A stretch of DNA of 64,000 bases from Trebouxia sp. TZW2008 (taxonomy: Eukaryota > Chlorophyta > Trebouxiophyceae > Trebouxiales > Trebouxiaceae). Under the pieces are notes generated by a model. The model was not told the DNA's origin. It saw nothing but the letters and a program-made list of their open reading frames with translations, and searched no databases. The stretch is from positions 51,094-115,093 of the forward strand of contig BDIU01000300.1 in assembly GCA_002118135.1 (NCBI GenBank). The letters run 5' to 3'. Positions 1 to 64,000 of the stretch are shown here, in pieces. The translations under genes were made by a program, and so were the position numbers. The first letter of the stretch is position 1. Every line of letters starts with the position of its first letter.

Positions 1-125
1 TTCTGTTGTTGAGGCTGTCACCGGCCACTCCTTGCCCTTCACAACTGAGGATTACATGCACTGCAATGGCAGGACTGGAAGGCAGCAATGGCAGAACTGG
101 AAGGCAGCAATGGCGAAACTGGCAT
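1..125 (+). repeat. Degenerate DEAD-box motif VI segment, probable junction echo
   Basis: Read from position 2, this stretch encodes FTTEDYMH followed by C-N-GRTGR, which is the motif VI region of a DEAD-box helicase. The invariant HRIGRTGR has become HCNGRTGR. The segment around GGCAGGACTGGAAGGCAGC is then repeated two more times up to about 115 before a stop. By the pattern seen elsewhere in this window it is most likely a copy of the end of the preceding helicase exon, which lies off the left edge, and not the functional exon itself. It could also be the true exon with sequence errors. Confidence 0.5.
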
Positions 126-512
126 AGCAGCCATGATATCACAGCTGCTTGGTGTTCATAGGAAACTCCTTGTTACATTGAATCTGTTCTCAATCAGCAG
201 TACTGTTTCATGCAGCATGCAAGCATGGATCGACAGCCAAGCGCATTGTTCTCACAATAACAGGCTGCTTGTTTCACATGTCCAACATTGCACTTGGGAC
301 ATATAGCTATAGCGGTACCTAGTGTTTAGTGATACAGAAGGATCAGAGTACGGGTAAGATTATGTGTGTACAAATGCTGTGCAAACACATAGGAGAAATG
401 GAGAAAAGGACACAAAACCTTTGTGCCTTTAGGCATCTTAAAAGCAGCTTCTGGGAGCCTCATTGTATGTAAATCCTTTTGTGTCATGGACGCATTTGTT
501 TTGTGTGCACAG

Positions 513-733
513 GTATTGCGCACACATTCTTCAGTGGAGCAACAGACAAGCCCAGAGCAGGGGAGCTGATCAATGTGTTGCGTGAAGCTGGCCAGAAGGT
601 GCCACAGGAGCTGCTGGCATTTGGCACCACTGTGAAGAAGAAGGAAAGCAAGCTGTACGGTGCACATTTCAAGGATGTCGATTTCAGCAAGAAGGCGAGC
701 AAAGTGACTTTTGGCGATAGCGATGATGAATAG
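513..733 (+). CDS. C-terminal exon of a Dbp3/RH5-type DEAD-box RNA helicase (partial gene)
   Basis: The last exon starts after the acceptor ending at 512 (ttgtgtgcacag) in phase 1 and runs to TAG at 731-733. It begins GIAHTFF, continues through [13 protein letters not shown] and KFGT-like [10 protein letters not shown], then [10 protein letters not shown], and ends in the acidic tail DSDDE. This order is the C-terminal extension of the yeast Dbp3 / plant RH5 (STRS1) family of ATP-dependent RNA helicases. Dbp3 works in nucleolar 60S ribosome assembly. The helicase core and the N-terminus are outside the window. Identity as an RH5 orthologue rests on the characteristic tail only. Confidence 0.85.
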
Positions 734-2589
734 CTGGTTAGCATACTGCAAGCTATTAGTAGTGTTTAGTGGCAGATGTCATGATGAAGCATAGGTGCCA
801 GGTGCGCGCGGCCCAAGCCCTGTCTTGCAAGGCTGGCTGTCTGAAGCGTCATGTCATGTTGATTGCAAATAGAATGCTTGATTTAGATGGTTGCAACATG
901 TGTGGAATTGATATCTTGGCTGGTTAGCATAATCAGCATAGGAGCTGATGCAGAAAACCTGTAGCTGCTTGTCTCAACCCTGTGGTCGCCAACCATTGGC
1001 TTTTCTTTGTGAACATTGCACACTTGTACAGACAGGTGTTGCTGTTTGGGCTTGTTGCGTGGCGTCTAGGTCATCACTTGCAGGGCAAAAGGCGCATGCT
1101 TATCAGTCAACCAGTGAATGGATAGATTTTTTGCATCTTACAATGCCTGTTGTGCTGGAATGAATTCATCCTGAACCAATGCCTACTCTTGCTGTTTGAT
1201 GGTGTACAGGGATGCTTTTTGTGCATCCCATATTGTTGGACATAATGCAAATCATTGACAGCAGCTGTAATTGGGATCAATCTCAGCGCCATGTCAAAAC
1301 GCTGTTTCTGTATGCATCAAATCATGCTTTATGCAGATGGTCCCGTGCTGCATGTCAGCTGTGGCAAAGCAGACACCACCAATGGCACCAGCCTTGACGG
1401 CAGCAGCGCGGCTGCGCAAGCAATTGTTGCAACACAATGTGGCTTTGATGCGTGGCTCATCTAGATCTTGTCTTTGATACATGCCATATCAACGTCATGC
1501 AGCTGGGAGCCACAAGTGCTCGGTGCCGCTACAGGTTGCCGCTCTTCCGAATGAAGCAAGGCCACGCTCTGCGAGACCTTATCACGCGCTTGCGCAGCAG
1601 TTGACAGCAACGCTGGCACGTTTAATGAGATTATCAGGCCTGGCATCACGCTGGCTGGTTGCTGGCTGTTTGTGTACTGCCGCAGCCAAAGCGCATTCTG
1701 TCATTACATCAGGCCGCAGATCTGGCCCTGATGATCCAGGCAAAGATCCAGGCGCATGTCGCGAGCACCGTCGCAACGGAACAATGTCACTGAGGTTCAG
1801 TACGAGCCACGCTTGCTACTAGCTGTTAGGTGCCTTTGTCATGTGTTACCTAACATCATTTGGGCTCTGATTGAGCAGCAGTAGAGTCTGCCACGCTGGA
1901 TGTTTCCCCTGAGGCAAGGGGCGATGCCTCTAAAGATAGTCATCTCAGGCAAGCCAGAACCAGCCAAAGCAGGTGCGAGCGCGTGTATGTCAGACGTCCG
2001 TTGCTGAGACGACAGATATGATCAGATGATTCGGGATAATATGCAGTCATGCCTGGACCATTCATGATCACAGCGTAGGTAAAATGGCCGTTGCAATGCT
2101 GAATAAGCGCTTACGGCGTCAAAGCACCGTCAAGGAACGCATGTTTGGTACAGCTGTCACCGCGTGATGAATAATTGAGTGCATTTCGCACAATTTCCAT
2201 CTTCAGATGACAATCAATCAGACGGATCAACCGTCCTAGAGGCAGCTTTCCTTCTTCGCTGTGCTAGCTCGTCTGATATGCACGCTCCTGCCTGCAGAGG
2301 TCAAGTGCTAAGGTAGCCGGCTGAAAGCCGCTGCAGCGCTACGACTCGGCATCAAACACTTCATTGCGACCGCATGCAGCTGTAGTTTCTCGCTAGCGAT
2401 CCTGCTACACTCGGTCCACGATAGTCCAGAAAGGGCAAGCTCCCTGCAGCAGCGCTTGATGCTGCCGCACACCCCGGCAATCATGTTTGCTTGCTGCGTG
2501 TCACGGCCAGCTGAGCAGTAGCGCGCTGACCGCATCGTGTCAACAAGGTGTACTTGACCGAACAGACCGTGCTGCACCTGACCTGAGTC
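734..2589. other. Intergenic region between helicase 3' end and STAT-like gene
   Basis: No convincing gene is visible on either strand. Open frames here are short and lack splice signals or family resemblance. The left part should hold the helicase 3' UTR. The right part, with higher GC from about 1480 on, is the likely promoter and 5' UTR of the gene starting at 2590. Confidence 0.5.
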
Positions 2590-5500
2590 ATGGAGACTTG
2601 CAGCACTTCAGCGTCGATATCAGCAAAACGACGCTCGCAATCAGTGGATTCAGCCCTTGCAGTCATTCGTGACTTGCATGCCTTGCAAAGGCGCGGACTG
2701 ACCGTCAGCTTGACACGCACGGTTGCCGAAAGGGTAAGCATCGCAAATCTGCTCAGCGTTGCTTCCATGAATTCCAGGTTGTTTGCTGCGCCCTGCTGAA
2801 TCAAACGGTTTTGAAGACTTACGCTGCTTGTCTGGGCAAAGATGCCAACAGTGGCCTTAGCCTGTTTTGACGTCGGGTTCAGCTTGCTTCTACAGGGCCT
2901 TGAGGATTGTGACGTCCTCCTAAACCAGCAGCTGTATGCCAGATATGCATCAGACAGCAGCAGCAAGCCGGTGAGAACTTGGAAGTCACAGTCGCAGACT
3001 GCCAGCCAGGCCTGCTTTCCTGAACAGCCTCCAAAGCAGCATGCACAGCAAACTGCAGCACAGCAAACTGCAGTCAGGCTGGCTTCGCCATTCCAGGCCA
3101 TGTCAGCGCTTGGCCTGCCCGAAGCGGCCCAGGCGCAGACATCGCATGCCGCAGAGGACGGCTCGCCTCTGGCGTGGCCGCGAAACGGACCAACGGTGTC
3201 TCACGACTACGACATGCCAGCCAAGATGAACACTGAGGACTGCTTAGACCATCCTTCAATGTCTGTTCTCAGCACCACAGCTGAGCACATTCCTGACAGC
3301 AACCGTCCTCATCTTGACAGACACCTCAGTGCACCCACCTCACCCATGTCACCAGATCCCTTGGCGCTGCTGCTGGATCCAGCTCACTCACTGACATCAG
3401 ACACGATTTCTTTCCATACGTCACCAAGTCTTCCTCTGCTAGACTTGCCAACAGCAGCAACAGATGCTACTGCTGCATCTACCCATTCATCTACTCAACC
3501 CACTGAAGTCAGACTTCAGTTGGTTTCAGCGCCAGCCGCTTTTGGTCAGCCCATTGGAATCAACAAAGCCATTTCTCCAGCCTTGCAGGTACTCCTGCTC
3601 GCTTTGGCACATCTCCCTGCATGCATATGCACAATTTGTGATGCACTGCAAGCTTGCAGAACACTGTCTTGCAGCCTTTCGCTTGCCTGGGAACAAGGTC
3701 TGAAGCCATTGCAAGGCCCATTGACCATATCGTATGCCTTGGGTCATGCCGTAGATGTGCATGCAACTTCACAACTGCATCAGGCAGGCGGCATCTCAAT
3801 GTCTAATGAGGGCACAATCGCTCTGCAAGGCAACACCAGTAGAAAGCCCTGCGCTGACACATGTCTCACTTGTTGTTTGCAGGCTCAAGTGGAAATGGTG
3901 TCTTCAGTCCCCACACAGTTGCATGTCAAGCTAGTAGCATACCTGATCACATCAGATCAGCTGCTGAATCTGAGTCAGTGGGATCCCAATGCGCATGTTG
4001 TGTCTGAGCACATCATCGGTGGAGTAGCAGAGCAAACAGTGCCATGTGACACGGTGCAAGCGGTTTTGCCGGATGGCAGTACTGTATACAAGGGCAGCTA
4101 CAACCTGAGCTTCAGAGGTAAGACTGCGTTGCCATGCTGTCCTGTGCTGCAATGTCTTGTGCTGTGCTGTGCTGTGCTGTACTGTGCCGTGCTGTGCTGT
4201 GCTGTGCTGTGCTGCGCTGCGCTGTGCCGTGCTGTGCTGTGCTGTGCCTTGCCTTGCCTTGCCTTTCCTTTGCATCCATTGCGCATCTGCTTCTTGGCAT
4301 GCAACACACCTCTGCTGCAAGTGTCTCTTTGCTACAGATTGTACTGTTCCTGATGGCTCAATGTTGTCAATTGATGCCTGCATGCATATGCTGCAAGTTT
4401 GAAGGTCACATGTGTATGCTATGAGCTTGGCAGCATGCATGCATCAGGCCACCACATACAAAACTGCAAAGCACAAAAACTGACAATATCCACTGTGCTT
4501 TGCAGACATGAAGTTTGCGACAGCCTCACGCATGAGACCTCGGTGGCTAGTATTGGCAATGATGGTTGGTGAAGATGCCTTGTTCCTGCACTACAAGGTC
4601 CCTACAATTGTCATGTCTCGCAGTTGCGACCAGAACAACAAGGTCTGTCTCTCTTCTTCTGTCATTCCCAGCTGCTGCATGCATATGGCCCTAACAACAT
4701 ATATTACAGTCAAGCCCCACCGCTGCAAACAGAACACCTCGGTCTGTTCTTCTTTGCCTCCCTTTGCCAACTGTTGCATTACAAGGGATTCCATTACTGT
4801 CATGTCTCGCAGTTGCGACCAGAACAACCAGGTCTGTGCCGAGCTGCAGTTGCATCACATGGCCCTTTTTCTCCAACTCTTCTGTTGCTGGCACACATTT
4901 CACTTGAGTGGCTTACCACAGTCATGCCTTGCAGTTGTGACCAGGAGTGCCAGGTCTCTCTGCTTCTTTCTTTGCTGACTGCTGCATACACGCTGCACCT
5001 CTGAGGATTCTGCCTTGTCATGTCTTGGAAGTTGCCCCCAGGCTTTGTAAGGTCTGTTCCTCCTCTTATTCGAAGTCGCCACCAGACTTTGTAAGGTCTG
5101 TTCCTCCTCTTCTTTGGTTGCTAGCTGCTGCATGCATGCTGCATTATCAGGTCCCTATCAAAGACACGTCTCACAGCAGCGACCAGAAAGCCAAGGTCCT
5201 CTTCTTCTTTCATTACCAGCTGCTGCGTCCATGTCGCATTACAATGTCCTTCCATTGTCATGTCTTGCCTCCACAACCAAAACAAAGTCTGTACACCTGC
5301 TTCTCTTGCTGCCTTGCATCAAGCTGCGTAACTTTCTAGCTGTGCATGACTGCTGCTTCATGTTTGTACATCTGTTTCATGTCTGTACGCAAATGTATTC
5401 ATGCCATGCGAGCCCAACACCTACAAGGTCATTGCTGAAATGCAGCTTGGTTTGTCAAATGTGGTTGCATGAATTGACATCGGCCTGCACATTTCTGATG

Positions 5501-8500
5501 GCTTAGTCACAGCCAATTGCTGCGGACACGTGACATACAAGCGCTGACATTTGTGACTGCGCATCAACCTAGATACATGTTGCAGGCTGCTAGCATTCTG
5601 AGAGGAGAGATGCAGCACAAGAAACGGCCCAGAAGCAGCGAGCCTGACGAAGGACAGATGTCTCAGTGTCATCTCAATGAGGTTGCGGGATCAAAACCCG
5701 TTGGGGATCATTTGTGCTCCCCACCAGCAGGGCTGAGAGTGGTGACTCAAGGGCTGTCCCAACCAGCTCTGAGTGCAGATCAAGCTGCAAGTTTGGGCGG
5801 GTCTGTGTCCTACAGATCTGACTCAACGCTCAGGACTTATGACTCAGGACTCAGGCAGCCCAGGCAGGCTCGGCCATTCAGTGCGAGGGAAGTTGTGGAG
5901 CCCAATGGTTTGCTGTCGCCAAGTGATTATGTGAGCCTTAGTCATTCTGTCAGAAGCAGCTCAATGCCAGCGCATGCGCAAGACTCACAAAAGTTGACTC
6001 CGATCTCCAAGCTCAGAGCAGTGAGTCACACAACTTTGAGTCCTGATCCTAGACTGTGTGAACAAGATCCCAAACAAATGTTGGCGTCGTTCTTGTCACA
6101 TGACAGCACAGTGCCGACTTCCCCTCTTCTTCCTGGGTTTGAGCCATTGAGTCCAACATCCTCTGCCATCATGGCTACATTACTCATCCCTGAGTCACCC
6201 ATGGCGGGAAACGACGCTTCAGCCCTGCTTCCTGATTCCCCTGTGGCAGGAAATCTTGGTTCCAGCCTCAGCCCTATCTTTCAATGTCAGCATAGCCCAG
6301 ACTCAGGACAAAGTCACCGCAGCTCTGATACCAGAACAGCTAGTCAGTCACCAGCACTCATTGATCCTCAGGATCACTGGACTCATCTGGAATCATCCTT
6401 GGCTCAGCCGCATCAGTCAGGCGGCAATGACTTTGGACTCTGGAACTCTCACACAGCTCTCCACTATGACTCAGTTGGCATGGCAGGAAGGCTTGAGCCA
6501 CACCCTCTGGGCTCTGGACTCATGACTCAAGACTCAGGACTTGTAACACCACCTCAGACTCAGAGCAAGAGACCCACTGATCCAAGACTCAGAGCCAGCA
6601 GCTCAGCCAGAAGCCTAAACTCAACTCAGCAGCTGAGTAATAGGGAGTGTTTGAGTTGGCCAAGCCAGGGGCCATACAATATTGAGCGGTGGCAGGCATC
6701 ACTCATGCAGTATGTTTCCTTCTGGTCATCCTGTGTTCAACCCCTGCCTGTTACATTGCACCCAACCCCATCCCCCCCCTCCCTCCCCATCCAGGACCCC
6801 CTCGACCCTCCCCCTCACACATCTCAAACCCCTCCCCTCCCCCTGGCCCTGCCCCCCTCCCCGCCCCCCAGCCAATCTCTCCCACATGTAAATTGTAAAT
6901 TCATACTTCAATTCTTACAACAGGCATTTTAGTCCTGTTTACCCTATATATTTTTGAGAGAAGATTGACTCTGTGGCTTTACCATTAACTGAGCATTGCT
7001 ATTCGTCATTCAGCCTCATATCTTGCAATGATTGAAAAGTGCTGTTGCTGACTGTTGCATGTCTCTTCAGGTTGTATCGGCAGTCCAATTGCTTGTTCAA
7101 TCGCATAGCATGCCCCTGTATGCAAGGCTGTCTGTCATTCAGCCTCATATCTTGCAATGATGTGCATGTGCTTCTGCTGTTCCTGATGCTCTGTTAGTGT
7201 CACTACAGGTTGTACCGGCAGTCCAACCTGGGCAGGCCTCTGACAAACCAGGATGTATGGGTGCTGGGCCAGGTGGCAGGGTTCCACAGCGACCCTATCT
7301 TGCTTGACACAGACTGTCTGTCAGAGCAGCAGTGGCAGGATTTTGGAGACTGGTTCATCAGGTCAGCAGTCCTATTTGGCTTGCTGTTTATTATGACATT
7401 TGTTTTGCTACTTTGTCTGCTATTTAGTGTGCTATGTGACCGACCCACCAGCTTGATGCTGCCCAGCGCTCCTTAAAGCCGTTGTCGGCGGGTTGGCATG
7501 GCTGATTTAATAACTGAAGAATTGCATTTTGCAAAGGCGAATCTCAAACGTCAGGACATAGCTGGACTGTGATCCGTTGCAAGCTGTGCGTGTCCTTCTG
7601 TGACTGTCAACATGTGTCTTGCAGCATGGTGTGTAGCTTGCCAAGCGCGCCGCTGACATGAGTTTCATATGTGACTGCAGTCAGTTGCGGCTGTTACGGT
7701 GTCATCAGCAGTTGTGAGCAGACATACATATCATGTGCAATCATGCTTCTTGGTTCTTGGACTGACATAAACTTTCACGTGTGGCTGCAGTCAGTTGCGG
7801 CTGTTACGGTGTCACCAGCAGTTGTGGGACAGAAGGGACCCTGTGCTGTTGTGCAGCTTTGAAGTGGACAGAGTCCAGTGTGAACACCTGCTATATGGTC
7901 AAGTCCCGGTAAGCTGCTACTTTATCTTTTCCAATCGTGTGTGACCATCTGCTGAACCCATGCTGCCAGTGTGATCACCTACACGCCAGTCATGTCATAG
8001 AATTATTTTGCAGCTTTGAGGTGGACAGAGTCCAGTGTGAACACTTACTGTACAGTCAAGTCTCGGTAAGTCACTGCAGACCAGCTTCTCGCTATACAGT
8101 CAGCTCACAGCATGTGTTCATGCTTGACTTGTTGCCAAGGATGTCAGTGTTGTCTGTTGTTGATGACACCTGCTCTTGAAGTCACTACAGTAAACTCTTG
8201 TTGTAATGACTGCTCTGGTCACCAAGAAGTTTATCATTACATCAAGTTGTCCTTACTCAGTGGGACCAATGCAGTCAGAATGCAGTGATCGGTCACCAAT
8301 AGCACTGTCCTTACATCAAGTGTCCTTTACGAGTTTACTGTGCTTGCATTGCTTTGGCACTGGCATGCGTTCAAACCCTCAGCAGATAGGTACAAGGCGT
8401 TTGCACCTGCTGCCAACATCAGCACTGCTGCTGTCAGTCATGCACAAACCATCTGTGACTGCACCTGTGACTGTGTTTGTACATGCGTGCGTCTTTGACT

Positions 8501-10179
8501 GCCTCTGTGACTGTATCTGTAAACGTGTCTGAAAGTGTGAGTGTGAATATATTTGTGCAGGGCACCTTCCTGATTAGGCCTAGCATCTCTTTGACAGGCT
8601 GCATGGTCGTTTCCACTGTTTCTGTTGGTGTCAATGTGTGTGACCGTGTCTGTGCGCGTGAGCAGGACACATTCCTGATCAGGCCCAGCAGGCTGCATGG
8701 TTGTTTCCATTGTTTCTGTCTGTGTTGATGTGTGTGACCGTGTCTGTGCGCGTGTGCAGGGCACATTCCTGATCAGGCCCAGCATCTCTTTGACAGGCTG
8801 CATGGTCGTCTCCAGTTGACTTTTTCTGTCTGTGATGGTGTCAGTCTGTGACAATGTGCGTGACTGTGTCTGTGCGTGTGTGCAGGGCACCTTCCTGATT
8901 AGGCCCAGCATCTCTTTGACAGGCTGCATGGTCGTTTCCACTGTTACAGAGAGCGGCGCTGTGAAGCACCTGTGTCTGGATAGCAAGCAGTTGTACGCCA
9001 GATCGCTAGAGGTACTGATTCTTCATGCAGCATGCTCAGCAGGCTTTTGCCATGCAATTTGGCTTTGCACAAAAATGGCATCGTCCATAGAAACATAGAG
9101 TTCAAGTCTTAATGCCTGGACAGCAAGCAATTGTATGCCAGATCGCTGGACGGACTAGTCCTTCATGCAACAGTCTTGTATGCAAGGGTCCTTCAAGACA
9201 ATGCACTGCGCCGCTGTGTTGAACTGCACTGCAATGCAACGTACTGCACTGCATCATGATAGACTGCATTGCACTGCAGTCTGGGCTGCAACATTGGGCA
9301 ATGTTGCAGCCCAGTACTGCAATGCAATGCAATGCAATGCAATGTACTGCATCATGGTGCATTGCATTGTGCCATACTGGGCTGTGCTGTACTGCGCTGT
9401 ACTGCAGTCTACTTTGCGTTGCTTTGAACTATACTGCGTGTTGTCTAACTAACACCTAATTGCAGGTATGGGTGCGAGACGCTGTTGAAGCACAATTCTT
9501 TCTGGACTACAGAACTGGTCGCGTGTGGCAGAAAGAGCAGGTAAAGTAGCAGATGCGATATGCTTTTGAGTTAACGTCTTTCTGTTTCTTGGAATTTGTG
9601 TTACCCTGTTTGGCCGCATGTGCGCTGGGACCAGCACCATTCTTTCCATATGTTTTTGCATTGATCAGCAATCCTGTTACACTAGCAAGTACAGGAGCAC
9701 TAATGAGTTTTGCATCACATCCATTCAATTGCTGAGGTACATGCTCATTCTCAGACACATGCCAAGCTCACATTCTTTGCTCGTCGCATCCCTGAGCCAG
9801 ATCAATTTCAGATGCAGGCTTTTCTTGCCATTGTTGTCCTTAACATTGTGCAATCAAACCGATCTCATACCTGCTCTGCATGACAGTCATCATGTGCTGC
9901 TTTGGACGTCATGGTGCCACTGCTGCTGCTGCTGCTGCACAGCTGCCTAACACTCAAGGTATTGTGAGACATGCCATGTCAACGCAGCATGCTTGAAAGT
10001 CATGGCTTCAAGACACAGAGCAAAGCTCATGGCATATGCTTTGGTTGCAGGTGTTCCTGATGCAGTACAGAAGATTTGGTATGGTGATGGACCTTCCGCA
10101 GACTATGTTCCCCACTGCAGACTTTGGCATGCATCAAGCTATCCCCAGTTCAGGCAACATGTCTCCAGACTGTGCGTAG
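2590..10179 (+). CDS. STAT-type transcription factor with DNA-binding-like region, linker and SH2 domain
   Basis: Ten exons fit in phase: 2590-2733, 2896-3588, 3883-4117, 4506-4642, 5586-6709, 7209-7361, 7791-7908, 8886-9011, 9466-9540 and 10051-10179, giving about 977 aa. Residues about 280-403 end in VPTIVMSRSCDQ, resembling the STAT DNA-binding strand LPVVVISN..Q. Residues 404-770 form a Ser/Pro-rich insert that starts with the basic cluster HKKRPR, a possible nuclear signal. A STAT-like linker follows (RWQASLMQ, then EQQWQDFGDWF and QLWDRRDPV). It runs directly into the SH2 core P-GTFLIRPS, with the phosphotyrosine-binding Arg of the FLVR motif present. The C-terminus has a tyrosine (MQYRRFG) that could be a phosphorylation site. 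STATs are known from animals and Dictyostelium, and linker-SH2 proteins from plants. The start codon and the DNA-binding assignment are inferred. The linker-SH2 part is strong. Confidence 0.75.
4133..4270. repeat. GTGCT-type simple repeat in STAT-like intron 3
   Basis: Just after the exon 3 donor there is an impure run of GTGCT/GCTGT pentamers, passing into CCTTG repeats. It lies wholly inside the intron between 4117 and 4506 and explains the Cys/Leu/Ala-rich open frames on both strands. Confidence 0.9.
4580..5310 (+). repeat. Donor-side junction echo array of STAT-like exon 4
   Basis: The end of exon 4 with its 5' splice site (GTCATGTCTCGCAGTTGCGA followed by CCAGAACAACAAG|gtctgt) recurs in diverged form near 4710-4745, 4795-4835, 4915-4960, 5015-5055, 5060-5105, 5155-5200 and 5250-5290. 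Spacing is about 50-120 bp. Each copy keeps part of the exon end and usually the GTCTGT or similar donor. All copies lie downstream of the exon, inside intron 4. Confidence 0.85.
6760..6890 (+). repeat. C-rich polypyrimidine tract in STAT-like intron 5
   Basis: A run dominated by C-blocks of three to eight with interspersed T and A. The minus strand has many G-tracts and could form G-quadruplexes. It lies about 50 bp downstream of the exon 5 donor at 6710, so the open frame running through it is intronic. Confidence 0.8.
7069..7100 (+). repeat. Acceptor-side junction echo of STAT-like exon 6
   Basis: The sequence caggttgtatcggcagtcca repeats the acceptor and first codons of exon 6 (caggttgtaccggcagtcca at 7206) about 135 bp upstream. 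The two copies differ at one base in 20. A second shared phrase, cattcagcctcatatcttgc, occurs at about 7010 and 7137, showing that the unit duplicated with its intron flank. Confidence 0.85.
7677..7725 (+). repeat. Acceptor-side junction echo of STAT-like exon 7
   Basis: The acceptor and the start of exon 7 (gactgcagtcagttgcggct, continuing gttacggtgtcatcagcagttgtg) are present here. The functional copy starts at 7791, 113 bp downstream. The echo diverges after about 45 bp of exon-like sequence. Confidence 0.9.
8010..8075 (+). repeat. Donor-side junction echo of STAT-like exon 7
   Basis: Codons for FEVDRVQCEHLLY-S-QVS followed by gtaagt repeat the end of exon 7 (FEVDRVQCEHLLYGQVP|gtaagc, ending at 7908) with few substitutions. 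The copy stays open in the same frame and keeps a consensus 5' splice site, so it could act as an alternative last part of the exon if spliced. Confidence 0.9.
8188..8340 (-). mobile_element. TA-flanked MITE, copy 1 (shortened)
   Basis: Starts CAGTAAACTC after TA and ends GAGTTTACTG, giving terminal inverted repeats. Internally it shares CAGTCAGAATGCAGTGATCG and TCCTTACATCAAG blocks with copies at 27095, 36136 and 53836. It is about 20 bp shorter than those and lacks TA at the right edge. The TIR form and TA target are typical of Tc1/mariner-pogo type MITEs. It lies in STAT-like intron 7. Confidence 0.8.
8551..8885 (+). repeat. Acceptor-side junction echo array of the SH2 core exon (three extra copies)
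   Basis: The acceptor plus the codons for GTFLIRPSISLTGCMVVST appear at 8561, 8666 (internally shortened) and 8760. The full exon follows at 8886. Spacing is 105, 94 and 126 bp, and the intron lead-in (tgtgaccgtgtctgtgcgcg) is copied as well. Every copy keeps cag and the FLIR arginine codon. Only the last copy continues into the complete exon. Confidence 0.9.
9115..9170 (+). repeat. Donor-side junction echo of the SH2 exon
   Basis: The end of exon 8 (DSKQLYARSLE|gtactg, ending at 9011) is repeated about 145 bp downstream as DSKQLYARSLD. Its splice donor is degraded (gac gga instead of gag gta). The following cttcatgca tract is also shared. Confidence 0.85.
9195..9440. repeat. TGCAA/TGCACT simple repeat with long inverted repeat
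   Basis: An imperfect array of ACTGC/AATGC units in STAT-like intron 8. At 9281-9314 it contains a perfect 16-bp inverted repeat, CTGGGCTGCAACATTG, separated by GG. Flanking sequence (gcatcatgat on the left, atcatggtgc on the right) extends the foldback with some mismatches, so the transcript could form a long hairpin. Confidence 0.75.
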
Positions 10180-10640
10180 GCACAACAGCTGTTGAGGAGA
10201 AAAGTCAAAGTCTGGTTACAGATCCTAGTTCTGTCACGGTCTGTCAACAGAAGCTAGTCCTGTCTCGTGGACTGCAAGCAGAATCGACTCTTTCACAGAA
10301 GCTTTTCCTGTCGTTTGAGCAGGCAAATGTCCCAAAGTTGGCAGTAGGCAGGACAGACTGTTGAAGGAGCACACTTTACCGAAGCTAGTTCTTTCTTGTG
10401 AGCTCCAAGCAGAGATGACCCTTTCACAGAAGCTTCTCCTGACGTCCTTCCTATCAGCAGGCAGAGATAAGTCTGTGTACAGAAGCTAGCTCTGTTTGTG
10501 AACAGCAGTACAGAGATCACCCTATCACAGAAGACTCTTCTCCCATTGTGTGAGCAGCAGCCAGAGATGAGTCTTTCTATAGAAGCTAGTCCTGTCTGTC
10601 CTGTCTGTGAGCAGCAACACAGAGATGCGGCAAAGCAACT
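10180..10640. repeat. Degenerate tandem repeat downstream of STAT-like stop
   Basis: The phrase acagaagctagtcctgtctg with gagcagcaacacagagatga recurs about every 55-65 bp from 10240 to 10625 in several diverged copies. It begins right after the stop codon, so it probably forms the 3' UTR and flank. No coding potential is visible on the plus strand. Confidence 0.7.
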
Positions 10641-12127
10641 AGTCAGACTCTGACCGAAGCATCCGCAATCCCGGGGGCAACATTCCAAGAGTAGGCGGCA
10701 AAGCTCCTCTATCTGAAAAGCAGTGTCTGGCAGACAATCAATCAACGCTGTTTCCGCAAACGCAACTGTTTGCCTGGTTGCAAGCTCCCAATACACGTAG
10801 CTACACACACACACACAAGGTGCTTGGACCTTTACACAGCTTTGCAACCTTTTGCTTGCTCAAATCGTCAACAGCAACAGCAGACTGATTATCTTCATTG
10901 GGAAAATGTTGTTTGATGCGTTCATGTTATGCACAGCCTGCTGTAATCAGCAGAACTTGGGTTCTGACATGTCGGCAAGCGTCCCTCTTTTCCCTTTTGT
11001 TCCTCCTTGCCATATCGTGAAGGCTGGTCAACATTGATGTTTTCGCCAGGTACTGTTTAGCTGTTTGGTTTTGGTATGACTATCGCACTGAGCCTATACT
11101 GCTTTGATAGCCTACACAACGTTGAGCAAACACGCGCTGACATTACGTGCATAATTAGGAGCGTTAGTCTTTACCCCCTTGTACTTTAAAGTTGCTTGTA
11201 CACTTCTTTTGTGTCTGAGAGTGAGGTCTGAGCAAGATCTGTTGAGCTGAGTTTATGATTCGAGCTGAGTTGAGTCCAGACTGAGTCCTGTTTGGGTCCC
11301 ATTGGGCGAAGTATGTGATGCTTCATCTAGACCTGACTGTTTCCACTATATCAGTCACTGGCCAAAGGAAAGGTTTGAAGGTCAAGCCGGGGTCGATCAA
11401 AGTGGGATGAAATTCATTGGCCATGGTTTATCCTGTTTGAAAAAATAAACGGTGCTGTTCTGAGTAGTGCAGCTTTATGCAGGCCAAGCAGTAGACCTAC
11501 TCTGGGTTTACCAGTCATTAGCCTTAGGCAGATCAAGTCGAGCCTCAAAGCATCTGCTTAGAAGTCAGCTTAGTACAGGATCCCTAAGGCATTCCTTTTG
11601 TCAGCTGCTTTGAATTTGTACATAACCATTCAGGCAGCAGTCTGGCCCCCGATGTAAGTAGAGACTGTGTGATATCCATTGCACGCGCCAATGACATATG
11701 CTGTGCGAAATGGTGCAGCATTTGCATGAGCACAAGTGTGAGTTGTGCCATGGACGCTCTCACGCCCAAGACACCATTGAACCTCAAGGCTCTACTGAGA
11801 TAAGTATTCACCTATCACTGAGGTTTGCTTGACTCGTGCATTCCAAATGGCACTTCAAGCACCGCAAGCTCGTATTTTACAGTGTTGTCTAAGACTCTGT
11901 TGCCTGTGAGGCATGCAATGAGATAATGCACAAGTGTAAAGTTTACACATGCATTGATCTGCTGCATGATCACGGGTTGCAGATGTTCGCGTAGGCACAG
12001 GTCCGACAACTTGCAGGCAAGTCTTTCTGGTCCTCTCTGCAATGTCACGGCTCTGTCATCACGGCACGTTGAGCGGCGGACCTGATGCTCGCAGGCAACG
12101 TCTGCGCAGACAGACAGCGGGATAGGC
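10641..12127. other. Intergenic, no supported gene
   Basis: Short open frames only, with a small CA run near 10802-10817. The last few hundred bases should contain the tautomerase promoter. Confidence 0.5.
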
Positions 12128-12487
12128 ATGCCGATCTACAATTTCACGCACAATCGCGCAATTTCAGCTGAACAGAAGCAAGAGCTTGCTTCTCAAGTCA
12201 CCAAAATACATTGCGAGACCACACAAGCCCCTCAAAAGTATGTGCAAGTGGTGTTCGTTAAGGTGGAAGCAGGCGACGCTTTCACTGCCGGTGAGCGAAA
12301 CGACGACTATATTGCGCTGGAAGGCCAGATTAGGCCAGGTCGGTCTGAAAATGTAGAGTCTGAAATATTGTGGAAGCTGAACGACCTGATCAAGCGCGTC
12401 TTGAAGCCTGAAAAGTGGTTCATCAGCCTGAACAGGTTTAACACCCCTCACCTAGTAGAAAATGGTGATCTACTTCCTCAAGCTTAA
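12128..12487 (+). CDS. cis-CaaD/4-oxalocrotonate tautomerase-family protein
   Basis: A single-exon 119-aa protein starting Met-Pro, so that Pro becomes the N-terminal catalytic residue after Met removal, as in all tautomerase-superfamily enzymes. Numbering from that Pro, His27 lies in KIHCETTQAP, Arg68 and Arg71 in GQIRPGR, and Glu110 in VENG. This matches the order and spacing of His28, Arg70, Arg73 and Glu114 in cis-3-chloroacrylic acid dehalogenase. The length is about that of the cis-CaaD-like group, which is longer than the 62-residue 4-OT type. The natural substrate is unknown. It is the only clearly intronless gene in the window, which may reflect an acquired or retrocopied gene. Confidence 0.8.
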   Translation: MPIYNFTHNRAISAEQKQELASQVTKIHCETTQAPQKYVQVVFVKVEAGDAFTAGERNDDYIALEGQIRPGRSENVESEILWKLNDLIKRVLKPEKWFISLNRFNTPHLVENGDLLPQA

Positions 12488-12940
12488 ACATATTGTGAGC
12501 TTCTTTGCGGATATATGCTGTCAGCACATATGCTGTTAGCACACATGCAAAGGAGATAAATGATCAGCAACATGCTCTTCATCGTTGTTGAAGCAGCCTT
12601 TGCAAGCTGAAGCTTGATGACGCGCGTGCTGCCTTAGAGATTACATGTCACGCAGCAGCAACCAGCATTTGTTCAGTGTCAAATCCATGCGATTTGACTG
12701 TTCTAGACACTTTGAAGCGGGATTGATGTAGAATGCTCAGCATTTGAAGTGTCTGATGCTGTGACATACACTTTTCCTGTTGTGACAGGACAGACAGCGT
12801 CAGGGCTGCTAGCAATGCACGCAGACAGCAGTACTAGTGCCACTATCTGAGAGGCAGAGTCGAGTGTTGTATTCTTACAATGTGTCCCTGTGTTACAAGT
12901 CACACATCGCATTGGCAGGTGAGACGCTCACAGCAGTACA
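12488..12940. other. Convergent 3' flank between tautomerase and RPL5
   Basis: No gene is seen. The region must contain the 3' UTRs of the plus-strand tautomerase and the minus-strand RPL5 gene. Short repeats such as agcacatatgctgttagcac occur at about 12520. Confidence 0.5.
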
Positions 12941-15900
12941 CTACTCCTCATCACCACCTTCCTTGATTTGAGCCAGGCGCTCCTACAGGACACACACAAA
13001 GTTTGAATAGCCAGGAATTGCAAGACAGGACAAAACCAAGATGTGAACAGCAAACAACGATTACAACCATCACAAGACAGAAACAAACTATCTACAGCCA
13101 AGATCTTGATACTTTACAGGATAGAAATAAGGCGCAACGGGCATGACTCCATTGCTAATGCTCATCAAGATGCCATGAGCTTGAAAATTTTCATGACCAT
13201 ACATCCAGCTCTACACTAAACATTTTGCGGCAAGTTTTTTGCCAGAATATCTAGCTCCATACTGCTTTCTTTTATTCAGAACACAGGCTTGGACATGATC
13301 AGCCCCAGGCCAACATGCAGCTGTGGAAGCAGTTGGCAGTCAATGTGACTCAACGGGTCCAAGAAGTCCAAAAAGCAAATTAAAGTAAGTGAAAGCGGGT
13401 GTAACGCAGTGTGACTCAACGAGCGCTGACCTTGCTGTGCAACACCAGCTTGCCACATACTTGAGTTTGCTATCTGCACTTCTTGACCGTGCCAAGTGAC
13501 ACCAACAGTCAAGTGCTGTTGTGCATGCACTTAGAGGCATTCAACTGCATCAACAGCATGCAGTTTTGCATGCACTCCAAGGCATGTCTGCACTGAATTG
13601 AGTCAACAGCATGCAGTTGTGCATGCATCCCAAAGATGAGACCCCATTGATCTGCATCAACAGCATGCACATGTGCACTGAGGCGCAATCTGGTCGGATG
13701 GCGAACCCGGAGCTGCACTTTTGTATGCATGGACTGTGTGGAAGAACATGCTTTGACTGAAGGCATGAATGAATGATGACAGTACCTTGAGCTTCTGCTT
13801 GCGCTCATCATAGGTCAGCTTCTTGGCCTTCCAGTTCTTCTTCTCTGCGGGCTTAGTGCGCTCCTTCTTCTGTGGTGATGGGTCCTCACGGATTGCAGCA
13901 TGCACCTGAACAACAAAAGATGTTAAGAGCCTTGTTCCCAAGACAATGTGCTAGACTCAAGTGCGCAACTCAATCAGAGGTTGGTCCTCAGAAAGGCAGT
14001 ATGCACCGCATTAGATATGCTGGGGTCAATACTCTGATGACTGCATCGTTACATTCTTCTGCGGTGACGGGGTCTCGCGGAAAACAGCATGCACCTGTGC
14101 AATCAGGCATGCTAAAATGTCACGCAATGACAGCAATGACGGCAGATGTGCAGCACTGCCGCTGGTAACTTGTTTGGCTGCAATGTGTACACCAGAGGAA
14201 ATGCAGCACATTGGTGTTCTTCAGCAATGAGGGCAAATGCTCAAAACCCTCACCAACAGCACTTGACTACCATGTGCATGGCAACATCATCAGGGCAGTT
14301 GCGCTACACTGTCCTCAACAGGGCACTTGAGCACAATGTCAGCAGTGAGAGCAGCTGTGCAACACAATCATCAATGGCGCATTGATAGCAACGACAGCAC
14401 TTTGCCAGATCTGCTGCATTGTTCTCAGCAGGCCAATTGAACACAACGCCAGCAATGAGGCCAATTGAACACAATACCAGCAATGAGGGCAAGTGCACAA
14501 AGCCCTCACCAATGACACTTGAGTGCAACATTGGCAACATTGGCAACAAGCAGAAAGGCAGAAGCTTCTCACCTCCTGCAGCTTCTCTTCCAGGTCTCCA
14601 CCTTCCAACTCAGCTGCAATGTACTGGCTGAAGTGCTTGTTGTAGTTTTCCTCAGAATCCTCTTGCATCTCCTCCATGTACTCAGCAACCTACAGCTCAC
14701 CAGCAGAGTTGTTACTGTCAGGCGCGCAATGACGGCTGTCATTACGCATCATGACGGCAGCAGTGCTGTGAGGCAGGAGCTTCTGGCTGCCTTCAGGCAA
14801 ACCGGCGTACTAGGATGCAACAGCTAGAAAGACATCATTCACAAGTGTTGCTGACAGCTGCCGCCAGCAAGTGCAACACCAATGCCTCAGTGCTGCATTA
14901 GCTGAGGTGTCATGCTCTGCTTTGGCCATTAGTCTGCGAACAACATGAAGCTGGCTTTTTGTTCCTCTGATGTTGACAGACTGTCGTGTGACAAGACAGC
15001 CGGAGTGGTGTCTGCAACTGCTGTGGAGCAACTTAGAAGACGCCCTGAGTCAGCCTTCATTGCTGCTGGAGGGTATCAGCATACATTGCAAACAAGCTGT
15101 GGTTAGATGAAGCAGCAGGATTGCCAACTTGAGTTGCTGTCAGGTAACCCAGAAGACACCCTAACACAGCTATAAATGCTGCTGAAAGGTACCAAAGGTA
15201 TCAGCACAACTTGCAAACAAGCTGTTGTTGGGCCAAGCAGCAGAATTGTTGTCTGTGACTGCAAAGAAATGACGCAGACAGCACTCTAGCATTGCCACCC
15301 TGAGGATGTCAGAAAGCATGCGTTGCAAGCAGCAATTGACCAGCCACTCCAGTCTAAGGCTGTAGGCTGCTTAAGTCAGCAGCTTAACAGCAAACGAGAA
15401 ACAGGAGCTGAGGAAGCAACAGGGCCCCTTGCAAGTCATATTCAGGGACGTCATGCAATCCCTCATGTAGCTTGTGTATAACATGCTGACACAACAGATG
15501 CAAGACACATCAGATGCATGACACAACAGATGACGCTTGCCATGCTGTGCCACAGTGGCGCAAAGTACTAAGGGATTGCTTTCTCAGCATAGACACCATG
15601 TGCGATGGAAACAGCCAAAGAGGCAGCAGGACATACGTGACCACCCATGATGTACTTCTTCAGCTGCTCAGGGTCTAGCTTCTTGGCCTCAGTGTCGTAA
15701 CCCACAAACCTCTTGTCACCATGGGGGATATCAAGACCACCGTCAAGCGCACCCTGCACAGTGCAACAACCCGTTGAGTTAGCTCATGTCGACAGTTTTG
15801 TAACCCAGAAATCTCTTGTCAACATGAGGAATGTCAAGACCACCGTCAAGCGCAACCTGCATGTTGGATGCTGTAATGAGCGTTCTCATCATTGATGACT

Positions 15901-16693
15901 GATGGTGGTACAACAGCAGCAACTCAACTATGATTGCAGCTTCATCTTCAGAGCAGCAAAGACCTTGCTGCCACTGGATGTTCTCTCCTTCAAGCATTCC
16001 AAGATATCAGTGCAGATTCAACACTGATGAGATAGTCGGAATTGCAGCTTTACCTTCAATGCAGCAAAGACCTTGCTGCCGGTGGATGTTCTCTTCAAGC
16101 CAGTGTCCAACAGGGCAGTGAAGGGGCGTGGGCCATCATCAGAGGCCTCAACATTGTAGTCTTCTCCGGTTGCCTCCTCTGCTCCAGTGTACACGCTGTC
16201 CAAGTTGAACTTCTGCAGCACTCTGCGTGCTAGCAGCAAACCAGTGGCGTAGGTTGCTGCATAGTTGGTCAGACCAGCCTGCAGATGCAGAATCACAGCT
16301 TGGGGCACATGCTGGAGCAGCATAGACAGTTGTCTGCAGCTTAGGCATAGGTGGTGAGGCTTGCGTTGAGCATGACGCCGAAGCATGAAGTCGAGCAGGT
16401 GCTTAGAAGAAGCTTGATGAGCTGACCTGCAAACCATAGCGGGGCAGCTCGTGACTGTAAGCTGCAGAGACGATGACATCGCCTGCTATGGTTGCGTAGG
16501 CAATCTGGCAAGTGACATCCTTGTTGCTGAAGCGGACGACGAAGCGGTACTTGGGGGTGTTGTACTTGTTCTTGTCCTGAGATGTCAACCTTAGACGAGC
16601 ACGATAGTCAGTCTTTCCCTGCCTCCTCCGCTTGTATTTGACCTGATACCTACTGAAGTATGTGCTGCTGCGCTCAACCTTGACGTACACCAT
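12941..16693 (-). CDS. RPL5: Ribosomal protein L5 (uL18)
   Basis: Six exons on the minus strand join in phase: 16693-16427, 16278-16054, 15753-15637, 14689-14573, 13905-13786 and 12982-12941, giving 295 aa, the usual L5 length. Diagnostic stretches are [26 protein letters not shown] and [34 protein letters not shown] and the basic tail [15 protein letters not shown] follow. L5 binds 5S rRNA and is part of the 60S central protuberance. The start MVYVK is the family start, though an in-frame ATG lies 24 bp upstream. Introns 2, 4 and others carry junction echoes. Confidence 0.97.
13545..13700. repeat. Tandem repeat in RPL5 intron 5
   Basis: The phrase catcaacagcatgcagttgt followed by gcatgca recurs three times at about 60-bp spacing (13548, 13603, 13655). 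The units are intronic and contain no splice junction that I can see. Confidence 0.75.
14049..14110 (-). repeat. Acceptor-side junction echo of RPL5 exon 5
   Basis: On the minus strand this copies cag plus codons for [14 protein letters not shown] as [14 protein letters not shown], about 185 bp upstream (in transcript direction) of the true exon start at 13905. The frame is lost soon after. Confidence 0.85.
15791..15870 (-). repeat. Acceptor-side junction echo of RPL5 exon 3
   Basis: On the minus strand a second acceptor is followed by codons for [20 protein letters not shown]. The functional exon beginning at 15753 reads [20 protein letters not shown]. The copy lies about 110 bp upstream in the transcript and ends in a stop shortly after. 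Confidence 0.9.
15934..16002 (-). repeat. Donor-side junction echo of RPL5 exon 2
   Basis: The end of exon 2 ([12 protein letters not shown]|gtaaag, ending at 16054) is copied about 95 bp downstream in the transcript, with the GSKVFAAL codons recognisable. Together with the exon 3 echo it makes intron 2 almost entirely of junction copies. Confidence 0.85.
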
Positions 16694-17449
16694 GGCGACT
16701 TTTGTGCAGGACCGCAATGCGGTACGTAGAGAGACTCAACAATGAGCAAGTTTAGGGACTAGGCGGCTGCCTGGCGGGTTAGGGTTTTACCAATTTTGAT
16801 CGTTCAGCTTCATCTTGTGCATTGCTAGCACAGCAGAGGCAACGTGTGTCGTGTGACTTGTAAGTGAGTTCTGCGTGAACGCAATGGCAGCTTGCATGTT
16901 AGAGAGCGTCTGCACAGCATCATGCAGAGATTGGAATCATTGAATGACACCAAAGTGCATCCATGCAGTCTGTATGGCATAATATTGCCTGTACAAATGT
17001 ACAGTGCCAACAAGTCATTTGTGATCAAACTACCGGTAATGATGTTGCTGAAATCGTCAGGACAGGGGCATCCATAGTGCGACACAAAGGACAACAGATA
17101 TGCGCGTGCAGATTGCTGGTTGAGACTCTCAATTAGTTTCCTTCAAGGCCCCACGCTGCAGCCAGGAGCAAGCAAGCATGTCAGCAACATGCCACTTCCA
17201 AAGGCAGATCTAGGGTGTGAGGGAAAAAAGCGAGTCTGAAGTTGCGCATGCACATGTCAGCCTGCTTGACACAGGTGCATCTGTGACCATAGCTTCAACC
17301 TGCCACCTTCAACATACGTTTGCAAAGAAAGCACTTGTTTGCACGCAAACACAGAACAAAAAGCTCACATGAGTAAACACAATCTGCTAAAGAGTAGAGC
17401 GAGGTGACACTGACATGCTGCAGACTTGAAATTTGACCAAGTTCCAGAC
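16694..17449. other. RPL5 upstream region and LRR gene 3' flank
   Basis: No gene is visible. The part next to 16693 is the RPL5 promoter and 5' UTR. The left side of the LRR gene gives its 3' UTR. Confidence 0.5.
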
Positions 17450-18573
17450 CTAAGAACATTCGACTTCAATGTCATAGTCCAACCACTTCTCTATGCTCAT
17501 GATCGGGATTGAGTCAGACTCTAGATCTGACCCATCACTGGAATCACCTGCCATCCACAGCTTGGCTGAAGCATGAATTGCGAGACCATGTGTCAGTTCA
17601 GCAAACTTACGTTATCTAGAGGCCTTCCACTGCTGAAATAAATTTGTTTCAGATTGGGAAGCTGCAGAATAAGCAGAAATGACATACCAAACCAAAACTG
17701 ACCACAACCAACCTGTAGAGACTGCAAAGCCTGCATGCCCCACCATTTGCAACGAAACCTTACCATAGAATATTGAGAATCATCACTGCTGAGCAGCGTG
17801 AGGCTGCTGAGTTGACTCAAAGCTGCTAGCCCATTGAGGGCGAACATCTGGCAGTGTGCTTTGGCACTCAGGTCTTGCAAGGAAGTGAGCTGATAGAAAA
17901 ATGAGGTATCTAGGTGCTCAGACGTTGCAATTTCAACATGTAAGCTCCTCAGATGATGCCATTGAAACTGTTCACAGGGCATGGTCAGCTCAGGATCGCA
18001 ATCAATCGATGTTGCAAAAACAGTCAGGTCCTCACAAGCGACTATGCTTCGCAAGCAAGTCAAGCCCTCCAGACGGCTAAAACACGGCAGATCCACATTG
18101 CAACTCCACTGACTTTCAGATAGACTGAGCTTCTTGAGTGAGGTCATACAGCCAGTCTCCTGTGGTCCGTCCAGACTAACCTCAACCAGTAGCAGAGAAG
18201 TAAGATTTGGGGGCAGTGCTTCGATTGTAAACTCCCATGTGTCTAAGACAAGTGTCTCAAGACAAGGGAGAAGTTGCAAAGCACTCACATCAAGTTCTGT
18301 GTCACCAGAAACAGCCAGGTGGAACGTTTGCAGCTGCCTGAAAGCAGTGAGCTGCTGCAGCGTGTATTTGCTGAAGCCGCGAGCAGTGAGATCACACACA
18401 GCTGGGGCATCGTCTGCCAGAACGCTGAGCGCCTGTCTGTTGGTGTGATCATCACGCAACAGTGCCAGTGTCTCTATCGACTTGAGAAAGCGCTGCAGCC
18501 AAGATTGTAGACTCGCTGCAAGCTGTGCTTCAGTTGACTTTATGGTGCGCTTCAGCCTAGACCTGTTTGCCAT
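17450..18573 (-). CDS. Leucine-rich repeat protein
   Basis: The main exon 18573-17611 encodes an N-terminal basic/helical segment (RLKRTIKSTEAQL) and then irregular LRRs, e.g. LPCLETLVLDTWEF, LTSLKKLSLSESQW-type and LSQLSSLTLLSSDD. The donor gtaagt at 17610 joins in phase 0 to a final exon, 17560-17450, which adds an acidic tail (SSDGSDLESDS ... KWLDYDIEVECS). A possible 51-54-bp in-frame intron lies near 17662-17712 (gttggt ... tattctgcag); removing it restores an LQSLQ-LPNLKQIYF repeat. No F-box or kinase is visible. The function is unknown; LRRs usually mediate protein binding. Confidence 0.7.
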
Positions 18574-18599
18574 GCATACTGTTCAATATTGCACTGTTC

Positions 18600-19390
18600 C
18601 CTAACTGTGCAGGAGGCAGCACAGGCGCAGGCAGCTTCTCTGCAGGAAGCATTGGCAAGGAGCCAGGCTGAGGCTCAGGCCCAGATTGCTGCTCCATTGG
18701 CTTGACACTAATTGTCCTCATTCTGTATTGCTTTCAGACCTTTGAAGACTTTGACTAAACAAAGTCCAACCATGCAGGAGGCAGCACAAGCACAGGCAGC
18801 TTCCCTGCAGTAGGCACTGGCAAGCAGCCAAGCTGAAGCTGAGGTCCAGGTTGCTGCTGAGTCAGGGCGGCGTGCTCAGGCTGAGGAGGCTGTGCAGCAG
18901 GACGTCGCCGCCCACTACGCCTCCCAAGCTGCTGCTCCAGTAAGGATCCTGAACATCATGCATGCATGACTGCATGCCTGCATGTGTGCATGAATGAATG
19001 AATTGATGAATTAACGCATGAATGAATGAATGAAAAGAGTACATCCATTGTCATCAAGCTACAAGTTCTATGAATAATTGGAAACCCATGATGTAAATTG
19101 TAATCTGAAAGTAAAAAATACAATATAATCATGTGCAAATTATGTCAAAATCGTTGCCTGACTTGGACTGTTGACTTGCAGGAGCAGGCAGCTGCTCTGC
19201 TGAACCAGCTGCATCAGCAGAAGCCAGGCGGGAGCACCAGCCCCCAAGCAAACCCAGGCCAGCCCGATCCCTCCCCCTGCTCAGACTGCATCGCACTAGA
19301 CAGCAGCTACTACTTCTGACCCCTGGCATGGGCAGTGTGGGCTCAGTTTCACCTGAGGAAGGTCCTAGAAGTGACAGGGACAATGCTCTT
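18600..19390 (+). pseudogene. Coiled-coil gene fragment without a 5' end
   Basis: Plus-strand exon-like pieces, each behind a cag acceptor, encode Ala/Gln-rich coiled coil. QEAAQAQAASLQEALARSQA starts at about 18612. A diverged copy at 18775 has an in-frame stop. EQAAALLNQLHQQKPGG starts at 19180 and TPGMGSVGSVSPEEG lies at about 19325. No start codon or upstream exon exists before the divergent LRR gene begins at 18573. It is probably a truncated or decayed gene, or the 3' part of a duplicated one. A degraded copy of the PGMGSVGS exon occurs again near 20480-20540. Confidence 0.45.
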
Positions 19391-19391
19391 G

Positions 19392-20035
19392 TGCCTCAGC
19401 CTGATCAAGCTGTTGAGCAGCATCATGGTACGTCCACAGCTGCTTTGTGTCAAACCTGGTTGTGCTGATGGGCAGCGTCATAGGTATGTCCGCGGCTGTT
19501 GTTGCAACAAGGGCGAGTGTCCTGATGGGCAGCGTCATAGGTTCGTTCACTGCTGCTCTTGCAATAAAAGCATCAGCCTGGTTGTGCTGATGAGCAGCGT
19601 CATGAGTATGTCCACAGCTTTTTGAATCAAGTGCATCAGCCTGATCACGGTCATGAGCAGCGTCATTGGTGCATTCATTGCTGCTTTTGCAACAAGTGCA
19701 TCAGCCTGAACATGCTTATGAGCAGCGTGATAGATATGGTCACAGCTGCTTCTGCAACAAATGCATCAGCCTGAACATGCTGATGCGCAGCGTCACAGAT
19801 ATATCTGCATTTGCTTTTGCAACAAATGCATCAGCCTGATCATGCCAATGAGCAGCGTCACAGGAACGTTGACTGGTGCTTTTGCAATAAACGCATCAGC
19901 CTGGTTGTGCTGATGGGCAGCGTCACAGGTATATCCACAGCTGCTTTTTGAACCGAATGCATCAGCCTGATCAAGCTCACGAGCAGCACCATAGGTATGT
20001 CCACAGCTGTCGTGCAAGGGGCTGTGACAGTCATT
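19392..20035 (+). repeat. 63-bp minisatellite carrying a splice-donor-like junction
   Basis: About ten copies of a unit of roughly 63 bp: gcatcagcctgatcatgctg, then atgagcagcgtcataggtat, then gtccacagctgcttttgcaa. The first copy overlaps the end of a putative exon (PQPDQAVEQHH followed by gtacgt). The array therefore looks like an amplified exon-end/donor segment, the same kind of event as the junction echoes elsewhere. Confidence 0.85.
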
Positions 20036-21917
20036 GATGTTGCTCATTGTCAGATGTCAAGTTCATGAGCAGGACAGGCAGAGGTTGATGCTACAGGCTC
20101 TGACCTGTGGCTCAGCTTGCAAGGATGGCAGATGCTGTACAAAACTGCTATGACAGGATGCCCCTTAGCGAGTCACAAGGCTTTTTGGACAGGCTTGTAG
20201 CTGGACACAACAGACAGGGCATGGCACACATGAAGGAAAAGGACCATGTGCCTTAGAGTTTGCGCTGAAACACCTGATGTCTAATTTTCCGACTGCTTGC
20301 AGACCACACCTTGGCAGAAATCGGGCGACATCACTAGTGAATTTCTCATAGAAAAGAGAAGTCTACGCCATTAGGCGTCAAACGTCAACAGGCCGATAGC
20401 TTCACCCTTTGCACCAAACTAGTTCGCTTTGGATTTGCCATCATGCAGGCCTGAAGCCACAGGAAGGTTTGCAGCAGCCCTACCACTGACCCCAGGTACT
20501 GGCAGCGTAGGCTCTCTATAAGCCCTAGGGCACTTTCCAGCTGCAGCAGTGACCTGGACCCCCTCACTGGGGCTCATCAGTTGTTGGCCAGGGCGTTTCC
20601 AGGAACAGCCCCGTGAGCAGCAGAAGCCTGCCAGATTTCGATGTAGGAACAAGTCTGATCTAGAAAATGGAACACCTGCAAGGTGGGCGCTTGTAGATGC
20701 TCTGCTTTGCAGGCCTGCTGTGGCACGTGTACTGCCATGCTTGCATAAGAGTTGCGGCCCGTACATGATGCCGAACTAGTGCAAGCAAAATATGTTTGCC
20801 TGCCAATGTGTTGCTGTTTACCTGAAATTTCCCTGCTACCTTCAAACACGAAAGCTTCTGATGCCTGTCAATGCTGCCTGCTCGACTAAAAGGCAAGGTA
20901 AGCTGTTCCAGCAGCAGACATATGCAGCATGAGGCTGGTGATTGCAGTCCTTCTTCACAACTCGGACTGCAGACATAGGCAGTATGCTTGCGCAGACTAC
21001 AGCAAGGTTTTGCCCAGCCGGCAATGAAAAGACAGTTCTCTGCAAGCACCCAGTCCAGAGTCCGTTGCAGCATATGCACTTCGATGCATTGTGTGATCAG
21101 ATGGGCTGATCCCCAGATGAGCAAGCCCTAGAGAAAGGCACACATGACGGTCAAAGCTTCAGTGCTCAAAAGCTGCAGCAAATGCCCAGTGCACACTCAT
21201 CTCTGCTGCATCAGACTGGAGGTTTGCACAAATTATGTCTGCAGGCTCAAGCTGACTTTTCTTTCATTGTGATGCTGTTGAAAAGAGCCACTTTGCTACG
21301 TGTTAGTGCTGAATATCATCAATGATCAAGCTGAAGGTATTGCATTCCTTGCAGGATCACTTGCTGTTCTGCTGTCCTGGTGTTTTGCCAATGTTCATTC
21401 ATGAAGTCTTTGCCAATTCATTCTTGATTCTGACACATGTGCTGTTGACGTGATGTTGTAACCAGCTGCTGACGGTCTCCAAGACTTTTGAAGCTCCCTT
21501 TAAAGCTGCAGTTGCTCCTTTATGCATGTGGAAACCACTCACAAGCTCCTCTCATTAGATGTGGATTCATGAACGCAATCAGCAATTTGCTGCACAGGTG
21601 GTGACACAGTGTTTATACCATGCACGGATTGCTCACAACCTTCTGCATGCATTGTCACGTATGATACAATGATTGTCCGCCTGTGGTCATACGCAGCTTT
21701 GAAGACCAGCTTAGCGCAAGCTTGGAGTCAGCGCACGTGAGCATGCAGAACACCACCCCGACACCCTCGTCGTATGAGCTTGCTTCCTGTGTCGGAACTT
21801 TCGAGCACGCGCAGCACCGCCAAGCCATTTACTCAGGCTATTCAAACGCGTCGGCCGATGCCTTTGACAAAAGGCTGAACTGCCCAATAACAGTGTGAGC
21901 CTTCTGCAGGTCCTGAC
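20036..21917. other. Non-coding or unresolved region
   Basis: Apart from the partial hairpin repeat and the degraded PGTGSVGS exon copy near 20480, no supported gene is seen. Many short frames on both strands lack splice signals or recognisable motifs. The right end should contain the promoter of the LTP-like gene. Confidence 0.45.
20345..20385 (+). repeat. Dispersed 75-bp hairpin repeat, partial copy 1
   Basis: Contains agaagtctacgccattaggc followed by gtcaaacg. It corresponds to the left part of the repeat found at 35861, 38165 and 53088. Confidence 0.65.
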
Positions 21918-22654
21918 ATGGGCATGAGCAGGCTCATCTTGTTAGCTTGTTCAGCAGCCCTAGCAGTGAGCTCAGCATTGGCAGCAGAAGCGTCAGCAGA
22001 GCGTTTCATTGGGACATCATGCAGCGTGGCGCTTGATGTGTTTACACAGTGCAGCTCCAATGCTCAGGATAAAAAGCTTGCGGCCGCATGCTGTACACCA
22101 TACTCAGCACTCAAAAGCTTCAACTGCTTTTGGTGAGCACAGTTGTTAGTGGCTCAGCCGCTTTCAAGCATTGCTGATGCCTTTGAAGAAATTGCTTGCA
22201 TTGACATATGCTTTCATGTGAAGCCTGTGAGGCTGTAAGCCTGCACAATGTACACTTGCCTCATGTACTTGTGTGCCTTGTCTTCATCCCTAACAAGGCT
22301 GAGAACATGCACACATCAAGTAGACTGGTTCTTGCTTTTGGCAACATTTTGGCACGCAATGCTTTGCCAAGCTTCAATGTGCTGCAATGCAGACACTCAT
22401 GCATCCCTCAATAAAATGACTTGTGCTTTGGCATGAAGTGCTGACGCGTCGCTCAATCATCATCTGCCTACTCACAAGAGGCATGATTCTGCTAGCAGCA
22501 TGTGTCTGACCAGTGCTTTTGCCCTGCAGCAATGATGAGCTCAGCGGCAAGGCACAAGCCATGCTGACTGCTGATGTCAGATAAGCCCTACTGCAACGTC
22601 CTGGGGAGGGGCACATCAGCGCGCCTGTGCACTGTGTTCAGAACAGTGACCAAG
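21918..22654 (+). CDS. Secreted LTP-like eight-cysteine protein (frame change in exon 2)
   Basis: Exon 1 (21918-22132) encodes a signal peptide (RLILLACSAALAVSSALA), then TSC, FTQC, AACC and FNCF. The donor splits a TG|C codon, and the exon from 22530 completes FNC-F-C before NDELSGKAQAML. Cys7 and Cys8 (PYC ... ARLC) follow to the donor at 22654, but in a +1 frame: one frame stops at 22579 and the other opens at 22574. The order C, C, CC, CxC, C, C is the eight-cysteine motif of plant lipid-transfer and hydrophobic-seed proteins, which bind lipids outside the cell. The frame change may be an assembly error, a tiny unrecognised intron or a real lesion. Confidence 0.55.
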
Positions 22655-23036
22655 GTATGTCTTCATTCCAATGTTTCTGGCTGTCAGTTGGTTTTTGAGC
22701 TGATGTTAGCTGACCGTCAAGCTTCGAGCTCAGGATTGTTGGTTGCAATGAAGGCAACTAACAGGGTCTGCCCTTTCTCTATGCATTCCGGTTTTGTGTT
22801 TGGCTACGTTCCTTCACCTACCAAGAGTGCAGCGCTGCTAGGATCTTTTATGTTGTCTTATTTCACATAGCCTGCAAAACAAGAGCAGTTTGGTATTGCT
22901 GTGCGGCATCAGGCAGTGCATCATATCAGACATATCAGCCTTTGCTGAAGCCATTGCTGGCAGCTTGGATGCATGATCCACACCATCTCCCCATTTTGAG
23001 ACACACATGATCTGACAGCATTGTTTGCTACTGCAG

Positions 23037-23656
23037 TGCCAATGTGGCTAGTACAGACCAATGTTGCTTCAAATACTGTTTCATCTGCGGCAGGCAGCTT
23101 GACAGATGCCTTCACCAGCATGCTCAGCACATCACAGCCTGACCAGATGCCTGTTGCTCAGAGCAACTTGGTTGCCGACATGATGAGTGACGTCACTGAC
23201 ACAGACTCCAGCATCATTTTGGACCTGACTGTGGATGTGGGACCCATTCGGTCCCCCACGTCAGTGGGATTGGGAGGGTGGTTAGGAGAGCGGTTACAAT
23301 TGGTGCTGCAGACTCTGGCAGACCTGACAGCTGAGGTTGTTTTTGAAGTGGGTAGTCATGTTCCTGCTGAGTCATTCCTCTTTTATCAAGATATTTCACT
23401 TGTTGGCGGTCGTGAGTGGGTTCTGCTGGTGCTGCTGGATTTTCTTGTGTTCACCGTGCCACTGATGCAAGGTCTTTTTGAAATTCCCTCTGAAGCTTAT
23501 TTGTCTGTCAATTTTGTTCAGCTGGCTATGCAGCGTCGCTGTGAAACGATGCTCTCAATACGCATTTCTTGTGCCTTCTTCCATAACAGACTGATGTTGT
23601 CCTTGTGCTATGCAGGCAATGAGATCAAGCACATCTTGCAAGGTGTTACAGAATGA
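23037..23656 (+). CDS. Unresolved exon(s), possibly the C-terminal part of the LTP-like gene
   Basis: Behind an acceptor at 23036 an open frame rich in Ser, Asp and Thr runs (SSAAGSLTDAFTSMLSTS, DVTDTDSSIILDLTVDVG) to a stop at 23654-23656. An internal intron is possible between 23351 (gtagtc) and 23615 (tatgcag) without changing the frame. I do not recognise a domain. LTP-like proteins often have such linkers, but the link to the 21918 gene is inference. Confidence 0.35.
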
Positions 23657-24143
23657 ATTGCAACCATGGTAGATGACAATACAGATCCTTCTGGGGATCT
23701 GGCGACTTTGGACAAGTCTGGCAAAATGTCGGCCATTACTGCTCATGTGGCTGAGGTCATCTCACAAATGGCGGGAAGCCTGAATGGTCTTGGCGCCAAT
23801 GATGACATGGCTGCTTGACATCACATGCGAGTTTGATTGGCGGTAAGGGAAACAGCTTGTGTGCTTGATCTGTGCATGCCAAATCTTCAATTAAATTTTA
23901 AGCTGCAGCATTCTCTGGCTTGTGCCTGTTGTGTAGGGACACAACAATTCTGCATGACATGCAGCATGTACTCTAGTTCTGCAAACTCAGATGTTCTGTT
24001 GCAAGTCTGTGTGCATCTGCTCATTGCTTATGCTTATAAATGCCATCTTGCCAAAATGTATGTCCACTGTATATTTGCAGATGGTGATAAACATGATCAG
24101 CTTCTTGGCACATGATATAAGTGCATCGTTGTGGTGTCACAGG

Positions 24144-24555
24144 CTCAAGAGCTTGACAGCATGGCTGCAAAGCCATCAGGCACAGACCTTGGCCCCTTGA
24201 GAGACAGCATGGTCTCAGCCGCCAGCGACTATGCGATGTTTGAGCCTAAGGAGTCATCCAAACACAGTCAGCATCACATGCATTACCACATATGGGCCCC
24301 AGGCACAGATGCTTCATCACACAGACATACACATAGCTTTGCCACCACAGGCAGTTGATCAGAACAGTACTTGATGTAGAGTTGGTGCTCTGCTTCCTGT
24401 TTGGCATTGTACGTCTAGTCTGGATTTGCTGCTTGAAGAGCTACTTTGCTGATGAGGACGACGCACCGTCAGACCTCAAAGCACCCCTGATTGAGTCAGC
24501 AAAGGACTATCCTCCACAAGATGGCAGATCACTTCACCTCTGTGGGCGCACGTGA
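24144..24555 (+). CDS. Unresolved exons with a hydrophobic segment
   Basis: After an acceptor near 24143, codons for AQELDSMAAKPSGTDLGPLR and a His-rich stretch run to about 24358. A second segment from about 24350 encodes a possible membrane span (VELVLCFLFGIVRLVWICCL), an acidic stretch and a C-terminus ending LHLCGRT at 24555. The two pieces are in different frames and I found no clean junction. They may belong to one membrane protein with the upstream exons. Confidence 0.3.
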
Positions 24556-25400
24556 TGGAGTCTAATTCACAATTTGCTCCAGTCTGATCTGACCAATGTG
24601 CCTTGGACAATCTATTGCAAGTAGATTTGCTTGGCAGGGGTCAACATGAGGGGTTTATCACTGTGGTCTCTTGTTTATCAGGTCATACAGACTTCTGTAT
24701 TGGGTTTGCTTCTGGCAGGCTGTGGTTTCCGTCCAGTCAGCCACTGTGTTCTGGGCATTGGCTTGTCGGCTGCCTCCTTGGAAATTTGAGCGATACTTGC
24801 AACCTACTATGGACCTGAAAAAATTGAAGTTGTGAACTAAAGTTTTTGCATTGAGCTGAAGCTAGCTGCTACAGCAAAACATTCCAAAGCGGGGTAAAGT
24901 TGAGCGTTCACCAAATACTGCTGTGACCCAGCGACCATAGTGACTCTCTAGTGTTAGGTATTTTGGAGGTAAACCTGACAGTACTGTTGGTCGATTGAGT
25001 GATATGTTTTGAGAACCCTAAATGGCATTGAAGCTGCTTGTGCAGGCTTGAATGCCTTAACAGATCTCGAATGGATATCGTACATTGCAGTGCTTGTTGT
25101 TGCTTTGATTATGTGCATGCCTTCTTCGTATCTGCGTCTGCGCAAGACTTCCACTAGAAGGGTCAAATACGGGAGCCATTTTTTGGTGTGCATGTGTGCT
25201 CTGAGCCCAAGGAACAACTTGACAACAATCTCACATAGTCACAGCGCATTCATAGATTTGCATGTCTGACCGATGCATTGTAGATGTTTTTGCAAAACTG
25301 CATGCTGGTGTGCAACCTGTCTCAGAAGCGCTGCAACCAGTGAAGATCGCAAAAATGCGCATCTACTTACACGTCTCATACTTCACTTTCAGCATGTTTA
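24556..25400. other. Intergenic, no supported gene
   Basis: Only short frames. The region separates the plus-strand exons above from the end of the minus-strand gene at 25401. Confidence 0.45.
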
Positions 25401-26304
25401 TCAGTCAGTTGTTTGCTTGCAACATCTGACTGCTGCATCCTGAGCTGGCAGCAACACGGCATCATGATGGGAGTAAAGGCGATGCACAATGTCAAGAAAT
25501 TCCATGAGAACATCAGAACGATCCACCATAGCAAAACCTTGCTTGGTAAACAGATCAGCAATGTACTTCTGCAGGTAACTTTTACTCTCACTCCGAAGGT
25601 AGGCTTGATCCAAATCGTTCCTGTACTGCAAAGGTCTAAGTGCATCAGCAAACTCTGACAGGCTGGTAGCACTCCAACCAGCAGCATGCCATGGTTCAAG
25701 AAATGTCACCCATCTTTTCTGACAAGAATCGCTGAGCAGCTTGACGCTGTCCAACTTGTTGATTGCTGAGACGGTGACTAGGCCTCCTGGTCTGCCGATA
25801 GAATCACATGGCTCAAACACAAACTCTGCAGCTACTTATCAACTACATAGACAAGGATACCCAGCAAGTAGATGCCGGGTTGCGCCACCTTTGCACGTTG
25901 TTGCACACTAGCACGCTCAGATCCCACCCGTGGGCTGAAAGTCACAAGATGTCCCTTCAAAAAGGCTGGAGTGCCGCTGCCATGGGAGTACATGTCTGTG
26001 ATAGCTTGCTGAGCATGCGTGTGCTCATGGGTTTGCTGCCGTTGCTGTGGAGGTGTCTGCACCTCCACAGAGAACTGCTCTTCCAGAGGCTCGAGGAAGA
26101 CATAGGTCACGTCGGGAACAATATCAGAAGCTTCAGCTGCGCAGCTCCAGATGTCTTCAGCTTTCAACTCCATCCGCAGCTCTTCTGCCTTGGCTTCTTG
26201 GTTTTGAAAAGCGGCACGACACGCAAAGCATCAGTTTGAACCGCACCTGCAAATTGCGTATATGCAACCCGCTTACTTTCTGGAAGGCTGCTGAGGTCTG
26301 CCAT
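25401..26304 (-). CDS. Unrecognised protein of about 204 aa
   Basis: Three exons fit in phase on the minus strand. They are 26304-26247 (MADLSSLPESKRVAYTQFA), 26196-26063 (EAKAEELRMELKAEDIW ... FLEPLEEQFSVE) and 25823-25401 (FVFEPCDSIGRPGGLVTVSA ... FLEPWHAAGW ... VAVRCCKQTTD-like end). The first intron is only 50 bp and its acceptor aaccaag is weak. The second acceptor is an adjacent-AG site. The mix of a short charged helix and a globular second half suggests a real protein, but I recognise no family. Its start lies 450 bp from the divergent PHD gene, so the two may share a promoter. Confidence 0.45.
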
Positions 26305-26753
26305 CCTAGGTTTCGGTCTTTCGCCGATGTGTGACGTGTATGACAAGCACTTGAGCAAGCTTCGCTGGTGAGTACTTGGCACCACGCAAGCGTGTGTCAC
26401 TTGCCTGAGTGAATTGCTACACACCTAGCGTGCACGTCCGTTTATTACAGCATATGGTACCATGGCAGATATTGCACTCGACGCAAGGACTAACGCCGAG
26501 AAAGCAACGTGCAGCAAGTGACTGCCAATATCCTGGTGGCACTCGAGTGAGCACTGCCGGAGACTGCAGAAGACGAAACGGCTGTATGCAGCTGCATGCT
26601 TCGCATGTCTGATACACTTGTCGTTAGACCCTGCGGTTGTGATCTCCGAAGGTCCTGCATATCTTAGTACTTCGCAAATCATGCGCGCCATGTGGGACCC
26701 GGTTGGGCTTTCGAAGCTCCCTCGCTCACAGTCAAACTTGTCAAGCAGTTGAC
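26305..26753. promoter_or_regulatory. Divergent intergenic region, possible bidirectional promoter
   Basis: The 449 bp lie between the putative start codons of the minus-strand unknown gene (26304) and the plus-strand PHD gene (26754). No TATA box or other clear motif is seen. The role is inferred from geometry only. Confidence 0.35.
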
Positions 26754-29700
26754 ATGGAGACGGAGGACGGTAACGAGGATGTCTGCGGAGCTTGCACCGA
26801 TATTGGCGATTTGATATGCTGCGAGAGCTGCCCGGCAGCATATCATGCTGAGTGCGCTGGCTACGGTACCCGTTTCAGTCATCCTGATCAGTTCGCTGTG
26901 CGCAAGATCGTCTAGCGACCCCGCCTTCAACTTCTGCAGTGAGCCCTCAAGAGGTTCCTTCAGGCGATTGGTATTGCTGGTCTTGTTGCATCCAGCTCAA
27001 CCGATCCTTTCCATTTCCACGCACACGGGTATGCACTCTTTTGAAACACAGAGCAAGCTCGAGTGTACAGACAGCAAAGGGGGTGACCAACATACAGTGA
27101 CGTGTCTTTGTACTGACTACTTTGTTTGCCAAGGATCACTGTCTGTACATTGAATTGTCTGCCTTCAGAGATACCACTGCAGTCAGAATGCAGTGCATGG
27201 TTTCAAATTGCCTTGTCCTTACATCGAGAATGTCCTTTAATCAAGCGTCCTTTCAAGGAGAGGTTACTGTATCAGAAAGCCAGGACCCTGAGCAGCATTT
27301 TTTGTTCTTTGCAGTTCCGTGCAGGTACTGGGAGCCTGGTATTTGTGGCTATAGAAGGGCGCTTGGACACTTTTCACCAGGCCACTTTGGAACAATTGGG
27401 TGCAGACAATTGTGTTGTGGCGTATCATGAAAGACAGGTGTGCTCACAATGCTAGCTGTGCTGCAATGCTGTACTGTTACTGAGTTGTCATACGCCACAT
27501 CACACTGATGAGGCCCAGCACAAAACCTGTCAATGAATGGGTTGGCATTCACACCCATGTCATCAAGTACAGCTCCAGCTGTCTGCAAGGCAGAGGGCAA
27601 TGTTCACAGGACAAGATGTTGGTTCATGACAGGCTCAGCAGGTCCTGCTAAAACCGACAGCAGCTTCTGTTGGCAGCAACTGTTGCAATGCAGTTTGCTT
27701 GATTGTCAGAGCACGAGACATCTACAGTGTCTGGGTGTGTTTGGCAGCTTGCTGCCAAGTGCATCCTGCAGTCTTGCCAATGCAAGCTTGTGTCAAGACA
27801 GGCTTGTGTTGAAGCACATTTCACTAGCTCAATCGCCTGTGCATAGCAACCACTGAAAAGATGTACCCACACATGTTGCAAGTGGGCTAGGAGGTTTGGT
27901 GCAGGGTATTCTGTTGGACAAAGCCTGTGGCCATTTGTCATTTTGATCCAAGGCTCTTGCATGCAGGATGGCACTAAGCGAGAACAGATTGGTAGGCGCA
28001 ATCACCGAATATGGCACGGCACCTCAGACCCTAAGGCCTGGGAACAGGGTTTGACACCTGGTGAGTGGCATCCACTCAGCCGCAGATATGCTGTGGCTCA
28101 AAACACTAGAGCAGCTTCTCAATCAGCTTCCCAACCAGCTGCCTCAGCAGCTGCACCAGCTAAGGATGACTCAGCTCCTAAGGCACCTGCAGCTGCAAAG
28201 CGTGCCCGCAGCCGCAGCACGAGTCATGCTCCTCAGCCAGGGCGTACTTCTTCAGCGCCACCTGCAGCTGCTGCGCCAGCTTCCTTCATGCCTCATCTGG
28301 CAAGACCAGCGGCAGAACCAGCGGCAAATGCTGGCGGGAATCCTGGTGTGGCGCCAAGGAGCATTTTGGTGGGAACAACCCTCATGGGGCCAGTGATGTA
28401 CAGGCCTCAGATGCCAGTTGGGCCAGCTTTCCCGCCAAACGCCAGTCACGTGTCAGCTCACTTTCCCGCCCCTTCTGCTTCAGTGAGTCAGCCAAAGTCA
28501 AAAAGCAAGAAAGCGCCACTCAAGAAACGGCGCAGGTCCAAGGCAAATTCCTCTGAAGAAGAAGAAGAATCCAGCTCTGCCTCAACAGACTCAGACTCAG
28601 ACCTAGCAGACTCAGACACTCAGGACTCAGGCTTTGGCTCAGCCTCAGCTGCCCAAGTCAGAGGCCACAAAGCAGCTAAGGCGACAGCAGGCAGCACTGA
28701 AGAAGAGGAAGGGTTCCTAAGGGCACTGACCCAGTTTTGGCAAGAGCAGGGCACAACAGGCAGAAAGGTCCTGGCCAAGTACCAGCCCTTTGAGTCCATC
28801 AGGCTTGCTTCTGGAATGCCGCTGTTCAGCACATATGACTTTTGGGCTGCAGTCATGGCTATTGGTGGCCATACCAAGGTATGCATGCCCTCTCTATGTC
28901 CTTTGTTGCATCAAGTCACTATTGTTGTTCAGCACATATGACTTCGAGGCTGCAGTCATGGCTATTGGCGGTCAAAGCAAAGCATGCATCCCCTGCCCTT
29001 GTCCTTGTCTGTGTGTGCCTCCTCAGTCATGTTCTTGTTTTGCGTTAGCACTTCTGGGCTGCGGTCATGGCTGTTGGGGGTCATAGCAAGGCATGCAACT
29101 GCTGCCTTGCACCCTGTCTCAGTCTATGTCTGCCCTGTGAATTTGTCAGGCTAGCCTCTGGCATGCCACTGTTCAGCACGTATGACTGCGAGGCTGCAGT
29201 CATGGCCATTGGCAGGCATGCACCCTCTGCTTGTTCCTTGCCCAAGATGTCAAAGCGCCTGTGTCTATCTGTGTCCTGTTCCTATCTGTATCTGCCCAGA
29301 GAGGCCTTTATGTGTAACAGCCAATTCTAGAGAGTACGTAGACTGCAGTCATGGCCATTGGCAGTCACAGCAAAGCATGTAACTGCCGCATTTGTGGGCT
29401 GTGTTGATCTGTGTCTGCTCTTTGAGTCAAGCAGGCAAGCCTCTGGCGTGCTGTGGTTCAGCACATATGACATCTGGGCCATTGGGTGTGTATATCTATC
29501 TATAGCTAGATATATGTAGCGGTGATGGCATGAATGACTCATACCTGTAAATGTAGGCAGGGGACAAGAAGGCATGGGCGGGGGTGGGGCGGTTGTTCAG
29601 CCCCCCCAGGAGCATGACCACTATCTCTCATACCTTCAAGTCTGCCTATGAGAAGATGCTGCTCCCCTTTGAGGAGGTAATGCCCATAACACAATTGTGA

Positions 29701-32700
29701 ATACTGTGATGATGCTGCTGGTGATGATGATGGCAACAATCATCACCAATATAACCAATGAGAATGGTGTCAGGGAGCAAATCATCAACTGGCAAGTGAA
29801 ACAACAACAACAATGATGACTTTGATAGATACTCTTTCCAGCATTGACTTGACATGATCAAGACAATGTTACACTGCTTATGTGTAACGGTATGTGGGTG
29901 TGCAGGCTACCAGGAGGGGTGAGACAGGGATGAGGGTGCCCCCCGCTTTTGGCAAGCTGCCCTATGTCTCAATCATTTCACGCCATTTGCAGAGACTGGG
30001 TTGCAAATTCCATTTCTGGGTTTGCTTTCAGGCTGAAGTCACAGGACGTTGTGATCTGGTCACTGAGTCACTGATTACTGATTTGTGATTGATTGGATTG
30101 ATTGTTGTATGAATGCACTGCGCAGGCAACCAGGAGGGGTGAGACAGGGGTGCAGGTGCCCCCTGTGACTGGCAAGCTGCCCTCTGTGGCTGCCATCAAG
30201 GCAAAGCAGCACGCTGCCTCTTATGGGTATGATGCTTCAATCTTGTCTGTGCAGAAATGTTTCATGCAGCATGTGCATACGGCACCAGCAGCAACATGAT
30301 ACAGCAGCAGCAGCAGCAGCAGCAGTTGTGTTGTGGATTCAGCTCAATCTGTCTTGTACCATCGCTGGCATGTTTGCCACAACTTCTGCTGAACTGACTG
30401 CATGGCCAAAGTTGGATTGCCAAATGTGAACTGATTAGTCGGCCTAGCTGTCTGCACTAAAATCTAGATGGGTTTGCTACGTCTGTCTGAGCTGTATATT
30501 TAGACAAGTGAACGATCTTTTGAATGATTGATGGACATTTGTACTGCAGAGGGAATCTGGCTGCCTCAAGTTCAGGGCGTAGCCTGCTGAGCGAGACTGC
30601 ATCAGATGACTCATCAGGTTCAGAGGCCCCTAGGGACAAGCAAAAGTATTTGCGAGTCATGACGCAATCCAGAGGTGAGTAGCTGCTAAGTCAATCGTGC
30701 CCCTCTCTTGACTGCATTTGCCTCGTTGGGCAGGACATTGCCATTGACAGTGATGAGATGGTAACAGTGTGTCATGTGACAATGCGTCAGCTGATTCACA
30801 TGGGCTCAAGGTATGTGCATGACGTCCGACACGGCCTGTTCAGACAATGTCTTGTCCTGAGGTTGTTGCAAACGTGCTCAGCACTGGATAATTGCAACGA
30901 TAAACATATCAATCATGACAAGTTGAGTATCAATTTGACAATTAAAACACCTGTAGTGATACTGTCCACACAGTGACAATAGTACTGAAGGTAATCACAG
31001 CAGTAGTCATTCACTACAGACCCTTGCAACTGAAGTGCATAGTTGATTCATGTTACGCAGGCAGACTGCATGACTATGGCAAAAGTACAGTCAACAGGGC
31101 TTGTTTAGCCCTGGAGGGCTTTACTCTGGGAATGCCCTGTTATGCAAAACAACAAGAACAAACTGCAAATTCTTTTCCTTGAATCAAAAACTTCATGGCT
31201 GTTTTGCAGGCAGAGTGCGTGACTACGGTGAGAGTCCAGTCAAGAGGGCTCGTTTGGCTCTAGAGGGCTTTACCTGGGGACGCCCTGTCATACCCTCTGC
31301 AGCTGACCTAGCAGGGCTGGATGAGGTCATGGTGGCTGCTGTGTCAGTGATGAGTCAGCAAGCAGCTGACCTGACACCTGGGACCCTGGTGGAATACAGA
31401 AGCAGGGAAGCTTACCTAATCGGTGGATGGTTTCGTGCTAAGATACTGCAGGTGGGCACTGCAAAAGCTACTGCTCTGGATAGCAGTGCTGTGTTTGACA
31501 TCCTTGAGGCAAAGACCCTTCGGCTGGTTTCACGATAAGATACTGCAGGTGGGTGTTGCCCAAGCTGCTGTGCTGTGCTGTGCCGTGCTGTGCTGCTGTT
31601 GCCCTAGTTGGCAGTGTTAGATCTGATGTCACCTCAAGTAAGCTCAGCTTGTGGAACAGAAAGGGTCAGGCAATGCAGTGAGGAAAGTTCAAAACTGTCT
31701 GTACAACACAGTCAGAGAGACTGTGATACATGCAAACAGTCAATGTCATCATCCTCTCGTGCGAGGGCAAGGCATCTGTCTGACATTGCACAGCTGATAG
31801 CATTCTTCAGGGCAGGCAACCAGCAGGGCCTTTGCAGCTGCAGATCCTAAGAACATTGCATTAACCCTATCCTTGCTGCAGGTGGCCGCAGGAAGTGTAG
31901 CAGAGGCAGGCGGGCGTTCTCTGCTGGAGTACTTTGACTTGGATGCGCCTGTCTTAGGGCAGGGCCAAGGACAGGCCCACTAGTAGCGCCATTGGGCTGA
32001 AACTCCTATGTCTAGAACCCTACTGACCCATGGTTGTGCTGCAGGTGGCTGCAGGAAGTGCAGCAGAGGGCGGCCGGCGCTTCTTGCTGGAGTGCCTTGA
32101 CTTTGATGCACCCATACAAGGGCAGGGCCAGGGGCAGGGCAACCAGCTTGAAGGCCAGGGCCAAGGGCAGGGCAACTTGAGGGAGTGGGTGCCCTTGATA
32201 TACCCTGATGCTAATGGATCTGTGCCTCATGTCATGATCCGCCTGCCGTTGCAGCCAGAAAGGCCTCCAGCCCCAGAGAAGGCCTGGAAGAAGGGCGACA
32301 GGGTTGAGGTAGGACAGCAAACAACAAGCAAGTGGCTGCTGCTGCAACCAGGCAAAATATCTACAGCAAGTGGCTGCTGTTGCAAGCTTGGAGCTACTGG
32401 ACAGCGGGTGACTGCCGCTGCAACATCCAGCTCAGCAAAAGTGATTGCTGTCTTGGCCACTGTACAATCCCAGTCTGTCTGCAACCAGCAATCTTATTAC
32501 AGCCATCTGCGGCTTGCACAGGCTACTGCAAGGTCAGTACCTGGTGTAATGACTTCTAATGCATGACAGTTTTTGTGCTGACAGAATGCCTGCTTGATGC
32601 TCAAGATACTTGGGTCACACTGCCCTGGCTGTGTCATGTTTATGAATGCAGCACATGGGCCTGGCGCTAAGCAAGCACAGCGTGGCACAAAGGATACCTC

Positions 32701-35700
32701 TGCCATGCAGGGTTTCTGGCAGAATGCGTGGTGGGTTTCCACAGTCCAAGAGATTGAGGATGACGGTGCAGTGGTGTGTCTGTCTGATGCCACGCCTGTG
32801 TACCCTGAAGGAGAAGAATGGGCAGTCGAGAGGGAGAACCTCAGGGCAGGGCATCCCCAAGAAGCCTCAGGCTTTGGCATGCTGGACCTGACTAATGCCT
32901 CAACTGCTGTGCCCAAATCTGCATGGAGGTTGGTGTTTCACCTGACGTCAAGCCAAAGTTTGTCATGCTTTTCTTAACTGACTGATTGAGGCAGTGGATC
33001 ATTGGCAACCTGCGTCATGTAATATCAATGAGACATCAGTGGACTCTGATCATGCACATTTGCAATTTAGCACTTGCATTGACTGCTCTTGTTGAATCCA
33101 GTCAATGTGGACACAATCCAGCTTGGAAGTGCTAAATTCTGAGCATGCTCTCAGCATGCACAGCATGATCAGCAGCTGTTTTGGAAGCCGTCTGTTGCAT
33201 GTTAGCTATCATTTCCAAATTTCTTGTCAATGTGTGGTGACCCTGGAACAGTTTCTTTTTGGCTTAGTCATCACACGTGTTCATTGCTGAGTCCAATTTC
33301 AGCATACAAAGCACAACCAGCTTTTTTTGGATTAGTCATCAAACATGTTCATCGCTGAGTCCATTCTTAGCATGCACAGCACAATCAGCTTTTTTTTTTA
33401 TTAGTCATCAAACATGTTCATTGCTGAGTTCATTCTCAGCATACACAGCACAATCAGCTTTTTTTTGGCTTAGTCATCACACATGTTCATTGCTGAGTCC
33501 ATTTTTAGCATGCACAGCATAATCAGCACCTTCTCCTGAAGCATGCTATTGCATGCAGGGAGAAGATCAAGGCACGTAAATTTAGGGTGGATGGTTTCAC
33601 AATTGAAGCCTTCGCCTGCCAGCTGCATCTGGGGAGTGTCAAATCCAGCCCACCTGAAGAAGAAGACATCGTGGTTGAGTCACATGCACCACAGCCCAGT
33701 GAGTCACCTGGCAGGGGCAGCCCTGGCGCTGGTCCGAGCAGCCCTGGGGCTGGTGCCAGCAGCCCTGGGGCTAGCCCTAGTCCTCGGCCTACAAGCAGTG
33801 CCACTCAAACTGCCCCAAGCGGTAGCAGCCCCAGTGGGCCTGGTGACTCAGGTCTGTCTGTGTGTGCCCGTGTCTGTGCATAGCCCTGTTGTCACATCCT
33901 CAACCTGCTGCTGCATCTTCTTGACTGTGTTGGCCTAACAAGTATTTCATGAGCTCTGCCTCTGGCCAATATCTACTCATAGTGAGCTGAGTAGCTCAAG
34001 TCTGTCTGTTTGAGGCTGCATTGTAGCATTCCCATGACTGTGTTCCCCTCAACATCGTAGTTTGTAGTTTGCTGTTGGCGAACATGTGTACAGTGGCTTA
34101 CGACATGCATATGTCTGCTGCCATTGTGGCTGTCATTGCAGTCATCAAGCACCTGATCTGTTCAGTCACATTGCCAGCAGGATTTGCGGATGCTCTTGAT
34201 GTCACTGCGCGATGCTGATGCTGCAGGCCAGGATCATGAGTTGACCAACAGCACCCACCACACAGCCGTTAATCAGCACATTGCCCACAGCTTCACCCCC
34301 GTCCCCAACCCCCAGCCGACCCTAACAACTGACCTGGGTCACGCTCAAACCCAGCCCTTACACAAAGTGGCTACGGGCAACAGCAACCCTGGGCAGAATG
34401 GCATTAGGGTAGAGCCACCTCCAGCAGCTGTCATGCAAAATCAGCATGCATTGCCAAAACCTTCAGGTGCATCACGTGGAGTCACTGCATTTCCAAAGTT
34501 GCCAGTCCAGAACAGTGACAAGCACAGCTTGCATGAGAAGCTGAGTGGCTTCCCTCCAATCAAGATAGAGCCTCAGGAGGTTCAAATTCAAATCAAGCAG
34601 GAGCCGCAGGTGCAGTTGCAGCAGCAGCATCCTAGGCAGTTGCCATTTCCCCAAGCAGGGCAGGGCCAAGGGCAATTCCAGGGCAGCTGGCCACCGCAGC
34701 ATGCAAAGCATGCGTCTTCCAATTCAAATTTTGATATTCTGACGCCTGTCCAGATGCCTAGCAGAGACCCGCTGCCGTCCCCTTACTCTGGAGGTGTCAC
34801 CTTCACAGCGCAGTCCTTGGCTCATGCACAGCGATTGAGCTCTGGCCTGCACAAATTCAGCAACGCTGATGCTGAAGCTAAGCTCTTCTTCCAGCAGAGG
34901 CCACCAGCACCAACGCACACTGACATTCAAGCACCTGGCTGGGCAACTACTGTGATGCAAAATCCCTTCCTGCAGTCAAACGGCATTTCTTATCAGCCAC
35001 CACAGCAGCCGCAGCCACAACAGCGGCGGCCACAGCTGGGAAGGCGGCGCTCGCAGCCACAACAGCAGCAGCCGCAGCCACAGCGGCAGCTGCTGTCCTT
35101 ACAAGAGCAGCAGCAGCTGTGGGAGGGCAATGAGGCTGAGCAGTATGATCATGACCTGCTGCAACAGCAGCATCAACAGCAGCAGCAGCAGAAGCAGCAG
35201 CATCAACAGCGGCAGCAGAAGCAGCAGCAGCGGGCGCAGTTTGCACAGGAGCAGGAACAAAAGGAAAAGCAACGCCAAGAGCGCAGAAGGCAGTACCAAG
35301 AGCGCAGAAAGCATGAGCAGCAGCTGCTTCAGCAGCAGCAGTATGAGCTGTCTGTCACGCCAAACAAAGGTCTTTGGATACCCCATCTACAGAGCTATAT
35401 GCATGTGCCAAACCTAACTTCAGATCAGTCAAACGCATCTTCTGATGTTCCTGCCAGTCAACAGGCAAGGTCTATGACTCCTGATGTGCAAGCAGACTCT
35501 CCCCAAAGCGTTCTTGAGGCTCAGCATGCACAGCAGGAGGACAGCCAGTTTGAGCTTCAAGCGCTTACCTCAAGCCACAGCATGCAGGGCTTCACTGGTG
35601 CACAGCATGCACAGCATGGCGCTCAGCAGAATTCAAACCATCCAGCTCAGGTTGCTGCCTCCAGTCAAAGCGTGCATAGCATGCAGTCCGCTTCTCAGGG

Positions 35701-38164
35701 GAATGGTTTCAAAGCGTTCATACTTTGGGTGGATAATGAGATGAAGCAGCAATGTCAGGCTGACAAGAGAGCTCAGCTGCACTATTTCCTGCAGAAGGTC
35801 AAGGTGAGACAGCACTCTTGATGCCTTTCATGCATCTTGCAATCTGCTGCCAATGCCAAAAAGAAAAGAAAAGTCCACGGCGCTAGGTGTCATAACAGAA
35901 GCCTCTGTTCATAGAGGCAGCCCCGATTTTGCAGAGGCAACCAGCCAATGCAACAGCATGGCCAACTGGTGTGCTATTTGGCTGCCAGCAGGTCATCTAA
36001 ATCAAGCTATGTATAGTCTGACAAGCGAGCACTCTGACTTCTTTCTTGAATCTTGTGATCTGCTGCCGAGGCAACAGCATAGCCATTTTGATTTGCTGTA
36101 CGGCTGGCAGCAAGTCATCTGCATCGAGCTATGTACAGTAAAGTCTCTTGGTAAGAACATTCGATATAAAGACAATCTTGATGTAAGGACAATGCCATTG
36201 CTAACCAATCATGGCATCCTGACTGCAGTAGTCCCTCTAAGTAAGAACAATCTGATGCAAGGACATTTTTTTTGGTAACCAAAGCAATCGTTACAAAGAG
36301 AGTTCACTGTATAGTGTTTCTCAAACGATCAGTCTGCTCCTGTCACGAATCTTGCTGATCTGCTGCAAATGCTACAATACAGCCATTTGGACGTGCTGTA
36401 TGGCTGCTGGCAGGCTATGCTCTATGCAGCTGTCAGCTATGTACAGTGTCACAAGTTCTGTCACATGCTTTCATTAGGCGTCCATATCGCGACGCTCAAG
36501 ACAAGCCTGCCTGGCAAAATAGGACTTGTGCCACACATACCTAGCAGTATATGCTGGAACATGTGATCGTTATTATTATTATTATTACAAGTGAGCAGTC
36601 TGGCTTGCATCCACCCCTGCTGCACAGCTGCAACCGTAGCATGACTTTAAAAGAGACTTTACCCTGACTATGTCAGATTTCCAGCCTCGCGTTCTCACGG
36701 CCTCTGCCCTGTGAATGTCCTTGTTGGCTCAAAAAGTATGGATTTCACTGTCCATTTCCTGTCTTCCCTTTTGTTTTCTCCCTCAGCATTATGAACAAGC
36801 TGTCTGACTTTCAGCTAAACAACCCATGTCTGCTGACCCATGCAGGATTATGTGAGCACCGCCGATCTGTGTTGAGCGAGAACCCTATCCATGTGTGTGT
36901 GCAGGGCAGTTCTTGTGAGCACTGCAGCATGGTCTTGAGCATTCTGTCTGTTTGTGGGTGCAGGGGATGGATGTGAAGGCTCCTGGCCTGTTGAAGCAGC
37001 TACTACAGCTGATAGGCAATGACATTGTGCAGCTGTGGAATAGTCAGTGTCGACAGCTCCACAACCAGGTCAGCAGCAACTTCTCTTGTGTGCAACGAAG
37101 CAAACGAGGGCCAAGCGCTGATTCTGCAACTGCTATCGGCTCGTTAATTTGTGTGTGATGGTTCACATGCCTGCTAGTGAGGTTCAAGAACCCCGCTAGG
37201 TGTGTGCAGCATCAGTGAATTGCCTACAAAAGCAGTGAGCTGATTTGGTGTGACAAGGGCACAAAAGTGACAACTTGCATGGCATGATGCGCTCGCAGAA
37301 TGCAGCTGCCAGAACGTGACTGAATTACATGGAAAAACATGTTCACAAGCTGATTGTGCAAGACAGCATTGTCAGCCCTTTTGCTTGTTGCAGAATGGTA
37401 GGTACCCCTCAGCCGCTCAACAGCAGCAGCAGCAGCCGCAACAGCAGCAGGGGCAGCAGCAGCAGCAGGGGCTACAACAGCAGCCGCAACAGCAGCAGGG
37501 GCAGCAGCAGCAGCAGGGGCTACAACAGCAGCCGCAACAGCAGCAGGGGCAGCAGCAGCAGCAGGGGCGACAGCAGCTGCAGCAGCAATATGGGCAACAG
37601 CAAAAGCTTGTTTCCTTGCCAAACCAGGCTAGAGACTCAGGCCTGCCATTCATTGTCAGCACTCCCAGCATTTATGCATCACAGGCACTGTCAACCAGGC
37701 AGCAACAAAGCATATGGGCCAGAAGCGTGTCACCATCTCCAGGTCCAATGCTACCTGGTGCCCATGTGATCTCAGGCAACAGTCCTGTCAACTGTGGCAA
37801 TGCGTCCTCAAGCATGCCTCACAACCGATCTCAGCAGATGTCTTGTCCACCCAATAGGTGGACAGGCGATGCATCAGTCATGATCGGGTCATACATGCAA
37901 CCCATAGACAGTAAGGGGCTGATGCAGCAAGCGTCTGACATGTTGACTGCTACCAGTCATGTCCTACAAGACTTGTCCCAACATCTTGTGCACAAAGACG
38001 CAAGGCAGGTGTTGTCACATGGTGCTTGTGATGAGTCATTGGATGCAGACAGAAGTCCTGGGAATGTGGAGATTGTTGACGTGACAGAATCTGTAGATGG
38101 CGGCAGTCCTGAGCCTGACATGTCGTTACCGTTTCCAGTGGTCACTTTGCCTTTTGCAGTTTAG
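26754..38164 (+). CDS. Large chromatin protein: PHD finger, ARID, Agenet-type modules, poly-Gln
   Basis: The first exon, 26754-26865, carries most of a PHD finger (C-x2-C-x8-C-x2-C-x4-H-x2-C, from VCGAC to HAEC). The exon for the final W-x-C-x2-C was not found. Downstream exons fit in phase: 27967-28878, 29557-29676, 30126-30226, 30550-30674, 31210-31451, 32045-32308, 32711-32928, 33559-33851, 34227-35803, 36964-37068 and 37394-38164 (1575 aa). An ARID fold spans two exons (EGFLRALTQFWQEQGT ... VMAIGGHTK, then TFKSAYEKMLLPFEE). Agenet-like modules follow (LVEYRSREAYLIGGWFRAKI; KGDRVE with GFWQNAWWVSTVQEI), then Gln-rich tracts at 34600-35350 and 37410-37590. ARID binds DNA and PHD/Agenet modules read histone tails, so a nuclear chromatin role is likely. 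That the PHD exon belongs to this gene is inference. Confidence 0.75.
27095..27269 (-). mobile_element. TA-flanked MITE, copy 2 (complete, 175 bp)
   Basis: Begins CAGTGACGTGTCTTTGTA after TA and ends GGAGAGGTTACTG before TA. Read in reverse it matches the copies at 36136 and 53836 along its length, with blocks such as TCCTTACATCGAG and CAGTCAGAATGCAGTG. It sits in the intron between the PHD exon and the exon at 27967. Confidence 0.85.
28920..29490 (+). repeat. Donor-side junction echo array of the ARID exon
   Basis: The exon end encoding LFSTYDFWAAVMAIGGHTK|gtatgc (to 28878) is repeated at about 28926, 29044, 29150, 29335 and 29440. The copies read LFSTYDFEAAVMAIGGQSK, FWAAVMAVGGHSK and ASGMPLFSTYDCEAAVMAIG, then shorter remnants. 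Spacing is about 100-190 bp. Several copies keep aaggcatgca or similar after the exon edge. Confidence 0.9.
29900..29965 (+). repeat. Acceptor-side junction echo of the ATRRGETG exon
   Basis: At 29906 an acceptor plus codons for ATRRGETGMRVPPAFGKLP precede the functional exon at 30126 (ATRRGETGVQVPPVTGKLP) by 220 bp. It is a near-perfect copy that stays in frame for over 20 codons, so it could also be used as an alternative exon start. Confidence 0.9.
30298..30330 (+). repeat. CAG trinucleotide run (intronic)
   Basis: About ten consecutive CAG/AGC units in the intron after 30226. It is outside any predicted exon, in contrast to the coding CAG tracts further downstream. Confidence 0.85.
31050..31145 (+). 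repeat. Acceptor-side junction echo of the GRVRDYG exon
   Basis: The acceptor plus codons for GRLHDYGKSTVNRACLALEG precede the functional exon at 31210 (GRVRDYGESPVKRARLALEG) by about 150 bp. Confidence 0.9.
31515..31590 (+). repeat. Donor-side junction echo of the Agenet exon
   Basis: The exon end GGWFRAKILQ|gtgggc (to 31451) is repeated about 85 bp downstream as tggtttcacgataagatact followed by gcaggtgggtg. The donor is retained. Confidence 0.85.
31870..31982 (+). repeat. Acceptor-side junction echo of the VAAGS exon
   Basis: The acceptor plus codons for VAAGSVAEAGGRSLLEYFDLD run here. The functional exon at 32045 reads VAAGSAAEGGRRFLLECLDFD. The copy ends in a GQGQGQ-type stretch and then a stop. 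Confidence 0.9.
33249..33535 (+). repeat. 72-bp tandem repeat in the ARID-gene intron
   Basis: Four copies of a unit reading tttggcttagtcatcacaca, then tgttcattgctgagtccatt, then tcagcatacacagcacaatc, then agcttttttt. Copies are 80-90 percent alike. The array is purely intronic and ends about 25 bp before the exon acceptor at 33558. Confidence 0.9.
35861..35936 (+). repeat. Dispersed 75-bp hairpin repeat, copy 2
   Basis: Reads aaagaaaagtccacggcgct, aggtgtcataacagaagcct and ctgttcatagaggcagcc. The core GCCTCTGTTCATAGAGGC is a perfect 6-bp hairpin with a 6-nt loop. Other copies are at 20345, 38165 and 53088. Confidence 0.8.
36136..36309 (+). mobile_element. TA-flanked MITE, copy 3 (complete, 174 bp)
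   Basis: CAGTAAAGTCTCTTGGTAA at the left and TTACAAAGAGAGTTCACTG at the right form imperfect inverted repeats, with TA directly on both sides. It has the same length and orientation as the copy at 53836. It lies in the intron between 35803 and 36964 of the ARID gene. Confidence 0.9.
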
Positions 38165-38240
38165 CAGAGAAACGAAAGTCTACGCTATTAATGGTCATAA
38201 TGGGAGCCTCTGATTCTAGTGGCAGCCTGGGGTTGAGCAG
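38165..38240 (+). repeat. Dispersed 75-bp hairpin repeat, copy 3
   Basis: Starts immediately after the ARID-gene stop codon: cagagaaacgaaagtctacg, ctattaatggtcataatggg, agcctctgattctagtggca. It is more diverged than the copies at 35861 and 53088. Its location places it in the 3' UTR. Confidence 0.7.
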
Positions 38241-40574
38241 TTGAGCAACCATATGCGTGCCATTAGTCTAGACAGATGCGGATCTTCATCCCTTTGTAGT
38301 ATCCTGGTGTATTCATAGCATGGTAGATGGTTTCTAGGACAAGCTATGTGCGTGGTTATTGTAGACATGTAAAATTCACAAATGCACTTTGGTGACAGAT
38401 TTGTATAGAGTTTTGTCAGTCAACAGGCACGGTATCACGTGTTATTGGCAATGCACATGGCATTGTCAGTGCAGCGATTACTGCTGATGATAAGGTACCC
38501 AGTTTGTGTGCTGCTGTGCATTGCTTGATGATTATTGCACATCATCTAGGAGGGCACTGGACTGATTGCAACGATTACAATTGCTGATGCCTGTGAACGC
38601 ACTGATTGCTGCTAGAGCAACCAAGCGGGTTTCAAGGGAGCATGCCTGCTCAGCAGCTTGCTATAGCCTTGCGCCAATGCCGTTTGCCGGAAGACAGGAT
38701 GGCCAGAAGCCAGAACACGGGTACTGCGACCACCATTCAGCGCGAATAGCAGCAATATTTGCATGAACATGACGCGAGTACAAGCTGTTACCGCTAGCTA
38801 CATGGCATTTTAGTCCTGCTGACGTCAGTCGTCTCCTATTCCCTCAAAAGTGTCGAAAGCTGCAGTAATGCATATGCATGTTTCGTACAGTAGACGTTCG
38901 TGCAGCAGCACTCGTCAAAAGAAGTGTTCATACAATGTGTCATGTTTGTGCCCCCCTCAATTGCAACCTCTTTGATGCAGCATGATGGGTGCTCACTGCG
39001 TTGCGCAACTGACGCAAACACTACAAATTCACTACAAATCGTACCTAGGTTTAAACAGGTTCTGGCTGTTGAAGCAGATAGTAGAAGCCTGCCCTGGGGG
39101 ACGAGGCTTGTGCAGACTGCCAAAAGGCGCACCTTAATGCTCGAACAGTAGCACCAAGATAGGTTGGCGGCAAAGTGTTAGCTCCTTCTGTGGGGGTACT
39201 CCAATGGAACCCGTCGAGGGTAGGTTCCGCCAGACCATACATGATGGTAATATACGAGGTTACAACGATGCCATATCAGATTCCCCATCAGGGGGGCCAG
39301 TGGGAAACGAGCAAGAAGTGCTTTGCGTGCTTGCTCTGACGTCAGTCAGGTCCTGAATTATCAGCTTGATCAATGATCTAATCCTGCAATTGCCATCTAC
39401 ATGAGTAATTTGGTACTGTACCGCAGGAGAAATCGCACGAAGTCTTGACGCGTGGAGGTCATTGAGCAGCCCAGCAGCTACTAATGATGTGATAATGGTG
39501 GTCATCTACGGCGTAATCAGCCGGATTATGACGCTTCTTGCGGGAAAAACCGTAATGACAAATCATGTGCAACTGAGCATAAGCACCCTGTGGCAGCTCT
39601 GTGTAAACCTCCTGTGGCTGCGCTGTACCAGTCGAACGGCGGGTACTGTGATGGCAGCTACGAGGTCTGGTCGTACAAACTGAACAGCAGCGAGACGCTC
39701 GTGAAGTTGCGTTCCTGTTTATCCGTACGTTCGAGGGTCCGAGGGCAGTGACGAGTGTACTTTGTGGGCGCAGCTTCCTGACTCTAGTGAAGCACACTTT
39801 ACCGGTTTCGTTGCGCTCGGAACTGCTGCCGACTTCACAGCTGGTTCAAGGGGACAGTCCGTCCCGCTTGTTGCGGCCAACTGCTATGACGTCAGCTGTG
39901 GTTGGTGTGAGAGGGTAGGTGCCATCCAAGGACGCGGAGGGAGCCAGGCTCGGACAAAGACGTTCGAGCGCATTTTGGGGGGCCAGCAGCAAAGCATCAG
40001 CTTTACCATCAGCTGGAACGCTCGTTTGCGCCATGCTGTGCGCGCTTTCCCACTTACTACAACGTCAGTAGAGTTGGCACTCGTTGACAAAACAGTTCGT
40101 GCACAAAGGAGCAAACCTGCAAGAAGCTGAAGGGACCGTCAAGATTTCGCGCGACGGTGGACCCTTGCACTTCAGGTGAGCGTCTGCTGTGCGGCTCGCA
40201 CTATCCTGCACGCACCATTTTGTTTGGCGCTGACTCGAGCCGCTAGGGGGTCGATAGGGGGACCTCTGCAGGTGTTGCCATCGCCGGCGAGCCAGGCTGT
40301 TATTCACAGCAGCTCAACATGTGACGCGTGCGTTTGAAGCAACAGCTCTGCTAGCCTATACTGTCTTGCGTTGTACACATACGCCGAGCTCTGTGACTGC
40401 CTGCAGACAAGCTTAGGATGTGTTCCACTCGATCTTTGCGTTTTGAGTTTGTTTGGCAGGTTTGCGGTGTCAACCCTTTGTGGGTCCTCTTGCAATCTGC
40501 CCATCTGGCAGCCAATTGTGCACTTTAAAGCAAAGACTTTACACCAAAACCCACAGCCTTTTTTTGTTTGCAGG
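38241..40574. promoter_or_regulatory. Intergenic region with three perfect TGACGTCA palindromes
   Basis: No supported gene is visible. TGACGTCA, the CRE/bZIP palindrome, occurs exactly at 38820-38827, 39337-39344 and 39887-39894, spaced about 517 and 550 bp. The right part (39800-40330) has raised GC and is the likely promoter of the gene at 40575. A cag acceptor directly before the ATG at 40575 implies at least one 5' UTR or upstream coding exon here. Confidence 0.5.
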
Positions 40575-43500
40575 ATGCCAGCCAGCACCACATTTGCAGC
40601 CCCTTATGGACGCGTCATGTCTGGGCGTGGCTTTGCCCCAACAAGTTTTCAGGCGCATGACATCCCAGCTGCTGGACAGATCACCAGGGACTTGCCAGAT
40701 GTCAGCGCCAAGTCCAACGTCAGGAGTCAGATGCAGCAAGCACAGTTCGTCAAGAGTCTGCAGTTGTTGAGGGGCATGCCAATGCAGTCTGCTATGCCAG
40801 GCAAGCACACACAGTTTCTTGTGATTCATGCAGTCTGCCCTTTCAGGCAATCGTACACAGATGCCTTCCTTGTGATTCATGCAGCTTCTGAGTGTGTGAG
40901 TTAAGCGCACAGGCTCAGTTTTGCATCAGCCAGAGATAACCGAGAAGTACTTCACCCAGCAAAGCGTCCACATCTCAAAATACCAGAATACGTCTATGCA
41001 TACGCAACACCTGACCATTGTTGCAGATTCTGCCTGACTGAATTACAGATCCCCCTGCAGGTGTCAGTTTTGCGTCAGACAGAGATGACCCAGAAGTGCA
41101 TCACCCAGTCAAGCGCCCCCGTATCATGTCAGAAAATGGTGGCTCAGCTTCAGATGATCCCTTGTTGTGCATTGTGCGTTTTGCCTGACTGAACTTAAGA
41201 ATGCATTGCAGGTGTCAGCTTTGCATCAGCCAGGGATGACCCAGAAGTGCATCACCCAGCCAAGCGGCCCCGTATCATGCCAGAATACGGCCGCTCAGCT
41301 TCAGACCCGCCTCTGTCTTTTGCAAGGCGCAATGCCAATGCCATGGACATGCCTATTGAGGCACTGAGGCTGGAAGCTATGAGGAGCGGCCGCTTGGCAG
41401 GGCCGGATATTCCACAGCCCTTGCGCTCAGTGCAAAGCAGCCCTTCCAGGTGAGATAAGCGTGAAACAGCAATAGCTGCCGACTTATGATGTGCCAAGTT
41501 GCCTGTGACCATAGCTTGCTGATTTCAGAGCTTGTTGTGTCATTGAACATTGGATAGCCTCTTTGTCATGCCACATGATGTAGGCGCTTTTGAACCCTGC
41601 ATTTGCTGTCAGCAGACCTCTGTTGCTCCTGCGCCTGCTGGGTTGACATCTCTATCATGGCATCAAGCTTCAACTTATTGTCTGCTCACAAAACGCTAGC
41701 ATCAAAATCCCTTGTGCCAACAGCTGGAGCCAACTGTAGATCTGCATGTGTGACTGCAGGACTGACAACCGGCCCTCACCCAACTGCCGCATCTACAGCA
41801 ACGCCTTCAAGGGTTCTAGAGACGGCGCAAATGGTGTTCCCGCCAACTACAGCCGGGCAAAGGTGTGCCACAAGTCTCATCACTTGAACTTTGCGTATGC
41901 ATGTATGCAGCGAAACACAATGTTTTTATACGGTAACACATGTTGAATGGGTTTGCACCTTACATGCTGTTGCCCAATGAGGCTGCATCTGTCTAGATGC
42001 TGTACACAGCATGCTGCACCAATGTATTGACGACCCACAATTTCTGTTAGGTTTGCTAGTCCGCAGCAGGCGTCTACTCCTGACTGCATGATTTGCTTTC
42101 CACTGCGTCATGCTACACGGTGCACTTTGCACATGTCACCCTCTGCCATGTATGTTGACACCGTCAGACAATGCAATCATATGCTGTTTTAGACAGCCAA
42201 GCTGGGTACAGACCTCTCACAATGGTCACTTTAAGAGGCTTGTGCTGCTCACATGACATTTTATAAGTCGGACTGGTCTTAGGCTTGCTGCTGACATGCA
42301 GGCTACACCCATCAATGCTCAGGAGCTGTCAGGAAAGGGCCCAACCTCAAACACTGGAGGTGGCCCAGACTCCACCCCCCACCCTGCTCTGCTCAAACAG
42401 CCGCTGCTAGGCAAGAGGCCCTCCTCAAGCGGCCCGGGGGCTGTGCCAAATGACCTTGTGGCTAGCAGTGCTCAGCAGCAGCAGCCTGATCAGGCTATGC
42501 AGCATGACTCATCCCAGCGCATGAGTCATGAGCCACCGTCAATGGCTGAGGCTGATTTGACAGCTCGCTTGCAACACATGCAGAGCGTTGTCAGGCAAGG
42601 TGGAAACCCTGGCTCTGCTGCAAACCCTAAGGCAGCAACCCATACTCCCCCACCTGAGCCTGTGCCCTCACCCAGAGCCAGCCCAACGCATGAGTCAGCT
42701 TCCACTGCAGACACTGAGATGGATGACAGTGCATCACATGACATGTCACATGGGTCTGCTCAAAGAGTGTCCCACAGCTCAGAAGCGGCAGCAGCAGCTG
42801 CTGACCTAAGCAGCAAACCCCAAACAGCTGAAGGCAGGAACAACTCAGCAACTCTGCCCTCAGCCAATGGCAACTCGGCACTCAGAGAGACCGATGGGCA
42901 CAGTGCTCAGCCCAGCGGTCATTTTGAGAGGGAAAACGGGCATTTTGGGCGGGGAAGTGTCAGTCCGCACAAGAGTGACCAGGCTGGTTTTGATGACAGC
43001 CGTCCTCCTCAAAGAAGCTTTGATAGCGCCCAAACAGGGTCAAGGGCCAGCTATGGGTCCCAGCAGGGTTTCACGGCCAGGGATCACAAACCTGATGCTC
43101 AACAGTATGAGTCAGAGCAGAGGAGTCAGCTGCCTTCCCACAGCACTGGCATCATTCCATCCAGGTCAGTATTGGGTTGCTTGTGCTTTGCTTTGAAAGT
43201 ATGCCTTACTATGAGGTGCTTGTGAGTGCTGCCCATGTTCAGTTTGCACGCACTAGGTAAGCACACATGCAAGAGCTTGCTTGGGAGTAGATGTCAATGT
43301 TTGACGCTTGACATCTGTGCTGTGGTATGCCCTGCAAGTGCTGTATTGATTGTTGCGTGTCATCATTCATTGAGCAAGGCAGCTGACCTGCAACATGCAG
43401 GAGTCAGTTGTCTTGTATCCTCTGACCTCTGTAGAGGATTGGATGGATGATTGCGACCTGTAAGTGTTGATTGCACAACTGTATCTATGGTTTGATAGGT

Positions 43501-46500
43501 CTCCCAATCATGCTGGCATCATTGACATATATACTATGCAACACCTGCAGGAAGCCAGCACCATTGACCAGACCCAACACAGGCACCAATCAGGGCAATG
43601 CTGACCGGCCCTGGTCAAACCTGTCAAGTGCCCTGCAGCCAGCTGCCTCCCAGCCCTCTTCTTCTGCCCAGGAGATGAATGCGTCCATCCAACACCTGAT
43701 GGCAGGCTGCATGAAGAAGAGCAACGGTCACAGGGAGGAGGCCATGCTGCCCATGAGTGATGCCAATGTGCAGCAGCTGCTTGATCAGCTTCACCATCTG
43801 TCTGAAGTAGCAGGTCAGATTCTTCTTGCCGCTCTGCTCTTCTTCTTCTCTCATCTGATTTGTCGCTTCTTTGTCAGCCATTCAGTGACTGCTTCGCCAG
43901 CTTCACCATCTGTTTGAAGATGTGGGTGACTCAGCTTTTGTCTTGGCTCTATCTTCCTGTCCTGCCTGTTCGTCTTCTGCTTGTTTAGCTATGCTGCCCG
44001 TGACTGATGCCAACATGCAGCAGGTGCTTGCACAGCTTCATCTACTGCTGCTTAAATATACTGACAGCTTTCCCTGTTGCGTTGGTATGCATGTTGCACC
44101 AGCTGCAGCTGTCTCTCACGAGCGATCAAAAGCTGTCAAGCTGCCAGCCCCATGGGGCTTGCCGTTGATGTGCCTTTAGCTGATGGACGTGACAGGTTTG
44201 CTGTGTATGGACTTGATGGCATTAACAGCAGCTGCCTGTTGCGCATGCATCACGTCAATTCATCTGCCATGACATAGCTGCAGTTTGCTGTTTCGCATCC
44301 CGAGCACAGTGAGTAGTACCCTTGTGTGCGAATCTTGTAAAAGGCAGTTGAGCTGATTCTTAATTGTGCTGCAGCTGCAGGCAAAAGTGGTCAGAGATCA
44401 GCTGTGCCACAGATGAGCGCTGAAGAGCAACTCTTTGCTCAGCACGCAAATCTTCCTCGGCCAATCCAAGCTCAGCTTCATGTCATGCGAGACAGCTTCA
44501 ACCGAGCTCGGCCTCACATGGGAGATCATTCTCAGCTTCCCGCCCTTTCCTCAGCTGCTGCCACTGCCGCTTTCCCGCCATCAGGCTTCCTGCCTAACAA
44601 TCGTGAGCAGCTCAGGAGCATTTTGGCGCCAAACCAAGGGGCGGGAATGCCTCAGAGTGGTGCGCCAAAGGCTTTCCCGCCTCATGTGCCCCTGCCCATC
44701 AGCTCATCCACCAGATCATCTCTCCCGCCATCAGTTGCCAGCTGGCTTGAGCAAGAGCAGCAACACCGGCGCCAGCTGTCAAACCGCAGTCACATGGGGA
44801 CGAGTCAGCAGGCGGGAATGCCAGCTGGCATGATCCCGCCACCTCACATGAGTCAGGGTCACCACATGGTTCATCATGACTCAGGATATGAGCAAGCACA
44901 CACTTCAAGAGGTAAAGCATGTGCAATGTTTGAGTCATTGGTGTTTTCATTGATTTTCGTTTGCATGACTGCACTTGTGCTCTTCATAGCATACGAAGTT
45001 GTGATGCCTTGCCCTGTGAAAAGCTCATAAGGTCCTGCATTCTGTTAAGTAGAGTTGCACTCAGATGCGCTCTGATTGCATTTCCAGCTGTACTGAGCAT
45101 GTGTTTCTCAATTGATGCAGTGCTTGTGCAGCAAAGCCGCTTCTCTCTTGCTGTTGAGTTTGAGTCAAATGCTAGAATCACTTTGACATACCGCGTACCC
45201 AACAAAAAAAACACAAGGCGCTTTGACCTGGTGTCAGATCAGCTTGAACTTAATCCCAAGCTGACGTGACTGCAGGTTATGGGCAAAGCAGTAGACCCTT
45301 GGACAGTGTGCGCATCACTGGCAACAAGGATTGGTACGACACCTTAGGCAATGGCAACAGCCTCCCCAGCAGAGTTGTGGGTGAGGCTGGGGTTAGAAAC
45401 CCTGCATTACTAAACAGGCCTGTTTTGGCAAGTCATCGAGACCCTCAGCCAGTTTCCCTTCAGCAGGGACTAGGGTTCCCAAGGTCTAGGATTCAGCCGC
45501 CAGCATCAGGCATGCCTCAGGGTTTGGCTGGCAGAGGGTTTGAAAGCTTGAACGGCAGCTTGGCTGCTCAGCGTGCACAGCATGACTCCAGCTTTGCCCC
45601 CAGGACAGCAGGTGGCGGCTTCCCGCCAAATCAGTCATATGGACAGCCACACTCCGAAGGGCCATCAGCATCAGTCCAAGCTTTGGCTGCTATGCTTGGT
45701 AATTCAAATATGTCGCCAGCAGACGTATCTCAGCTGGCTTCAATTGCGGGAAACACACATGCGGGAAATTTGAATCAGCTGATCTCCCAGCTTCAGATGG
45801 CTACACAGCTTGCGCAAAGTCAAGGCGAGCCTCAGGAGCCTCTGGTTGAGACAACTCACCGCGTAGTCATTCCTGCCGCACACCTGAAGGAGGGAAGCCA
45901 TGCTATTGCGCGCGCCAGCCAGGCAGCTCAGCAAGGCGGGAAAACAGGAGCCACTGTGGCAGACGGCGGGAAGATCTCGCTGCAGCAGGCCAGGGCACTA
46001 GCTGCAACAGCCCCAGAGCCTCAGTCTGCCCTTGATGTCGTTGCTGAAGCTGCTGTGGAAGCAGCTGAAGCAAACAATGAAGAGCCTTCTGAACTGCTGA
46101 TGTAAGCACAGCAACTACATTGCGTGTTGAAGCAGTTGAGAATTGCGTCTTTCTCTTGCGCTGGCATTTGCTGCTGCATTGATTTATCGCATTGATTGAT
46201 TGCAATGATTGTCAGTCATGAGCATTACTCAACAGAGACTGTTTACGCTCTCATCTTACATCTCTCTGTCATGAGTTGAGGCTGTTGTGTGCTCAATGCA
46301 GTTGAGTGTCAATCAGTGTGCAGGGCGTTATCCTGAAACCCTGCCCTGCACACCTCTGCATGCAAGTCTACAGTCATGTTGCATGCAATGCATGTCCAAA
46401 TCGCCTTGACAGATCATTTGGCCACATTGCATATACAGTCTGTTTGCACATCACTCTTTTGCTGCACCATATCTGACTTTGGCTTCCTTTGTTTCCAGGT

Positions 46501-47018
46501 TGGCAGCTGAGACGCTAGCAGGCCTAAACAGCATGCAGCCTCGCTCATCTGGGGATCATTACAAATCTGGTGGCATGAGCCTGGATCAGTCAGGCCATGA
46601 GTCGTCACCTGCTGTGCGGAAGCTGAGCAAGCAGCCAGCCGAGCGCAAGCAGAAGATGAAGAAGACCACTGCTGTGCATAAGCCAGCACCGCAGAGACAC
46701 TTGGACAGCAGTGCTGCATCTCCACATTCAGTTGGGGCAGGCAGTGCTTCAATGCACCCAATCCTAGGTTTCAACGTCCCCCATGCAAGGAGGTCTTACC
46801 ATAGGGAGGGCATGGGCAATGGAAAGGCAGCAGATAGTGGGCAGCCCCCTTCAGCTAATGGGCAGAGTTTGCCTATTGGGTCTTCAAGGGGCAGTCCCCC
46901 AAAGAGCAGGCAGCACAAGGCAATTCCCAGCAGTAACGGTCATTCCAAGATGACTGGTCCTCTGCACCGTGTGCCATCAGATAGCAGTATGACTGTGTCT
47001 GCAGATTCAAATGCCTAA
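40575..47018 (+). CDS. Large low-complexity nuclear-type protein, function unknown (1189 aa)
   Basis: Eight exons join in phase: 40575-40800, 41212-41449, 41760-41862, 42302-43164, 43551-43813, 44381-44911, 45276-46101 and 46499-47018. The first intron uses a GC donor (CCAG|gcaagc). The protein is rich in Ser, Gln, Pro, Ala and His. It has basic clusters (HHPAKRPR; KLSKQPAERKQKMKK) and conserved-looking helices (EEAMLPMSDANVQQLLDQLHHL; SVQALAAMLGNSNMSPADVSQLASI). I see no catalytic domain. The composition, and resemblance in style to the neighbouring ARID protein, suggest a nuclear scaffold or transcription cofactor. The start ATG directly follows an acceptor, so a coding exon further upstream is possible. 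Confidence 0.7.
40905..41150 (+). repeat. Acceptor-side junction echoes of exon 2 (two copies)
   Basis: Exon 2 at 41212 begins codons for VSFASARDDPEVHHPAKRPR. Copies start near 40912 (frame broken, ttttgcatcagccagagata) and 41064 (VSFASDRDDPEVHHPVKRPR then IMSENGGSASDD). Spacing is about 150 bp. The 41064 copy is open for over 30 codons. Confidence 0.9.
43985..44060 (+). repeat. Donor-side junction echo of exon 5
   Basis: Codons for AMLPVTDANMQQVLAQLHLL repeat the end of exon 5 (AMLPMSDANVQQLLDQLHHL, ending at 43813) about 245 bp downstream. A further remnant (gccagcttcaccatctgttt) lies near 43895. Confidence 0.9.
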
Positions 47019-48231
47019 AAGCCCAAATTTGTCTCAGAGCCTCACTTCAAGGTTGGTCGTGAGGAGCATCAGGAGAATCTCAGCAACTATACATACATAG
47101 CAGCCTGTACAATCAGTCAATATTCTGCTATCATAGCATATTGCAGTGAATGTCCAAGCCGGCTTGTTTGATCGAGGGAAAGGAAATGTTGGCGAGCCCT
47201 GTTCCTTTGTAGTACTTGATGGGCACTGCACACCTTCAATTAAGGCATTAGGGGCACCGCATGTTTTAATTATATTAGAGTTCTGAGAATGACTGCTATT
47301 GGCCCGCCTTGTTACTTCAGTCAGCATGCAGCTTGCACAGCAGTCAGAAGCTGAAAGGCTTTCATGATGCCAGCATCACTTTCTGCAGCAAACTTAAGGT
47401 TGTCTCACCTTTTTCTGCTGTGCGATGCTGTCATGTTGTGTACATCTAGGGTCTGCAGATCAAGCTGCATATTTTTTGGACTTGTGGGTTTGGGTAGTCG
47501 AACCTAATTGAGAAACCCTGAAGCACCATTTTTGGTCAGGTTTGGTGTCTTAGCATTAGCCAGACACGAGCACAAACTAGTCATGTCTCAAACAGACCAG
47601 CTTCCTTGGACAATTTGCAAAGGGTTCGCAAACCTGCTTGAATCTGTAACATACTTATGACTTGCTGGCGTTGCTGTGCGTGCATTGCAGCCGAGCAAAC
47701 AGCAATTTGACGTCAATTCAGCTCACGCTCTGTGCAAAATGCCATGCATTGCATGTGATTTCAGCATACTATTAGGCAGGCCTGGACATGCATAGAGTGA
47801 AGCTCGGGAGCCATGGACGATGTTATAGAGCGATGCACCAAACTTGACAATTTCGCTGTTCAGAATGCACACTGCTCGCAGGGCAAGGCTTTGCCCTTTT
47901 GTGAGCTATCTGTTAGCTACTGAACAATCATGTTGAGTTTGTTTCACTTACTATGTTATGATTCACTCTACAGCTAGCAGCCAGAGGTGCATTGCGTGCT
48001 GCAGGAATCCATGCCTTCTGTGCCAGCGCTGTGATCACCATTGTGAGCAACATGCTTCCCAGCCAGATTGAGTGGCTATGCTGTACTTGCCTTTCTTACT
48101 AATGCACTCACGATGCAGCAGTATATTCCACTCAGTTGTTACAAAGACTGGTCCAAAACGCGCCATACCCTCTCAAAGAATGGTTACAACAGCATCACAC
48201 GAATGCGCTGCATGATCTGAAGTCACGAGGA
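47019..48231. other. Convergent 3' flanks
   Basis: No gene is seen. The stretch contains the 3' ends of the plus-strand low-complexity gene and the minus-strand V-ATPase A gene. Confidence 0.5.
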
Positions 48232-59559
<11,328 letters not shown>

Positions 59560-59970
59560 CTTGCGAGACTATCCCAGATCGCAAACAGCAGATGCTCAGT
59601 GAACGCGCTCTGGAAGTTGTCTTTGGGGCTCGTACAGCTGAAGTTGGCGGATACTTTGCGAATTGCAATTGATACGCGAATTGATGCAGCGCCCTGCGAC
59701 GACCACAAGCGCAAGGGTACAAGATGTCGAAGTGTTCAACGACCGAGGTGGAAAGGTGAAAAATGAAGAAGAGTATTGCTTCAGTGTCGGCATCTAGGCA
59801 AGCAGTGAATGTTGATGCTTTAGCAATGATGTGCTCACAGCTCAAGGGTGGGTGCCAGTGCCTGAATGACATAGCTACTGGAATGAGCCGCATGATGCAG
59901 TTGTGATTTGTTTCAGGCCTTGTAGCCAGCACAGAGCAGCAATTCAAAACCTGTCAGATGCCTGTTCATG

Positions 59971-60276
59971 TGTAACGGGGCGCATGAAAAGGGTATGCTA
60001 GCTACGTGTCAGAGAGCCAATTAAGTTTGCCCTGTAACATTTCGCCCCCCATAAAATCAAGACCCCGGGCTTGAATCAATTAACGAGAGCGGAGACCCAA
60101 ATCATTGTCAGCCAAATCCTGTGACCAGCAGGAATTAATCGTGCGGAAGCGCTGGATCGAACCGCCGACCTCCAATCTGGGATCGAAGGGCCTAAACCCG
60201 AAACCACTGTGACGGGGCGCATGAAAAGGGGATGCTAGCTACTTGTCAGAGAGCCAATCAAGTTTGCCCTGGAACA
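59971..60276. mobile_element. TRIM-like miniature LTR retroelement, 306 bp, TSD TCATG
   Basis: Two 69-bp direct repeats at 59971-60039 and 60208-60276 differ at five positions, start TGT and end ACA. The 5-bp sequence TCATG flanks the whole element (59966-59970 and 60277-60281), as expected for LTR-retroelement integration. The 168-bp interior has no coding capacity. On the minus strand it contains a tRNA-like B box (GGTCGGCGGTTCGATCC), but no foldable tRNA. It lies upstream of the V-ATPase A gene. Confidence 0.88.
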
Positions 60277-60281
60277 TCATG

Positions 60282-61130
60282 CAACAGGACTTCAAACCTC
60301 TACACAGCCATTGAAAGTGCCTGTTGTGCTTTGTGGCAAGGACATCAAGCAAAGTTGCTGCTTCATGCAACTGCAAAAAAGATCGCGTCGGCCAAGTTTC
60401 AACGCCTTGAAGATTGCGCTATAAACAATTGCGCAGTCTTTGAGACTTGTGTCAATGAGTTGCATGCTAATGAGCTGTGGTGATGGTCAACAGCTATGAT
60501 GCCCTCATGCCAGCATGTCATTGGTCAAGCCGCAGGCATGCAAGCTATGCCCTTGTTTGTTTATGCTGCAAGACCTGATGTAATCAACTACAAGGCAAAC
60601 TTGCTACTAGTAGCCGACGTCTGAGCTGCATTACGGAGCAGACCCAGAGACCAAGTCCAAAACAACGTCTGGCAATGATCGCTGAATGGGCCAAGGTGGG
60701 CTCCATAGGCTGCTGAGTGGACACGTGCTGGCCCAGCGCAGGCTGCATGCAAGCTTGCTACATGTCTAAAGTGCAGTGTGGAGAAACGGCTGAACTGGGT
60801 AAGTGTCAATGTGTCCTATTGACCTTCTGGCTGAAGTCTAAATGCGTGAGTGTTTGCTGATGCGCGCAACAATGCTTCAACGTCTGCATATGACCAGACT
60901 GCTAGCAGTGCAATGTGCATCTTGCACATCACAAGCGTGTACCCAAGATGCACACCAGAACGTACATCACTGCTCTTTCAGAAACAGTTTGTTGTCTTGT
61001 GTCTGCAGATGCATAAGAATTACTTCAGATAGCCAGCATCATACTTGATCATTGTGTAAGCAGCGATGATCTGGACAGGTTGTAGGGTCATGCTATTTGC
61101 AATCAATGAGAGCTGCTAGTCCCAGCAGGG
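60282..61130. other. Intergenic, no supported gene
   Basis: Short frames only, between the TRIM element and the H2A 3' stem-loop. Confidence 0.5.
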
Positions 61131-61149
61131 TGGTGTTGAGATAACACCA
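61131..61149 (-). terminator. Histone mRNA 3' stem-loop of H2A
   Basis: On the minus strand AAA-TGGTGTTATCTCAACACCA-CC folds into a 7-bp stem (TGGTGTT/AACACCA) with a 5-nt loop ATCTC. It begins 27 nt after the H2A stop. An A-rich 5' flank and an ACC 3' flank are also features of the canonical histone stem-loop bound by SLBP. The stem bases and the 5-nt loop differ from the metazoan consensus. Confidence 0.85.
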
Positions 61150-61176
61150 TTTGATGATTTGAGAGGCAAACATAGT

Positions 61177-62513
<1,337 letters not shown>

Positions 62514-62539
62514 GCAATCTGCTCAACTGTCAAACAAAA

Positions 62540-62558
62540 TGGTGTTATTTCAACACCA
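62540..62558 (+). terminator. Histone mRNA 3' stem-loop of H4
   Basis: AAAA-TGGTGTTATTTCAACACCA-CC on the plus strand: the same 7-bp stem as at H2A, with loop ATTTC (one base different). It starts 26 nt after the H4 stop. Confidence 0.88.
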
Positions 62559-63946
62559 CCTCTTTTGGATCACTCTTTGGGCTCCTTACTGGTGCAAATT
62601 TTGCTGCACATCAGCAACAATGCTGACCGTCCTCTTCCTTCCCCACCTGTTTCATGAAGCAGTGCAACAGACAAGGGCATGCTTGCCCTTAGTTGGACCT
62701 CTGCTGCTTTGTCCTGTCAGCAGTGCAAGCTTCCCTACCAGTAGTGTTTGCGCCTTGCTGAATGCCTTGAGTCAAGGCCGTTGAGAAGTTAGCTGCCTGC
62801 TGTAGTGCATCAAGAGCTGCTGATTGCGCAGAGTCTGTGTGTCATTGCTCACAGATGTGTTAGCATTGAATGTCGCCGACATGACTTGCAAGGCTCTGCA
62901 GTGATATCAACTTCAGAAAAGTAACATGGTTGAAAGCGTGTTGCCTGCCATGCACAGGCCATGCATTCAATCTTTCTGTACATCACAATGAGCCCCAGCA
63001 CACTGTGAGCTCCAGGTCGATCAACTCTACTGTGCATTGTGTTTTACACTGTTTGCTGCAGGTGACAAATGTGTAAGATGTGCTAGAGCTGTAAAGCAAG
63101 GTTTGCGTAGTTGCGGTATACAAATCAGCTTGCAGATAATTCACAGAGCAGACTTGCTAAGCTTTGAAAGCATCACACGCCATGTGCTGTGAACAACTTT
63201 GCACCCTTGGATGTCATGCCTTTGACATGGAAGTCTGTGCAGATCTAAAGTACAACCACTTGGGACACAATCCTAGGCAAATGACAAGGGTGTTGCGTAT
63301 GGATCCAGTGTCCATGCTTTCATGAGACTGCACAACAGATCAGCATGCTTTGCCAAGCAGATATAGTGAAATCATTCTGCTGTGCAAGTCATAGGCAACT
63401 TGCTGGAGCTAGCTGCAGCGCCTATGCTTTTGCTGAAACCATGTGAGAAAGCGGCGCTCAGTTCAAAGCGCTCATAACAGCTGTCAAACACTCATGTTGC
63501 ATGCTGAACATGATACATGAGCATTGTGCCTGTACGTGCTAAGCTGAGGGATCTCCAAAATTACCCTGTCGCTGCAGCAACAAGTGCTGTGTGAAAAGAC
63601 GTTGCTATTGGTCCCTGGATAGATTGCCTTAGAAGCAAACTCTTGCACAAGAGTGTTGACAGATATGAAGACAACAAAGTCTGGGTGGGCAGATTTCACC
63701 ACAACAGAGCGAATCTTTGCTGTCAGTCAGCTATGGTATGCATTGTTATGTGTGCACTGACAGGGAAAGAGTTCTGGCTGACAGGGCTGTTGAATTGTGG
63801 ACCACAGGTCTCAACTTGACTCTCAACAATGGCAAAACAGTGCAAACAAAACTTGTCTGTGTGATCTGGCAACTGCCCACAAGAGTTGAAAGTCAGAATT
63901 GCTGCTGGCAGTTGAGCGACAAGTGTCAAAGAGTTTTCAGCAAAGG
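62559..63946. other. Intergenic, no supported gene
   Basis: No exon structure or recognisable protein is seen between the H4 stem-loop and the next stem-loop. Confidence 0.5.
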
Positions 63947-63965
63947 TGGTGTTGAGATAACACCA
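63947..63965 (-). terminator. Histone mRNA 3' stem-loop of a third histone gene
   Basis: On the minus strand the 24-nt block AAA-TGGTGTTATCTCAACACCA-CC is identical to the one after H2A. It predicts that a histone gene on the minus strand ends just to its right. Confidence 0.85.
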
Positions 63966-63991
63966 TTTTTGTTTGTGTATGCAGTGTGCAC

Positions 63992-64000
63992 TTAGGCAGA
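63992..64000 (-). CDS. Probable last codons of histone H2B (partial at window edge)
   Basis: Minus-strand TCT GCC TAA (Ser-Ala-stop) ends 26 nt before the stem-loop, the same distance as in H2A and H4. H2B of green algae commonly ends in Thr-Ser-Ala or a similar tail. Only nine bases are visible, so the identity is a prediction from context. Confidence 0.4.
   Translation of the reverse strand, partial: SA

Follow-up and report, generated by a model that had tools for sequence, protein, structure and literature searches.

Diverged copies of splice junctions within introns of a Trebouxia genome and their probable origin by local tandem duplication

Splice-junction copies in Trebouxia and comparable duplications in other genomes

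Internal gene duplication, the subject of Gao and Lynch 2009, is reportedly frequent, and the splice-junction copies of Trebouxia resemble it in being duplications within genes. In the potato RdRp gene, a tandem duplication across an intron-exon boundary made a new intron, according to excerpts of the report by Ma, Lan and Niu (2016, PMC4974935). As in Trebouxia, the potato duplication carried an acceptor and the start of an exon along; unlike Trebouxia, where the copy is absorbed by an existing intron, it yielded a new intron together with an inserted piece of exon, and it concerns one gene, whereas in Trebouxia many genes are affected, often in several rounds. The Rogers model, as outlined in excerpts of a review (PMC3443670), explains intron gain through tandem duplication of an exon segment containing AGGT; it shares with the Trebouxia copies a local tandem duplication that alters gene structure and leaves the protein unharmed, and it differs from the Trebouxia V-ATPase A gene, in which no new intron arises and the duplicated unit spans an existing splice site. 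AGGT-type intron gain was not seen in V-ATPase A: the copies lie within introns, and the matching database protein, P0121, holds no inserted piece of exon. Tandem exon duplication leading to mutually exclusive exons, as presented in excerpts of PMC9013439, likewise repeats exon sequence in adjacent introns, whereas what is repeated in Trebouxia is, for the most part, an exon end with a single splice site, the pair 7849/8006 being an exception.

The original prediction held that a genome-wide mode of intron growth by duplication of junctions is not standard knowledge. Duplication across a junction is known from potato (PMC4974935). Among the open-access literature matches listed, titles and opening lines of abstracts contain no genome-wide description of junction copies and point to studies of individual genes and of intron gain, PMC4974935 being one of them. 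In the retrieved portions of two further papers, 'intron' occurs once (PMC12712428) or not at all (PMC11523091), and 'tandem' occurs in neither.

The window, the whole stretch of DNA under analysis, comprises 64 kb (positions 51094-115093 of its contig) of a Trebouxia genome (68,541,624 bases, 527 contigs). Trebouxia is a green alga of lichens. The RPL5 protein encoded in the window is 89-90% identical to Trebouxia proteins, and its V-ATPase A is 97% identical to that of Trebouxia sp. C0006 and 99% identical to P0121. Gene models were predicted ab initio, with training carried out in this analysis without RNA on the window and further stretches of up to 294 kb in total, a non-random sample of nine contigs picked by number. 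The 294-kb set contains 48 genes with a total of 347 exons and 299 introns (median intron length 394 nt over 281 training introns), and the splice signals recovered by the gene finder are sharp (donor approximately CAG/GTGNG, acceptor TTGCAG/G, the slash marking the exon border). Control comparisons refer to an earlier 234-kb set and 60-nt junction templates. Removal of six overlapping pairs reduced the 87 junction pairs to 81, on which most divergence figures are based. Some copies are mispredicted as exons by the gene models (e.g. 8561-8635 and 56818-56973), and at least two intronic copies are spliced into V-ATPase A by the ab initio model.

Junction copies in the genes of the window

V-ATPase A is the clearest case, for P0121 matches it almost identically, exon for exon; because the 616 codons of P0121 fit within a contig of 2,071 bases, this protein probably represents a spliced transcript. 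With exons fixed by P0121, copies of exon starts lie upstream and copies of exon ends lie downstream, up to six per exon; none of these copies occurs in P0121. The start of the exon for residues 194-236 recurs three times upstream, and later parts of it recur three times downstream. At 56395..56521 (this and all following V-ATPase A coordinates are on the minus strand) lies the functional copy of the exon encoding EYTMLQAWP..., identified by the P0121 match and the ab initio model. Upstream of it are a copy of the acceptor and exon start at 56606..56723 (echo C, 89% identity), a further copy at 56801..56928 (echo B; self-comparison and tblastn) and, furthest away, a partial copy of the exon start at 56998..57052 (self-comparison); downstream are a copy of the later part of the exon at 55890..55961 (self-comparison and tblastn) and weaker copies at 56035-56091 and 56193-56309, the latter with neither a self-comparison match nor a control. 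Echo C differs from the exon by 12 synonymous changes and one nonsynonymous change and has eight private changes, of which six fall at third positions and, on manual reading, seven are synonymous, while the private changes of echo B are distributed 5:3:5 over codon positions 1:2:3 and look neutral.

Elsewhere in V-ATPase A, the acceptor and start are repeated for exons 55413-55618 (P-loop; copy at 55685..55812, 89%), 54217-54438 (54539..54624, 78%) and 57250-57426 (57494..57583, 82%), and the end and donor for exon 58455-58631 (58278..58418, 84%). Two upstream copies repeat the start of the exon for residues 530-594 (49519..49621 and 49696-49799; junction scan and tblastn), and four diverged copies of the end of that exon lie downstream within 48503..49126 (tblastn matches 49054-49117, 48868-48933, 48716-48775 and 48503-48559). 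A search of the genome with P0121 gave 25 matches, 20 at the locus (exons and copies) and five to distant ATPase homologues at 26-33% identity; a DNA search of the assembly with 3.25 kb of the gene found no place besides its own locus. In the P0121 search, copies of V-ATPase A occur at this locus only.

The RPL5 gene (minus strand) repeats the acceptor and start of exon 15637-15753 at 15793..15861 (87%), orthologous proteins agreeing with the copy that adjoins the exon body, and the end and donor of exon 16054-16278 at 15936..15995 (85%), where manual reading finds the donor GT changed to AT; these two copies share one 300-nt intron. The acceptor and start of exon 13786-13905 recur at 14054..14097 (82%). 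A genome search with RPL5 returned five exon matches at one locus and missed the known copies, so that it demonstrates a single locus and nothing further.

On the plus strand, three tandem copies of the start of an SH2 exon (real exon 8886-9011; domain assigned by Pfam) occupy 8554..8814, one exon-start copy being 98.5% identical over 67 nt, and the end and donor of the SH2 exon recur at 9113..9156 (84%). The whole 52-nt exon 7857-7908, with both of its splice sites, is repeated at 8006..8070 (88%); the two copies have flanks that are not alignable and differ by five synonymous and two nonsynonymous changes, and from its sequence 8006..8070 is a candidate true duplicated exon. The end and donor of exon 4506-4642 recur at 4775..4837 (86%). 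In the ARID gene, exon 31210-31451 has its acceptor and start copied at 31051..31143 (81%, with a frameshifting gap) and its end and donor at 31522..31553 (88%), and the end of exon 27961-28878 is copied at 29132..29212 (81%). The large gene at 39.6-47 kb carries copies of the acceptor and start of exon 41212-41449 (41056..41154, 89%) and of the end of exon 43551-43813 (43988..44040, 85%). The end and donor of exon 19188-19427 recur at 19958..20004 (85%) within a 65-bp repeat array; the array, at 19391-20009, consists of 7.5 copies (TRF) of a unit of approximately 65 bp and lies mostly within a predicted intron.

Self-comparison of the window yields 90 repeat pairs, the majority local and direct. 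On the ab initio models, 20 non-overlapping junction pairs lie within the window and four more just to its left; the window genes that carry them are SH2, RPL5, ARID, the large 39.6-47 kb gene, V-ATPase A and a small gene at 19-20 kb, and Pfam confirms the SH2, ARID and RPL5 domains. The diverged junction copies that the original prediction reported from introns of a 'STAT-like' (SH2) gene, RPL5, ARID, the large gene and V-ATPase A are thus real.

The window holds several other features. A dispersed repeat of approximately 150-180 bp, in both orientations and with 72-81% identity (8182-8327, 27092-27272, 36134-36316 and 53833-54016), looks like a short mobile element; a second short dispersed family occupies 20350-20384, 35858-35923, 38168-38231 and 53089-53157, and imperfect palindromes match their own reverse complement at 9227-9369, 13360-13485 and 51689-51802. 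An intron-free open frame at 12119-12487, oxalocrotonate tautomerase-like (Pfam Tautomerase_3), is possibly a transferred gene. A divergent histone pair, each member with one predicted intron, consists of 61177-61738 (minus strand), an H2A by Pfam, and 62094-62513 (plus strand), whose product we take to be H4-like, Pfam having matched histone-fold families CENP-T_C and TAF alone. A 70-bp direct repeat with sharp ends and 93% identity (59971-60040 and 60208-60277) lies outside the set of junction pairs. Comparison of the window with Rfam gave nothing at gathering thresholds, and ARAGORN found zero tRNA.

Prevalence of the copies and their probable origin by local tandem duplication

In the 294-kb set, a flanking splice junction is repeated inside 70 of 299 introns; acceptors are copied in 49 of 284 cases and donors in 38 of 277, and all nine sampled contigs contain junction pairs. 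In the 234-kb set, the intron next to the junction holds a match for 35 of 258 acceptor templates (upstream intron) and for 27 of 249 donor templates (downstream intron); the corresponding matches number 0/258 and 1/249 for reverse-complemented templates, and 0/258 and 0/249 both in randomly drawn foreign introns and in the shuffled control. Copies on the wrong side of the exon are rarer than on the right side, with 6 of 221 acceptor templates and 6 of 222 donor templates matched (Fisher p = 1.3e-5 and 4.8e-4, respectively). Intron interiors also repeat, since 17 of 196 intron-interior templates match the remainder of their own intron. Templates from exon interiors match introns in 5/123 and 2/100 cases and the remainder of the exon in 3/123, and intergenic templates match in 2/136 (200 bp searched per side). 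Local direct repeats take up 14.6% of intron, 12.0% of exon and 4.4% of intergenic bases. Introners or transposons were rejected as a source of the copies: matches in foreign introns number zero, and the V-ATPase A copies occur at their own locus only.

An artefact of assembly or of mixed haplotypes, to which short tandem repeats are prone through misassembly, is extremely improbable: the copies differ by about 15% (median identity 0.85 over 81 pairs), a frameshifting gap is present in 31% of the 81 pairs, and the assembly has one locus each for V-ATPase A and RPL5.

Copy-bearing introns are longer than others (median 578 vs 359 nt, p = 6e-11), although longer introns also offer copies more room. 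The best copies account for 4.6% of intron sequence overall and for 14% within the introns that carry them; the proposal that duplication lengthens introns is in keeping with the difference in length, but the growth explained is partial.

Local repeat pairs in the 294-kb set are direct in 226 cases and inverted in four within 1 kb, and direct in four and inverted in three at 1-5 kb. Among the 81 junction pairs, spacing has a median of 166 bp (10-90% range 115-307), and 20% of pairs abut, with a gap no larger than 10% of the spacing; for a gap no larger than 25% the share is 38%. The spacing of exon-bearing pairs clusters at 125-175 bp (44 of 100), a nucleosome-like size. The copies are local, direct, often tandem, multi-copy and missing from the V-ATPase A product, and their direct, local, in part abutting and multi-copy pairing supports the original prediction that segments spanning junctions have been duplicated repeatedly in tandem inside introns. 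The constant geometry that was also predicted, with the functional copy nearest the exon, is seen as well; it adds no independent evidence, because tandem duplication with an intact exon body forces it.

Very probably, then, the junction copies are the product of serial local tandem duplication, followed by decay of the exon parts that is slower than that of introns. Local tandem duplications of roughly 100-200 bp would recur in this genome; a unit lying across the edge of an exon would leave one copy attached to the body of that exon, still functional, and a second copy that is spliced out. The intron would grow by one unit per duplication, and several rounds would build arrays; that each unit stems from one event, and the order of the events, are presumed. 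Units lying within an exon or breaking the frame would probably be removed by selection. The copied exon parts would then decay more slowly than introns, with changes biased as in coding sequence; recombination of the copy with its exon, which would expose the copy to selection again and again, may be the reason.

Plain duplication followed by neutral decay does not fit, because in 37% of the 81 pairs the similarity covers less than half of the unit, as against 4-11% in simulations; in the 22 listed pairs of this kind, the intron-side edge of the similarity lies at most 28 nt from the splice site. Young pairs are also few, at 4/81 with an identity of at least 0.925 (p = 0.015 vs 13%), as are young noncoding pairs (3/50, p = 0.03 vs 16%; range in steady-rate simulations 12-19%). 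Because young pairs are scarce relative to a steady rate, a past burst of duplication is possible, and the duplication may have been such a burst.

Whether junctions are favoured over other DNA bears on a simpler account, in which duplication is uniform, straddles borders by chance and gains its special look from slower decay on the exon side, with neither junction preference nor selection. Intron-only and intergenic pairs exist too: at spacings of 60-300 bp, and leaving out 20 pairs in which both copies contain exon sequence, the non-redundant pairs number 69 with exon in one copy, 24 intronic and 13 intergenic. The repeats of intron interiors noted above likewise agree with uniform duplication, and decay of exon parts at 0.35-0.45 of the neutral rate is enough to raise the expected ratio of junction to intron pairs to 1.4-1.9, and of junction to intergenic pairs to about 2. 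The observed ratios are 2.9 and 5.3, whereas uniform duplication was simulated to give junction:intron:intergenic counts of 813:902:762 or 1190:1391:1173, depending on age range; exon-containing pairs are 1.5-5 times as frequent as the uniform prediction. Simulated neutral copies moreover fail on N/S, stops, frameshifts and sharp ends. By judgement rather than formal test, the excess of junctions is firm relative to intergenic DNA and borderline relative to introns, and uniform duplication is a possible account of the copies, if a less than probable one.

Divergence of the copies and its causes

The copied exon parts have diverged by 0.111, 0.088 and 0.243 at codon positions 1, 2 and 3 (N/S 0.84, 81 pairs), and the ratio of divergence at position 3 to that at positions 1 and 2 is 2.41 (95% bootstrap 2.10-2.78, 87 pairs), with modest heterogeneity among pairs (p = 0.03). 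In eight simulations, with the exon constrained and the copies evolving neutrally, N/S was 1.34-1.73. The simulations also gave frameshifting gaps in 58-69% of pairs, against 31% observed, an argument that weakens at a lower indel rate, since the outcome depends on what is assumed for indel rate, unit length and constraint. In-frame stops number three in 1813 codons (81 pairs), against a simulated 0.0084-0.0104 per codon, which, scaled to the divergence observed, gives an expectation of about 13-16 (P(<=3) 0.001 or less). On manual counts, gap lengths that are multiples of three show no excess in exon-copy pairs (4/39 vs approximately 27/254 in noncoding pairs).

Private changes in 27 three-copy arrays, for which the neutral N/S is near 2.3, separate the copies further. 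The copy most like the exon has 34:27:54 changes over the codon positions (one-sided p = 0.0017, N/S 1.13), contrary to the equal change at all positions expected of a neutral relic; the exon has 10:7:62 (N/S 0.27), and the less similar copies have 70:55:84 (N/S 1.46, six stops) and are nearer neutral. Among the 31 abutting pairs, divergence is 0.199 in the intron flanks and about 0.10 at codon positions 1 and 2, a 2:1 relation that alone would fit a neutral copy, but third positions, at 0.225, are in excess, and simulated flanks at that codon divergence differ by 0.14-0.15.

Several other causes were set aside. Doubling the rate of evolution of the exon left the simulated N/S at 1.34-1.35. 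Mutational bias does not explain the third-position excess, context mutability being about equal over codon positions (0.216, 0.213 and 0.203), and CpG-aware simulations left the third-position result unchanged. Gene conversion alone was dismissed on the reasoning that it would raise N/S. CpG sites are hypermutable: over 66 noncoding pairs from the 294-kb sample they mismatch at 0.69, as against 0.15 for the remaining C sites, a contrast to be expected under CpG methylation.

The picture of spare splice sites decaying freely, implied by the original prediction, is at odds with the scarcity of stops and nonsynonymous changes: the copied exon part seems partly constrained. On evidence that is partly mixed, partial coding-like constraint on the copied exon parts is probable, not certain. 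One alternative is that the copies were already diverged at birth, the tandem duplications having formed by unequal exchange, or by integration, between haplotypes that differed at many silent sites; part of the divergence would then date from a time when both partners served as exons. This would jointly account for the few young pairs, for differences of a coding-like kind and for flanks that do not align. We consider it unlikely, for by our estimates it requires roughly 20% silent divergence between the partners and predicts more stops than are found, and for neither V-ATPase A nor RPL5 was a second haplotype found in the assembly.

A second alternative is that the copies are functional mutually exclusive exons or regulatory decoys kept by selection on splicing, the latter having been part of the original prediction. 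Coding-like constraint would agree with this, as would the retention of AG in 43 of 49 copied acceptors and of GT in 26 of 38 copied donors, the duplication of one whole exon with both sites (7849/8006) and the slightly greater frequency of strong far-end acceptors (score at least 6) in donor-type copies (0.11 vs 0.06 in controls). Against it, far-end second sites with a score of at least 3 are rarer than in control windows (acceptor-type copies 0.10 vs 0.24, donor-type copies 0.22 vs 0.27), so that, 7849/8006 excepted, there is no overall far-end enrichment of the kind expected if each copy had both splice sites. The copies are mostly partial exons, with a median of 67 nt of exon; P0121, the one V-ATPase A product at protein level, lacks them; and the spacing has no bias towards multiples of three, which are slightly short (19, 37 and 25 of 81 pairs for spacing modulo 3, p = 0.045). 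Copied sites score below real sites on average, 12 of 38 donors are lost, and the six copied splice-site bases differ by 0.159 (27/170; 31 abutting pairs), above codon positions 1 and 2 and above the 0.07-0.09 simulated with the real site held fixed; because they differ by this much, they are not conserved. Regulatory decoys thus find no support so far, functional alternative exons or decoys are an improbable general reading, and alternative splicing is unlikely as the reason for the constraint. That the copies are ordinary exons missed by the gene models is disfavoured by the general lack of second splice sites and by P0121.

Two accounts of the constraint by recombination are left, birth from diverged haplotypes and continuing collapse or conversion that makes broken copies costly. 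It is conceivable, though doubtful, that the exon-edge copies are under second-order purifying selection, in which the exon is rewritten time after time from its copy through recombination (collapse or conversion) and copies harmful to the gene are purged; introns would thereby hold a constrained reservoir of exon edges, and exons would attract duplications.

Serial local tandem duplication offers a measurable mutational route to longer introns, with a trace in about one intron in four of the sample (23%). For annotators the copies are a caution, because ab initio models may splice them in, as happened in V-ATPase A. If the constraint is true, intron sequence adjacent to exons would not be free to decay even when splicing leaves it out of the transcript, and this would amount to a new form of selection on noncoding DNA.
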